Origin: Sinohyriopsis cumingii
Taxonomy: Eukaryota; Mollusca; Bivalvia; Unionida; Unionidae
DNA length: 64,000 nt
Reading direction: 5' to 3'
Assembly (NCBI GenBank): GCA_028554795.2
Contig: CM068826.1
Span: 102,674,346-102,738,345 of the forward strand
Part shown: piece by piece, positions 1 through 64,000 of the stretch
Numbering within the stretch: the first letter of the stretch is position 1
Layout: every line of letters begins with the position of its first letter
Translations under genes and position numbers: made by a program
The notes under the pieces: model-generated
What the model was told of the DNA's origin: nothing
The model's input: the letters and a program-made list of their open reading frames with translations, nothing else
Databases searched by the model: none

Positions 1-2876
1 ATTTGCTGAGTACGTTTTCATAACAATCGGTGCTTCAAAGGTAACCTGTTTCCTTTGAAATTTTTGCAAACTATTTTATCTGGGCACATTTTTAAAAGGG
101 AATTGGCCATCGTTTGGTCTATTCTAGTTACTGTTCCTCCCTGCCTATTGAATAAACCAATAAGTAAAATGTTTTTTCTTTTCTTTTCTGTTTTTTTTTT
201 TTTGTTGAACATTTGTGGTAGCAACGTGTTGCTGCCTTCCACGCATGCATCAGAAATTTAACAAAGGGTCAACAGATGATATGTGTTCTGGACTGATGAC
301 AGGGATTATTACAGAAAATGTGAGTGTTCTGAAGGATTTAATTCTGAGTGAAAAGAAGAGGAAATTTACTTACCATCCACATACAAATGTCAGTCTATGT
401 AAATATATTAATTACTAGCTAGCGGCTGAAAATCTGACGACAGATAGATTACGAGATAATGCCTCATCCGGTTGATCTCCATTACCAAAAATGTCAACAA
501 CAAAAAGCGGATATCTCACAACATATAGTACTCGTGCTAGATGTCAAGATGATATAATAATGCTCTATTTAGATGGTTTGTCAATATGGACAAAGAATTT
601 GTTTATGTAACAATAGGTAAATTTCAGTGCATTTTATATTCAGTTTGCGGCTTCCTTTCATGGGGCCTCTGAATTTCTCTGCTCCAAACCAATGGTTGTA
701 TATACAAGTTTAAACAGCCAACTATGTCGCCAATAAATAAAATTGCCAGATGGTATGTTTTGTCACCAATAAGGGAAAAAAATTCAAGTTTGCGACATTG
801 GCGAAGCCCTACACAATCCCAGAATAAACTTTTCACCTTTTATTTTTTTGTTTTAAGAAGAAAAAACTACTTTTTCGTGTACGAGAAAATACATTTAAAA
901 TTTCAGGAGCCACACCACGATCATCTTTTATTATTGATACACGATTCCTTCCCCAAAATGATAATAAACTTTTTACGTTTTTTTTTTGGTACTTTTAAGA
1001 AAGCATTTTTTGTGTACAAGAAAAATACATGTATATGAAATTTTGGGAGCCACACCACAACTGTGTTATATCCAAATTCGTGCTATAATGGAGCATGCTA
1101 TAGCAGGATCACACTGTTTATAGATATATATATATTGAGAGAGAGATTATCTAACGAATTTTGGTCTTGTGACTTTCAAAAAGTAGAAGAAAGTATACAT
1201 TGTAATTAAATTGAATTCACAAAAGTACCTAGATTACAGTTTTTAATTTCAGAAACATGCTAATACTTAATCAGCTGCTACTTGTACAATATATTTTTTT
1301 TCCTTCAGTTTTTACAAGTAACAACCTCTTTAACATGTATACAGTAGTACATGCACAGGTGTCCTCATGCCGTTATGTTCAGCTTATCCATTCAAACCAC
1401 ATGTGTCACTGATGTTATGGATTGAGTAGCTGGAACTACACAACTACCAGTTTAGGGAGTTAATTCAAAATTAAGTTTGAATCTGTTGGTGACATTTTTA
1501 AAAGTGGACAAATTAAATTGTTGTTCTAGTGGCATTTGATAAACTGTTTGACCTATTTGTAATTACATTAATGTAATCTAGCTGTCCCTATCAATCTATT
1601 CTTTCTAATGTGCTCATGCAAAGTCATGCAGCCAAAATTCATGGTGTAGACACCAAGGGCACATGAACCTTAATTTAGGGACCATTTTATGACGTCAGAA
1701 CTTTGACCTTTAATTTTATTGTTGCTGATAAAACATAACTGTAACTATTTGTTAATGATGAACTGATGCATTTTAGTGCATATATGAATAAACTGGATCT
1801 TTCTTCCCAAATGAATCGGCACACAGCAGAAACCAAATATGGTGCCATGCATACCATGTGTGTGCAGTGTATTTTTGGAAATGGATTTTCTTAATCTGGC
1901 CACTCACTTTCTAGCTTCATTACAACAATCCATAGATAGGATTTCAAATTTATCCTTTTAATATTTGTCTGGATTCTTGTAATAATATCATTCTTTGGTT
2001 AGACGTTATTTGCTTCGCTGCTTTTTATTTTTATGTTGACAAAAATGAGTGATATAAGAATATAATCTAGACCTTAAAGCACTTTTTCGGTTCCACAACA
2101 AACCGTTGTTCATTATATTTCAAATCTAAAAGATTTTATTTTTAGGCTAAATCTTCCATCACAACATTTAACCTTTGATTTCTATGGATAGTATATTTTC
2201 CATGATTAATGTACCATGTGAATTATGTAAACAGTCTAATGAAGTGGTACGTCCTAGACATTACCATGTCCACCATTATTATCCCTTCACAGGTTCATGT
2301 ACCATTTCAAAGAGATTTTATGAAGAAAATATTGCAAGTACTGCAGTTAAAATCTTCAATAAATGTATTTAGAAAGTGCATCAATCAGTTGTTTTCATAA
2401 ACACAAATTGTTCTTTACATGTCAATTTTTCAAGTTTCAGAACACAAGCTGGTATTTTTTCATCATCAAATGATAAGTTGATGAAGTTGGGCATTGATAA
2501 GAAATGATAACTTGTTTTGTTGGCACAATTAATGTCAACACCTGCATGAAATACACTGGGTTACTTGACTGGGTTGAGGGGGTGTTTTGAAAGCCATAAA
2601 TTACTGTTACTCAGATTACGTCCAAATACATAACAGGGCAAAGTTGTATTCACTTTCCTAACAGTAGAATGAGATATTAAAATTTTTTTTGCAACTTAGT
2701 AACTCATTTTGTCTGGTGGCATGACCCAGGACTCTGCATGTATGTACCACAATTGTAATGGTACCATCGATACTTTGGTTATATTTTAATGTAGGTAGGC
2801 TTACTATCAAATATCTGTTCATCTCATAATGAAACAATATTTATGTTTCTTTTTTAAAAATTTGTGTTCATTTCAG
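1..2876. other. AT-rich host sequence, presumed intron upstream of the COX11 exon
   Basis: No gene, RNA or mobile element is recognised here. Open frames are short, AT-rich and without known domains. Because the stretch ends in a good 3' splice site (TTCATTTCAG) before the COX11 exon, most of it is probably intron of that gene; I could not find the preceding exon. Confidence 0.5.
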
Positions 2877-2918
2877 TGCTTCTGTTTTGAAGAACAAAGA
2901 CTCAATCCACATGAGCAG
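2877..2918 (+). CDS. COX11: Internal exon of cytochrome c oxidase assembly protein COX11
   Basis: A 42-nt exon bounded by TTCATTTCAG on the left and GTAAGT on the right. It is in phase 0 and translates to CFCFEEQRLNPHEQ. CFCF followed by EEQRLNP is the signature of COX11, the inner-membrane mitochondrial copper chaperone that delivers copper to the CuB site of cytochrome oxidase subunit 1; the CFC cysteines bind the metal. Only this exon is visible: I searched by eye for the next conserved segment downstream and for the previous one upstream and did not find them, so the gene extends outside what I can recognise. The exon is very short, which explains why no long reading frame marks it. The match is strong because both splice sites and the motif agree. 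Confidence 0.8.
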
Positions 2919-5900
2919 GTAAGTCAGTATTTTTGTTTTAAATTGCCCCCATTTCTCTTACCTGATATGCAGATGACAAAAAGTTAGACATGGTGGAATC
3001 TGTTAGTAGCAGACAACACTAATGACATTTCTTCATGAAAATTTATTTACTTGAAGGGATAAACAAACACTCAAGTTTCAGTTTCACGTTTGACATGGTT
3101 CTTCTCAAGAGAGGCCGTTGTCAGATAAGAAGACCCTCCATCTTGCATTTAGGTGATTTACATATACTGCAGTGCGGGAAGGTGAGGGGGATGCTGTACT
3201 GTGGTTTGACTAACATCAGTACTTTGTTAAATCCAGGCTAAATCCAAGTTTGTTATATATAGAATCCACTGTATGATTACCAAATGTACCACATATTGGT
3301 TGGATCCAGTTGTACACTGTATAGACCTGGATCTGCTGTTTCATAATACGTTAGCAGATCTGGATCTGTATAGTTTAATTATAAGTAATTCCTGGATCAA
3401 ACAACACAGACAAAGATCTGCTGGTCATGACTAAATGGACAGATTAGGGTCTGGTTTTGCATGGGGTGTTGGGGGGGTTACATTTGATCCTGACATTTAA
3501 ACATGTATATATGGTAACATTGTATTATCAGATGTCTTTTGTAATTGTTGTGTTTTTATCCCACTATTTTTACAGTCATTTGATCTAAAATGGAAACAGA
3601 TTTGCAATATTACTGTTAGAAACATAGTACCCTTATAACAAATATTTTCCCAATAAAAATAAATGCAGGTCTTGCTATTATTTGCAGATGATATTTCTTT
3701 CCATTTTATAAAAAAAATTAGCGAGTTATTTGCCTATTTTGCCATTCGGTATTCAGGCCCTTTGTAGATAAGACCCATACTGAGTCACCTTTTGGGTATT
3801 AGTTTAAAGGTGGTATATGGTTGGTTCATTGACTTCCCATATGCGACCTTCCAAAACAACCAAATTAAAATCAAAATGATTGTGTGTGTGTCTGCTTTGT
3901 GTACAAAAACTACACCATGTTTTTTCACCAGCATGCATATACCTGTTGAACTGGGGTGGATGGGAGTGGGTGTAGTTGGAGGTATGTGGGTTGGAGAGAG
4001 GTGTGTGTTCTGAGATCACTATAAAAGAAATGCCTAATCAAGTATCATTTTGGATGGTCAGTTATGATTCTGTCAGAAATATGATTATATTCAACATTTC
4101 ATCTGGATTGGCTTAACAGTAGTGAAGAAAGATAAAATAGGTTATACACTGGATACAAATAATGGATAAAGTAAAACTGGAGTGAAAAAAGCACTAATAC
4201 GTGAGATCACCTGTAATTCAGACCAGATTGTTAGTACACTTATATTTTTGTTATATAATGTGGTCTCTGTGCTCAAGAAATTTTCTTTAAGAGACAGGCA
4301 CATGGCAAGTTACTTTAAAAACAAAACATTGTACTTGCCCCAACAGGTGATGTTATTTTGATTCAACATTGAAAAAAGGCTATACTTTAAAAAAAAAAGA
4401 ATTATAAAAATGCTTTGAAATGACTCATTTTCTTTGTTTATTTGACTCAGGTGTACTTCAGACAGATTGTATTGATTTTATTGCATTCATGGAAATATTT
4501 AATCCTGATCATCCAGATGAAACCCATCACTTAGTACCAAAATAGTTTATGCTTTACAGTGATCTCAAATAACATTGTTCATGCCGATACTGATTCCATT
4601 ATTAATTAGAACCATATTTTCCGTTAGCTACTGATGTCAATCAGCATCCAATTGCTCAATCAGTGTGCTTACTGCCTGAATCATCAGAGTAAATGTTCAT
4701 TAACATTCCGGATGTATCCTTCTTTAAACCATTTCTCGTCATTGTTTTGAAGTTGTTTATTAGACTGAAATACCATTCACATTCGGTTCTCTAGAAACTC
4801 GTAATTAACATGATTTGCAACATTTTCACAATTTTTCTGCATGTTCTGGTAAGAAATTAATAACAATTGTGGCATACACTATTGTTCTTGGGATCTCTGT
4901 ACATCTTCAGCTTTGCCTTCAGGTCTGTGTTCTGTCAGTGTATTTCATAATGATCTGTAGGAACAGGTATTCAGTGAATTGAATAGGCTTGTTTTTGAAG
5001 TGATGGACAAATCCTCGATTTTTGCTCAGTCATAGTTGACAACAAACATGAAGCTTAAGAGCCATGTTTTTTTTTCTATTTCAGTCTATACAAAAACAAT
5101 AGCTTCAAGTTTCATAATTAATTCATGTCATGTCATTGTACATTGGATGTGTCGTAGTTACACAAGATACCCAAACCATACAGAGTATCAATAAAATCAG
5201 CAGCTATCAAATCAGAAAGGGATAAAAATAAAAATAACATTATCTCTGTTCCTTTAAGTTGAATAACATTGCCCTAGTTTAGCTTATATCAAACAATTGC
5301 ATATGTACAGATTTGTATATATAATGAGTGATGCATTACGCTATATGTATGATCAAGGGAGAATGTACAGCTTTTGATACACTAGCATAATGTTCCAAAT
5401 GGTGAGGGACATATATATGAAGCCCCAGAAGGGGTACTGAATTCGAATAATTTACAAATGTCTTAAAGAACTTCAAAACAAAATGCTGCATTTCATTGGC
5501 ACCATCACGGTTTTCTCCAGAAAATTGGACATTTTTTTTTTTTCAAGCCTGATGGGCAACTTACTTAGAATTTGGAATAGGCCCAATTTTTGAAATACTG
5601 TCTTCAATGAGTGACCACCTGACTTGTGAGAACTTTCTTATTGACAAACGGATTGTTAAAATGGGTTTTACTGAATTATCTAGACACTGATATTAAATTT
5701 AATCATTTCTGCTCCTTGATATTTGCATTTAATCTTCGCAAGATTTTCTGCAGTTTGATTGGTATTCTTTTCTAATTTTCATCCTGTAACACACATTCCA
5801 TGACCATTTAAGACAAAGCAGGTATTACAAATATTGGGACTCAATGCACAATGGCACACCTTTCACAAAATATGCTGAAGCCCTGAAAATAGAACCGTGT

Positions 5901-6810
5901 AAATAGTTTTGAGGTACAGTGTAAGCGTTACAGTCCGATTGGTAAAAATGTGTGGGTTGTGTCCAAGGAGGAATACAGCTGGGGCACTAAACATATACAA
6001 AAATTATAAAAATTACGTAATTTAAATATTACATAACAATACAAGTCTTAGATTTATGCAAGATGCTTTGCCAGCCTAGATATTGGTAGAATATTGTCCT
6101 AAACAGGGAAGAACAGAAGATATTGGAGAAAACCAACAAACTTAATAGACCACAACATATCAAAGGTTACATTAATCAAAACTGAGAACTGAACCCAGGT
6201 CTGCATGTGTGCAAAAACAACACTATAACAGCAATACTCTTTGGGTGTCACTACCTGGTTAATATTGTATATAGTTGATTGCATGGCCAGACTACATTGC
6301 AGTAGGGTATGTAAAGGAAAAATAAATGTATAATTTCCATAACTTCTTAAGCTGATGAAATGTGATTCTTTAGATATTTTGAATCTATAGTCTGAGAAGA
6401 AAATTAAATTAAGATAAATAGATATGAAATAATTTTCCTTTGTTTGTGTCATACATTTTGACTCAACAACAGAGACTACACCCAAATATAACTTGATATA
6501 AGCTTCTGGGAAGAGTTAATCCAAGGACAAGTAAACAGCTGGGATCGTCTTATATCTTAAGTCAAAGGTCAGACATTAGTCATTTTATTGGAATACTAGT
6601 GTGATAGGTGATACTTGGATACCAACTATTCATCATGTCATAGGTCATACTTGGATCCCAAGATAAATATCAAGTTCATGTAACAAAGAATTTTCTATTT
6701 TGTAAATTGGTATGATATATAGAACATACAACATTTTTTAAAACAATAAACTTAACTTCTCTTTTTTAATGCTAAATAGTTGGAATATATCAGATAAAAG
6801 CAAGAATTAG
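2919..6810. other. Presumed COX11 intron or flank, no gene recognised
   Basis: AT-rich sequence without recognisable coding potential. A GATCTG-rich palindromic stretch at about 3230-3440 resembles the fold-back elements near 17.9 and 52.2 kb. Nothing else can be supported. Confidence 0.45.
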
Positions 6811-7071
6811 TTGGGGGCTCCTGGTGGCCGAGTAGGATACAAGCACTTGCCTAAACTGATCACTGTAATCTCACCTATGTCTGTGCAGGTTTGAGTCTTG
6901 TGTTCAGTCAGTATTGGTATGTAAGATTATGCCTGTAGCTTGCTGTGGGTCACTTGTAATTATCAGGGTTTTTGCAGGTTCTTCCTCCATCAGTTATATC
7001 AGTTACTCTGTATAGCCTATCATGTGCTGAAATATAGAGTTAAACCCAAAACAACAAAAGCAACAACAAGA
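6811..7071 (+). repeat. SINE-A copy 1, old tRNA-derived SINE
   Basis: Starts GGGGCTCCTGGTGGCCGAGTA, has a decayed A box and a B box (CAGGTTTGAGTC), the shared body ending GTATAGCCTATCATGTGCTG, GTTAAACCC and a CAA-rich tail. It is much more diverged than the copies at 23.1 and 60.5 kb. Confidence 0.75.
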
Positions 7072-7274
7072 ATTAGTTATGACTATGTAGTTTTATGTTG
7101 GTGTGCAGAACACTAGATGTAGTATACTGGGATATTGTGTATCGTACTTTGTGTTCAATTTCAATATCATGTTCAAAGATAAATTAAAACTTGCTTATCC
7201 TTGCATACAGTATATGTCATGTTCATGCATTAATTTAACAGTAACTAGATTGTTGTACAGCGCATTTTCTAATT

Positions 7275-7315
7275 ACACAACACACACACACACACACAGA
7301 CACACACACACACAT
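7275..7315. repeat. (CA)n microsatellite
   Basis: About 20 CA units with one G interruption. Confidence 0.95.
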
Positions 7316-8125
7316 AAAGTAGAAGTGTGTATAGTGCACTTTTGTGTTAGTTGTGTTACATGCCATCTCATTTCCGTATTACTAACCCAGTACTGAGTGA
7401 TTTAAATGCAAGCATGGATGAAGTGAAGTGGTACAAAGTTGTTGTTACTGCGCGTTTGGGTAATTGTACAGGATACATCTTTCTCACAGCATGGGCCTTA
7501 TATTTGATAAGGTAATCAGTCTGCTACACACTGAGTTGTCTTAAGTGTGTTCAAGGGTCCTCTCCTCACCATGTAAGCATGGAATGTGCATCAGCTCTTG
7601 GGATGTTATACATCAGTGTATACCAACATCTTAAGTAATGCAGCATTTGATGGACCTTGTGGTATGCAGCACCAGACTTTATTAATCTGTTTTAAAGTGA
7701 ATCAGAAGTTAATGTCTTTACGATTCTTTGTAATTGAATACTACAGGATGGTCCAGGACAGGTTTTGTATTCACTTACTCGGCAGCAGAAAATCCAGATA
7801 TTTTTTTTTAGGTCTCTCTGGCAAAAAATATATGCCCATGATTTTATACTTGGTCACAAAACTACTACTTTTGTCAATCCATAGTTCAATCACAACTTAG
7901 AGAAGTTCATTTTTTTTAAAATACGTTCCTTATATACTGTTGACTGCAGGTCATTGCAAAAATATGTTGAAAGGGATTCGTGTTTTGTGATCACATTTAT
8001 AGTTAATTAATAAACAATGTCATTTATATATCTCCTGGAGCACTTCAAAATGAATTTGTTTATACTATTTGACATAAATGTGAAGATTGCCTCATTAAAA
8101 TTAGATTATTCTTGAGATACTTCAA
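7316..8125. other. No gene recognised
   Basis: AT-rich spacer between two SINE-A copies; the open frames show no domain. Confidence 0.5.
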
Positions 8126-8351
8126 GGGGCCCCGAGTGGCCGAGTAGTCTAAAGCGCTCATCGTTCCGGATCACTGCCATCTCACCTCTGTCTGCGTGGG
8201 TTCGAGTCCAAGGCTCGGCTAGCGTGGGTACGTGGGAAAGCCTGCCAGTAGCTTCTCGTGGGTCGGTGGTTCTTCCCTGCGTTTTCCAGTGTATAGATTA
8301 TCTTGTCCAGTAAAATGGCGTTAAACCCTAGAACAAGAACAACAACAACAA
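8126..8351 (+). repeat. SINE-A copy 2
   Basis: tRNA-derived head with A box (GTGGCCGAGTAGTCTAA) and B box (GGGTTCGAGTC), a conserved body (GCCAGTAGCTTCTCGTGGGT) and the tail GGCGTTAAACCC followed by AAC repeats. The body is shortened relative to the copy at 23.1 kb near GTTTTCCAGTGTATAG. Confidence 0.9.
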
Positions 8352-8744
8352 GATACTACAAATGTGTTTATTTCTATTTGAACAAGGTTTCCAGAAGTTT
8401 TAAGCAGGTCGCAGCTTTTTGTCAGGCTCACATTAGTGGGGAGAAGACATAAGATTCACTTTTCTTGCAATGACGTTGTGAACTGTTAAATTTTTTTAAC
8501 CTCTTTATATGTTCTCATCATACTCAACCTGAATCAATATGAAGAGAATTCATTTTATGTCATGCTTGTTTGTCCTGTTATCTTTGAATTCAGTTCACAG
8601 TCATAGAAAATTTGTGTCAGCATTTGGTTAAAGTTTTTCATTTACTTATATTCTCAAATTCAACCACTTAATAGATTTTCCTCTAACTTATGATGAACCA
8701 TTATAAAGCTAAGATATTGCATTCAGTGACATTGTTCACACACC

Positions 8745-9080
8745 TCTGTGTGTGTGTGTGAGAGAGAGAGGGAGGGAGAGAAATTTGGATTTTTTAATGT
8801 AGCTTTAACAATTTTTCAATCATAAACCGGTAGCTATGATGTCTGCAGTGTGGCAGTTTTTAGCACTGGGGCATCATGTGGCATCATGTCCCACCCAGTC
8901 ACATTATCCTGGCACCAGGTCGACCAGTCCTAACACTGACCTCTTAATGCTTAATGCTGAGCGCCAATCAAGGCAGCTGCTAGTACCATTTGTATAAGTC
9001 TTTGGTATGACTCAGCCGGGGTTCGAACCCGCGACCTCCCGCATCCGAGGCAAACGCTCGAACCGTGGTCCCAGTTCACT
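8745..9080 (-). repeat. SINE-B copy 1
   Basis: A second tRNA-derived family, lying reversed. The plus strand reads (GT)n(GA)n, then ATTTGGATTTTT and a body with CCCAGTCACATTATCCTGGC and AGTCTTTGGTATGACTC, then the reverse complement of a B box (GGGGTTCGAACCC) and a poor A box. It is related to the copies at 12.2, 14.4 and 62.4 kb. Confidence 0.85.
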
Positions 9081-9297
9081 CCCCTCTTTGACCTTTTGAT
9101 CAAGTTCACTTGTTGAAGATTTGTTTCAAGGTTTTGATTGAAGTATGTACATTTTCTTGTACATATATTTTCTAAACCCGTCCATGATGCTTGCTTAACC
9201 TTGTGATCTAGTAGTCAAGATCACGTGCTTTATAGTAATACTTTGCTCATTAGCTGGACATGCGGACTCTGGCTTTCTTGTTTTGTCAAGCATATAT

Positions 9298-10232
9298 AAT
9301 TACAGAACATGCTCAGCAGATGTAACCTGCTCAGTTGATGTAATTACAGAACATTCACAGTGGATGTAATCACAGAAATGCACAATGTATGTAATTACAG
9401 CACATGCTCAGTTGATGTAATTTCAGAACATGCTCAGTTGATGTAAATACAGAACAAGCTCAGTTTATATAATTATAGAAATGCACAGTGGATGTAATTA
9501 CAGAAAATTCACAGTGGATGTAAATACAGAATATGCTCAGTTGATGTACATAGAGAACATACTCACTGGATGTAATTACAGCACATGCTCAGTGGATGTA
9601 ATTACAGAAATGCACAGTGTATGTAATTATAGCACATGCTCAGTTGATGTAACTTCAGAACATGCTCAGTGGATGTAATTACAGAACATGTTCAGTTGAT
9701 GTAAATACAGAACATGCTCAGAGGATGTAATTATAGAAATGCACAGTGGATGTAATTACAGAACATAATCGGTGTATGTAATTATAGAAATGCACAGTGG
9801 CTGTAAATACAGAACAAGCTCAGTTTATTTAATTATATAAATGCACAGTGTATGTAATTACAGAACATGCACGTGGATGTAATTATAGAAGTACACAGTG
9901 GATGTAATTACAGAACATACTCAGTGGATGTAATTATAGAAATGCACGGTGGATGTAATTACAAAACATACTCGGTGTTTGTAATTATAAAAATGCACAG
10001 TGGATTTAAATACAGAACAAGCTCAGTTTATGTAATTATAGAAATGCACAGTGGATGTAATTACAGAACATACTCAGTGGATGTAATTATAGAAATACAC
10101 AGTGGGTGTAATTACAGAACATACTCAGTGGATGTAATTATAGAAATGCACAGTGGATGTAATTACAGAACATGCTCAGTGGATATAATTATATAAATGC
10201 ATAGTGGATGTAATTACAGAACATACTCGGAG
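9298..10232. repeat. Minisatellite with a two-part unit of about 51 bp
   Basis: More than 30 tandem units of two alternating types: ATGTAATTACAGAACATGCT with CAGTGG, and ATGTAATTATAGAAATGCAC with AGTGG. Together they form dimers of about 51 bp. Because 51 is a multiple of three, parts of the array (9481-9678, 9867-10196) stay open as a 17-residue repeat; I regard this as a by-product and not as a gene. Confidence 0.93.
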
Positions 10233-10734
10233 GTGAGAGTTTATGTGTTTAGTAATTTGCCAAGAGAAAGCAAGATAAGCGTTTCTTTTTCAGTTATGTC
10301 TTTACCTATTTTGCGTCAAAATAAGTAACAAGAAATGGTAATTTAGTAAATTGATGTATTGAAAGACTCGACTAGGAATCAAGGCTATTGACGGGTATTC
10401 CTACTGCAGAAGGCATTTAATTATAGTTCATCAACATTCAAGATTTAATTGTGCATTACTTCTAATGAACTTACTACATAACATTTTTCACCTGCCATAA
10501 TAATACTTTTTTTTAAAAAATAGCACTGAAAACAATGTTAAAAATAAAAGCAAACACATTTCCTGTGCGAGCTAGATACACATATTTTGGATCCTAGATA
10601 AGTGAACAGAAGTGACACCACTTGTACCACTTGCGCTGTGAACACCTGCCGTAAGTAGGCCATCTACTACAGGTACCAGATGCAAGGCTGATACTGAAAT
10701 AGGTTAGAATGATGGCAGTCGATTAAAGACAGCT

Positions 10735-10737
<3 letters not shown>
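10233..10737. other. No gene recognised
   Basis: Unremarkable AT-rich spacer. Confidence 0.5.

Positions 10738-10813
<76 letters not shown>
10738..10813. repeat. (TA)n microsatellite
   Basis: About 37 uninterrupted TA units. Confidence 0.97.
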
Positions 10814-10816
<3 letters not shown>

Positions 10817-11559
10817 TGTTGAGGTGTTGTTCTTTTTGCAAAGGTAATTACGTTATGACCCAAATTTCATCCATTCAGCGGTTGTGTTGGCATTGTATGA
10901 AATAAAAGTGGAATACTACTGCGCACATTACCTCGTTGTTGTTGAAAATATGTGGTGACACTTGAAACTGTACTTTCGAGTGTTAGCTACCGACATTTTT
11001 CATGGAAAACTGTCAGGTACCTGTATCAAATAATTAAACTTCTACTCAGTAAACTATTTTTTTTTTGTGCCTGGTACTGATAAACACTTTTGCAATTTAA
11101 TTTTGGGTCAGATCATTAACAAAGTTTTCAGCTGGTGCACTGTGTTTCCTTGGTTGTTATAACATAAGATAACCACTAAAGCACAGACATGACTTAGTAA
11201 TGATCTGTGTTAATCGACTGCTTAGCCACACTGCATGACCATGACAAGCCAGTATGTAACAGAACGAATTGTCATAGTTTCACAGAGATTTATCTAAAGC
11301 ATAAATAGCATGTATCAAGGGATTATGTAAATAAAATGAACTTAAACAAAAACCTTAACACAAATGTTCTATGAGTGACGTAAGTCCAGTCACGTGAGTC
11401 AGCGCAGGTGTCAGAGAATGTATAGACTTAGCTTCATAACGATTCATCCCAAATATGAAAAACAAAGACATAAAAACTTTTGGAAGAGTAAGCAAGTGAA
11501 GAAATAAAATTTAAGCACAGGCGTGACACAAATTTTAAATAGTTAAGAGAATTGAGCGA
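10814..11559. other. No gene recognised
   Basis: No coding or repeat signature that I can support. Confidence 0.45.
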
Positions 11560-11584
11560 GCGAGTCGGAGTAATTGTCACAGCT

Positions 11585-12070
11585 TCAGAATGATTAAACG
11601 AAACCAGAACACAGATTTTCAGTAGTTAAGGGAATCGAGCTGGGTGTCGAGGATATAAATTGTCACAAAATCAGAACGATTCAACGAAACCGTAACACAG
11701 ATTTTCAGTAGTTAAGGGAATCGAGCTGGGTGTCGAGGATATAAATTGTCACAAAATCAGAATGATTCAACGAAACCGTAACACAGATTTTCAGTAGTTA
11801 AGGGAATAGAGCTGGGTGTCGAGGATATAAATTGTCACAAAATGAGATTGATTCAACGAAACCGTGACACAGGTTTTCAGTAGTTAAGGGAATCGTGCTG
11901 GGTGTCGAGGATATAAATTGTCACATAATCAGAATGATTCAACGAAATCGTTAGCCCATTTTCAGTAGTTAAGGAAATCGAGCTGGGTGTCGAGGATATA
12001 AATTGTCACAAAATCAGAATGATTCAACGAAACCGTAAGTCCGAATTTCAGTAGATAAGGGAATCGAGCT
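11585..12070. repeat. 86-bp tandem repeat, about 6 copies
   Basis: Copies begin near 11592, 11678, 11764, 11850, 11936 and 12021 (shared GATTCAACGAAACCG, the first copy GATTAAACG), so the period is 85-86 bp. Each unit contains TTTTCAGTAGTTAAGGGAAT and GAGGATATAAATTGTCAC. The first and last copies are the most diverged, as expected for an array evolving by unequal exchange. Confidence 0.93.
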
Positions 12071-12189
12071 AGCGGGTTATATACGACGATACAAAATCAC
12101 TTCATGTAGTTTTGCAGGATTTAAGGTGCTGATTTAGAGGTTTCACCGTTTCTTCGTTAATCCAACGTCGTTCAAGCCATGAGTCGTAT

Positions 12190-12535
12190 GCGTGTGTGTG
12201 TGTGTGTGAGAGAGAGAAAGAGAGAGAGAGATTTGGATTTTTAACGTAGCTTTAACAATTTTTTAGTCATATCGCTACGATGTATGCATTGTGACAGCTT
12301 AAAGTGATGTCTAGCACTGGGGCATCATGCTGCAGACATGTGGCATAATGTCCCACCCGGTCACATTATCTGACACCGGGCCGACCAGTCCTAACACTAA
12401 CCTTATAATGCAGAGCGAGGCAGCGATTAGTACCATTGTTGTCAGTCTTTGGTATGACTCTGCCGGGGATCGAACCCATGACCTCCCGCATCCGAGGCGG
12501 ACGCTCTAACCACTAGGCTACCGGAGCGGTACCTT
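12190..12535 (-). repeat. SINE-B copy 2
   Basis: Same structure as copy 1: (GT)n(GA)n, ATTTGGATTTTTAACGTAGC, the shared body, then the reverse complement of the tRNA head with clear B (GGGATCGAACCC) and A (CTCTAACCACTAGGCTACC) boxes. It is the best-preserved head of the family in the window. Confidence 0.88.
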
Positions 12536-13826
12536 GAGTCGTATGAAAGCAAAACCAAAAACTAAAAATAAAATTGATAACTACCTACTGGTTCACATCT
12601 ATCTAGATAGATAGCTAGCTAACTATCTTTATTTCTGTCTGTTTCTCCGTCTGTATGTCTGTCTGTATCTATCTACAGCGTATTTCTTCAGTAATGCGTG
12701 TTATATACCGTACATGCAGATAGCCGTGCATGCATAGATTTAAACTTTAAACGCTTTTCATGTGCAGATACACGAGCACGTAGGAACCTACAAACATACT
12801 GATTCCTGTATCTATAAATACACTTTATAATTTATTCCATTCTCTATCAAACTGCATTCGTTTTGTCACATGACGCCAATTTCCAGAGTGTTTGGATGAA
12901 TCAAACTTCGTCTTATCATCGCTTAGTAATTTATATCTGAGACTGGGTGGGTTGTTGGACATCTTATATGTATATATAGATAATTTCCTCTTTGTTCTAC
13001 CAGTTTCAGATCTGTCACTTCTGTGATCAGCGCGAACTCTCGTGAGATATCGAGTTGATTATATTATGATACACAGTTATGAACTTAAATTTAAAGTGTG
13101 CGCTGACGTTCAGTTGGTTTAGAATGTCGTGGAAAATGGTGGGGATAAGTACGCATATTAGTCAAATATCGTGTAAAATAAAATAGTTCATCATTTTTCT
13201 GTTTGGAGGATATTTACTTTATGGGTATTTTTTAATATGAAGTAGGCAACGCTAAACAGAAATGAGCGCGACATCGGTCATATGTTTACTGACTGGCATA
13301 TTGCGTGCACTTATTGGTAACTCCTGTGTTCAATGAGGAATACACGCGGAAAATTAATTGTTAAAAAAAAAAAAATTCGCCATTAAAGACTTTTGTCTCG
13401 CTTTAACTTTGAAAATAGTGATTGAATCTATTTCTGGAAAAATATAACGTCGACCACTACTGTTTGTTTTTTATTGCTAGGCTTTTCTCTATCTGTGTAA
13501 AGCCTGGTGTGAGATGCATGGATAAACATACGTAACCAATGAAAACGATGAAACGCTTTTGCATGCATCAAATTGGAGCAGCGGTTACATACATCGCAAC
13601 GAATGTACTGATTGTCCGAATACAGACTTAACGTCCTTCACTTGTGGCAGGAACGAACGGAATATTAATTTCTTCCATGAATATCCAAACTGTTTTTAAA
13701 GTCATAAAGGATCAAGATAGCTTTCTCTTCGTTCCTTCTTTAAGAGATCTGATATATATTAACAAACAATAACAATGTATGCATTATATTGGCATACAGA
13801 GCACACATGATTCCATTCATTAGGAG
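12536..13826. other. No gene recognised; short GATA/GTCT-rich tract
   Basis: A degenerate (TCTA)n/(TGTC)n tract lies at about 12598-12675. The rest is AT-rich without recognisable coding potential. Confidence 0.5.
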
Positions 13827-13945
13827 TTAGAGAAATCAAATCAGCGTTAAAAAGGTAGAGAAATCAAAATCAGCGTTAAAAAGGTAGAGAAATCAAATCA
13901 GCGTTAAAAAGTTAGAGAAATCAAATCAGCGTTAAAAAGGTAGGT
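13827..13945. repeat. 28-bp tandem repeat, 4 copies
   Basis: Four consecutive copies of GAGAAATCAAATCAGCGTT followed by AAAAAGGTA, differing by one or two bases. Confidence 0.92.
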
Positions 13946-14394
13946 GATTCGCAGTATTTTTTGGAGTTATGCTCGTAAACAGGAGGACTGCCTTATCGGC
14001 ACCTAATAACATTGCCTTGTACCAAGAGTTAATATGGTACTTTGTCAGCAGGAAATGAAATACAGTAAATATTTTGCTGTCAGCTATATTCTCTAAATAC
14101 TCGCCATATGAAATGGAACTTTATCACATACAGTTACATTCAACATGGGAATTAGGGATTCTTGACATATGATATTGAAATTTCAACCACCGCTGTGTAA
14201 CTCAAAATACACATTGTAAAACGCCGACATAGGAAAATGAACTTTAAACCACCACTGTATAAATTCAACATATAAAATCTCGATCTTGAAAATGGACCTT
14301 TCAGGAAATGCAATTTGATCCAACGCGTGATATTGGGTTTCTCGAAACACGACATCGAAATTTCAACTTCAACTTTCTCTTTGGACCAGCTTTT
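13946..14394. other. No gene recognised
   Basis: Contains three loosely repeated motifs of the type GAAATTTCAAC / ATTCAACAT, but nothing that can be named. Confidence 0.4.
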
Positions 14395-14602
14395 GTCCGC
14401 TACGGCGTCTCATACTACCCCGTCACATTATCCTGACAAGAGGCTGACCAGTCGTAACACTTACCTCTTAATGCTCAGCGTCTAGTGAGGCATCTGTTAG
14501 TACCATTTGTATAAGTCTTTGGTATGACTCGGCCGGGGTTCAAACCCGCGACCTCACGCATCCGAGGCGGACGCTCTAACCACAAGGCCACCGGATCGGT
14601 CC
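14395..14602 (-). repeat. SINE-B copy 3, 3' part of body missing
   Basis: Shares CCCGTCACATTATCCTGACA, AGTACCATTTGTATAAGTC and the reversed tRNA head (GGGGTTCAAACCCGCGACCT, GACGCTCTAACCAC) with the other copies. It lacks the distal (GT)n(GA)n end. Confidence 0.85.
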
Positions 14603-15820
14603 GCATTAAAGATAATTTCATGATTGTAATTACAATCGGAATGAAAGAAAAAAAGAAAAATAAATGTTTGAGAGGAGGCATCTTAAGTTTCAATACCGTT
14701 CATTGCAAGTCAAATTAGTAATTGTAAATTTTGTAAAATATCGTTTTAATTAGTGATACTAATATTATTATACATACTTCATTATTTTATTTCATGGCTC
14801 ATTGTTATTCAGTTGTATTCATTTGTTTTTAATTATTGGTTAATTTTCATTTCTGTTTGCTCATTTACTTTAATTTTCGGAATTTTTGACAAACTGCCTG
14901 AAGTATAGCAACTATTGTCACTAGTTATCTATTATTAGTAGTAAATTATGCCTTTCGTTCTGTTATTTATAAATTATGGAAACGATGTAAGCGGGGTGTT
15001 TTACTTTAGTACTTACAAGAAAATATGTTCATGCGAGCAACTGTAAACAGAAAGGAGGACACGAAATGAAATGTTAAAAAGACTACGAATTAAACGCTAT
15101 TTTTCCCCTCGCAGTGGACTCAATTATGCCAGCTAAATTGATCTTTTTGTTTACTTTCCAAAGGGGTTCCCGCATTGTTAAGTTAATCATTCTTTCACTG
15201 TCGACGATTTGGATTTCAGGATTCAGGGATCACTTTCAGTTAGTTTATATTCCCCTCACGATCTCTGTAACATATATACTTTCGTCACGTATTTATTTTA
15301 AATGATGCGTAAACATCCTGGTTTGCTATGGATTTTTCGTACCCCTTCCTGTTTTTGTCAAGCAGAAAATGTTTTTAAAAGAGTATGTCGAGTCATGATT
15401 CTTTGATACAGTTACAAGTCAGTACTGCCGTAAAATCAGTTTGAATCGCGTCTTATAAGTCAACATTCCAATTATGTATATTTTGTATATTACTAGAATT
15501 ATATACAGTTATAAGGAATGCTTTACCTGGGCTGGAGATATTTTTTGGTTGTTTTTCTTCTTCTTCTTCTTCTTCTTGAAATTCACGTTAAAATGGAGGG
15601 GAAAATGAAGTCTTGAATTAGAATTAAAAAAATAAACTTTATTTTTTTTAAATCTACATTTTATTACAGTTAAAAGCTGGTGTAAACATTCGAAATAGAA
15701 AGATAAATACACGTCTCTTTCATAGGAAGATGATTGTAAAGTTAACCATGATCTCCAAGACAACGGTTATTCATTGCTCGAATTACATCTAGGTTTGAAA
15801 ACGAAACAAGTTTTACAATG
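14603..15820. other. No gene recognised
   Basis: AT-rich with a short (TTC)n tract at about 15558-15577. No domain in any frame. Confidence 0.5.
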
Positions 15821-15822
15821 AG

Positions 15823-15962
15823 CCGTGATAGCTTAGTTGGTGTATATTCTTACTCTCAATCTAAAGGTTGTAGGTTAGATACCCGCCAAAGCATCGGTGT
15901 GTCCACGGGTCAGGTCCAATTTCCTCGACATGATATAGCCAGTACATGTGTTTAAAATGCCG
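15823..15962 (+). repeat. SINE-C-like element, degenerate
   Basis: A tRNA-like head (GAGCCGTGATAGCTTAGTTGG, then AGGTTGTAGGTTAGATACCCG as a weak B box) followed by GGTCAGGTCCAATTTCC. It resembles the elements at 17.2 and 18.9 kb. Confidence 0.55.
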
Positions 15963-17164
15963 ATTTGAAAACAAATTATTAATTACATGAACGTCTACTT
16001 ATATGCTTGGTATGGACTGCAACCCTTTAAGACAGTAAACTGCACTATCCTGGGTGCATGTGATTGCTTTTGAATTGTGGTACCAGTGTGTTTTCATTGG
16101 AAGCTTATAAACTCTTGGGAATGGTCTGGAGAGTGTCCTGCACCTAACAGTTTTGGATGTAGAATTTGGACTATATAGGGGAACAGCTAGTGTTAAACCA
16201 TTTTCTGCTCAGGCTTCTTTGTTGTTTCGCCTTGGTGGCATTCGCGAATCTGTCGATCTAGACGTTTTCTTATATGTAATGTTGACGAGCCCGTCAATTA
16301 ACTTTTTGTAGGAAGTTCGGAATTCTTCAGTTGATTGATTGTGTATGTATGTATGTATGTATGTATGTATGTATGTATGTACTTCAATCTGAAATCGACA
16401 CGAGTCCAGCGACTAATCAGAAAGCGTGCTAAGTAACTTGAATTGTTTTATGTCAGTTTGGACTCAGCTAGTTTCTGCTTATCAGTTATTGAAAGATCAT
16501 GGGTTAACTGAATAACTATTTCTCTTTCCGATTGGACTTTGAGTTGGACAAATGGTACTTTATAGTAGTTCTATTTGTTCCTACGTTTGACCATGTATCT
16601 CCCTGATTCATTTTTGTGTAATGTTCTGTATTGAGACATTTTTCGCAAATTTTAATATGCTCATTCTGGTGGTACAGTTTATGTTAAAGTTTCTTTGTGA
16701 TCATTTATATCTGTGCCAAACTAGAAAATGCATTTTTATGCAAATTTACTCCCACCCACCCCACCCGAGGGGAAAAAAAATCACTTATAATTTGCTTTCA
16801 GTTTCCTGCAAGTTTTGTATCATAGCAGTGACTTGCAAATATTAGTTACAGAGATTTATATTTAATTGAAGTGTGATTTAATCAGTGTTTTAAAATTATT
16901 TAATAGCTATTAATTTTTAACAAAAAAAGCCAATCCAATTTGGATCTTGTCGTACGTAATCTTAAGACATTGTATGCATTGTCGTTATCTTGAAGTTCAA
17001 TTCCATTGCCTTCAATTCTTTCTAAGACGCCATTTACCTTTGTTTGGAGTGAGTTTTCACAGATTTAATGAGTAACAAATTCAACCATTTTTTTTTTTCT
17101 TCTTCATTCTCTTCCGCTGTACAGAACAAAGTCTTGTCAATAATAAATCAGCCAATATAATTGT
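15963..17164. other. No gene recognised; (TATG)n at 16341-16380
   Basis: Ten units of a GTAT tetranucleotide repeat are the only clear structure. Confidence 0.6.
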
Positions 17165-17165
17165 G

Positions 17166-17340
17166 GAGGAGCCGTTATAGCTCAGAGGTTAGCGTGCCAG
17201 ACTTGCGCCCGAAAGGGTACAAGTTTGAATCCCATCACTGGACCAGCCCAGACCGTCATTTTGTGGTATGTGCTTGAGCAAGGCGTTTTAATCCAATTGC
17301 CTTCACACTAAATGACCTAATTGTGTTTTTGTACCGTAAA
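17166..17340 (+). repeat. SINE-C copy
   Basis: tRNA-like head GCCGTTATAGCTCAGAGGTT with B box AAGTTTGAATCCCATCACTG, then a body with TGCTTGAGCAAGGCGTTTTA and ATTGCCTTCACAC. The body AAGRCRYTTTAxTCCAxTTGCCT is shared with the element at 18.9 kb. Confidence 0.75.
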
Positions 17341-17839
17341 ATGCAAAGCAGTATAATTTTGAAGCGAACATGGGCCAGACCAGAGATACGTGCAAGAATA
17401 ATGCCGCAGGCATGATGTTAAAATGGTTGATTGTTTAAGCATGTTCGTTATCAGCGGGCTTATTCTGGGTTGCTGGAAGAGGGTTGCACGTAATTCTCTG
17501 TACATTATTATGCACATTAAAATTGTGGTGAAGCTTTCTACAGCACGTGTACAGACTGGGCCGATGGAGACAGATGTTACACGAAACGGTGCACTAATTA
17601 CGTAAATCCATGTACCAGACGGAGTGATTCACTGAAAATCTGAATCGTATCTTTTCAGATTTATTAGAACTGTTAAAAATAACTTGCACAAGTTGGGCCT
17701 TCTGCTTAGTGTTCCTATATATGAATACACGCTGTCAGGCTTGGGTCAAATAGGTGTTGTATAAATTGTGTAGGCAGTTGTCTATAGCAACGATTTATGC
17801 GATATTTTGTGAAAATGGCTGCGGAAAAACTCATGTATT
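17341..17839. other. No gene recognised
   Basis: Open frames here have no domain and normal AT-rich composition. Confidence 0.45.
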
Positions 17840-17992
17840 TTATACTTCATACAAGCTATACTTGCTTATAACTCTTGAGTCAACTGCAAACTGTACAGAC
17901 CCAGATCTTCCGTTACATCATGCGCTGGTAGATGTGTTTCAGTGCAGTTTTCTAGGGCTAATCAGAAGATCAAAACAACATAGACCCTGAAT
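17840..17992. repeat. Fold-back (MITE-like) element, related to 52205-52345
   Basis: One arm reads CTGCAAACTGTACAGACCCAG and the other AAACAACATAGACCCTGA. The same pair of arms occurs, in inverted order, at 52.2 kb. No transposase and no clear target duplication were seen. Confidence 0.45.
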
Positions 17993-18094
17993 TTTTCTTA
18001 GCCTTTTCAGCGAACGGGTTTATAATAGAGGAGGGCGTAATTAAATTTTACTCAGTCTGTCAGAAGAGAAAGAAAGACAGGTCATGGTTTGTTT

Positions 18095-18830
18095 TATTTT
18101 TATTATTACTTTTGTCGAGGAACTGAGTAGTTCTGATAGTCTCCTCTTGGATATCATATTATCTCAGGATTTCCAGATGGTGCTTTTATTCAGCATGTCA
18201 AATGCTAGCTCGAAGTCTACAAATTTACATACAGGGTCACTTCCAGTCTTGGTACTGTTATATGATAACGCGGATAGTTGTTATTTGGTCTTTACATGAC
18301 CTCCAAAATCGGAATCCTGCTTGGTGTTCTCTCAGCCTGGAATTTACTGTAGATCTGGTCCTCTCCAAAATTATCCCTGTGAGAATGTTTGCTTGGAATG
18401 GATTGGAGCTGAATACCTCTCCAGTTCTGGCTGTCACTGTGGTCTCCTTTCTTGGAGATCTTTATAATGTAGCCCTTCCTCCACTCATGAGGCTCGTCTC
18501 TTTCCTGTACATGGTCAATCAAGGTGTCCGTAGTAACTGTGGTTTTTTAGGCTTCTGATAGGATGATGTCAGGTCCATGGGCTTTACCACTTGATTTTCC
18601 TGATTGCCAGTATGACCTCCTCCTTGGTAATGGGTCCTATATTGCAGTCCGGAACCTCTTCCTCTTCTGTGATGGGTGGCGTTTACACAGGTGTGCCCCA
18701 GAGCAAGCTGCTGAAATGTTCCTTCTACCTCTCGAGCTGTTCTGCCGGTTTGCTTCTGACGTTTGCATCCTTTTCGCGTACATGCTTGCTTAAGTGTGCG
18801 TGCGTGTGTCACTGCATAGGGTGTGAACTT
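18095..18830 (-). pseudogene. Relic of an RTE-like non-LTR reverse transcriptase
   Basis: Read on the minus strand, the segment gives, in order across different frames, remnants of the region before the palm, then EWRKGYIIKISKKGD and NWRGIQL (nt 18522-18400) and finally CKFVDFELAFDM (around 18200-18240). The pattern W-x-G-x-I-x-K-x-x-KKGD...NWRG and FVDFE-x-AFD is that of RTE-type LINE reverse transcriptases. Several stops and frame changes separate the pieces, and the YADD box and the endonuclease are absent, so this is a dead fragment. The long plus-strand frames over the same bases are shadows. Confidence 0.75.
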
Positions 18831-18854
18831 GCAGTCGCTAAATGGTGCATATGA

Positions 18855-19075
18855 CGTTATTTTTGAAAGCTAGCTCAGTAGTTATCATCTCGGATTCACG
18901 ACCAAAAGTGTGCGGGTTCGAATCCCACCATCGGAACAGCCTAGGTCAGGTACTGTGGCAAGACACTTTACTCCAGTTGCCTTGGCAGCAAATGAGATAC
19001 TTATGTCGCTGTGCTGTAAAGTACCAAACAAACTATGCCAGGTTTCGTGTTCTTGAAACCTTCTGAGCACAAACT
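18855..19075 (+). repeat. SINE-C copy
   Basis: tRNA-like head with B box GGGTTCGAATCCCACCATCG and body GGCAAGACACTTTACTCCAG, TTGCCTTGGCAGC. Shares its body with the copy at 17.2 kb. Confidence 0.78.
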
Positions 19076-19117
19076 CATTCTCACGCGTAAAATCCCAATC
19101 TTTAGGATTTTTAGCAT

Positions 19118-19152
<35 letters not shown>
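19118..19152. repeat. (CT)n microsatellite
   Basis: Uninterrupted CT run of about 16 units. Confidence 0.95.
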
Positions 19153-19155
<3 letters not shown>

Positions 19156-20279
19156 TTGCAGACTTTCACGTTTTTGAGATTTTAAACTAGGGCTTGAGTT
19201 TGTTGCAAAGGACGTTTCCAAAATGTAGATCCAGGTGTTATATACACTAGCCATCTTCATTCGAAATTCTCTTTTATAATCAGAAATTGGGGCACATGGT
19301 ATACGTGCTTTACTTTCTAACGACCCAATTGTTGACCAGGTTACTTCCTCCATGTTTTATTATCACTACCATCACGGAAAATCGTGACACGTTTGCGTTA
19401 TGTATATAATACATAACAATGACTTTTGATGATTGATGAAGGAAGTAAAGTATTTAAAATGTTAAGTTAGAATGTGTTTTTTGCCATAATTGTCGACGTA
19501 TCTATTACAAAAAATAAAACTATGATGCCTGTCAGTGAAATCAATATCGGTTGGTGGGGTATACATTTTTAATATTTATGTTCAACAGACGGGACCGCTA
19601 ACAGTGGCATGTTCAACATAACTCTGTCATTAAGCGTTAAACTGAATCAAATCTTAGGTTTGACTGCTTAGCAAAAATATTATTACTGAATGATTTGTCA
19701 TGAGCTGTCATATAGGGAAATTTTGTGTCATTTCTTATAGAATCATTATGAATGCATTTGTGGACTTGAATAAAAAAATATGTAAAAGCTAAAGGAAAAT
19801 CGATGACACGCCATCGCAAAAGAAAACAACATCTTTTGCAGATTGTGTCTGATTTTGTGTGTAATTAATGACGTTTTATGGCACCTCAGCACAATAGTTG
19901 CTATATCAAAGCAGTTTGAAGAAGTGCCACATAGATGTCGCCAACTATCAAGTCCCCACATCTACTCACCAAACATCAACCCAAAACATTCTCTACTCAC
20001 CCAGCCCTGTACAGTTATCCAGCGACCAGTACCCAATATTCATTGCATGCATGATGTGCCTTCCAGATACGACTTCGTGTAGAAACGCCAGTATGAAAAA
20101 TGATAACAAAATAACAAGAGACCCTCGAAGGGACTGATGATCTACTGGGCAAAAGAGATTTCCAGGAATTCAAGATAAGATATCTTCCTTTAAACTGTTG
20201 AGTGTTAAAACAATCTCTGATTGTTCTTCCCATAAACTGCTGAGTGTTGAAACCATCTCTGATATTCTTCCGCAATAAC
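19153..20279. other. No gene recognised
   Basis: A short imperfect direct repeat (AACTGxTGAGTGTTRAAAC) at about 20193-20253 is the only structure noticed. Confidence 0.45.
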
Positions 20280-21790
20280 AAGATTTTCAAATTAGCTTCT
20301 GATGCACATAGTGGAGGTCAGCTTGACACCATTTTCATTTAAGACAAAGTGCGCAGCATTAGAAGACATTTGGTATGAAGTACATGTCATAATGATCATC
20401 CATTCAGGGGGAGAATTGACGGCAGATTTTTAACACAGTCGGCATGATGTATAATTGGCACAGTGTTCGTTTAGGATCAGCAAAGTATCATAAGAAGCCT
20501 ATTCGTGAAAACCTCACATATGTCAAACCATCTATTTAGGTAGGAGTAGAGATAACAATATTTTTAAGATAGCCACTGTGGTAGTATTGACGGTTATTAA
20601 TTTTAATTCAGGACCTTCTCGACACTATAAAAACTCTTCAAATGAAAACCCCGTGTGAAAATGACTTTCCATTTAAGGGGAATAGCGAAAACAAGATTTT
20701 CAATATATCCACGTAGCACCCATTTAATTTATAATCAGCAAAACAGTATAAGATATGTTAGTGAAAAACCCACATCACTGTGACTTTCTGTTCAGATGGA
20801 GTTGTGATAAGCTTTTCGAGATGGCTTCTGTGGCAGTGATATTGAACTCACATCGGTACCATTTTTGTTTCTGATCAACTAGACATTATAATAAGCCTTT
20901 TGGTGCAAAACCCATGTCAATATGACTTTCCGATCAAGAGGAGTGGCAGTGGTACGATTGTCTTGATGACTGCTGTGGCGGCTATATTGGACGTCAGCTC
21001 GGCCTGTTTTCATTAAGGACCAAATAGACATAAAAGAAAGTCTATTAGTGAAAACGTCATTGATACGACCATCCATTCAGGAAGAATAACGATAAGATGT
21101 TCAAGATGGTCGCTGTATGGCAGACATATTGGATCTCAGATCGGCATCATTTTCACTTAAGACCAATTGGACATCATAAAAAGACTTTTAGTGAAAACTC
21201 AGTTTTAGTGTGACTTTATGATTACAAGATTTTCAATTTGATTGCACTGACGGCCATTTTGGACGTCAGCTCGGCACCGTTTTTGTTTAGGTCCGGCTAG
21301 ACATTATAAGAAGTCTTTTAGTAAAAATTACATGTTGATGTAACCATCCATGTAGGAGGTGTAGCTATAACAAGATTTATATACTGGGCGTTAGATTGGT
21401 GCCATTTATATTTTAGACCAATAAGACAGCATAAGAAGTGTTTTAGTGAAAACCCCGTTTTGAAATAACCATCGATTCAGGAGGAGTAGCGACAAAAGAT
21501 TTTCTAGATGGCAACAGTGGCGGCCGTATTTGAAGTCAGATCGGCATAATTTTCGTTTATGACCAAGTAGAGAGCGCAGATATTATTTTGATGAAACCCC
21601 AATGCAGATTTTACCATCTATTCTGGAGCAGTAATGATAGCAAAAGATTTCGAGATTAGCGTTGCGGTGGCCATATTGGATGTCGAGCAGCTTCATTTTC
21701 TTTCCGACCAACTAGACCATGCGTTGTATATACGTATGAAGTTTCTTTGCAAATGCTCTTTATAGTTTAGGAGAAGTAGCGATAACAAAC
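20280..21790. repeat. Old satellite-like array, unit about 125-150 bp, roughly ten diverged copies
   Basis: A recurring theme reads: GTCAGxTCGGCACCATTTTxG, TTTAxGACCAAxTAGACATxAT, AAGAAGxCTTTTAGTGAAAAC, ACCATCCATTCAGGAGGAGT, then ACAAGATTTTCxAGATGGC. Anchor positions for the GTCAG..CGGCA motif are near 20317, 20847, 20992, 21134, 21262, 21387, 21531 and 21679. Copies are strongly diverged, so the array is old. No coding content. Confidence 0.8.
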
Positions 21791-22544
21791 TTATGGACGA
21801 CAGGCCAAGTACGAAAAACCATCCCATAAGCTATACTGGAATGTGATCAGTAAAAATAATAATAATAATAATAGCCTACCATGAATAGCATTATTGCAAA
21901 ATTATTCATATCTTCCGCGTCCCTATCTTTCACCAGTTTTAAGTTTTCAAAAGATTAAAAATCAATTCATACTAAAGTATTTTGAATGGGCGTTGATGTG
22001 TCACCTATGGTGACATGCTTTGGTGATGTCCCATCTTTCTTACTCCTTTGTTTACTACCACATGGCACCTGGATCAAAAAAGGCATTATAACATACATGA
22101 CATGGCTTGTGTTGTTCAAGAACTGTGCCATAAAGAAAATAATTAAAAATGATTATTAAGAGAGAATAAGGTTGCTGTGGGGGGAGGGGGGTCTTCTGTT
22201 TTATAATATTGCTGGGAAGCACTGATGGGTGAGGAGGGGTTTTGACCAGGGTTGTACTGAAAGTTTGAAAACTTTAAAAGTCACTGGCAAGAAATTTACT
22301 GGGTTTGAAAACTGTAATATGAACAGAAAACAGTTTTGCAGTCTCACATAACTCAGTAGCTAATGTTTACAACAACATGGTTTTGTGGCGTCCTATTTTT
22401 CATCTTTTGACTTATGTCGTTCGGACGGGGAGTGATAAGAGACGATTCAAATCCATTTTTTGTGTAAATACTCTCAAAGACCTTTTTTATTTGACACCAA
22501 TGATGACCCATCTTTATGTTCTGTTGACCCCATGGTCCCAGTTG

Positions 22545-22578
<34 letters not shown>

Positions 22579-23142
22579 CAGAGACTCGGGCGCCTGCTGC
22601 GAAGAATGTGTTACATCCACGAGTATTTAAAGAGCTGTACAAAATTGAATGCATGAAGGAGAAAAAGCGCTTTTTTTGTTTGTTTTATCTTAATTTTAGA
22701 CCTGGGGCAGTAACTGATGAAATGAACACTACATTGTATCACATATATTGCTTCCTATATCAAGATTTCGTCTTTTTTGTGACTTCTCTCATGATTAAAT
22801 GACGTCATCGCTCCCGCCATCGTGGAACCGATCCTTACCCCACACACACCCAATCCCTACCCTCGACGAACAGTAATTCAAGAGGGCAGACAGATAAGTA
22901 CATACGCAAAAATCTGGCAAAGTTTGACCCCTCCCTGTACACATGCGTACTTTTTACACCCACCCACCTGCGTACGTACGCTTGACGGACGCACCCCCAC
23001 CTACCGAATTCTATAGAATGGCCTACATTTAATTCACGCATAAACAATCAAGGATTAATAATGTTAACCTGTTTAATAAAACAGATAGTCCACCGACGTT
23101 CATTATCTGACTAAATCAAATAAATAAGGTGCATAACTTTAA
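21791..23142. other. No gene recognised; (CA)n at 22548-22576
   Basis: Contains a G-rich stretch at 22178-22191 and the CA microsatellite. The 141-residue frame at 22377-22802 runs through the microsatellite and has no domain. Confidence 0.5.
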
Positions 23143-23399
23143 GGGGCCCCGAGTGTCCGAGTGGTCTAAAGCCTCACCGTTCCGGATTACTGCCATCTCA
23201 CCTCTGTCTGCGTGGGTTCGAGTCCAAGGCTTGGCTAGCGTGGGTACGTGGGAAAGCCTGCCAGTAGCTTCTCGTGGGTCGGTGGTTCTTCCCTGGGTTT
23301 TCCAGGGTTCTTCCTCCACCAGTTATACTAGCCGCCATGTATAGCCTATCTTGTGCTGAAAAATGGCGTTAAACCCTAAAACAACAACAACAACAACGA
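23143..23399 (+). repeat. SINE-A copy 3, complete with target duplication
   Basis: Full copy: GGGGCCCCGAGTGTCCGAGTG head with A box, B box GTGGGTTCGAGTCC, body and a tail of CAA repeats. It is flanked by an 11-bp perfect direct repeat CATAACTTTAA at 23132-23142 and 23400-23410, the product of target-primed insertion. This copy defines the ends of the family. Confidence 0.96.
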
Positions 23400-23410
23400 C
23401 ATAACTTTAA

Positions 23411-25240
23411 AAAGTTTGTCTAGTGTCCTCTAAAATTCAAACGCCGACTGAACCGAACAGATTACATATTAGACAAATTATTATCGAGGTTTCACCCCAC
23501 CTACCCACACCGTTTCCTATGTATACGTACATTATCATTAGACCCCCTCCATACGCAAGCGTATGCATTTGTGTTAACCCCTCTATTCCTCCATGCGTAC
23601 GTACTAAATGGACAGCCCCATAACTGTTTACTTATTGTAACCAAAACTGTATTTATACTTATCTTGCTTAGCAAGAATGTTTATTGGCTAATAATTAGTT
23701 ATCAGGTTGGACTCCTTTGGTCAGACCGCCAAAACGCACCTCCAATCAGTTCGCTGCCAAACAGAATAATCAATCGCTTGTACTCTGAAAGAGCATGGCT
23801 TGACCCATTTGGTATAATGGTACCAATTGCGCAAGTCCAGGTGGGCGGAGCTTAAGGTGTATGGAACATTGTATTCAAAATTAAAGAACAACACTAGCTG
23901 TGATTGGTGCATTATGTAAGAGTTGTACTTTCTGTTTGGCTTAAAAAAAAGTTGAGCCTCTTGGCAACATGTGAGTTTGTGTTAATTTCTATCTAGATCA
24001 TATTTTGTATTTTTTATGATTTTTTTAAAATATGGTACACATGGCTGAAAATGTGCTTGTTGTGACTAGATAACTCTTACCCCTGTCTAGTTCCAATAGA
24101 GTTATCTCTCTTAAATGCAATGGAGTACCTGGTTATGTCATTGTCAAATTGACAATCTAGCATTGTTCTATATGACAGTGTGTGACATGCATGCCCAAGT
24201 AGGACAGAAAGTATATTTATTTCACAAAACATTAGCATTGAGGTATATGGAAAAACAATTGGTACCGTGATACCATTTAGCTCTATTGGGTGGAAACGTA
24301 CAAGTGAGTGACAAACAATCGAGTTCTTTGTTAGGTGAAAACGCACAAGTGATTTAAAAATAACTGGAGTGGGGGGGGGCTTTGCATCTCATATTCGCCA
24401 GTGGGCAGTTTCTGATTACCATCATAATAATCAAATTTATTACATGCAAATTGCCTGAATGCACAGAAGTACCCTTCATCTAGTGTCACTGTTATTATAC
24501 TTTTAGCGTTATTAATTGGCGTTGTTAGCCTTCCCCAATCGCACGTGCCTTACATCATTGTATTGCTAGTATTGATCAGACGACCGACAGCGCATTTATT
24601 GCGTTGTTTAATGTAAATTAAATATTCACATGCCAGACAGTAATTAAATCAAAGGTTGTTGGTTTTAATTGACAACTCATCCAATATCACCTATGACAGA
24701 GATCGGAAATGACTGTATACCCATGTCATATTGACTATGTAGTGTTTCGAAAGAGAATTTAGGTGAGTTTAATCCATGGTTTATCGGAAACTCATAAATG
24801 CTTTGATGAGATGAACTAAAAAAAAATCATGGTATAAAAACAATAATAAAAAAGACATTATTCCGCATAGGACTACCATAAAGAAAAACTAAAGTGTAAC
24901 AGGCAGCGCTAAATTATATACTGTTTTATCAAAACTAAAATATTTCAGCCTCTGTAAGACTCACCTCACATAATTTTCTCTTGCTTATCAAACTGTTTCC
25001 ATGACAACAATTCATTAGAGACGGTTTTCGTTTTTTTATATATGAAATTGTAGATAAGCAGAAAGTAATGTATAGATAGATCAATGTCTAGAAAAGCATT
25101 CAAGTCTTTATCAGGCTTATTTGCTCCAAGGTTCCTACTTCTTGGCAAGACAAATATAATCTTACGCTTCTGTTGCACATATAAACTATGAACTTTTTTT
25201 GATGCACCTGCATAGGATATGCGATAATATATACCACCTA
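23411..25240. other. No gene recognised
   Basis: AT-rich, with open frames lacking domains. Confidence 0.5.
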
Positions 25241-25326
25241 TTTTGCTGCATTTCTTTTTCTTCATCCTCCTCCTCTTTTTTCTTTTTCTTCTTTTTCTTC
25301 TTCTTCTTCTTCTTCTTCTTCTTCTG
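25241..25326. repeat. (TTC)n-rich microsatellite
   Basis: Pyrimidine tract of TTC/TCC units. The Arg/Lys-rich minus-strand frame that crosses it is low-complexity and not a gene. Confidence 0.9.
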
Positions 25327-26459
25327 TACATAGTCGTCGTCTTCGTTATTGGCTTATGCGTCAGCATCAACTCATACAATTAGAATGTTGGTCCAGATTT
25401 GTTTTACAGACCGTCCTCGTTCTTAATCATAATAATCGCCGTTAGCAATAGTAGGTTACGTGTACCTAATAGTATGTCCCACTAATTAAACGCCCAATGA
25501 TAACTTCGTTGGGTTGGTTTTGGTTCAATGTTAGTGACACTTTTGTAGATTCGTAAAACCTGTTAGCAGGGTTCCCACGCTACCGGGAAATCGGGAAAAA
25601 GTCGGAAGAATTATAAAAAATTTCCCGACCGTGAAAAGTCCTTGAATTTCGCAAATACTGTCGAAAGTAGGGAAAAACCCTGGAATTTTCCCCCACCTCT
25701 TGACGCCTGAAAGAATCACGTAATTGAGTCGTAACTAAACGAGAGTTAAATATATCGAGTTTTAACCAGAATATTCGGAGGGTGCAGTATAGATCTTTTG
25801 CGTGCTTGCAATAAACATATATGCTGAATCAATCCAAACGCTCAGTGGATTAGATTCGTCCAGTAGACTTTTATGTTCAAAGTCAGCTCGATAACCATAT
25901 CTTTCCGTACATGGAAGTATGAAAGCCAGTCTAGCATCACAAGAGGCCAACATGGTGGTGGCAAAGCGTAGCCGCTTACTGGATGGACTAGCAAACTTAA
26001 ACGTTGTAAGATCGAGTGATGCATGCATGAAATCGGTATGAAAATTATTTATTTTCTCAGAAATTGAGAGTATTAAAATCGTTTTCTTTAATCGGCAGAA
26101 CGACAGGATAAAACTACGGCGTTGAAGAAATGTGACCTGGCACTCGCGATTTACATCGCTAGTCGCATGAGTACACAAATCTAACAACCCTCATTTTCAA
26201 ATGTTGTAGAGAGAAAGAAAAAAATAATTTTAAATGAAAGTCGTATACTGGTTATAATAAAAAATACAAACTCGAAAGAACACAAAATTCTCCATATTGA
26301 TATATTCCGAGAACAACTTCTGAAGTTTTGTTGTACCACGTGACTACCACGTTGACATGTGCTCTCTGCTTGATAAATCAGACCGGCTAGGCTGCTGTTT
26401 TTTTTTACAAGAAGTATCTGACTTTCATTTAATATAATTCAATTTCTGTACAATAAGAT

Positions 26460-26925
26460 TATCATCATCATCTTTATTTCCTTCCATGGAAGATTACATG
26501 ATATAAGAATAAATCATTTGAATACAATCAATACATATTTTTTAAAAAAAAAAATTCTATATTAGAATACAATTTCTTACACAATATCAATCAACAAAGT
26601 GTTCGTCAACTCATAAGTTGCAAGTTTCAGTACCTTATTTACAGAAGATAGCTGCACACTGCATGACAAAGTATGCTGCATACAGGACGAATAGCTTGGA
26701 GTTTTCTTTGTCGATTACTCCTGATGGTAACCTTTTACCTAAAAGATATTGTAGTTGCAGCTCATCTTCTGCATTAAATAACGTAATGTGCAGGCTCATG
26801 GGAAATTTATCAGTAAGGAAATCCCAGAAAGAATTTCGAAAGTTCGACATATAAGGACAACTAACACAACAATGAAGTATCAAGTCTGTATAAACATTCC
26901 CACAACAAGATTAAAAAGGAGTTTG
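26460..26925 (-). pseudogene. 3' end of a non-LTR retrotransposon (terminal zinc finger, 3' UTR, GAT tail)
   Basis: On the minus strand the sequence opens with CCGNVYTDLILHCCVSCPYM, a C-C-H-C arrangement typical of the C-terminal zinc finger of LINE ORF2 proteins, followed by about 80 residues to a stop at 26635. It then has a 3' untranslated part with AATAAA and ends in repeated GAT units at 26460-26472. That is the usual 3' structure of a LINE. The rest of the element is missing (5' truncation). Confidence 0.7.
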
Positions 26926-28148
26926 TTGTTGACTGTTGGACTTCCGATTTCGTCGTTTGAGATTTAAGTCATGTGACTAGTAATGCAAATGGCGTGTACC
27001 GGGTCAGGTTTCATCTATGCCGCAGTTTCGTCTGGCCGGTCAGCGGAGTCAAGACATAACGATTATAATACTTGCCATTTCTGAGAAAATAAATCATTTT
27101 CTTATCGATTTTATGCAGGTATGAGTAGATATAACATAAGTTTAAATTTGCTGGTCACGCTGGTAAGCGACTACCATATGTCGCTACCGCACGGTGGCGG
27201 CAAATTCCAGATTGTTGATATGCAATTGCAGTGACCCCACACCCTAACCTAAATGTCCAAATATGAAAAGTGGGGTGGGAATATTCAGAAGAAAACCTGG
27301 ATTCGAAAACGGTCTGCTATTCGTTTAAGGCCAAATATGACGTCCAAAATTGTTGAATCTCAGAGCTGAAATGAGAAATTGTCATCCGTTGTATTATATA
27401 TTAAAAAAACGACACGAGCCCCTTTATCAGTACAGGTTTGGGGACTGGTTTAACGAATTACAAAAAGACAAGTTGATTTTACAGAAAACTCAGTCTTTGT
27501 TTATACACCAGTATATAATTTTTAAGATCTTTTTTTCAAAATTTAAATAAATCCTTTTGAAAATGTTTTTTAAATGATGGATTTTTAACCAAATCGTCTC
27601 AAGGAGATTAGCTTGTTTCAAAAATCTTGTTTGGGATTTTATTGGCACAGATAAATTCAGAGTTAAACTCTTTTCGTTACAAGACAAGATTCCAATTATT
27701 TGCATTTATTGTGGGTTTTTTATACTGTTATAGGAAATGTTTACTTTCTATAAGATGCAGTCTTTAGAATTAAAGGTTTGAAAGGAAATAAGACTAATTT
27801 ATGTTCATTACGTTGTTCCCACTTAGCAACATAATGCAGGTCAGCAAAATAAAGTTACATTTTTTATTCTGTACATTGAAATGACTTTACATGGCAATTT
27901 ATAGGTATATAATCAAACTTGTTTCGTGTGATATATTTTGTGGTTTTGTACATGATGATCTTTCTCAACTTAGATGTTTTGGAGAGTCTTGAAAGAGAAA
28001 CATCTTTTGATTTAGAAAATGCATGTTTTATAATCTAAATTGTTCTTTAATTCTGTTCAGTAATGGTTATATGTGAACCTTGAAGTAAACATTAATTTCA
28101 TCCTGGAAAGAAAAACTGGAAATGACCTGAAAATTTATCTTTAGAAAA
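26926..28148. other. Body of the TIR element, no gene recognised
   Basis: AT-rich; short open frames (for example 27350-27550) have no recognised domain. Confidence 0.4.
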
Positions 28149-28716
28149 GCGTGGGAACCATGTGTTAGGTGCATTCATGCCAAAATTAATATTCAGGTCG
28201 GCATAAGGAAGGGTTACGGGTCATTAGACCCTGCAGACAAGCAACGGTGGTACAAGCAAGATACGGCATTTCGCTGAATTCCTCTTGAATAGCAATCCAT
28301 GACTTCTGATCGAATCGGACACTAAGTTGCAATGACCGTTATCCAACATTAATTGGTTCTGTCATTGCAGAGTACCCTCGAGGGTCGCATTAACCTACAA
28401 GAAATTACTACCATGTCTAATTGATCATTTATGTCACCAGATTCGTTGTTGAGTCATCCCATGAGTGAGACATTGTGTATGGTGTGCACGTTCAGTCACG
28501 ACAGAAATTTCCAAAAATAACGGATTGCGTGGTCATTAGGTTGTACATGATCATCGTTTATTGTGCTATAATGTATATTGAACATGGTCACTGCTCCTTG
28601 AATGCTATTGGACACGCTTAACAAAAAAAAAATGGATTGTGTTGTGTTCCCTTCGGCCTTTTTTCTTGTTAAAAGCCTGATGAATCTGGTTAAAGTGTTG
28701 CTAGTTGGAAGTTAAT

Positions 28717-28955
28717 GTCGTTGTTGTTGTAGGGTTTAACGCCATTTTTAGTACACGATAGCCTATACATGGCGGCTAGTATTAATGGTGGAGGAAGAAC
28801 CCGGGAAATCCCCGGAAAGAGCCACCGACCATCGAGAAGCTACTGGCAAGCTTTCTCACATACCCACATTGGCCGAATCCGAGACTCGAACCTACGCAGA
28901 CAGAGGTGAGATGGCAGTGATCCGTAATGGAGATCGCTTTAGACCACTCGGCCAC
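28717..28955 (-). repeat. SINE-A copy 4, with target duplication
   Basis: Reversed complete copy: the plus strand starts with GTTGTTGTAGGGTTTAACGCC and ends in the reversed A box AGACCACTCGGCCAC. Flanked by a 10-bp perfect repeat GGAAGTTAAT at 28707-28716 and 28956-28965. Confidence 0.95.
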
Positions 28956-29103
28956 GGAAGTTAATATCAGTATTGTAGTAATTAAATCTTGATCCTGTTA
29001 GTTTGTTGTTCTTACAAGCATATTATTCACACAAGGTAACGTTTGCGAGGTGTTGTGAGGCAGTATCTGTATTCGTGCTGGTGTTTTTGTTGTTGCTGTT
29101 TCT

Positions 29104-29160
29104 ATTGTTTTTTTTTTTTTGTTTTTTTTTTGTTTTTTTTTTTGTTTTTTTTTTTTGCTT
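29104..29160. repeat. Poly-T tract with G interruptions
   Basis: Runs of 8-13 T separated by single G. Frames across it are low-complexity. Confidence 0.95.
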
Positions 29161-29269
29161 TGGGGGGATGGGAGGGGCGCGTCTTGGTTTGGTATTTAAG
29201 GTTCCGACGTCAAGAACAAACGCTATTGTGTTTCGAATTCTACCCAAAACTAAGCCGGATTGTATCGGC

Positions 29270-29470
29270 ACGATGATGTTGTATGGATTTAATGCCATGT
29301 TTCAGCGCATAATCCGCTTTACATGGCAGCCAAAATATATGGTGGACGAAGAACCCAGGAGAAACCCAGTAACCAGTAAGAACCACTGACCTACGGGCTT
29401 CTACTGGTATACCCACATATCGGCACTATGTAGCCTTCAATGTGCTGACATGCCGTTAAACACCATAACC
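29270..29470 (-). repeat. SINE-A relic 5
   Basis: Decayed reverse copy: ATTTAATGCCATGTTTCAGC, TTTACATGGCAGCCAAAATA, GGACGAAGAACCCAGGAG, then ACCCACATATCGGC. The tRNA head is lost. Confidence 0.7.
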
Positions 29471-29773
29471 AAAACTGGAGGGGGTGGTTGTAAAATTAAT
29501 ATTACGTTAAGTTTTAATTAATTAAATTGTGGTGTACTGTCCTACTTAAACCTTAAGGTTAACTGTGTGAAAGTTATGCATGAAAACGTAAAATAGTCAG
29601 ATACTGGGGTCATACGAACGTAAATGACACACCGGGTTGCGCGGAACACTATTTTTTTGAAAATTAAGCAGCCTTTTAATTATTTCAGTTTATGTCTGGG
29701 AAGAGCATTGCGATACTTCTGAGTTCTCAAACCTTTAATTGGATCTGTATCTATATCAATATTGATAAATTTA

Positions 29774-29775
<2 letters not shown>

Positions 29776-29823
<48 letters not shown>
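29776..29823. repeat. (CT)n microsatellite
   Basis: About 24 uninterrupted CT units. Confidence 0.97.
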
Positions 29824-29825
<2 letters not shown>

Positions 29826-29974
29826 GTTATGAAAATGATAAGTCACGTAATAAGTGTGGATGTTGATTCATGTGCTATTTGTAACAATTAATAGGGTGAG
29901 AAGTCTCGCAAATATCCTGCCATCGGTTAAGTTCGTCCTATCTTTTATTCGGTTTCGGTTTTGTTCGTGTAACT

Positions 29975-30172
29975 CCCTTCATCAGCACATGATATTACAC
30001 ACGGCGGTCAGTATACGTGGTGGATGAAGAACCCGGAAAGAGCAACCGACACGCGGGAATCAATTGGCAAGCTTTTTCACGTTCACACGTTCGTCGAGGC
30101 GAGATACTAACCCAAGCGGACAGACGTAAAATGTTAGTGATCTGTGAAGACAAAAGTCTTGCTCTAATTTGT
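29975..30172 (-). repeat. SINE-A relic 6
   Basis: Decayed reverse copy: ACGGCGGTCAGTATACGTGG, GATGAAGAACCCGGAAAGAG, then AACCCAAGCGGACAGACG. Confidence 0.7.
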
Positions 30173-30524
30173 ATCAAAATAACAGAATAGTATATCCATT
30201 ATATCTGAGGGAAAAAAGGGAAAAAAAGAGAAAAGAACATACCTCAGCTCAAACGAACGTCGCATTCCCAGCCCTCGATAATTATCAAATGGTCATTGCC
30301 TTATAGTGTATGAATTTGCTATGTTAATGTTAGTTGTAGTACTTGTAGTATAAGTTGTAATCTAAAAGTTTAATTGATGACGTTATGCTGATTTGAGAGA
30401 ACTTGTTGATAAAAAAAAATGGACTCGTTGACGCCGAGTCTGCAATTCACTAGCCACACTTTTGATATAATAGGCAGGGGAACTTTTAGTGGGATACCAA
30501 CACCCGGGCAAGATATTTATCAGA

Positions 30525-30530
30525 TAGCGT
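30525..30530. repeat. Left target-site duplication of the Polinton (TAGCGT)
   Basis: TAGCGT lies directly before the left terminus AGTAGTGAAAGGGG and again, in the same orientation, directly after the right terminus at 51335-51340. A 6-bp duplication is characteristic of Polinton integration. Confidence 0.95.
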
Positions 30531-30540
30531 AGTAGTGAAA

Positions 30541-30828
30541 GGGGACGATTCAGCGTCAATGGGAATTAGCATTACGGAACCCCCTGGGACTGTTTAGCGT
30601 CAATGGAAATTTAACATTAACCACCCTGGGACTGTTTAGCGTCTATGTAAATTTAACATGGACAAAAACCCTGGGACTGTTTAGCGTCAAAGGAAATTAA
30701 CATGGGAAATAGATTTTGGGACTGTTGAGCGTCAAGGGGAATTGAACATGGGAATATGGGACTGTATAGTGTCAAGGGAATTTAAACAGGGTGGGACTGT
30801 ATAGCGTCAAGGGAAATTTAACATGGGA
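30541..30828 (+). repeat. Seven short direct repeats in the left TIR
   Basis: Units of about 35-45 bp share CTGGGACTGTTTAGCGTCAA followed by GGAAATTTAACATGG. The first copy is the most diverged (GGGGACGATTCAGCGTCAAT). Repeated sites at the ends of a protein-primed linear replicon could bind a replication or integration factor; this is an inference. Confidence 0.9.
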
Positions 30829-30907
30829 TTTTTACTTTTATTTTTTTTAAAAATAAAAAAAAGAGGGTTGGCAATTGAAAGTCAATCTCTTTTCGAGACC
30901 TATGAGT

Positions 30908-30923
30908 GGCCCTGAAAAGGGCC
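30908..30923 (-). terminator. Histone-type 3' stem-loop, left TIR, minus strand
   Basis: On the minus strand: GGCCCT TTTC AGGGCC, a 6-bp stem with a 4-base loop, preceded by CCCAAA and followed by ACTCA. A purine element CTCGAAAAGAGA lies about 14 bases downstream. This fits the replication-dependent histone mRNA processing signal (SLBP stem-loop plus U7 site). It follows the stop of the minus-strand gene at 30948 by about 25 bases. Confidence 0.9.
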
Positions 30924-30947
30924 TTTGGGTTTATGTTAATGTATCCA

Positions 30948-31181
30948 TTAACATAAAGGGCACCGCATTGGTCTTCTTCTTGTCCTTAGGCTGCATCTCA
31001 CTGTAGGACCGTAAATCAGGACTCTTTTGAGGCATCCTTGTCTTTCTACGTAGATCCTACGTATCCACAGACTGGTGTCTGTCCTGTGGACAACTGTCCA
31101 CTTGGATCGGACATACATGGGTATGTCCGTCTGGAACATCATTGAAGACACAAGCGTAGAAGATTGCACATCGGTCCACAT
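30948..31181 (-). CDS. Small unrecognised protein with histone-type mRNA 3' end, 77 aa
   Basis: I do not recognise this protein. The frame runs from an ATG at 31181 to a stop at 30948 and ends in a basic Arg-rich stretch (SLRTRRRPMRCPLC). Two observations support it as a gene. A TATA box (TATAAATA on the minus strand, 31226-31233) lies about 45 bases before the ATG. The canonical histone stem-loop in the left terminal repeat follows about 25 bases after the stop. It is divergent from the gene starting at 31401 and shares a compact promoter region with it. Codon content is unremarkable and no membrane segment is seen. The call as a real gene is moderate; no function is proposed. Confidence 0.55.
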   Translation of the reverse strand: MWTDVQSSTLVSSMMFQTDIPMYVRSKWTVVHRTDTSLWIRRIYVERQGCLKRVLIYGPTVRCSLRTRRRPMRCPLC

Positions 31182-31225
31182 CTTGAGGCACCGAGAACAG
31201 GTGAATCAATGCAGTGAACTGCGCT

Positions 31226-31233
31226 TATTTATA
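31226..31233 (-). promoter_or_regulatory. TATA box for the leftward end gene
   Basis: TATAAATA on the minus strand, about 45 bases upstream of the ATG at 31181. Confidence 0.65.
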
Positions 31234-31269
31234 GGTAGAGGTAGGATTGAAACGGATTGAGTTTGTTGA

Positions 31270-31352
31270 CCAATCCAAACACGCGTTACAAAATTCAGTT
31301 AGCCCGCATCCAATCCGAAGAGAGCAGTCTGTGACGTCACGTGGTCTATATA
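31270..31352 (+). promoter_or_regulatory. Divergent promoter core: two CCAAT boxes, CRE, E-box, TATA
   Basis: CCAAT at 31270-31274 and 31310-31314, TGACGTCA at 31332-31339 overlapping CACGTG at 31338-31343, and TATATA at 31347-31352. The rightward ATG is at 31401 and the leftward TATA box is at 31226-31233. Paired CCAAT boxes between divergent TATA promoters recall animal histone gene pairs; the resemblance is an inference. Confidence 0.6.
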
Positions 31353-31400
31353 GATTCGGTAGCGCCTGTGTGCAGTCAATCTATGCGACAGTGATTCAAC

Positions 31401-32028
31401 ATGACGGAAACTCATTAAACGAGTAACTGGGGTGCACCAGCCGTTGAGACTACACAAGGGAACCCGGACTTACTTTCAGAAGAGGTGAATTGGGATTTTG
31501 TGGATTTTCTTACCTCGCAAGAATTTGTTCCGGAACCTTCGTCACCTTCATTACCACACGTGGAGAATTTTAGCCAGATACAGAAAGAAGAATTGGAGAA
31601 ATTTATACAGCGGCAAAAGGAAGCGGAACAAGCTTTTCTGATACAGCAACAGCAACAAGAAGAAGAGGTAAGAAAAAAAACAACAAGAAGAAGCAGCAAA
31701 GAAACAAGAGGGTGAAAGTCAAACCGTCACGGTACTGTTGGACATTTTAGCGGAGTTAAGAAATCTGAAACAAATGTATCAGACTTCTTTATTACGACCG
31801 AAGAGAATACGACCTTCCCGAGCTAAACACGCCAACCCTGTGACTAAGCCTACCGTACCACCCTTAGTGATTTCAACCAAATCATCATCATCAGAAGTAG
31901 GCCTCGGCCGTGGCAAAGGCTTAAGGCAGTTAAAGTTGATTGCTGAAACTCACCCCTACACCAAAAAAAGGCCCTTTTCAGGGCCACCCACGTCTCTCGA
32001 AAAGAGATACACTTTCAATTGCCAATAA
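31401..32028 (+). pseudogene. Glutamine/glutamate-rich gene with histone-type 3' end, disrupted
   Basis: I do not recognise the product. An ATG at 31401 follows the TATA box by about 50 bases. The frame is interrupted by TAA at 31416-31418, continues open to about 31675 with a predicted coiled coil (QIQKEELEKFIQRQKEAEQ), shifts frame in the A run at 31672-31680, and continues from 31681 to a stop at 32028 through a basic Arg-rich part (LLRPKRIRPSRAKH). The histone-type stem-loop at 31970-31985 lies inside the last stretch of open frame, so a processed mRNA would end before the stop codon. That is odd and suggests a lost earlier stop or a further frame error. GAGGTAAGA at 31665-31673 resembles a 5' splice site, but no matching acceptor is visible. 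Confidence 0.6.
31970..31985 (+). terminator. Histone-type 3' stem-loop, internal left
   Basis: GGCCCT TTTC AGGGCC followed by ACCCA, preceded by CCAAAAAAA. A purine element GAAAAGAGA starts at 31999, 14 bases after the stem. This is the best match in the window to the canonical histone mRNA end, including the ACCCA flank and the AAAGAG core of the U7-binding site. Confidence 0.92.
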
Positions 32029-32236
32029 CTCAAAAAAAACAAAAAAAAACAACCAATCCATTTTACCCCTATAGTACGTGTCTGTGTATGAGTGTGTGAG
32101 TGTAGGTTCTTATTTTAAAATCAAAACTCTCAAAGACACTTACCTTATATAAGTAATGTATTCTTTTATCAATAGTTACAATCCAATTCACAACAGAGCA
32201 CTTTAAAAATTTCATAGACTCCTTCTGTCTCATTGT
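32029..32236. other. Spacer between convergent genes
   Basis: The sequence CTTTCAATTGCCAA just before it (32010-32023) also follows the stem-loops in both terminal repeats. No polyadenylation signal is evident for the zinc-knuckle gene on the minus strand. Confidence 0.4.
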
Positions 32237-32704
32237 TTAGTCTCTCTGTTTTTTAAATTTCTTCACCGTCACATTCTTTTCCACCTCTTCCTCCTCACTT
32301 TCTTCCCTTCTTCTTTTCTTCTCCTGTTTCTTTTTCTTTACCTGGCTGCTTTCTTCCTCTGAAGAATCCCTCTCTTCTTCTGAAGAATCCCTCTCTTCTT
32401 CTGAAGAATCCCTCTCTTCTTCTGACTCCTCTTGTTTCTTTTTTGGGCAATCTGGAGACCAATGTCCTTTTTCTTGACAATAATAACAGGTATCTTGACT
32501 TTTGTCTTTTCTAGCCCCTTTTTTTCTTTTTTGATGGTCTGGACACTCTGAAGACCAATGCCGTTTCTTCTGACAGATATAGCAAGTATCTTGACTTTTA
32601 TCTCGAAAGGAAGGAGAGTAGTCCGTCGGCTGGTCTGAAGAGAATTTTCTAATGACCCCTCGCAAAGCTCTGATGAAACGTTCGATTTGGCTAGTCTCTT
32701 CCAT
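32237..32704 (-). CDS. Double CCHC zinc-knuckle protein, 155 aa
   Basis: Two zinc knuckles of the form C-x2-C-x4-H-x4-C lie at residues 41-54 (CYICQKKRHWSSEC) and 73-86 (CYYCQEKGHWSPDC), each preceded by DKSQDT, so the module is an internal duplication. The C-terminal half is a charged tail with three copies of SSEEERD followed by Lys/Arg-rich sequence. CCHC knuckles bind single-stranded nucleic acid in retroviral nucleocapsids and many RNA-binding proteins. A nucleic-acid chaperone or packaging role is plausible but not shown. The gene is intact and opposes the polymerase gene. A TATA box (TATATAAAA on the minus strand, 32759-32767) lies about 55 bases upstream of the ATG. I know no such gene as a standard Polinton component. 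Confidence 0.85.
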   Translation of the reverse strand: MEETSQIERFIRALRGVIRKFSSDQPTDYSPSFRDKSQDTCYICQKKRHWSSECPDHQKRKKGARKDKSQDTCYYCQEKGHWSPDCPKKKQEESEEERDSSEEERDSSEEERDSSEEESSQVKKKKQEKKRRREESEEEEVEKNVTVKKFKKQRD

Positions 32705-32758
32705 CGTTGTGCTCAGTTAGAGAGTGAAATGAATAGTGAAAGGACAAGACACACACCC

Positions 32759-32767
32759 TTTTATATA
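32759..32767 (-). promoter_or_regulatory. TATA box for the zinc-knuckle gene
   Basis: TATATAAAA on the minus strand, 55-60 bases before the ATG. Confidence 0.7.
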
Positions 32768-32784
32768 CGCTGGTCTGCCATGAC

Positions 32785-32790
32785 TATAAA
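32785..32790 (+). promoter_or_regulatory. TATA box for the DNA polymerase gene
   Basis: TATAAA within GACTATAAATTAG, about 50 bases upstream of the ATG at 32839; it lies back to back with the TATA box of the zinc-knuckle gene. Confidence 0.65.
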
Positions 32791-32838
32791 TTAGCCCATG
32801 GTGTTTAAACTTGAGTCATTTGACGTTTTTCACTCAAG

Positions 32839-35800
32839 ATGAAACGATCCTATTCATTCGAGAAGAAAGAAGAAGAAAGTAAGAGGCAGAAACGTGATCT
32901 ATCGCCTCGTACCAGGGCTGAAGTCTTGGCACAAATTCATGCCAGTGATTTTGAAGAGGACATGAGTGAACCAGAATCCGAACCCTCTAAACAAAGTTCA
33001 CCACCCTTAGTTAACCCTGAAAAGTACTATTCCATTCGAGAGACGGAAAAGCGCTCCTCTAGAAAATTTAGAACCACGGCTTACAAATACACAGTGAAGT
33101 TTAAAGATTTCAAGTCCGAAGTACCGTTAGAGAAAGCAGAAGGGTTCATCACTGGGGTGTGGGATTCTTTGCTCACCTCACTCAAGCGACAATGTCAACC
33201 CAAAGAAGACGATCGCTTGAGACTTTCCATACAACACGACGGTTTGAAATCCCCTGTTTGGATCGAGTTTAGCAGACCCGCAGAACTAACCCCTTCCAAA
33301 GTCATGGACAAGATTCAACACGTGCAACAATCTAATGACCAGTTTGACATCACCGATGGAAAAGCCACACTGGACATGACCCACGTCTCTCCTCCTCAAG
33401 GGACCGGACAACGCAGTAAGGTGTTACTGGTGAACGACCTTCGCAGCACCAAAAAGAGTCTCGTCCAAATTCACAATTCTCAAGACCACATGTGTTTAGC
33501 CCGAGCCATCGTGGTGGGACGAACCTATGCCGACAAGAACGACACGGTAGAATGGAAAAGAACCTGGAAAACTATTCAACAATCCGACCGAGCCAAACAA
33601 CGAAAGGAAGCAGAACTCCTGTTACAACAAGCCGGACTGTCCAAAGACACACCCTGTGGCATTCCTGAGATGCAGAAATTGCAAGATGTCCTAGCTCCAC
33701 GCTACACCTTGAAAGTGCACCCTCAAGAAGTGCGTGGGCCTCTGTTGTTTCGAGGCCAAGACTTTAAGGACGGAAAATACATTCATGTATATTATCACGA
33801 TGACCATTTCGATACCATTATCAGTATCACTGCATTCCTGGGATACGGTTATTACTGTGAGAAATGTGACCATGGTTATAATAATCGAGAGCAACACAAA
33901 CATTGCGGATTGAAATGCTCAGGATGTTTGACCTCTCCGCCCTGTCTGAGCGAAGGACAAGAAAGAGTACATTGTCCTGCTTGTCTGCGCACGTTTGTCA
34001 GCCCTGCCTGTTACCAACAACATCTGAAGAGGCAAGGTTCACAGCAGAAATGTGCTTGTCAACTCCTGAGATTGTGCCGCACGTGTGGACAAGGCATACG
34101 TACCAATAATGCCAAGACACACGTATGTTCAGGAAAGAAAAAATGTCACATTTGTCACCACATCGTGGACTTGGAACACCAATGCTACGTGCAAAAATAC
34201 CAACCCCCACCAGAGAAAGAGGACGGTCACAAGAAGAAAGGCAATTTCATCTTTTTCGATTTCGAATGCATGCAAGAGACCGGCATTCACATTCCCAATT
34301 TCTGCGTGGCTCATCGAGCGTGCGAGAAGTGCATTCAAGAACCTATCTTCAGTCATTGCCCTCACTGCAGCAAGATTCCTGGAGGACGTGAAAAAATCTT
34401 TCGGGGACCGAACACGTTAGCCGATTTCGCTCGATGGGTCTTAGACCCCATCGACAAGACGTGGAGCCAAGAGGACATCGAACGTTACGGAGATTGTCAT
34501 CGTCATGCCACGGTGATGGCTCACAATTTCTCCGGATACGATGGACAGTTTCTTCTCAGATACTATACGGAACATGGCACCGAACGTCCTAAAGTGACTT
34601 TGAACGGAGCCAAAATCATTTTCATGCAAATGGGACAAGTACAGTTTAAAGATTCGATGAGCTATTTGGCCATGCCTTTGAGTCGAATGCCTAAAACGTT
34701 TGGAATGACAGAAATGGCTAAAGGGTACTTTCCACACTTTTTCAATACGGAAGACAATCAACACGCCGTTCTACCCCATTTACGTGATGCTCACTATTAC
34801 GACCCCGACAACATGCGTACCGAACAACGAGAAGCTTTCTACGCTTGGTACCAGGCTCATGCCTCCGACCCCTTCGACTTTCAGGAAGAAATGCTAAAGT
34901 ATTGTCGTTCCGACGTGGATATTTTACGGCGTTGCTGTGGAAAATTTCGAGAACTGTTCATGGAACACGGAGGGGTCGATCCTTTGAAAGAAGCTTGCAC
35001 CATTGCCAAAGCGTGTTCCTTAGTGTACCGGCAACGATTCATGCCTGAAAACACCGTTGCTGTCATCAGTCCTCAAACGACCAACTATGTCAAACGTCAG
35101 TACTCGGTCAAAGCCCTACGCTGGTTACATTACTTATGCGACAAGGAAGACAAGTGGATTCAGCATGCCCGCAACGGAGGAGGCGAAAAGACCATCGGAA
35201 CGCATTCGGTCGATGGCTGGGACTTAGAAAACCCCAAGATCGTGTACGAGTTTAACGGTTGCTTATTTCACGGATGTCCCGTCTGTTATCATGACCGTGG
35301 CACTAAAAATCAGTTTTTACAACGAACCATGGAAGACTTGTACCAGGCCACTTGTCAGCGACGCCTAAAGTTAGAACAGGAAGGATACCAAGTGGTGGAA
35401 ATGTGGGAACACGAATACGATCACCGTTTGAAAACCGATCCCGAGTTTAAACGCCTCGTGGAAAGTTACCATTCATGGACCCCCTGAACCCGAGGGATAG
35501 TTTGTACGGAGGATGGACCAATGCCACCTTTTTGCTGTACCAAGCCGACGAAGAGAAAGGAGAAGAAATGAAATACTTGGACGTGTGTTCGCTGTATCCC
35601 TACGTGTGCAAATATTGTCGCTTTCCTGTAGGGCACCCACAATTGCTGACGGAACACATCGACCTGAAAAACATTCGACAATACGAAGGCTTGATCAAGT
35701 GCAAAGTTTTGCCGCCCACGGACTTGTACCATCGCGTGTTACCTCACCATTGCCAAGGCAAACTGATGTTTCTTTTGTGCCGTACTTGTGCCGAAACATG

Positions 35801-36882
35801 CAACCAAGATCAGCCTTGTCAGCACACCCAGGAAGAACGTGCCTTGACGGGACGTGGGTTAGCGTGGAATTGTTCAAAGCTCTGGACATGGGATACCACC
35901 TGTTAGAAGTGTACGAAATTTGCCGCTTTCCCAAGACACAACAATACCACAAGGGTGACCCCACGCAGAAAGGCAGTTTCGTCGACTACGTGGATGCCTT
36001 TTTGAAACTGAAGCAAGAAGCCAGCGGCTATCCTTCCTGGTGTCACACTTCCGAAGACCAAAAGACATTCAAAGAAAAATACGATGAACAAGAAGGCATC
36101 CCTTTAGACCACATCGAGAAAAACGAAGGCAGGCGATCGTTTGCCAAAGTGATGTTAAATTGTTTGTGGGGTAAAATGGCACAACGCCCGTGTTTACCCA
36201 AGACAGAATATTTGACAGAACCTTCCCGCTACTTCCAGATGATTCACGACAAAACCAAATACATGAAACACGTGGACATCGTTCGCGAGGATTTGATCTT
36301 GGTCAATTACGAAGAAGATCTGGACTTTGTATAAGCCGACGCATTTGGAAATGTCATCATTGCGGCTTACGTGACAGCTCATGCTCGCTTAAAATTGTAC
36401 GAAGCTTTAGAACTGTTAGGGGAACGCGTCCTGTACTTTGACACGGACAGTTGCATTTACATCCATCACCCGAGTCAACAGCACCCTGACATCGAAGGAG
36501 ACCGTTTAGGAGCCTGGACAGACGAGCATCCCGACGACAAGATTCTAAGTTTCGCCAGTGGCGGTCCCAAAAATTACGGTTACGAATACCGGGACCCACA
36601 AGGAGAAGTGCACACGACGTGCAAAGTGAAAGGATTGACTCTGAATTATCGTACCAGTCGTGTGGTCAGCTTTGGGGTATTGAAAAAAGCCTTGCAATCT
36701 GTAAGGATGAACATTTTAAAGTGACCACCTATCAACCGAACAAGATTGTACGTTTACCCACTCACCACATCGTCAGTTGACCCTTGGAAAAAGTCTATCA
36801 AATCGTGTACCAGAAGCGAGTGCGACTTCCCAATCATTTCACTTTGCCGTATGGACATGTTGGTATAAAACTTTGGTTGTAA
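32839..36882 (+). pseudogene. pPolB: Protein-primed family B DNA polymerase of the Polinton, disrupted
   Basis: The replicative enzyme of Polintons: family B polymerase with 3'-5' exonuclease. Only the first 882 residues (to 35487) are in one frame. Visible parts in order: a charged N-terminal region; a Cys/His-rich segment at about residues 340-455 with many C-x2-C pairs; exonuclease motifs FFDFECM (near residue 473), HNFSGYDGQF (near 562) and YCRSDVDIL (near 687); then, in other frames, polymerase motifs SLYPY (35588-35602), the K-x3-N motif region AKVMLNCLWG (36143-36172) and YFDTDS (36435-36452). Breaks: frame changes near 35475-35490, 35835-35860 and 36695-36710, and in-frame stops at 36332-36334 and 36778-36780. 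All catalytic motifs survive, so the decay looks recent. No histone-type 3' end follows it. Confidence 0.95.
36862..36870 (+). promoter_or_regulatory. TATA box in the polymerase 3' end, for the first BIR gene
   Basis: GTATAAAAC overlaps the last codons of the polymerase gene, about 45 bases before the ATG at 36906. Confidence 0.5.
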
Positions 36883-36905
36883 GCGGATAGCCACCCACCA
36901 GAAGG

Positions 36906-37362
36906 ATGACTTCGCCACAGCAAGAATAGAGTGAGAAACCCGATGAGAACTCCAAGTTCAAACCCTACCATTTTCGGTTTTCTTGCCTGACTATTGTGAT
37001 TGTGCCTGTCGATTGGACACGTTTCAAGCATGGCCTACGGATAGGAAAGGATTACCTTCTTCGCATATTTTAGCTAGAACAGGATTTGTCTACTTGGGAC
37101 CTGAGTCAGGATTGGGATATGAAGTACAGTGTTTCGGTGTGGCCTGAAGTTACGAATGGATCTATGTATCTATAAAGATTCAGCTATTCTGGAACATACT
37201 CGATGGTCTCCGCACTGCCCTTACCTTTATATGGCCTTTCCACCCATGACATTACGGTACAATGATGAGGGTACCTTAGAGACGGTGCCTTCCAAAACAA
37301 GACATAAAAAACATAAAAAAGGAACGATGTACAAGCTTGAGACTGCATTGCGACTAGTATAA
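36906..37362 (+). pseudogene. BIR-domain (IAP-like) gene 1, disrupted
   Basis: A BIR zinc-binding fold in pieces: RLDTFQAWP, ILARTGFVYLG and VQCF in one frame (about 36995-37140), then CGLKL and EHTRWSPHCPYL in another (37129-37362). These are the sequential landmarks of a BIR domain, including the C-x2-C and H-x6-C ligands. An ATG at 36906 follows a TATA box, but the frame meets a stop after seven codons and must shift again to reach the BIR part. The stop codon at 37360-37362 lies inside the TATA box of the next gene. BIR proteins include caspase inhibitors in animals and in some large DNA viruses. No RING domain is seen. The role here (blocking host cell death) is an inference. Confidence 0.8.
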
Positions 37363-37366
37363 AAAG
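37358..37366 (+). promoter_or_regulatory. TATA box for the second BIR gene
   Basis: TATAAAAAG, 55 bases before the ATG at 37421. Its TAA is the stop codon of the upstream BIR gene. Confidence 0.7.
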
Positions 37367-37420
37367 GGGCTATGGTCAAGATCGATAGTTCATTGGGACT
37401 ACCAAGACCGAGCGAACAAG

Positions 37421-38060
37421 ATGAATACTTTCAGAGAAACACAAAGCAAGTTTAGACAGGCACAATTCAAGTGTGGGGCTTCGGAAGTGGAATGCGATTG
37501 TGAGCCTTTCGATGGGTACGATGCTGTACATTGTGACCTTAGCGATGCCGTAAAGCATCATGGGAACTTTGTTCTCACTACCCTGTCATGGAAAGTGATG
37601 CTGTGCGTGTCAAACCTGAGGGATGCGAAAGCGATGCCACTCGTCCTCTTGGACATTTTACTGGGTTTCGTTTTAAAGGTGGATGTTCACCTTCACGTCT
37701 ACCCCCCCACCCCTACGGATGTCATCCAGCCCTGAGCAAACTCCTGCCCATGCACTCAACCCTCATCGAAACGAACCTGTGAAAGACGAATATACGTTTC
37801 CTGTGCGTTTGTCGGAATACTGCGACTTTGAAAATCGTCTTCAATCGTTCAAAGGAAAATGGCCTAAGTATCTGGGAGGCCCGACCCCCGAAGAATTAGC
37901 CAGAGCCGGATTTTTCTACTTGGGCGAAGGAGATAAAGTCAAGTGCTTCAGTTGCGGTGTGTCACTTCACCACTGGGAACAGAAAGATTCGGCCTACGTA
38001 GAACATGCTCGATGGTCACCGAATTGTCATTACTTACCCTTAGTGGGACCGAGACATTGA
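37421..38060 (+). pseudogene. BIR-domain (IAP-like) gene 2, BIR domain intact, 5' part frame-broken
   Basis: The 3' part (from about 37836 to 38040) encodes an uninterrupted BIR domain: RLQSFKGKWP, ELARAGFFYLGEGD, KCFSCG, W, D and EHARWSPNC, with the zinc ligands in the pattern C-x2-C-x16-H-x6-C. The N-terminal part from the ATG at 37421 is in a different frame and is Cys/Asp-rich, so at least one frame change separates it from the BIR part (region 37540-37720). A downstream ATG at 37719 is in the BIR frame and could start a shorter protein. There is no RING or CARD. It is the neighbour and likely duplicate of BIR gene 1. Anti-apoptotic function is inferred from the family. Confidence 0.88.
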
Positions 38061-38082
38061 AGTAACTTACCATAATCTGTTC

Positions 38083-38538
38083 ATGGATACTTTACACGAG
38101 AACATTCGTGCTTTGCCTGTGGAATTGAGAGAACGCATTTACCGAGAGCTGGTCAAAATACAAGTCAAACGTAAAGAACAATTGCATCCGTTACGTCACC
38201 AGATCTTTAATCACTGGTACCTGAATGCTATAAAAGGACCGATTCAGTTGAAAGTGTTCCATTGGATAGACATTGATCAACAACCCCCTGGTTTTAAAAA
38301 GGATTGGTTTGTTATTGACGATTCTATCTTCTACAATGTAAACGTACTGCATCCAGTTCCAGAGGAAGAGTTAACGAATTACCGACATCTTTTACACAAT
38401 GTCAACTTAGTGAAAGAGGAAACTTATGAACGAATTGTAATGTGTAAATTAGTCACTAAAGGATTTAAATTTGGCACTGAAGTAAAACCATGCATGTGCA
38501 AACGGTACATTTCTTCTGTCAGACAAAAGAGGATTTAG
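38083..38538 (+). CDS. Unrecognised protein with F-box-like N terminus, copy 1, 151 aa
   Basis: The N terminus reads ALPVELRERIYRELVKIQV (residues 10-28). LP-x-EL-x3-I-x3-L is the consensus of the first part of an F-box, the module that recruits substrates to SCF ubiquitin ligases; the match is short, so this is only suggestive. The remaining 120 residues have no recognised domain. The gene is intact and is followed 13 bases after its stop by a second copy. The first ~65 residues of both copies are almost identical, while the C-terminal two thirds have diverged strongly, as if the variable part contacts different partners. It sits beside the BIR genes in what looks like an accessory, host-directed block. 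Confidence 0.7.
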   Translation: MDTLHENIRALPVELRERIYRELVKIQVKRKEQLHPLRHQIFNHWYLNAIKGPIQLKVFHWIDIDQQPPGFKKDWFVIDDSIFYNVNVLHPVPEEELTNYRHLLHNVNLVKEETYERIVMCKLVTKGFKFGTEVKPCMCKRYISSVRQKRI

Positions 38539-38550
38539 TATGACCTGTTT

Positions 38551-39069
38551 ATGGATACTTTACACGAGAACATTCGTGCTTTGCCTGTGGAGTTGAGAGA
38601 ACGCATTTACCGAGAGCTCGTCAAAATACAAGTCAAACGTAAAGAACAGTTCCATCCGTTACGTCACCAGATCTTTAACCACTGGTACCTGAATGGTATA
38701 AGAGAACTGATTCGTCAGAAATTGTTTCAGTGGTCAGACGTTGTTCAATACTTCCAAGCCCCCGATGATCCACGTGTTGATCATTTTGGTTACTTCGAGA
38801 TTCACCTAGTACAACACATTGAAGAAGACAAGGTAAAGGATTACCGACATATTTTACGTGGAATCTACTTAGCGGAAGAGGAAACTTCTAAACGAAGTCT
38901 GACGTTTCGGTTACAGTATGCAACATTTAAATTCCCCACTGGAGAACGAACATCTCTGGCTAGAAAGTACGTGTATTGTTTCCGAAATAAAGAGACTATA
39001 AAAACAGGCTGCCATGCCACGACTTTTATCGCATGTAATCCAACAGATTCCGTGGAAGGAACTCAATGA
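38551..39069 (+). CDS. Unrecognised protein with F-box-like N terminus, copy 2, 172 aa
   Basis: Tandem paralogue of the preceding gene, 468 bp downstream start to start. Residues 1-33 are identical, and similarity continues to HQIFNHWYLNxI (about residue 50), after which only scattered matches remain (KDYRHIL, LAEEETSKR). It is open from ATG to stop. The next gene begins at 39014 inside its 3' end, in another frame. Function unknown; the F-box-like start is the only clue. Confidence 0.7.
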   Translation: MDTLHENIRALPVELRERIYRELVKIQVKRKEQFHPLRHQIFNHWYLNGIRELIRQKLFQWSDVVQYFQAPDDPRVDHFGYFEIHLVQHIEEDKVKDYRHILRGIYLAEEETSKRSLTFRLQYATFKFPTGERTSLARKYVYCFRNKETIKTGCHATTFIACNPTDSVEGTQ

Positions 39070-39554
39070 CCATATTCAAACCGTGGATCATTACCATCGA
39101 TTATTACAAGAACTGTATCCATTCAATTTGGGTCGACAAGTGGTGTGTGTCTTAGTGACTTGTTTTCTAGGATTTCGTTTACCAGCCGATTCCTTGTGGA
39201 CTCTTTACGATCAGTACTTACCACACCCCCATGGCCTTAAATGGTCACGAAAGACTCCTTTTGCTCAAAGCCTTGCGGTTTCATCTGGATACTTCTCGAC
39301 CTCTACGGGAAGAAAAGATTCGTCAACTTTTAGCTACCAAAGACGTGTATGACGATGTGTGTGTAGCTTGTGACTTACACCCCCATTGGACAGATGTCCG
39401 TGCCTGGAAAGAATAGGATTTTGAGGCTTGGACCCAAGAAGTGGCCCAGTATGCACGAGAGTTGTTCAAGGAAAAAAGTTACTTTTCAACCTGCGTTAGT
39501 GACGGTGCCAGAAGAACCCGTCACCCAGAACAGGACTGTCGTGGACAGGCCTGA
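39014..39554 (+). pseudogene. Unrecognised gene, disrupted
   Basis: A TATA-like CTATAAAAA at 38996-39004 lies just upstream. From an ATG at 39014 the frame encodes HVIQQIPWKELNDHIQTVDHY and continues to about 39225. Coding character then moves to another frame (ERLLLLKALRFHLDTSRPL) up to a TAG at 39414-39416. Beyond this stop the same frame stays protein-like (WTQEVAQYARELFKEKSYF) until 39554. So the gene has at least one frame change and one internal stop. The composition is helical and soluble. I do not recognise a family. Confidence 0.5.
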
Positions 39555-39735
39555 AAGACCCTTTCGGGAGGACACTTGTGTGACCTTACCCCCTATAGAA
39601 CTGGTCAGAACTTTACCCAAAACATGTTGTACAGACACTTGTTTTTATTCCACGTTAATGGTTATCATGTGCCTTTTATCCTTGTACTTAAGCCTTTGGC
39701 TTTTATGTATTTTTGTCTTTCGTATTCATGTTTAA
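39451..39735 (+). CDS. Small protein with C-terminal transmembrane segment, 94 aa
   Basis: Starts at the ATG at 39451 and overlaps the 3' end of the preceding gene in another frame. After a polar, Pro/Val-rich N-terminal part (LVTVPEEPVTQNRTVVDRPE) it ends in a strongly hydrophobic segment (VIMCLLSLYLSLWLLCIFVF) with a short basic tail, the layout of a tail-anchored membrane protein. An AATAAA at 39743-39748 follows. Small membrane proteins are frequent in Polintons; no specific family is recognised. Confidence 0.6.
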   Translation: MHESCSRKKVTFQPALVTVPEEPVTQNRTVVDRPERPFREDTCVTLPPIELVRTLPKTCCTDTCFYSTLMVIMCLLSLYLSLWLLCIFVFRIHV

Positions 39736-39764
39736 AACATTCAATAAACGTGTTCTGAAAAAAG

Positions 39765-39772
39765 TATATAAA
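39765..39772 (+). promoter_or_regulatory. TATA box for the packaging ATPase gene
   Basis: TATATAAA, about 21 bases before the first ATG (39793). Confidence 0.6.
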
Positions 39773-39792
39773 CTCTTGTCTTGTTTGTTTTC

Positions 39793-40498
39793 ATGTCACA
39801 AGTGACATTTCTAACACTGTGGCTACCTCTGCTGTCTCTGCTCCCTCTTCCTCTACTGTCAAAGTCATCGACGAACACTTAGATCGTGCCAGTTGGGAGG
39901 CTTTGTATCTTCGCCATCCCTTTAACATGCTCTTTGCTGGACCTAGCGGTTCAGGCAAAACCGAATACGTTAAACGTTTGATCGAACATAAACATCATTT
40001 GATCGATCGACCACCTCAGCGGATCGTGTGGTGTTACAAAGAGTGGCAATCGGCGTACAGCCTCTTGCGAGAAAGTCAAGGCGATTCCATCGTGTTTGTG
40101 GAAGGCATTCCTAAAGAAGACGACGGCATCGTCTCTGACTCCCTCAAACCCATTTGGTCATTTTTGACGACATGTTAGGAGAAGACGAAGAAGAAATTAA
40201 ACTGTGGTTCACGCGCAAAGGGCATCACCGTAATGCCAGTGTCGTTTACATCACCCAAAATTTGTTTCAACAAAGTAAAGCCCATCGCACCATCAGTCTC
40301 AATGCTCATTACGTGGTCTTGTTTAAAAGCCCTCGAGATAAATCGCAAGTGCAAGTCTTAGTCAAACAGTTAGAAACGCCTTGGCTGACTGAGGCGTACG
40401 ACGATGCCACTCAAACTCCACACGCCTATTTACTCGTCGATTTGAAACCTACGACCCCCGAGGATTTGCGATTTCGTACCCACTTGTTTCACCATTGA
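39793..40498 (+). pseudogene. Genome-packaging ATPase (FtsK/HerA-A32-like), disrupted
   Basis: The P-loop ATPase that pumps DNA into capsids of Polintons and adenovirus- or poxvirus-like viruses. The Walker A motif GPSGSGKT lies at 39938-39961. The Walker B region (VIFDDML, about 40154-40177) is in a different frame, so there is a frame change near 40150-40170. The following part VYITQNLFQQ matches the sensor region of the family. The first ATG (39793) is also out of frame with the ATPase core, pointing to a second frame change between 39793 and about 39825. Total coding length of about 235 residues fits Polinton ATPases. Located upstream of virion-type genes, as usual. Confidence 0.92.
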
Positions 40499-40569
40499 TG
40501 CCAAGACGGAGGGCCTGTCCTGTACACGTCTCCGTCCTCGACTTAATTTCACTCCACAAAAAAAAAATC

Positions 40570-40577
40570 TATAAAAA
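40570..40577 (+). promoter_or_regulatory. TATA box
   Basis: TATAAAAA, about 45 bases before the ATG at 40618. Confidence 0.65.
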
Positions 40578-40617
40578 CCTCAGACCCTTTTTCGTCTGTC
40601 TCACACACATTTTGAAC

Positions 40618-41562
40618 ATGACGTCCCTTCAGTTGCATCTTCCCGTCAAATTGATTCGTGCCTTGTATGGCATCAGTCGAGAAAAAAATCCACAAATACG
40701 AGCTCGTGTCTTAGAAGCTAGTCTCAAAGAAGTCTTACGATGGTTCACGGTGACGGCACGTCAATTACTCCAAGGAATCATTCAGATTCCTCATCAAACC
40801 AAACGCTTTTTTGATCGAAACAAAGTCGCTTTGACCCAACTGGCCGATCCCCGCATCGACACTCAAACCAAAAAACAAATCATTTTGAAACCTGGAGGGA
40901 GCGGTACTCTAGGAGGGGTCATTATTCGCTCTCTCTTAAGATGGGATCCTAATGCCCCCAAACTTCTCCCCAAGAAAAAAGTCAAACGAAGCTCCAAGAA
41001 GAAGAAAAAGACCAGGTCCCCAAGGAGAACTTCTCCAGTGGCGGGACCCTCCTCTTACCAGACACCACCCCAGAAAAAGAAAAGAAGCCCCCAGAAAAAG
41101 AAACAGAGAAAAAGTCCCCAGAAAAAGAAAAGCCCACAGAAGAAAACTAGTCTCAAGAGAGGCACTTCGCCCAGGACGCAACCTTACACTCGCAAACCAC
41201 GACCTGCCACGGCGGTGACCGCGTCTCCGGCAGCCTCACGTTCATCCACTTCTCCGTTGATGACACCAAGAACTGAAGAGTACTTGGAGACGTTTATCAC
41301 ACCAAGAACTTCTCCGTTGATGACCCCAAGAACTTCCCCAGTGGCAGGACCCTCCAATTTAGTGGCAGTGGCTGCTGCTCACAAAGTACCTGCTCCCAAA
41401 ATCAAAGTTCAAGAAAGATCGGGCATGTTACAAAGTTTACTGGATTTGTCCAAGCAAGAACTGGCTAGATTTAGTCCGTTGCGTACCCCTGCACGACGTG
41501 TCATGCCTGTCCTGAAGTTGATACGACGTAAAGACAATCAGTGGCGACGCGTTCCAGTATAA
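40618..41562 (+). CDS. Basic virion-core-like protein with KK..GG hydrophobic motif, 314 aa
   Basis: I start it at the ATG at 40618, because a TATA box lies 45 bases upstream and the in-frame sequence before it has no coding character. Residues 1-105 form a conserved-looking domain ending in KKQIILKPGGSGTLGGVIIR, which resembles the KK-x-x-L-x-x-GG motif in two neighbouring genes. The remainder is low-complexity and very basic: repeated SPQKKK/KKKSP units, then repeats of SPLMTPRTxE and SPVAGPSx. Such Lys-rich, Pro/Ser repeats suggest DNA condensation inside a capsid, comparable in role to adenovirus core proteins; this is inferred from composition only. The gene is intact. Its stop codon TAA (41560-41562) is part of the next TATA box. 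Confidence 0.75.
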   Translation: MTSLQLHLPVKLIRALYGISREKNPQIRARVLEASLKEVLRWFTVTARQLLQGIIQIPHQTKRFFDRNKVALTQLADPRIDTQTKKQIILKPGGSGTLGGVIIRSLLRWDPNAPKLLPKKKVKRSSKKKKKTRSPRRTSPVAGPSSYQTPPQKKKRSPQKKKQRKSPQKKKSPQKKTSLKRGTSPRTQPYTRKPRPATAVTASPAASRSSTSPLMTPRTEEYLETFITPRTSPLMTPRTSPVAGPSNLVAVAAAHKVPAPKIKVQERSGMLQSLLDLSKQELARFSPLRTPARRVMPVLKLIRRKDNQWRRVPV

Positions 41563-41566
41563 AAAA
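41558..41566 (+). promoter_or_regulatory. TATA box overlapping a stop codon
   Basis: TATAAAAAA, about 45 bases before the ATG at 41607; it contains the stop of the upstream gene. Confidence 0.65.
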
Positions 41567-41606
41567 GGCCTGTGACCAAGTAGGGGTATCAGTGAACTTG
41601 TAAAAG

Positions 41607-41795
41607 ATGTCACCTCCATGAAGCCAAAAAAGAAAGAGACAAAGGCAGACGCGTCACCCGACAAAGCGCTTAGCCAAGCATCGACATTACCCTAAGAAAA
41701 GACACAGTCGTTCCAAGAAAAAGAGGCGTCAACAAAGGGGAGGATTCCTTGGCGATTTTGGGAAAAACATTGTCACCTTTATGACAAAGCGATAG
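41607..41795 (+). pseudogene. Very small basic core-like protein, internal stop
   Basis: The ATG at 41607 opens a 63-codon frame that meets a TGA at its fifth codon (41619-41621), after which the same frame is open to 41795. The product side is extremely basic (Arg/Lys/His-rich, for example KRHSRSKKKRRQQ) and then reads RGGFLGDFG, the same GG-hydrophobic theme as in the 314-aa and 122-aa neighbours. A short Arg-rich peptide with a glycine-hydrophobic end is reminiscent of adenovirus core peptides in size and charge; homology is not shown. Too short for routine gene finding. Confidence 0.55.
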
Positions 41796-41879
41796 TCCCC
41801 AAAAAAAGATAAAAGGGTGTGCGTTAAGTCATCGACGTTAGTGTCTGTTCGGTGAATGTCCCGGAACCCACAAGCAAAA

Positions 41880-42248
41880 ATGTCACCCTCCAGAAAACCC
41901 CAAGGAAAGAAAAGGAAAGTACTGCCACCACGTTTAGCTAAACATGGGGACATGTTATCTGTCCTGTCCAAAGCTTCTCCACCCCTACGAAAAAAACTCA
42001 TTCAATCGGCCTCCAAAGAGGTCATCGATACCGTGTGCGAATGTTGTTTGAACGTCTTGAAAGGCACGATCCCTTTGTCCAAACACCAGAAACAATGCTT
42101 AGGCAAACATCGTCACGTTCTTCGCCAAATGGCCCAAAAGAAAATTCCCCTTCGTCAAAAGAAGAAGATGTTGGTCCAACGTGGAGGCATTTTACCCCTC
42201 TTGCTAGGCCCCTTACTGAAAGGAGTCTTGGGAACCATGTTGGGATGA
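41880..42248 (+). CDS. Polinton small protein with C-terminal QRGG hydrophobic motif, 122 aa
   Basis: I start it at the second ATG (41880), giving MSPSRKPQGKKRKV; the upstream ATG at 41856 adds eight residues. The central part is a helical domain (LSVLSKASPPLRKKLIQSA, DTVCECCLNVLKG), then a basic stretch QKKKMLV and the terminal QRGGILPLLLGPLLKGVLG. This arrangement recurs in Polintons and related viruses as a small protein of unknown role; the amphipathic hydrophobic end suggests membrane contact or capsid interior binding. It is intact. A weak TATA (GATAAAAG, 41807-41814) precedes it. Confidence 0.8.
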   Translation: MSPSRKPQGKKRKVLPPRLAKHGDMLSVLSKASPPLRKKLIQSASKEVIDTVCECCLNVLKGTIPLSKHQKQCLGKHRHVLRQMAQKKIPLRQKKKMLVQRGGILPLLLGPLLKGVLGTMLG

Positions 42249-42314
42249 CTGGTGGGAGCAAGATAAAAAGGCCCTCGGAAGTCCCAAGATCTCAGAATCG
42301 ACCCCTGACAACCC

Positions 42315-43279
42315 ATGGAAGGACGAAAACTAGCTTTAGTACCTTACAAACGATGGATGGAATACCATCGTTGGCAAGAACAACGCACCCCGCATTTACC
42401 TCCCAATCCCAATTTGAGCGAGATTTCCCAGTTACAACACGAATTGCAGTCCTTGATGGATCGCCAAGATTTGTCCGAAACAGAAAAATCGCAAAAGTAC
42501 GGTCAACTCTTGCAACGACTGCAACTCTTTCACCAGAAGGCTTTAGACGAAACAGCTCTACCCACTCTGAAAGATTTTAAGACCTTGATGAAAAGGCCAG
42601 CACCATCATCACTACCACCACCACCACCACCACTACTGCCAACCCCACGGGTCACCAGAGATGCTACCCCACGAAGACCTGAGGAAGAAGATATGCGAGA
42701 AGTGTTTCAAACACCGTCAGCAGCTCCCATTTCGAGTAAGATTGCAGCATCCTTGTTGACCCCGTCCCCCACACCCCAACGAGAAGAAATGAAAGCTAGG
42801 GTTAAAAAGATGATGTTGTTGTTGTTGGGTTTAACGCCATTTTTCAGCACGCGATTGGCTATACATGGCGGCCAGTATTAATGGTGGAGGAAGAACCCGG
42901 GAAAACCCAGGAAAGAACCACCGACCCACGAGAAGCTACTGGCAAGCTTTCTCACATACCCACATTAGCCGAATCCGAGACTCGAACCCACGCAGACAGC
43001 GGTGAGATGGCAGTGATCTGTTACGGAGAACGCTTTAGACCACTCGGCCACTCGGGGCCCCAAAAGATGATGTCCATTCCTCCTTCGACAGAAGTGAAAA
43101 AGAAAGAAGGGAAACCAGAAGTGAAAAAAGAAAAGAAAACCAAAGCCATTCCATTGCCACCTCCACCACCACTACCTTCGACTTCTACTCCCGTAGCCCA
43201 TCGGACACATAAATCCGTTTCTAAACCACCCTTTCGACCCACCCAAAGTAGCATCACCGAAGAGTGGGTGACTTATTAA
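42315..43279 (+). pseudogene. Proline-rich virion-type gene split by a SINE
   Basis: The ATG at 42315 lies about 45 bases after GATAAAAAG (42262-42270). The N-terminal part (KLALVPYKRWMEYH, then helical sequence with ELQSLMDRQDLSETEKSQK) is followed by a proline-rich linker (SSLPPPPPPLLPTP) and charged sequence. At 42805-42815 the frame meets an inserted SINE-A (42816-43061). After the SINE, in another frame, the gene resumes at 43062 with MMSIPPSTEV, a Lys/Glu stretch and PLPPPPPLPS, ending at 43279. The 11-bp duplication and SINE (257 bp) shift the frame, so the protein is truncated. A KLALVP-type N terminus is typical of an uncharacterised Polinton gene family. Confidence 0.8.
42816..43061 (-). 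repeat. SINE-A copy inside the Polinton, with target duplication
   Basis: Complete reversed SINE-A: the plus strand begins TTGTTGTTGTTGGGTTTAAC and ends with the reversed tRNA head CACTCGGCCACTCGGGGCCC. Flanked by an 11-bp perfect repeat AAAAGATGATG at 42805-42815 and 43062-43072. It interrupts a Polinton gene and so is younger than the Polinton insertion or at least than this gene copy. Confidence 0.97.
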
Positions 43280-43299
43280 CACACAAACAAACACAAAAA

Positions 43300-44408
43300 A
43301 TGGAAAAAGTCTTAGCCAGCATTTACTACGATCCCTCCCATCCTGCAGGTTACGCAGGAGTTCAAAAATTGTATCGTGCTGCCAAAACTCGACTGAAAAG
43401 TCTCCGTTTACCTCAAGTGCAACGATGGTTACAAGAACAAGCTACCTACACTTTACGCAAACCCATTCGACACAAGTTTTCCAGAAGTCGCACCCAAGTG
43501 GAAGGCATCGATCATCAATGGCAAGCCGATTTAGCCGATGTCTCTCATTTGGCCAGCTACAATCGCGGCTACAAATATTTGTTTTGTGTCATCGACGTCT
43601 TTTCCAAATTTGCCTGGGTCGTACCCTTGACTTCCAAATCGAGCAGCGAGTTAGTGCGATCCCTGCAACGGGTGTTGAAACAAAGCGGTCGTCACCCTCT
43701 TCGATGGCAAACGGACAAAGGTACCGAATTTCTGAACCAAGCTTTCCAAAAAGAATTAAAGAAACGTGACATTCATTTTTTTACCACCGAGAATCCTGAA
43801 ACCAAAGCCAGCATCGTGGAACGTTTTCAACGCACTTTGAAAGAACGCATGTGGAAATATTTTACGCATCACCACACTCTGAAGTACATCGACATCTTAC
43901 CGCACCTGGTGCAAGCGTACAACCAATCTTACCATCGAAGCATCGGACGTGCCCCGCAAGAAGTGACTCCCGAGAACGAAGTGTTGGTGTTTGAGCGCCT
44001 GTTTGGTACGTCCCCGACGAGGGCTGTCCCCAAGAAAAGTGGAGAGTTGACCGTAGGAGATTAGGTGCGCAATGGCAAAACCAAACGCACTTTTGACAAA
44101 GGTTACTTACCTAACTGGACGACCGAATTGTTTCGTGTCACTGGACGAGTGCATGGCCGTCATCCTGCCGTCTATAAATTGGAAGACATGAACGGAGAAG
44201 TGCTCAAAGGAACGTTTTATTTGCCCGAGTTACAACGTGTCACCAAAAAGGAAGACGACGTGTACGACATCGAAAGCATTCTCGAACGCAGAACTCGTAA
44301 AGTAGGCAAACGACGTGTCAAAGAAGTCGAAGTACGTTGGAAAGGATATCCACCCAGTTTTGATTCTTGGATCGACGCTTCGCAATCATCGACTATAAAA
44401 AGAAGTGA
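43300..44408 (+). pseudogene. Polinton retrovirus-like integrase with chromodomain, disrupted
   Basis: The DDE recombinase that inserts Polintons. I start it at the ATG at 43300 (MEKVLASIYYDPSHPAGYAG), because upstream in-frame codons overlap the previous gene. The catalytic triad is visible: D77 in WQADLAD, D139 in QTDKGTEF and E174 in SIVERFQRTLK, spacing D-x34-E. An in-frame TAG at 44062-44064 cuts the protein after 254 residues. In the same frame beyond it a chromodomain follows (VYDIESILERR, EVEVRWKGYPPSFDSWIDAS, 44254-44382), which in this family may tether the integrase to chromatin. A frame change near 44385 likely precedes the end of the gene. Confidence 0.95.
44394..44402 (+). promoter_or_regulatory. 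TATA-like sequence
   Basis: TATAAAAAG at the end of the integrase gene, only 12 bases before the next ATG, so its use for that gene would need a downstream start; assignment is uncertain. Confidence 0.4.
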
Positions 44409-44413
44409 CCATC

Positions 44414-44824
44414 ATGCCCTTTCACACAGACGCAGCTACGTCTACCACTCCTTCACCCAGTTCTTCTGTGCAAGATTTACAAAAACAACCCTTGTGGGTG
44501 TGGTGTGGAGAACGTGTGTCTAAAACGCAAATCGTCTTTTTCTGCCAAATCTTCGTGGTGTATTGTGTCATCGGGGCAGCCATCGCCAATTTGAGTTTGC
44601 AACAAGGAGACAAACAATTGTGGACCATTTTATTGAGCAGTTGCATCGGTTACCTGCTTCCTAATCCCTCCCTGAAATTCACCTCGAACGGGAACCACGG
44701 GAACATTGTGTCCAGTGTCAGTGCCAGTCACCACTCCAACCACAACCAGAACCCCATTCTGAGCGGAGACACGCCTCTGACGTCCAGTAACCCCTCGGAC
44801 AGCCACAGAACTCTGGAATTATGA
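44414..44824 (+). CDS. Polinton membrane protein with two hydrophobic segments, 136 aa
   Basis: The ATG at 44414 gives a 136-residue intact protein. After a Ser/Thr-rich start comes VSKTQIVFFCQIFVVYCVIG, a first transmembrane segment, a short loop with LSLQQGDKQLW, and a second hydrophobic stretch TILLSSCIGYLLPNP. The C-terminal 55 residues are Ser/Asn/His-rich and probably disordered. The pattern CQ..VVY....NLSL.....LW..LLSSC.GYLLPNP recurs as a small membrane protein upstream of the penton gene in Polintons. Its stop overlaps the start of the next gene (ATGA, 44821-44824), which indicates tight gene packing. Role in the virion or in egress is unknown. Confidence 0.75.
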   Translation: MPFHTDAATSTTPSPSSSVQDLQKQPLWVWCGERVSKTQIVFFCQIFVVYCVIGAAIANLSLQQGDKQLWTILLSSCIGYLLPNPSLKFTSNGNHGNIVSSVSASHHSNHNQNPILSGDTPLTSSNPSDSHRTLEL

Positions 44825-45777
44825 GTCACCAAAACCAACTTTACTTAACCTTACCCAGTGACAGTTTCATGGAAGTGTTTCCCCACAACACGTTGTGCTG
44901 TTACACGGCCAGATTACCTCAGGCCATCCCATTAGATCACGAAGCCCATTGGGAAGTGGCTTTGGTAGAAATGATTTATCCAACACATATCAAAAACATC
45001 ACTGAAATTCAAAACACTTTTGACGTCGAAATTCTAGACCCAATAGTGCAGCAAACCATGACGACCACTTCTCAACATAAATTACTTCCCAAGACCCCAA
45101 TACTCCGCAGCAGCAGTGACCCTTCTCCATTTTACGTTTATCACTTTAAAATTAACTCAGGCCATTATTTTAGTGGTCAACATCTGGTGGAGGCCATCGC
45201 TGACAAATTCTATGCAGCATTTGACAACGTTCTGACCGGACTAAAAAAACCTGTCACCATTGAGTACCACAAACTGTCTCACCGTCTACTCGTCAAATTT
45301 GAAAGTGAGGAAAAAAGTATACGTATTAAATTTTGCCCTGAATTGTATGACATTTTGGGTGGAGACCTCAGTTTGGTCACGGATAAGCACTCCAAAAAGA
45401 TTGAGAAAGCAGAGATTGACAACAACGGGCATTTTTCGTGGTATTTTCGTTTCCCGGTAGAACTGAAGCAGGGACTGAATTTGATGTTCGTGTACTCCGA
45501 TGTGGTGGAGTACAACGTGGTGGGACACACCTCCGTGCCGTTACTGCGTGTCATTTCTTTCAAAGTGGATAGTGCCAAAACCAATGACCAGGAAGGTGGA
45601 AACACTTACCACGTCCACCGCGAATTTGTACATCCTCATTATTTGCCTGTCAGCAAGTCGTATTTGGACACGGTCAACATTGCTATAAAAGGAGATTTGG
45701 GACAAAATATTCCATTCACCAAAGGAAAAGTCACGGTGAAACTCCATTTTCGAAAACGGTTCTCTCACGATTCGTAA
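44821..45777 (+). CDS. Minor capsid (penton) protein, 318 aa
   Basis: Predicted single jelly-roll penton protein, which occupies the capsid vertices in Polinton-type virions. Landmarks are the N-terminal YLTLPSDSFMEVFPHNT, then FTxKLP-like YTARLPQAI, WEVALVEMIYP and the later beta-rich segments (NSGHYFSGQHLVEAI, LMFVYSDVVEYNVVGHT). This order and the ~300-residue length fit the family. It starts in a 4-bp overlap with the membrane protein gene and is followed 3 bp later by the capsid gene, as usual in Polintons. The frame is intact, unlike the enzyme genes. A CTATAAAAG at 45682-45690 inside its 3' end may serve the capsid gene. Confidence 0.88.
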   Translation: MSHQNQLYLTLPSDSFMEVFPHNTLCCYTARLPQAIPLDHEAHWEVALVEMIYPTHIKNITEIQNTFDVEILDPIVQQTMTTTSQHKLLPKTPILRSSSDPSPFYVYHFKINSGHYFSGQHLVEAIADKFYAAFDNVLTGLKKPVTIEYHKLSHRLLVKFESEEKSIRIKFCPELYDILGGDLSLVTDKHSKKIEKAEIDNNGHFSWYFRFPVELKQGLNLMFVYSDVVEYNVVGHTSVPLLRVISFKVDSAKTNDQEGGNTYHVHREFVHPHYLPVSKSYLDTVNIAIKGDLGQNIPFTKGKVTVKLHFRKRFSHDS

Positions 45778-45780
45778 GTC

Positions 45781-47268
45781 ATGTATCCAGTGTACCGAGG
45801 GGTTGCTCGACAGCGAGGACACGGTTTAGGAGATATGTTAAAATCGGCCTTTCGTTCGGTGGCCCCGGTGTTGAAAGCGATGGTGACACGCGGATTGCAC
45901 GCCTCGAAAGATGCGGCACTGACGCAAGGCAAAGAATTTCTCCAAAATGTCATCATCGACAAAAAAAACCCCAAAGAAGCCTTCATGAGGGCAGGCAAAA
46001 ATATCTTGCTACAAACGTGTAAAGACCTTTTGGGCCGACGAGACACACCTATAAATGCCCTGCACGCTACCGAGTCAGGCATTCAGCAAGGACAAGGCAG
46101 AAAGAGACGACGAAGTAAACACCCTTTCACCAGACTTCACACGTCTAAAGCTAGAAAGGCAAAGAAAAGAAGAACCGTTCGAGACTTAGACGTTTTCGAG
46201 AAAGTAGCTCCCGTCAACAATTTCATGCATTCCTTGTTCAGCTCAGTGGACTTGTACTTGAATAACAAACTGGTCAGCAGCAGCATGGATACTTACCCTT
46301 ATCGTGCCTACCTGGACAATCTCTTGACGTACGGAATAGATGCCAAGAATACTCATCTCAATGCTTGTGTCCTATGGGAACCTAACGAAGCGACCAAGTT
46401 TGACATAATAGATAAAAGCAATGACGGCTTTGAGGAAAGACGAAACAAAATCAAAGATGGAAAGAGTTTAGAACTGATTGATCGTTTGCATTTGGACATG
46501 TGGTTGCAAGAGAAATATTTGCTGAACGGGGTAAATGTTCGCTTGAGACTGAATCGTAGCAGTACTGCTTTCCATTTGTTGGCTGATGCTGATGCTACTA
46601 CTGGTGGCAATCCTAAAAGCAAAATCGAGGAGGTCAAACTCTACGTACGACGCGTGGAAGTGTTACCCAAACTGGGAAACGACATTAGTCAGACATTGAG
46701 CAGAACGACCGCCAAATATCCCATACGACGCGTGGAAGTGAAAACCTTCACCATTCCCACTGGACATCATTCCATGATCGAAGATCATCTGTTTCAAGGA
46801 CAGTTACCCAAACGTTTAATCCTTGGTATGGTCAAGAATTCAGCCTTCAACGGAGACTTCACTAAAAATCCTTTTAAGTTTAAACACTTTAAGGTGAAGA
46901 AAATCGAAGTCAGTCGCGATGGCAAGACCTTGTGTACCAGACCTTTCGAACCTGACTTTAGTGACACGAAGATGAATTACTTGAGATCGTACTTGTCCCT
47001 GTACGAAGCCACCGGCCAGTTAGGGACCAACACCAGTCACGGCATTACGTACGAAGATTACGCTGGAGGCTATGCTTTGTGGGCTTTCGATTTCACTCCA
47101 GACCAAGGCAGTGACGAGGGACATTTCCACCCTATAAAATCCGGCCAGATTCGTGTGGAACTTCAGTTTGCAGAAGAAGTGAAAGAGACAGTGAACGTCA
47201 TCCTGTATGCAGAATTCGATAATACGATAGAAATCAACAGTTTGAGAGAAGTCATTCTAGACTATTAG
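45781..47268 (+). CDS. Major capsid protein, apparently fused to the preceding small basic gene, 495 aa
   Basis: From about residue 144 (VNNFMHSLFSSVDLYLNN, YPYRAYLDNLLTYG) to the end this is a Polinton double-jelly-roll major capsid protein, intact to the stop. Residues 1-140 are different: VYRGVARQRGHGLG, a helical part and a basic tail (GRKRRRSKH, KARKAKKRR). That looks like the separate small gene that usually lies between penton and capsid genes. The usual N-terminal strands of the capsid protein are not seen between them. I infer an in-frame deletion that joined the two genes and removed the start of the capsid protein; alternatively this lineage has a genuine N-terminal extension. The RKRRR and KKRR stretches could act as nuclear localisation signals. 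Confidence 0.85.
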   Translation: MYPVYRGVARQRGHGLGDMLKSAFRSVAPVLKAMVTRGLHASKDAALTQGKEFLQNVIIDKKNPKEAFMRAGKNILLQTCKDLLGRRDTPINALHATESGIQQGQGRKRRRSKHPFTRLHTSKARKAKKRRTVRDLDVFEKVAPVNNFMHSLFSSVDLYLNNKLVSSSMDTYPYRAYLDNLLTYGIDAKNTHLNACVLWEPNEATKFDIIDKSNDGFEERRNKIKDGKSLELIDRLHLDMWLQEKYLLNGVNVRLRLNRSSTAFHLLADADATTGGNPKSKIEEVKLYVRRVEVLPKLGNDISQTLSRTTAKYPIRRVEVKTFTIPTGHHSMIEDHLFQGQLPKRLILGMVKNSAFNGDFTKNPFKFKHFKVKKIEVSRDGKTLCTRPFEPDFSDTKMNYLRSYLSLYEATGQLGTNTSHGITYEDYAGGYALWAFDFTPDQGSDEGHFHPIKSGQIRVELQFAEEVKETVNVILYAEFDNTIEINSLREVILDY

Positions 47269-47273
47269 AAGCT

Positions 47274-47777
47274 ATGGAAGACTGTTATCCCTCTTTACCT
47301 AGTGGAGAAACTTTGGACATGGAATGTGAGGAGACCGTGGAAGGAGAATCCCAAGACAAAGACGAAGAAGTTGTCATGATGAAGTCGAGATGGCCAGAAC
47401 AAGAAGCCCATTTAGTCTCCTGTTTTGCCAAACACTTGGTCGAAAAAATGACGGAATTGATCAAGAAAGATTGCTATGGATGTCAAAACGATCATCCCAG
47501 TCAAATTCAACACGATAAATGCCTGATGCTGAGTCAAGAAGAAAAATTGGACGAGTATCTGGACGATGCTTGGAGTCTCATCTCGGACGAAGTCGTGTTG
47601 CACCAGTGGTATAAAAACTTGCGTGAACATTCTTGTCCACCATTAACCACTCAAGAGATCGATCGTATCGAAGCTCTCCTGAATCAAAGTGAGGAGACGA
47701 AACGAAGAAACGGTTATTTGTCAGACATTTTCAAGCAAAAAGTCAGGATCGAATTGATGACTTATTATTACCTGTGA
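47274..47777 (+). CDS. Polinton conserved Cys/His protein of unknown function, 167 aa
   Basis: Intact gene starting 5 bases after the capsid stop. An acidic N-terminal part (residues 10-40) is followed by a helical region and CYGCQNDHPSQIQHDKC at about residues 67-83, a putative zinc-binding motif of the form C-x2-C...H...H-x2-C. The C-terminal half is helical. A protein with this Cys-Gly-Cys...HPSQ...H.C pattern recurs next to the capsid gene in Polintons. CCTATAAAA at 47132-47140 lies about 135 bases upstream. Function unknown; a role in assembly or late regulation would be guesswork. Confidence 0.75.
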   Translation: MEDCYPSLPSGETLDMECEETVEGESQDKDEEVVMMKSRWPEQEAHLVSCFAKHLVEKMTELIKKDCYGCQNDHPSQIQHDKCLMLSQEEKLDEYLDDAWSLISDEVVLHQWYKNLREHSCPPLTTQEIDRIEALLNQSEETKRRNGYLSDIFKQKVRIELMTYYYL

Positions 47778-47798
47778 AGAAGAAAAACAAAACAAAAC

Positions 47799-48358
47799 AT
47801 GGATACCTGGGAACTTTATTACCTTTTGAACCACAGTTCGTATACGGCTTCTTGGAATCCTGTCGTCTGTGCTAAAGATGAACTCCCTCATCGCAAACCT
47901 CAAGACCATCTAGCTTATTTGATCAACACAGACGACAGTCATCTCCCAGGAACCCACTGGGTAGCCGTTTACTTTCCTCAAGAAGGATGTGTGGAATATT
48001 TCGATTCGTACGGATTTCTCCCTTTGGAAGACGATATCATTGACTTTGTGAGAAGAAATGCTCAGACCACCCGATTCAATAATGTGAAATTACAAGGCAC
48101 AGATTCCTTGGTGTGTGGACAATATTGTGTGTATTTTCTGCATCATCGCAGCCTGGGCTATTCCTTAGAACATTTAGTGACTCATTTGATCCTCGTTCTT
48201 CTTCTAGAAACGATGTGAAAGTAGATCGATGGTTTTGTGACCATTATGCTTATCTTTTGTCTCAAGCTAGGAAACGTAGTGTCCATCAGTGGCCTAATGA
48301 TTTCCAACAGTGGAAATCACAATTTCATTCACAACGTTGTCAGCCCTGTTTAAAGTAG
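47799..48358 (+). pseudogene. Adenain/Ulp1-like maturation cysteine protease, frame-broken near the 3' end
   Basis: Processes capsid precursors in Polinton-type virions. The catalytic landmarks are present in the first frame: His in GTHWVAVYFP (near 47955), Asp in EYFDSYGF (near 48003) and the nucleophile Cys in VCGQYCVYF (48112-48138). The frame is lost near 48175-48190; C-terminal coding continues in another frame (DVKVDRWFCDHYAYLL) to a stop at 48358. The expected length of about 185-190 residues fits the family. No histone-type end follows; AATAAA motifs occur at 48469-48474 and 48519-48524. Confidence 0.92.
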
Positions 48359-48600
48359 AGTGTTAATTGAAAAAAAAAATGTTTGTCATTTGAAAAAAAT
48401 GTTTGATGTTATATTGTTGGATTATTGTTAAAAATGTTAGAGTTGTTTGTTAGTGTTAAGTGATTTTGAATAAAAAATGTTGTGTTTTGAAAAAAAATGC
48501 CTTTGTCTTTTGTTTGGCAATAAAAATGTTGATTCATGCTCTTTGACTTCTTACTATCCCTCTCATGACACTCATTGAACGTTGCGGCTCGAAAACCGTA
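48359..48600. other. Low-complexity 3' region of the protease gene
   Basis: Contains repeated GAAAAAAATGTTTG-like units and two AATAAA polyadenylation signals. No coding content. Confidence 0.6.
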
Positions 48601-48602
48601 GA

Positions 48603-48641
48603 GGGATGTTTTCCTTCACGTCCGCGCTTTGACTTTAAGAA
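48603..48641 (+). promoter_or_regulatory. Right-end promoter motif, copy for gene A
   Basis: GGGATGTTTTCCTTCACGTCCGCGCTTT followed by GACTTTAAGAACC. The first 28 bases are nearly identical to the motifs before genes B and C. The TATA position is degenerate here (TTTAAG). The motif ends about 50 bases before the ATG at 48694. Confidence 0.8.
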
Positions 48642-48693
48642 CCGGGGTAGTTTCCAGTCTAACCATCCATTGTCGACTCATCCTCCTACGAAG

Positions 48694-49062
48694 ATGTGCT
48701 CCAAACTAGCTAAGCTAAACGAAGCCTACGTGAATTTGCATAGGGTCAGACACAGTCTGATACCGAAGCCAGAAGAGATAGAGAATGTGAGAATGTTAAA
48801 AGTCACTGAAGACCTGATAGAAGAGCTCTTCAGAGAAGAAGTGAACAGGGAGAAAGAAGAATGGACAGAGAAGTACAGACTTCAGAGACATCAGCAACAG
48901 CAACAACAACAACAGCAGCAGCAGCAACCTGAACCTGACAGAGCCTTTGTCGATTGTCGTATCGACACAAAGAGTTCTTCTCTTTCCGAAGAAGCAGACC
49001 TATCGTCAGAAAGTCTATCCTCAGAGGACGTCGCATTCTTAGAAACTAAAAGATTGCCATAG
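48694..49062 (+). CDS. Right-end cassette gene A, helical polyQ protein, 122 aa
   Basis: I start it at the ATG at 48694 (MCSKLAKLNEAYVNLHRVRH), because an earlier in-frame ATG at 48565 lies before the conserved promoter motif. The protein is predicted helical, with a polyglutamine run (HQQQQQQ..., about residues 68-79) and a Ser/Glu-rich tail (SSSLSEEADLSSESLSSED). Its N-terminal pattern KL..L...Y..L..VR resembles genes B and C, so the three are probably paralogues. The stop is followed 16 bases later by a histone-type stem-loop. Not a histone; I know no family. Confidence 0.65.
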   Translation: MCSKLAKLNEAYVNLHRVRHSLIPKPEEIENVRMLKVTEDLIEELFREEVNREKEEWTEKYRLQRHQQQQQQQQQQQQPEPDRAFVDCRIDTKSSSLSEEADLSSESLSSEDVAFLETKRLP

Positions 49063-49078
49063 CAAACAACAAAAAAAC

Positions 49079-49094
49079 AGCCCTTTTCAGGGCT
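49079..49094 (+). terminator. Histone-type 3' stem-loop after gene A
   Basis: AGCCCT TTTC AGGGCT with ACCCA directly after it and an A-rich 5' flank, then the purine element TAGAAAAGAAATA from 49105. The following ~70 bases (to ACACTGACTC) are repeated after gene B. Confidence 0.9.
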
Positions 49095-49115
49095 ACCCAA
49101 TACTCTAGAAAAGAA

Positions 49116-49456
49116 ATAACAATCGATTTGCCAATGTGTGTAGGTAGAGTAGTGTGAATATAAACACTGACTCATTTGTGATGTGAGTGTATGTGTTTGT
49201 GTATAGGATTGTGTGTTTGTAAGTGCTCAAGTACGTTTGTGTGGATAGTAGATTAAGATCATGTTTTTGGCTGTTTGAGATGTGGGGAGAGTAGATTTGG
49301 GGTTTGATTGGATTCCTTTGCGTATGTGAATAGTATATTATTTGTTTAATAAATTTTTTTAGAATAGTGATGGGCAGTATAAAAAAGTGAGTGAGTGTTT
49401 CTTTTAGGTCCGCGCGTTGTTTGGTCATGATCTAGGTAAGATCAATTTTGTTTTAA
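49116..49456. other. Spacer upstream of gene B
   Basis: GT-rich sequence with GGTCCGCGCG (49408-49417) and ATCTAGGTAAGATCAATTTT (49430-49449), a remnant of an extra promoter unit that is also found before gene C. Confidence 0.6.
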
Positions 49457-49493
49457 GGGATGTTTTCCATCACGTCCGCGCTTTCAGTATAAA
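49457..49493 (+). promoter_or_regulatory. Right-end promoter motif with TATA box, for gene B
   Basis: GGGATGTTTTCCATCACGTCCGCGCTTTC then AGTATAAA (TATA 49488-49493), about 50 bases before the ATG at 49544. Confidence 0.85.
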
Positions 49494-49543
49494 TTGAAAC
49501 TCGCTGGGCAGTCTAGCTACCCTGTTCATTCGTTAACAAGACA

Positions 49544-49780
49544 ATGAATACCAGAATAAGCAAACTTCTTGAACTCCAGATACATCTGGAATATGTCAGG
49601 CGCCTGTTAAATGAACTGGCCGCGGAGGCCATAGTAGAAGAGGAAAGAATAAAGAAGGAAGAGGAGGAGAGAAGACAGAGGGAAGAGGAGGAAAAGAAAA
49701 TAGGAGAGAGGATGGCTTACAAGATACCAGAGACAGAGGATTGGGGTGTTGAAACCAATCATCCTCCCTCTGCGCTTTGA
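49544..49780 (+). CDS. Right-end cassette gene B, coiled-coil protein, 78 aa
   Basis: MNTRISKLLELQIHLEYVRR followed by a long Glu/Arg/Lys-rich coiled coil (EEERIKKEEEERRQREEEE), then YKIPETEDWGVETNHPP and a stop at 49780. The start follows the conserved promoter and TATA by about 50 bases. About 100 bases separate the stop from the histone-type stem-loop, and part of that interval is protein-like in another frame (VCVVPGLEDAIINQVSLEF, about 49813-49872), so the protein may once have been longer. Probably a paralogue of genes A and C by its N-terminal helix and its identical flanking signals. Function unknown. Confidence 0.6.
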   Translation: MNTRISKLLELQIHLEYVRRLLNELAAEAIVEEERIKKEEEERRQREEEEKKIGERMAYKIPETEDWGVETNHPPSAL

Positions 49781-49881
49781 AGAAAAAAAGTAAAAGGAGA
49801 CTGGGGAAGAAGATGTGTGTGTGGTGCCAGGTCTGGAAGATGCTATCATTAACCAGGTGTCACTGGAGTTCAAAAACAAAC

Positions 49882-49897
49882 AGCCCTTTTCAGGGCT
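49882..49897 (+). terminator. Histone-type 3' stem-loop after gene B
   Basis: AGCCCT TTTC AGGGCT, ACCCA, then TAGAAAAGAAATAAC. The copy after gene A is identical through at least the first 90 bases downstream. Confidence 0.9.
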
Positions 49898-49984
49898 ACC
49901 CAATACTCTAGAAAAGAAATAACAATCGATTTGCCAATGTGTGTAGGTAGAGTAGTGTGAATATAAACACTGACTCTTTTTCAT

Positions 49985-50160
49985 AGTGTGAGTGTATAAG
50001 TTAATGTATATGATTGTGTGTTAATAAGGGCTAGCATAGGTTAGTGTGAATAGTAGATTAGGGTTTCATTTAATGCTTTGCGTGTGTAAATAGCAGATTA
50101 GGGGTTTGTTTATTGATGCTTCACGTATGTGGATAGTAGATCATATGAAATGAGAAAAGT
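49985..50160. other. Spacer upstream of gene C
   Basis: Loosely repeated units of the type AATAGTAGATTAGGGTTT; no coding content. Confidence 0.5.
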
Positions 50161-50162
50161 AG

Positions 50163-50265
50163 GGGATGTTTTCCTTCACGTCCGCGCGTTTTAAGTGATA
50201 ATCTAGGTAATATCAATTTTGTTTTAGGGGGATGTTTTCCTTCACGTCCGCGCTTTCACTATAAG
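50163..50265 (+). promoter_or_regulatory. Double right-end promoter motif for gene C
   Basis: Two copies of GGGATGTTTTCCTTCACGTC CGCGC at 50163 and 50228, separated by ATCTAGGTAATATCAATTTT GTTTTAGG-like sequence that also occurs before gene B. The second copy runs into TATAAG at 50260-50265, about 50 bases before the ATG. Confidence 0.85.
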
Positions 50266-50315
50266 AACCCACAAAGTTTATTGTTGGAACCATTCTAAGG
50301 AATAACTGAGGCAAA

Positions 50316-50914
50316 ATGACTCAAGTATCAGTTTTATTTAATCTATTGAGAGACATCTATTTTTGGATAATGGATGTAGAATATGTTGTAGGAAGAATAG
50401 AAGAGGAATGGAGGCATGGAGATATGAAAGACTTGGTAACCAGTCAAGTTCAAGGCCTAAAGACAGCAAGAGATATCATAGCAGGGATGATAGAAGAAGA
50501 AGTCAATAAGTCAAGAGGCTTCATTAACCGACCTTACTTCAGAGTGGGAAGTTTGAAGGAAGCACGGAATCATGTCATCCAAGTCCGGTGCTTCCTAGAA
50601 AAGATATTGTACAGGACAGAGTGGAGGAATGTAAAATGGGGGTTGGACAAGATGAAGAAAGGAGAAGATCTGATGAGAAAAGTAATGGAGGAAGAAGTAG
50701 AGAAGATTAAAGAGAGATGGAGGGAAGAAAGAAAAGATGAGGAAACAAAAAGAAAAAGGAAGAGTTTGAGAGGCTTAACAACAATTGGATGAAAATACAG
50801 AGGAAGTTTAGAGAGTTGGGCCATCCTGACTGGTTACCGGAGTCAGATATAAAGAAGAAGAAGAAAGGATTATTAGAAAAGATAAGGGGATGGATGAAGA
50901 AGTGGAGGAAATAA
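50316..50914 (+). pseudogene. Right-end cassette gene C, coiled-coil protein with a late frame change
   Basis: The ATG at 50316 opens a 158-residue frame: an N-terminal helical part (MTQVSVLFNLLRDIYFWIMD, EYVVGRIEEEW), a middle part with SKxRGF-like and YFRVGSLKEARNHV segments, and a Lys/Glu-rich coiled coil, ending at 50792. Around 50740-50760 protein-like content moves to another frame (FERLNNNWMKIQRKFRELG) and runs to a stop at 50912-50914. The likely gene therefore ends there, 25 bases before the right-TIR histone-type stem-loop. Related to genes A and B by promoter, 3' end and helical N terminus. Function unknown. Confidence 0.62.
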
Positions 50915-50929
50915 AAGAAGAAGAAGAAG

Positions 50930-51334
50930 AAACCCAAAGGCCCTTTTCAGGGCCACTCATAGGTCTCGAAAAGAGATTGACTTTCAATTGCCAACCCTCT
51001 TTTTTTATATTTTTTTTAAAAAATAAAAATAAAAATCCCATGTTAAATTTCCCTTGACGCTATACAGTCCCACCCTGTTTAAATTCCCTTGACGCTATAC
51101 AGTCACATATTCCCATGTTCAATTCCCCTTGACGCTCAACAGTCCCAAAATCTATTTCCCATGTTAATTTCCCTTGACGCTAAACAGTCCCATGGTTTTT
51201 TGTCCATGTTAAATTTACATAGACGCTAAACAGTCCCAGGGTGGTTAATGTTAAATTTCCATTGACGCTAAACAGTCCCAGGGGGTTCTGTAATGCTAAT
51301 TCCCATTGACGCTGAATCGTCCCCTTTCACTACT
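50930..51334 (-). repeat. Right terminal inverted repeat
   Basis: Inverted copy of 30531-30931, including the histone-type end, the A/T tract and the repeat array (51050-51320, seen as TTGACGCTAAACAGTCCCAG). Differences from the left copy are few and scattered. Confidence 0.95.
50939..50954 (+). terminator. Histone-type 3' stem-loop, right TIR
   Basis: GGCCCT TTTC AGGGCC with 5' flank ACCCAAA and 3' flank ACTCA, then CTCGAAAAGAGA at 50965-50976. Mirror copy of the left-TIR signal; here it follows gene C. Confidence 0.92.
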
Positions 51335-51340
51335 TAGCGT
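51335..51340. repeat. Right target-site duplication (TAGCGT)
   Basis: Same orientation and sequence as 30525-30530. Confidence 0.95.
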
Positions 51341-52204
51341 CAGTTAACAGTTAACATAAAACACACTTACTCAACAAACGAGAAAATATTTATTGGACTT
51401 GACATAAAACTCAAATAGAAAACAACGTCACTCCTAAAACCATCTTATGATGACTCTCAATCTTACCAAAGGATAGCATCTTATTAACAAATTAACATTC
51501 TCAGTAAGTAGCTAAAAAGAAATTCCATTTTAAAAGACATTTGTCCAAAATTTTGATTTAGCCCGAATATCTTTCAACACATCCCATTTGCCCGTGTTGG
51601 CATACGTGACACGTGTCAAATATGTGATTAAAGGTTCATAAATATAGATATATTCGTAATATTCAAAATTAATTTGCGACAAATGCAGCTATTTTGTATA
51701 TAATTTTTTTATAAAAAAATGAAATCCAAATATGCTGCTGACATCGTTAAATTCTTAAAAAGATTAATTGGAAATTTCCGTATATTCCATATACTCACGG
51801 AAATTACCGAAGTACAAGTACAGTGAAAAAGTACCGTGGTACGTACCATAGGGAAATAATACTGTGGTAAACCGGTTATATCGAGCACCTCTACTGTAAA
51901 GGTGAGCGACTTAGACCACTCGAACACCTGGCCCCCTTTGACGTTTACAACTCTATTCAACAGAAAGCAGTATTAACGCCTAAACAACAAACTTCTTGGA
52001 ATTTAGCCTTTTAGCTTTTGCATAGAATGACACTACGACTGGATGCGATTCAGCCGGTTCCAGAAAGGCTACTTGCTCTAAAAATTCCACATTTCATTCA
52101 TATGCAACTATTTCCATAAAATTATACCAAATTCATTGTGCCTATTTAATATGTTATGCCTAAGGTAGCTCTTAACATGACGCATGTGCTTGCAACAAGT
52201 CGAG
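51341..52204. other. Host flank, no gene recognised
   Basis: AT-rich. A short segment near 51900-51935 (GGTGAGCGACTTAGACCACTCG, AACACCTGGCCCC) looks like a remnant of a reversed SINE-A head. Confidence 0.45.
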
Positions 52205-52345
52205 TTCAGATGCAAACAACATAGACCCTGATCTACCTTCGCATGGTGCGCCTACAATTCTGGGACTATGTTGCTTTTTCTACCGTCTACTCATAGCAAG
52301 CTGCATAGACTTAGATTGTGTGAAGGCAGATCTGGGTCTGTGCAG
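52205..52345. repeat. Fold-back (MITE-like) element
   Basis: Arms CAAACAACATAGACCCTGAT and ATCTGGGTCTGTGCAGTTTG form an inverted repeat. Related arms occur at 17.84-17.99 kb. Confidence 0.5.
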
Positions 52346-52746
52346 TTTGCAGATGAACTCAACTTATAAGCGAATACATACGGTAATGGATACGGTCAAA
52401 ATATAGTGTTGGGTGTGTAGTATAAATAATCGCCATACATTTTTGCTGTCCTGGTGTATCCAGCCTCAGGAAATTCAATGTGACACCATTTCCAATGTCA
52501 AGGTCGCGTGTCCTATGATACGGAATAGTCTCCTTTTGCTATTCAAATGATGAAGTTCACAACAATACATGAAAACATTATATAAACATGTTTTCACTTT
52601 AGCTTCACTAAGAAATATTTAAATTTGTAATTAAAGAAAGACTGCAGTTTATAATGTTTTGTATAAAACGTCTTGAACTTAAACACTAAGAAACTAGGAC
52701 AGGACATTTGTCCTCGACATTGGCGAATATTAATATTGGACCTCTC

Positions 52747-52748
<2 letters not shown>

Positions 52749-52821
<73 letters not shown>
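52749..52821. repeat. (TA)n microsatellite
   Basis: About 36 TA units. Confidence 0.97.
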
Positions 52822-55029
<2,208 letters not shown>

Positions 55030-55389
55030 ACGTATATCTGATTTCATTCATATTTATTTTAATTTAATTGTTTGTCAGTTTTAAATGTTTTATTCTATGC
55101 TATTATAATGTAAATTTATTCACTAGAGATGATATTTTCCAGAAAATCAGACACTGCTATTAAATTATGTTGACATAACTTAAATTGAATCGGATGTTGC
55201 TGCTATTAATTGTTATTGATTAAATTTTGTTATTTTTCTTGTCTAAGGGGGCTCGTATTGCATTACTTCTTCCCAATAGCCTTGCTCATTTCTCTGCTGA
55301 TATTCTATCTTTCACTCCCACCGGGCTATACAATCGAGGTAGGTCATTCCCTATATAACGCCAGTCAAATCCAATTAACCACCCCTCTT

Positions 55390-56075
55390 ACTAAGAGGTT
55401 GATGTTACAACGCTGGAGACTGGCTTTGTTGCGGTTGGCTGTAGACGCCATTTCTTGAAGAAGTCCGATATATCCTCCAGGTCCTTCTTTAGTACCCCCT
55501 CAAGCTCAGTAAATGAGTGACTCTGGGTCCAGAGAGCAATGCCATCTGCATACATGAATTTTACGCGACTGTGTTACAGACAAGTCATTGATATAGACAT
55601 TGAACAAACTTGGCGAAAGAGCAGACCCTTGTGGGAGTCCATTAGTCTGACGCCTCCACGAGCTGCAGTTCTCCCTGATGTGCAATCTGAAGCGCCTGTT
55701 GCGAAGGAAAAGTTCAATAGTCTCAACTATCCAGCGCGGCGAAACTCTGGAAATTTTCAGCAGCAGCCATGCATGCCAGACAGTGTCATATGCCGCTTTA
55801 GATGCAGAAAAACAACTCTAGCTTTAAAGTTCGTCTGAAGCTCGTTTTCAACAAATGTAGTCAGGGAAAGGACCTGTTTGCAAGTGCTACGGCCATGCCT
55901 GAAGCGTGCCTGCTCAAAAGTTATGATATTCTCCAAACCAGGACCAATTCTTTGGAGAATCAGGCGCTCCAGTACCTTAAAACAGACTGAAAGCAAGGAG
56001 ATCGGCTGGTACCCTGAACACCCAACACACCAGTACTGGTTTGGGGGCTGATTTAAAACACCCAACACAACAATA
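55390..56075 (-). pseudogene. Jockey-like LINE, inverted 5' part (reverse transcriptase)
   Basis: On the minus strand, from right to left: GYQPISLLSVCFKVLERLI, FEQARF-HGRSTCKQVLSL (56015-55850), a palm segment with LPQGSALSPSLFNVYINDL (around 55645-55590), and FMYADG (55541-55558) where active enzymes have YADD. It ends with FFKKWRLQP and TKPVSSV near 55395. Frame changes make it non-functional. Its last residues adjoin those with which the plus-strand fragment at about 56490 begins, so both are parts of one LINE copy, this one inverted. Confidence 0.85.
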
Positions 56076-56095
56076 CTATTTTGGAGGCTGATTTA
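56015..56095. repeat. Short tandem duplication, about 40 bp, two copies
   Basis: ACACCCAACACACCAGTACTGGTTTGG and its neighbour ACACCCAACACAACAATACTATTTTGG, each followed by GGCTGATTTA. Confidence 0.85.
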
Positions 56096-56489
56096 TCAGA
56101 CTACACTGAAAGGGGAAAGTTTACAGGGCATGTCTGTCTGCCCTAAAACTCTCAAAATGTAGAAAAAGTTAACTATACAGTTACATGTCTTTCAACTGCT
56201 TAGGTTGACATTTATTTCTGATTATCACTGGGAAACATACATGCCGTCTGAAATAGAGCTTATCAGTGTTGACAATGTAGCTATTAATATTATCTAAACG
56301 TTTTAATATATAAACTACTAAAAATGTATAGGTTAAAAAATCCAACAAAGTATCATGTTCTGAAAGTGACAATAGCCCTGCCGAAATAGAACTCTTCCAT
56401 CAAAAAGGCATATTAGAAGGTCTAGACGGTTACTCTCAAACCCAAATCATTAAAAATATCAAAATACAAATGAATGCTCAATGCATTCG

Positions 56490-56887
56490 AAACTTTACAA
56501 GCGTCTTCCACCTTAACAATGCAAATGCGAACCGCTAGCTTTGCATCCTCCTCAATGGGCAGAAAATAAAACACGACCCGGCACCAACATACCTTGGTGT
56601 GACTCTGGACAGATCACTGACATTCTACAACCACCTGAAGAAAACTCCATCAACACTTCGCACTCGAAACAATCTACTCAGCAAACTGACTGGCTCAACC
56701 TGGGGCGCTAGTGCTCAAACGCTCAAGACATCAGCTCTGGCCCTCTGTTAATCCACAGCCTAGTATTGTGCTTCTGTCTGGGCTTGACTATCCCACAGTA
56801 AGTTTAATGATGTCCAGCTCAACACAACAGTGCGTGTAATCTCTGGAACACTACGTCCTGCGCCTTTACCATGGCTGCCGGTACTCA
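56490..56887 (+). pseudogene. Jockey-like LINE, plus-strand middle part
   Basis: Plus-strand coding remnants: TSVFHLNNANANR, then YLGVTLDRSLTFYNHLKKTP, TRNNLLSKLTGSTWGASAQT, LKTSALALC, and VISGTLRPAPLPWLPVL up to 56886. These follow the reverse transcriptase domain in Jockey-like ORF2 proteins. Stops occur after ANANR and LALC. The coding sequence stops at an insertion point and resumes at 61297. Confidence 0.88.
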
Positions 56888-57941
56888 TTGTGACGTGGTG
56901 GGTTGTTATGCCGTCACTGTGGTAGGTGGGGGGTGGGGTGCTTCCAGTCTTTTATTTAAATTGTTATAGAAGTCCCACCAGGTTCGATTTTGGATGGAAG
57001 TTAAATTAGTGAAAGAAAGATGTAAAGCTCCGAGCCCCCCACCCCCACCCCCGTCAGCAATGCCGACTGTTAAATTATTGAATATACAGAAAAGTGAAAT
57101 TCAACAAATAACACTTTAATCACAGTTCAATAGTCAATTGATTAAAATTTCCCAAGCAATCTCCTTCCGCTCGACCCTGTGACAGCCAATTGCGTCATTT
57201 GATTAGTAGTGTGATATAGCTTTCCACCTGTCCTTGTATTCTACTCATCTGTGTATTCTTCTCTCTTATTCCTCCAATTCATTCTCCTCTTCCTCCCGAC
57301 TTTCTCCAGATTCCTTCTCCACCGACTCCTCGATACTCCTCCTCCTCCACTTTGTCCTCCTCGACTCCTTTTCCTCCTCCTCCTCCTCGACTCTAGCTAC
57401 TAGACTTGTAGACTCCGACTGCCCTGCTAGTCTTACTTTCGTCTCCCCTCTTAGAGACTCAGGACTCACTGAACCGGAAGTTCTGTACCCCAAAAAAGCT
57501 TCCTGTGAAAACCCAAGGACGGTACAATATCTTCCTTTGTCCTCTCATCGCACACTACACCCAACCAGTTATCAGATAACGACTAATAAATTTCTTCTGT
57601 CACGCATTCATTCACATCGAAATACTCATACGTCCTTGTATGATAAAACAACGTCGTGATAAAAGCACATTATCATTTACTTCTCATAAATATATCAATA
57701 AATTGCGTCACATCAGTACATATTCCTGATCACATTATAAAGGTCACCGGCCATACTCCAACATTTTCCTATTCATGTCAGATTTACATTACATGATTAA
57801 AAATAGTTATACTTGCACAAAAAGAACAAAAAAAAATTATCAAGTGTAAAGAAGAAATAATAATTTAATTACTCGAAATAGAAGTATACAACGCTGTTAC
57901 TTCCCCTTAGTTACGATTTCCCACCCATAGAGGACGCCAAC

Positions 57942-59174
57942 CGGAAATGACGTACATTTATCCTACAAGACGAAGTACATGCTTCTTGTTGTCGAAAAAT
58001 AAAACACTATAAACTATGGATAGGGAATATTTAGATGAAACTAATGAAAACTAATATACTGTTCAGCCTTATATCGGTATGCGTGCACGACGTACTAGAT
58101 TGTGTCGCTTTCAAAACTGTTACATTGTTTCAATTTATTTTAAAAATTCCCGTTAATACAGGTTTAAAAGAATCAATGCTGGCTTTCCTGTGTCGGCATA
58201 CTTTATATTAAAAAAAGATGAAAGAAATAGGCACACTTAAAGAATCCAAAGGAACCAAACTTGACTTCCTTTTGTCGGCCGACTTCAGAAGAAAAAATCA
58301 GTACACTAAAAAGATACCAAAGTCAAATTTCCGGCGTTGGTTTGTATTGTTATAAAATAACATATGTATTTGATATCATGTCGATAAGTTTAAACAATGA
58401 GTTTATTGGTCCCTGCCAATTGTGTTTATCACCCGGGCTTCTATTTGTTTGCCATATGTAATGATAATTGATGTTTTCAGGGCAATTAGTATATAAAATA
58501 ATAACTTGCTTTAATAATACTTTGTAAACCATGCTAGCAAAAGATTAGCATTTGCACTCACATTTAATGTATTTTAAAATAATGATTTTTTTTTTATTAT
58601 TTGCGAGATACCGACTTAGAGTTAACCTGGATACAATACAGTCTGGGTCAGTTTTCAATAAGTAACTTATCATGCGTAAATGGCAGGTGCCTTCAAGCAA
58701 TCGGGTGATACTTTCGTCTCATTTGCGATTTTGTTATTTGTCATAAGCGATATACACTACACTAAGGATGCATACGCAAGCTGGCATCCGCTACATAGTT
58801 TGTGGATATATATTTTTTTTTTAAATAATTTTTGCATGATGAAAATAGAACGAATATATGATAACAATGCAAGGTGAATTTTTTTCATTTTATTTTCAAA
58901 CAGGTGTATGTTTATCAGTTTTTTTTGTACCGTGAGTGTGTGTGTGTGGGGGGGGGGGGCACAAATTAAACACAAAATCATGTCCTTTCTTATTTATACG
59001 GAATAATGGAGCAAACGTGATTGACGATATTGACCAGTAATGACAAGCTTTTAATTTACGCGCGCAAACACTAAGACAACTTGAAAAATAAAAACAAAGA
59101 ATAAAATTAACTGGTAAGACCTTCATGTTGCAGCAACTAAATACTGACAAAATGCTCAACGTTATTCTCTCTCT

Positions 59175-59217
<43 letters not shown>

Positions 59218-59965
59218 GTGTAACCTAGTATGTATTGTATGCATCTGTGTTACAACGTGAAGCCTAAAATTAAGTATATTTGTTATATCTCATGTACACT
59301 ACCCTTAGCAAAATGTATACGTATTATGTAGAATATTATCTGTTACGTAGTTTTGTTTTATAAATGATTATTGATAATATGACATTAAGACTTAAATTGA
59401 GAATGTCGTTGTGCAGATGCATATATCTTTTAGCATAAAAAATGTATATGAATATTTTAATTAGAACAAGCAAGATATGTCAGCTTGTGTTTTCTCTCAT
59501 AAATATGTACGTTACGAAGAATGATTATTTTCTTTCAAAGAATATCAAAATAGTTTGTTTAAATTTAGTTTTTTTCCTAAAACCTATCTACTTTTTTGTT
59601 GAAGAAAAAGAACGTACAAACTATTGTTAAGTTTGGCCGAATTGCATTTCGAGTTGGGCCGAATTCTCTTTGGGCCAAATTCACTATAATTCGGCATAAA
59701 TGATACAACATTCCCATCCTTCCCCTATTCGATCTCACAGATTAAATCTACTTTTTTCTGGTAAACATGGTTTTCGGGAAAAAGAAAGAACGTTTTTTCC
59801 CATCATCACTCTTTTGGTTACATACAGATGTATGTAACACATTGCACCATATTTGCTGTACAAAAAGCACGATCGTACGCTTTATCACATAGATATTTAC
59901 GTGGGGTAATTAAGCACTTGAATGGCTAGGTTGAATAGAAGGGGTAAATGTACGTCATATCCGGT
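57942..59965. repeat. Inverted 19-bp similarity inside the 4.4-kb insert
   Basis: CCGGAAATGACGTACATTT (57942-57960) and AAATGTACGTCATATCCGG (about 59945-59963) are inverted copies with one mismatch. They could be ends of a nested DNA element of about 2 kb; no target duplication was confirmed. Confidence 0.3.
59167..59215. repeat. (CT)n microsatellite
   Basis: CT run with one interruption at its start. Confidence 0.95.
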
Positions 59966-60452
59966 TTTAGCACGCGGAAACTACTGATTGTTTACGAAGA
60001 TTGCCGAATGATTTTTTTTTTCATTTTATAAAGCGGAGTTTAAAGTCAAATTAAACATTTTATGGTGTGCATACATAACCAATGCGTTTTGTTTATAACT
60101 ATAATAATATCACACGTTTGTACAATATAGGTGGCCAGTGACCTTTAATGATATCACAGCAATTAGAGGCATTTCTTTACATTACAACCCATACAAAGTT
60201 ACACAAATATTCCAGTGTCCATGCATACATATTAACTATTCTTACACACTTCAACCATTTTCCAAATTCATAATTCAAGCATTGTAAATTCTAACATCAC
60301 ATGAATACATGTACTAGTTTACTACGAAGTAACCTATTAGCGAATTACAAAATTAATTCAGACCACAAGAAAACAATCTACATAATTTTCTACATAACAC
60401 TCAAACACGCGTGTAAATTAAACACTACAACGGTAATTCTACGTACTAAACG

Positions 60453-60694
60453 GGAGCCCTGAGTGGCCGAGTGGTCTAACGCGCTCTCAGTTACGGATCA
60501 CTGCCATCTCACCTCTGTCTGCGTGGGTTCGAGTCTCGGATTCGGCTAATGTGGGTATGTGAGAAAACTTGCCAGTAGCTTCTCGTGGGTCGGTGGTTCT
60601 TTCCGGGGTTTTCCCGGGTTCTTCCTCCACCATTAATACTGGCCGCCATGTATAGCCTATCGTGTGCTGAAAAATGGCGTTAAACCCTACAACA
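60453..60694 (+). repeat. SINE-A copy with target duplication
   Basis: Head GGAGCCCTGAGTGGCCGAGT with A box, B box GGGTTCGAGTC and a short CAA tail. Flanked by a perfect 12-bp repeat ACGTACTAAACG (60441-60452 and 60695-60706). One of the best-preserved copies. Confidence 0.96.
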
Positions 60695-61296
60695 ACGTAC
60701 TAAACGATCCTAGTAATTAAGTATACATACTGGACATAATTACAATGACGATACCGTAATATTCTGCAAAAATCGAGCAAATAACTTACTGACCTTTACG
60801 AAGCTTTGTCTTTCCTCAGAACCTCCTCTCTAAGTTTTACCGCAAAATCACAATTTGCGCTCTTGGAGTAACCATATATAATCCAGCAATCTTCCTAGGC
60901 GAGACTAACGTTTCGCTTCCTAGTTAGAAGTTATAATTCGGATCGAAATTGTTATCACACCCTCTATTTCAATTCCGAGTGAATGTCGCTTTGATCCGAT
61001 CCAGTCAAACGTAGCGGACAATGTCCATCCCGCTGTCTGTCCACGTGGGGACGGATTTAGAACACACCCAGTTTATCGCGGGTTTCTCTGATCTTTGTAA
61101 CACATAGGTGGAAGTCGCTCGATCTAATTAATACCTGTGCCGATCCACGATGCAGGATCTTCTCTCTGGTGACGGTAACGTTGCATAAGAGATTAACTCT
61201 AACCTGCGGATATGTTCCGACATCAAACCATGGCTTGTAATAATACCTTTGTTTATACACGACTTACTAACTGGGGCTGAGCAAACATGACACTCA

Positions 61297-61800
61297 GCAA
61301 CATTCCTCCTTCACATCTGCGTCGCCAGGAAGCAACCACAGAAGTGTTGGCTAAGGTTTATGCCAGTGAGAAACTTCCACTGTATATGGACATCACCGCA
61401 TATACAGCGGTCCGCATAACTTCAGACGCCCAGTCTGGTTAGGTCCGTTGCAGGAGGATATTACAGCTATTTCGGCATGGAGTGTCGAGTGGTCTTCAAC
61501 AGATGTTGTAAACCACTCCCTCGTAGCTGAGCCATCTGTCTGCCCTCCTGGCTTCAACCTTCCACTTCATCTGTGGACCACACGAACCGCTTTGACTGAA
61601 TCGTTGTGCAGTCAACCTTGTCCGATGGGGCCAGGCAGCTAACCTTTCATGTTGCTGTGGAACTCTTCAGACCATGTCACACATTGGGAACAACTGTCCA
61701 CTGACAATGTTCCCCGGTGGACTGCAGGCGCTGCACCTTGCTGATGATGACGTTGTTAAATGGCTGAGCACGCACTGCACACGATAATGATAATATAAGG
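61297..61800 (+). pseudogene. Jockey-like LINE, 3' end
   Basis: Resumes the LINE: SNIPPSHLRRQEATTEV, then NHSLVAEPSVCPPGFNLP, the terminal zinc-finger region CCCGTLQTMSHIGNNCP and HLADDDVVKWLSTHCTR followed by stops at about 61790. It ends in an ATAATGATAATATA tail. Several stops (for example at 61440) and frame changes are present. Confidence 0.88.
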
Positions 61801-62364
61801 GTTAATCTCGTTCACTTATAAATCTCGGCAGTTATTGCTGACAGATTTGTCCGCAGCCCACGAATGCACATACAGAGCGTTATTAGACACCTGAATTTCT
61901 TACGGCAATGAATCACGGTGGGTTGAAATGTCATTGCAGCGATCAGTAGAACATATTTCCTTATCAAATCAGATGGTTAACAACTTGTAAATCCACGTGA
62001 AATAACACGTTTCTACCTCTTGTCGGCTTCGAATTGGCTGGTTGTATCAGCGGATAACCGAGACTGTTCCATCTGGAAACTCGAGCCTTTTTAAATTTGT
62101 CAGTTTGTTCTGATTCGAGTATTGAAACATTTCGTCAACGCGTCATATCACAAAATGGACAGATTAACGTTTCATTGTAACTAATATTGCTCAGAACAAT
62201 GTAAGTTAATACGATAGTTTTGTAATTTCGTAATCAAATCTAATAATGAGGACGCAGCGCTGTCTAATTAAATATTAGTAGGAGGGAGAAGGCTAGAGGA
62301 ATCCAGATGAAAAGAACATATTGGAATATAAAATAGATATATGTTAAAGACAATGGTTTTCCGC
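61801..62364. other. No gene recognised
   Basis: Spacer without recognisable features. Confidence 0.45.
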
Positions 62365-62690
62365 GAAGTGGTGTGTGTGTGTGTGATTTGTATTTTTAAC
62401 GTAGCTTTTTTTTAATTCAGTCATATCGCTGAGATGTCTGCAGTGTGACAGTTTATAGAGATGTCTAGCACTGGGACATCATGCCGCAGACATGTAGCAT
62501 TGTGACCCACCCAGTCCCATTATCCTGACACCAGGCCGACCAGTCCTAACACTAACCTCGTAATGCTGAGCGCCAAGCAAGGCAGCTGTTAGCTGTTAGT
62601 ACCATTGGTATAAGCCATTGGTATGACTCGGCCGGGGTTCGATCCCAGGACCTCCCGCATCAGATGCGGACGCTGTAACCACTAGATGTA
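62365..62690 (-). repeat. SINE-B copy 4
   Basis: (GT)n, ATTTGTATTTTTAACGTAGC, the shared body, GGTATGACTCGGCCGGGGTTC and a reversed head with a weaker A box. Confidence 0.87.
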
Positions 62691-62746
62691 CTGAATTTGA
62701 TTTTTTTACCACATTCGTCTCCTTTTATACATGATTGCCATATAAA

Positions 62747-62932
62747 AGCAGTTATTGTTATTTTGGGCTTAACGCCATTTTTAGCACATGATTGGCTATA
62801 CTGGTGGAGGAAGAAGAACTGACCCACAGGAAGCTACTGGCAAGCTTTCTCTTATACCCACATCGGCCGAGACCGAGACCCGAACCCACGCAGACAGAGG
62901 TAAGATGGCATGAACCCAGCCATCCGGGCCCC
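62747..62932 (-). repeat. SINE-A copy, internally deleted
   Basis: Reversed: GTTATTTTGGGCTTAACGCC, TAGCACATGATTGGCTATAC, then a jump to GGTGGAGGAAGAAG; the head ends CATCCGGGCCCC. The A-box region is shortened. Confidence 0.85.
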
Positions 62933-63815
62933 TATAAAACAAATAAACCTAAGTGAATTTCATTTCAGCGAATACAAGAGATATTATCACGGACAACTGA
63001 ACAGACAGTAAGGCATCATAATATTTCCAGCACATTCGAAAAACAAAAGTTTGGGCAATAATAAAGTTGAAGTTATCAATCAGACAAGATAAATGTATTT
63101 ATTTTATGCCATGCCTTCAGCTACTGGATTTTTAGGCGTGAAATACGATAACTAATTTTTCACTGCCTGTCAGTAGACATTGTGATTAAGCTACTTTTAG
63201 AATTCCTTTGTCTAGTGTTAAGTACAACCGTGTCGCACAGGCACTTGATTCTAGGGTAAACTAATGTGTACAATTTAAGCAACCTTACTGATTCTGAAGT
63301 GCCAATTTTGCGAAACGTTTATCCGTTGCTTCTTGTCTTCCACACACAGGCTACCATTCCAAGGATCTACTTCCGCTCTTCTACGGAGTGAATGCGATTT
63401 GATTGTGATTGCTTCAGTGATTGTTTCCTTCAATGAATTGAGCAAACATCGCTTTTAATCGCTACATCTCGGCTTAACCAGGCAAATATGTAATCGGGAT
63501 ATCCACGGTATTTTCTGTCAAGTCGTTTCGCTGTTCCGATCGTTACATGTGCTCAAGACTGTGTGACATATGCCGGGAAAATATTGAACATTTCTTGACA
63601 TGTTAATTACATTTAATTTTTTCTTAGCGCTTTCTGAATAGCTATATAGGTAGGTAATCTCTGGTTATGCGTGAAGAAATATTTTTTTTAGAAAAATTGT
63701 AGACTTATTTAATTAATAGTTATGTAATTACCCGAATTTCAAAGGACATGTTCGCTACAAAATGTTCAAGATTGCTTTGTAAACATTTATCTCTACTATC
63801 TATCTTAAAGAGGAT
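62933..63815. other. No gene recognised
   Basis: No domain or repeat signature. Confidence 0.45.
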
Positions 63816-64000
63816 TTACACTGTCAAGAAAACTAAAGGATTGACTTGGTTAGTTCACGTGTAGTTATTTATCACTAATCTGCACACCCAAACACAAAAT
63901 GTATTCTCATATATAATTTACACTGCCAAGAAAACTAAAGGGTTGACTTGGTTAGCTCGCGTGTAGTTATTTATCACTAATCTGCACACCCAAACACAAA
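63816..64000. repeat. Tandem duplication of about 105 bp at the window end
   Basis: TTTACACTGTCAAGAAAACT at 63814 recurs as TTTACACTGCCAAGAAAACT at 63918, and the match continues to the window end with few changes. More copies may follow outside. Confidence 0.9.

Follow-up and report, generated by a model that had tools for sequence, protein, structure and literature searches.

Replication-dependent histone genes are, to our knowledge, usually held to be the sole users of the SLBP/U7-type mRNA 3' end, and a 64-kb stretch of the Sinohyriopsis cumingii genome (the window) raises the question of why this signal should stand behind genes of a mobile element that are not histones. The sequence-only reading of the window had proposed that bipartite ends couple these genes to the host S phase, which is supported as far as sequence allows. 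Taken as a whole, we regard it as very probable that histone-type 3' ends tie non-histone Polinton genes to S phase.

The element and its core genes

A Polinton/Maverick element of 20,804 bp (20.8 kb) with the termini AGTAGTGAAAGG...CCTTTCACTACT occupies positions 30531–51334. It is flanked on both sides by the 6-bp target-site duplication TAGCGT (30525–30530 and 51335–51340); the range of 30908–50977 assigned earlier was too narrow. Its long terminal inverted repeats (TIRs; left, 30531–30932; right, 50930–51334) begin with AG and consist of inverted arms, I1–I3, which are 88–99% complementary; the inner edge of the left repeat coincides with the 5' flank of a stem-loop. The element encodes a protein-primed type B DNA polymerase (PolB; PF03175 in two pieces, E 1.3e-16 and 1.1e-10), an rve integrase (PF00665, E 3.8e-14) with a chromodomain in the next frame (PF00385, E 1.2e-7), and capsid genes. 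TIRs, 6-bp duplication, PolB, and integrase followed by a chromodomain frame are features in common with Polintons/Mavericks and adintoviruses, as is the capsid family, which is also present in bivalve genomes.

Scoring of 8000 sequences yielded 724 homologues of the capsid protein; those named among the 120 listed belong to Mercenaria, Saccostrea, Ostrea, Crassostrea, and one Candidatus Thiodiazotropha MAG. We take this family to be the Polinton capsid; the frame itself had no match in Pfam. An adenovirus-type cysteine protease may be present, the PF00770 match lying below the cut-off (E 0.0062), and the frame at 40172–40498 resembles a packaging ATPase by eye, without a match in Pfam. The Polinton copy in the window is decayed, and its PolB frame is broken. 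Searches of viral contigs by the stem-loop pattern, by the capsid, and by a capsid alignment yielded no confirmed match.

Histone-type 3' ends of the end-proximal genes

Gene L- (30948–31181, minus strand) codes for a basic protein of 77 aa without a Pfam match, and its 3' end carries the left TIR copy of the stem-loop GGCCCT-TTTC-AGGGCC (30908–30923, minus strand; RF00032 score 37.5 bits, fold -11.4 kcal/mol). The L+ region (31401–31968, plus strand), whose frame is broken here and reaches 186–191 aa in the longest frames of other copies, is followed by the same stem-loop at 31970–31985 (plus strand; 36.7 bits). The right-end genes and their signals all lie on the plus strand. R1 (48694–49062; 122 aa, no Pfam match above cut-off) and R2 (49544–49780; frame shortened in the window copy) end in AGCCCT-TTTC-AGGGCT at 49079–49094 and 49882–49897, respectively, the latter within a tandem duplicate of the R1 module, and R3 (50316–50792; 158 aa in the window copy, a predicted four-helix protein) ends in the right TIR copy of GGCCCT-TTTC-AGGGCC at 50939–50954 (37.5 bits). 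A histone-type downstream element lies past each stem, namely GAAAAGAGA behind L- (30886–30894, minus strand, 13 nt past the stem), L+ (31999–32007, plus strand) and R3 (50968–50976), and GAAAAGAAA behind R1 (49108–49116) and R2 (49911–49919).

All five stem-loops were recovered at the coordinates and on the strands first given for them, and the purine element, expected about 10–14 bases past the stem, has a spacer of 13 nt to GAAAAG at 5/5 sites. When scored with RF00032, the three GGCCCT sites reach the Rfam gathering score (E 2.3e-7 to 4.8e-7); the two AGCCCT/AGGGCT sites fall below it, yet all six base pairs of their stems are intact, and their flanks are the same. A scan of both strands of the 64 kb for six Watson-Crick pairs, a TTT loop and at least three G/C in the 5' arm returned exactly these five stem-loops. 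With at least four G/C in the 5' arm, GAAAAG followed at 5/5 stems, and 200 sequences from the window's dinucleotide model contained on average 0.115 stems, none of them with GAAAAG. The motif RGCCCTTTTCAGGGCYACYCA, allowing up to two mismatches, was found five times in the window versus 0 expected from 100 shuffles, and the stem-loop pattern occurs exactly 39,773 times in the 2.9-Gb host genome, its reversed control 0 times. A chance origin of the signal was rejected on the basis of the shuffles and the reversed-pattern control. While all five sites are real, only three can be counted as independent, the stem-loops at 30908 (minus strand) and 50939 (plus strand) being one sequence present in both TIR arms, and those at 49079 and 49882 sitting in a 107-nt duplicate of 98% identity.

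The H4, H2B, H2A, H1, and H3 genes of the host have the same stem, a spacer of 13–14 nt and GAAAAG. In its core and its spacing, the purine element of the Polinton genes is the same as that of the host, which bears out the claim of a bipartite, histone-type signal. The six-bp stem, the UUUC loop, the A-rich 5' flank, the purine element at 13 nt, a stop codon often 8–42 nt before the stem and, for the right-end genes, a histone promoter box are shared with metazoan replication-dependent histone genes. In contrast to these, the Polinton products are non-histone, and their genes, part of a virus-like mobile element, are dispersed outside the histone array. Since the stem is followed by ACCCA or ACTCA in the window modules and by ACAAA, ATACA, ACACA, ACTTT, and ACACA in the five cluster histones, all of one unit, recent capture from the histone array, as judged against this unit, is unlikely.

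As for the host factors, the best U7 candidate by RF00066 scored 29.3 bits (E 0.27; cut-off 34) and is not convincing, and PF15247 matched no exon for SLBP, the controls being equally silent. Several end-gene products are small, of unassigned function and in some cases basic, which would suit a protein of the element that binds the stem-loop in place of host SLBP. We give this idea very little credence: the tested end-gene products match no known RNA-binding family, and because the signal matches that of the host in stem, spacing and purine core, host factors should suffice.

The sequence-only reading had noted that PolB and capsid genes lack the stem-loop; this holds, and within the window none stands behind integrase or protease either. 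Its statement that the stem-loops lie just after short open frames is correct for 49079 (16 nt past the stop) and 30908 (24 nt), and not for 31970, 49882 and 50939, where the frames are broken or shortened; in other copies, frames end near the stem-loop at these sites. The stop-to-stem distance is 8–42 nt at 49 of 74 sites, the remainder having broken, cut or distant frames, and 27–38 nt in host histone genes. When L-, L+, R1 and R3a were scanned against Pfam, no histone family came up, consistent with the earlier description of the frames as not histones; a derivation of the stem-loop genes from histones was rejected, as the scan of these four lends it no support.

Profile comparison by hhalign placed R3a, R3c and R3d in one family (probability 100, 50–55% identity). 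The next-best pairs were R3a-R3b (39%) and R2-R3b (35%), for which a distant link is conceivable; a single family comprising R1, R2 and R3 was rejected, hhalign supporting R3a/c/d only. The stem-loop stands behind several gene families without detected relationship. For L+, 19 homologous proteins were found. A protein search with R3 returned no homologue, and the R3 fold, predicted from the single sequence (pLDDT 80), had no Foldseek match at E ≤0.001 in either library.

Two of the five stem-loops sit exactly on the TIR inner edge, as might be the case if the hairpins acted in DNA or as TIR elements, in transposition, protein-primed replication or packaging, and merely resembled histone ends. 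However, internal copies stand behind genes remote from the ends, the UUUC loop, ACCCA, and the purine element at 13 nt are single-stranded RNA features matching host histone genes, and in the sites read the signal usually trails a frame in sense orientation. A role in DNA appears highly improbable.

Conservation among genome copies

Related copies, in which an absence of the stem-loops would have spoken against the sequence-only reading, do contain them. A stem-loop (up to two mismatches) lies within 1 kb downstream in 52 of 53 testable end-gene copies, 51 also having GAAAAG (up to one mismatch); a copy counted as testable if its fetched locus continued for 1 kb or more downstream (43 further ones were too near the locus end), and most loci behind this count were obtained via a stem-loop. 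The exception is one R2 copy, L024, with no stem-loop within 1 kb. A stem-agnostic anchor was applied to 72 of 73 candidates, omitting window position 43129 (inside a coding frame, 1/6 pairs); of 46 non-bait sites, 39 had 6/6 pairs and seven had 5/6. In five of six copies taken from 84 selected by their capsid gene, the right end lay within the fetched stretch, and 13/13 expected stem-loops were present there, 12 exact and one with one changed base; the stretch fetched for the sixth, L071, contained no element sequence. As the element copies are related, these sites are not independent.

Across the R3a/c/d homologues, whose ORFs are 64–71% identical, the stem is retained at 16/16 positions and the purine element at 8–9/9, with only 8–24/48 kept further downstream (ungapped). 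In an L+ homologue from another source, the frame continues into this 3' module (E 7e-7, with 15/18 residues shared). Genome contigs searched by the stem-loop pattern gave two bacterial matches (Mycobacterium and a Marinicella MAG), which is about chance expectation.

The 3' modules are of one ancestry (59-nt alignment, 75–88%), and related words past the purine element occur in host H2A and, loosely, in H4 and H3. Both observations would fit passive relics, that is, one host histone end which was captured once, duplicated within the element and is functionless. Such an origin is nevertheless very unlikely, given that stem, loop, ACCCA stretch and GAAAAG are preserved while the surrounding DNA diverges, and that the outer pair differs by class (G-C or A-T) yet is paired in both. 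Moreover, gene families without detected relationship carry the module in sense orientation near the stop, it is accompanied by a histone promoter box at the right end, and in another source, too, it follows the same gene. The differing post-stem sequence and the variety of gene families without detected relationship also counter the earlier reservation that the ends might be captured copies of a single histone end without conservation.

Histone promoter boxes and a proposed link to S phase

A new observation is that the promoter box of host histone genes is also present at the stem-loop genes of the right end (all on the plus strand). Upstream of R1, the box at 48603–48627 matches that of host H2B at 23/24 positions. 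R2 is preceded by an H4-type box at 49398–49418, identical to the host H4 promoter (21/21), and by a second box at 49457–49481, where 49459–49482 matches H2B (24/24) and 49456–49482 matches H1 (26/27). R3 has a distal box at 50163–50187 and a proximal one at 50229–50253, 6 nt before TATAAG. The box was found upstream of 61/62 right-end (R) genes, 0/24 L genes and 0/67 capsid/protease sites; genome-wide there are 30,227 exact matches, and 0 for the control. The host H3 promoter, like L- and L+, is without it.

Among the listed AGCC-class stem-loops, 40/54 have an exact box 408–497 nt upstream on the same strand, and none of the 54 has one on the opposite strand within 1 kb. For the GGCC class, which mixes left ends and R3, an exact box lies 1 kb or less upstream of 4/44 listed. 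Two of the 100 listed stem-loops, which had an unpaired outer position and a T-G pair, respectively, were assigned to neither class; of the 100 listed boxes, 80 are inside the compared range. With the stem-loop module behind and the promoter box in front, the right-end genes, albeit non-histones, resemble histone genes at either end, and the boxes support the S-phase inference beyond what had been claimed before.

We propose that the genes of the element fall into two classes. Those for virion and replication functions (PolB, integrase, capsid, protease) are without the stem-loop in the window, and the small ones near the ends, namely L-, L+, R1, R2 and R3, have non-histone products but end like replication-dependent histone genes. 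Host SLBP most likely binds the stem-loop of the end-gene pre-mRNAs, and U7 snRNP would pair with GAAAAG, resulting in cleavage 4–5 nt past the stem; the mRNAs would therefore have no poly(A) tail, be translated in S phase and be destroyed once DNA synthesis stops. Since the right-end genes carry the box of host H2B, H1 and H4, usually beside a TATA-like box, the same factor probably activates them at G1/S, the candidate by motif being a HINFP-like protein; a literature search found no match joining HINFP with ACGTCCGC. They may also be recruited to the histone locus body. For L- and L+, the left pair, the promoter is a shared CCAAT/TATA one. As a net effect, we infer, one gene set would be made only in cycling cells, with host replication proteins and nucleotides at hand. 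We are inclined, with some reserve, to go further and suggest that this lineage rebuilt a whole regulatory class among its genes as false histone genes, with box and TATA in front, an SLBP/U7 end behind and exchangeable coding cassettes in between, transcribed and processed during S phase at the histone locus body, which may help explain the very high copy number.

The box is identical or nearly so to those of this host's H4, H2B and H1 over 21–27 nt. In common with HiNF-P/NPAT-controlled H4 promoters (PMC5706932), it ends in GTCCG and lies near a TATA box. Passages of PMC11071296 on Polintons/adintoviruses describe neither histone-type 3' ends nor histone promoters. Judged by title, literature searches on Polintons with histone stem-loop, SLBP or S phase gave nothing on topic, and among the matches listed for histone stem-loop with transposable elements, SLBP or U7 snRNP, none concerned an element.

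Adenovirus and polyomavirus drive S phase in trans via Rb/E2F and have poly(A) mRNAs. Small end-proximal genes with a link to the cell cycle of the host would be common to these viruses and the Polinton, whose coupling, unlike theirs, would act in cis through borrowed histone signals. If true, this would be a new way of linking parasite gene expression to host replication, and would bear on how Polintons, poorly known for activity in animals, express their genes and spread. Non-histone genes of a mobile element with histone signals could provide direct tests of what those signals do alone, and the very many natural copies amount to a record of mutations in the histone processing signal and the promoter box.

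Some histone variants, e.g. H2AX, are bimorphic, with stem-loop or polyadenylated ends. AATAAA hexamers occur at 49348, past the R1 module, and at 51022/51028 in the TIR, past the right-TIR module, so poly(A) forms of these transcripts are possible. The end genes might accordingly use stem-loop ends in cycling cells and polyadenylated read-through in non-cycling cells; chance hexamers are to be expected in AT-rich DNA, however, and we rate this variant as possible but less likely than not. Two further AATAAA hexamers on the plus strand, at 48469 and 48519 (48469–48524), follow the capsid-protease block, itself without a stem-loop.

Histone-type 3' modules of the terminal genes

The genes at the ends of the Polinton/Maverick element (30531–51334) are most likely expressed as replication-dependent histone-type mRNAs, a proposal which reaches beyond the sequence and its conservation. 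The five stem-loops from which the sequence-only reading had started, at 30908–30923 (–) and, on the plus strand, at 31970–31985, 49079–49094, 49882–49897 and 50939–50954, were all recovered at exactly these positions, and a geometry scan of the 64-kb window revealed no other perfect 6-bp, GC-containing stem with a TTT loop. All five sites are thus present, but they count as only three independent ones, since one pair is a duplicate by the terminal inverted repeats (TIRs) and another is a tandem duplicate. GAAAAG is located 13 nt past the stem at each of the five, a combination which occurred in none of 200 sequences generated from the dinucleotide model of the window. The purine downstream element takes the forms CTAGAAAAGA and CTCGAAAAGAGA; 12 nt past GAAAAG follows a third conserved word, ATTTGCCAA / CAATTGCC[AT]A (32017–32025, 49126–49134, 49929–49937, 50986–50994, and 30868–30876 on the minus strand). 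Three of the five stem-loops reach the gathering score of the Rfam histone stem-loop model (RF00032), and the expected hairpin (–9.0 to –11.4 kcal/mol) was obtained for all four folded stretches (31970, 49079, 50939, and 30908).

All five cluster histones in the one host unit read carry RF00032 stem-loops (35.0–39.4 bits) at 27–38 nt from the stop codon, followed by a 13–14-nt spacer and GAAAAG; the module of the element has the same geometry. Because the ACCCA/ACTCA stretch after the stem in the window modules differs from that of all five host histones, the module is probably not a recent copy from this histone array. Words akin to ATTTGCCA, which the element carries 12 nt past GAAAAG, also occur behind the host H2A end at 12 nt, with looser relatives behind the H4 and H3 ends at 14 nt. 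The host histone quintet is arranged in tandem units of about 8.27 kb (host genome G000, contigs such as C531, C801, and C941; locus L075), and a search for host H4 yielded 114 matches, mostly full-length.

The protein database contains 19 homologues (58–90% identical) of the product of L+, the plus-strand gene at the left end. One of them, P0128 (69% identical), continues beyond the usual stop with the tail PISGPPTSLEKRYYVNCQ, which matches the translated stem-loop module at 31972–32025 in 15 of 18 residues (E 7e-7); the module thus also follows this gene in a second source. The first differing residue of this tail (I for F) implies that a base of the stem region has changed there. A motif check of the remaining 18 homologues found no such tail, and the protein search with R3, a right-end gene, found no homologue.

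Copies in the host genome, conservation and retention

In the 2.9-Gb host assembly, the pattern RGCYCTTTTCAGRGCYAC occurs 39,773 times and the reversed pattern not at all; if each copy has three to five sites, element copies or fragments would number in the order of ten thousand. The RF00032 search yielded 589,472 first-look candidates, of which 75 were scored; the eight best loci among these 75 are all ends of other element copies. Across the window and the fetched loci, 74 distinct stem-loop sites were read; most belong to L- (76–77 aa) and L+ (up to about 190 aa) at the left end and, at the right end, to R1 and R2 (about 120 and about 110 aa, respectively) and the R3-slot genes. The stop of the longest upstream frame lies 8–42 nt before the stem at 49 of the 74; the remaining sites have a frame that is broken or truncated at the locus end, or their longest frame is that of a gene further upstream. 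The R3 slot holds either one of the homologous variants R3a, R3c and R3d (50–55% identical) or R3b, which has no clear relationship to them (R3b in loci L001, L005, L009, L020, and L025; R3a/c/d in L004, L015, L016, and L072–L074). Both kinds have the same promoter box in front and the same 3' module behind, as if one coding cassette had been swapped for another.

To align 72 sites, GAAAAGA...TTGCC was used as anchor in place of the stem; this anchor is blind to modules lacking GAAAAGA or TTGCC, and the aligned sites are related to one another. Mean information was 1.82 bits for the loop, 1.67 and 1.62 bits for the stem arms and 1.69 bits for the ACCCA stretch (GAAAAGA has 2.00 bits by construction), compared to 0.12–0.19 bits upstream (–100 to –40) and 0.52 bits at +32 to +80. 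Within the AGCC class alone, the stem stands out less sharply, as the region from +32 to +80 is likewise well conserved (1.32 bits). All six pairs are formed in 39 of the 46 sites not used as bait, and five pairs in the other 7. The GGCC and AGCC stem classes differ by one outer pair, which is paired in both (G-C or A-T). Among the R3a/c/d homologues, whose frames are 64–71% identical in DNA, 16/16 positions of the stem and 8–9/9 of the purine element agree.

When gene copies were located by protein motif and 1 kb downstream was inspected, 52 of 53 were followed by a stem-loop (≤2 mismatches) and 51 by GAAAAG behind it (≤1 mismatch), in a test that is partly circular, most loci having been fetched through a stem-loop. 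The single copy without a stem-loop within 1 kb is an R2 copy in L024; 43 further copies were too close to a locus end for this test. A less circular set comprised six copies, out of 84 scored, which had been selected solely by their capsid. The right end is present in five of these stretches, where all 13 stem-loop positions are occupied (12 exact, one with one changed base) and GAAAAG lacks its first base in one of the 13 modules; the sixth stretch, L071, is without element DNA.

Histone promoter box and proposed mode of expression

A 25-bp box (48603, 49457, 50163, and 50229) is common to the right-end genes and is also present in the host histone unit: 49459–49482 is identical to the host H2B promoter in 24/24 positions, and 49456–49482 matches the H1 promoter in 26/27. 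A second type of box, 49398–49418, is identical to the host H4 promoter (21/21). H2A has an inverted relative, and none was found upstream of H3 in the host unit read. In the window, there are five copies of the core GTCCGCG, each upstream of R1, R2 or R3.

Within 400 nt upstream, allowing up to 3 mismatches, the box was found for 31/32 R1, 14/14 R2, 3/3 R3a, 7/7 R3b, 4/4 R3c, and 2/2 R3d genes, and for none of 13 L- and 11 L+ genes, 22 protease sites or 45 capsid sites, the last being motif hits with up to two per copy. Genome-wide, the exact box occurs 30,227 times (reverse control, 0). Of the 100 listed stem-loops, from the first 5.9 Mb of host contig C1, about 0.7% would be expected to have a box within 1 kb by chance. 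A same-strand exact box was located 408–497 nt upstream of 40 of the 54 listed AGCC stem-loops, and none lay within 1 kb on the opposite strand; for the GGCC class, in which left ends and R3 are mixed, 4 of 44 had an exact box.

The box presumably resembles human H4 Site II, which is bound by HiNF-P (HINFP). Passages of two reports describe HiNF-P as acting at the H4 promoter and recruiting NPAT (PMC5706932; PMC3137613). Transcription of the right-end genes would most likely be activated at G1/S via the histone box; in the transcripts of the end genes, SLBP would bind the stem-loop and U7 would guide cleavage, and the resulting mRNAs, lacking poly(A), would be degraded after S phase. Searches of the host genome found neither U7 nor SLBP, which we read as a limit of the search because the host histone genes carry the same signals. 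Among the open-access papers searched, none, judged by title, describes a histone-type 3' end or a histone promoter in a Polinton or another mobile element.

Other features of the element

A 6-bp duplication, TAGCGT, is found on both sides of the element. Its coding content includes a type B polymerase and an rve integrase with a chromodomain frame behind it, as well as a BIR domain, a CCHC protein, and a member of the family which we take to be the capsid of bivalve Polintons. Named relatives of the latter, among 120 listed of 724, are from Mercenaria, Saccostrea, Ostrea, Crassostrea, and one Candidatus Thiodiazotropha MAG. The virion genes are without histone-type signals in the window, and AATAAA follows their block. 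Several frames are broken in this copy; the capsid frame (45781–47268) comprises 495 residues, about 90 fewer than the open frames of most other listed copies (about 580–590).

The BIR (inhibitor-of-apoptosis) domain protein is encoded at 37683–38060 (E 2e-24). Two tandem duplicated frames, 38083–38538 and 38551–39069, both start with MDTLHENIRALPVELRERIYRELVKIQ and are 88% identical over 214 nt; a Pfam scan of the first gave no match. The CCHC zinc-knuckle gene (32237–32704, minus strand) adjoins the L+ stem-loop and is without one of its own. Both TIRs contain a 45-nt repeat, in six degenerate copies each (30575–30826; 51038–51290). Elsewhere in the window, two tRNA-like sequences with mismatched pairs, 12455–12527 and 14525–14597 (both minus strand), are possibly tRNA-derived SINEs.
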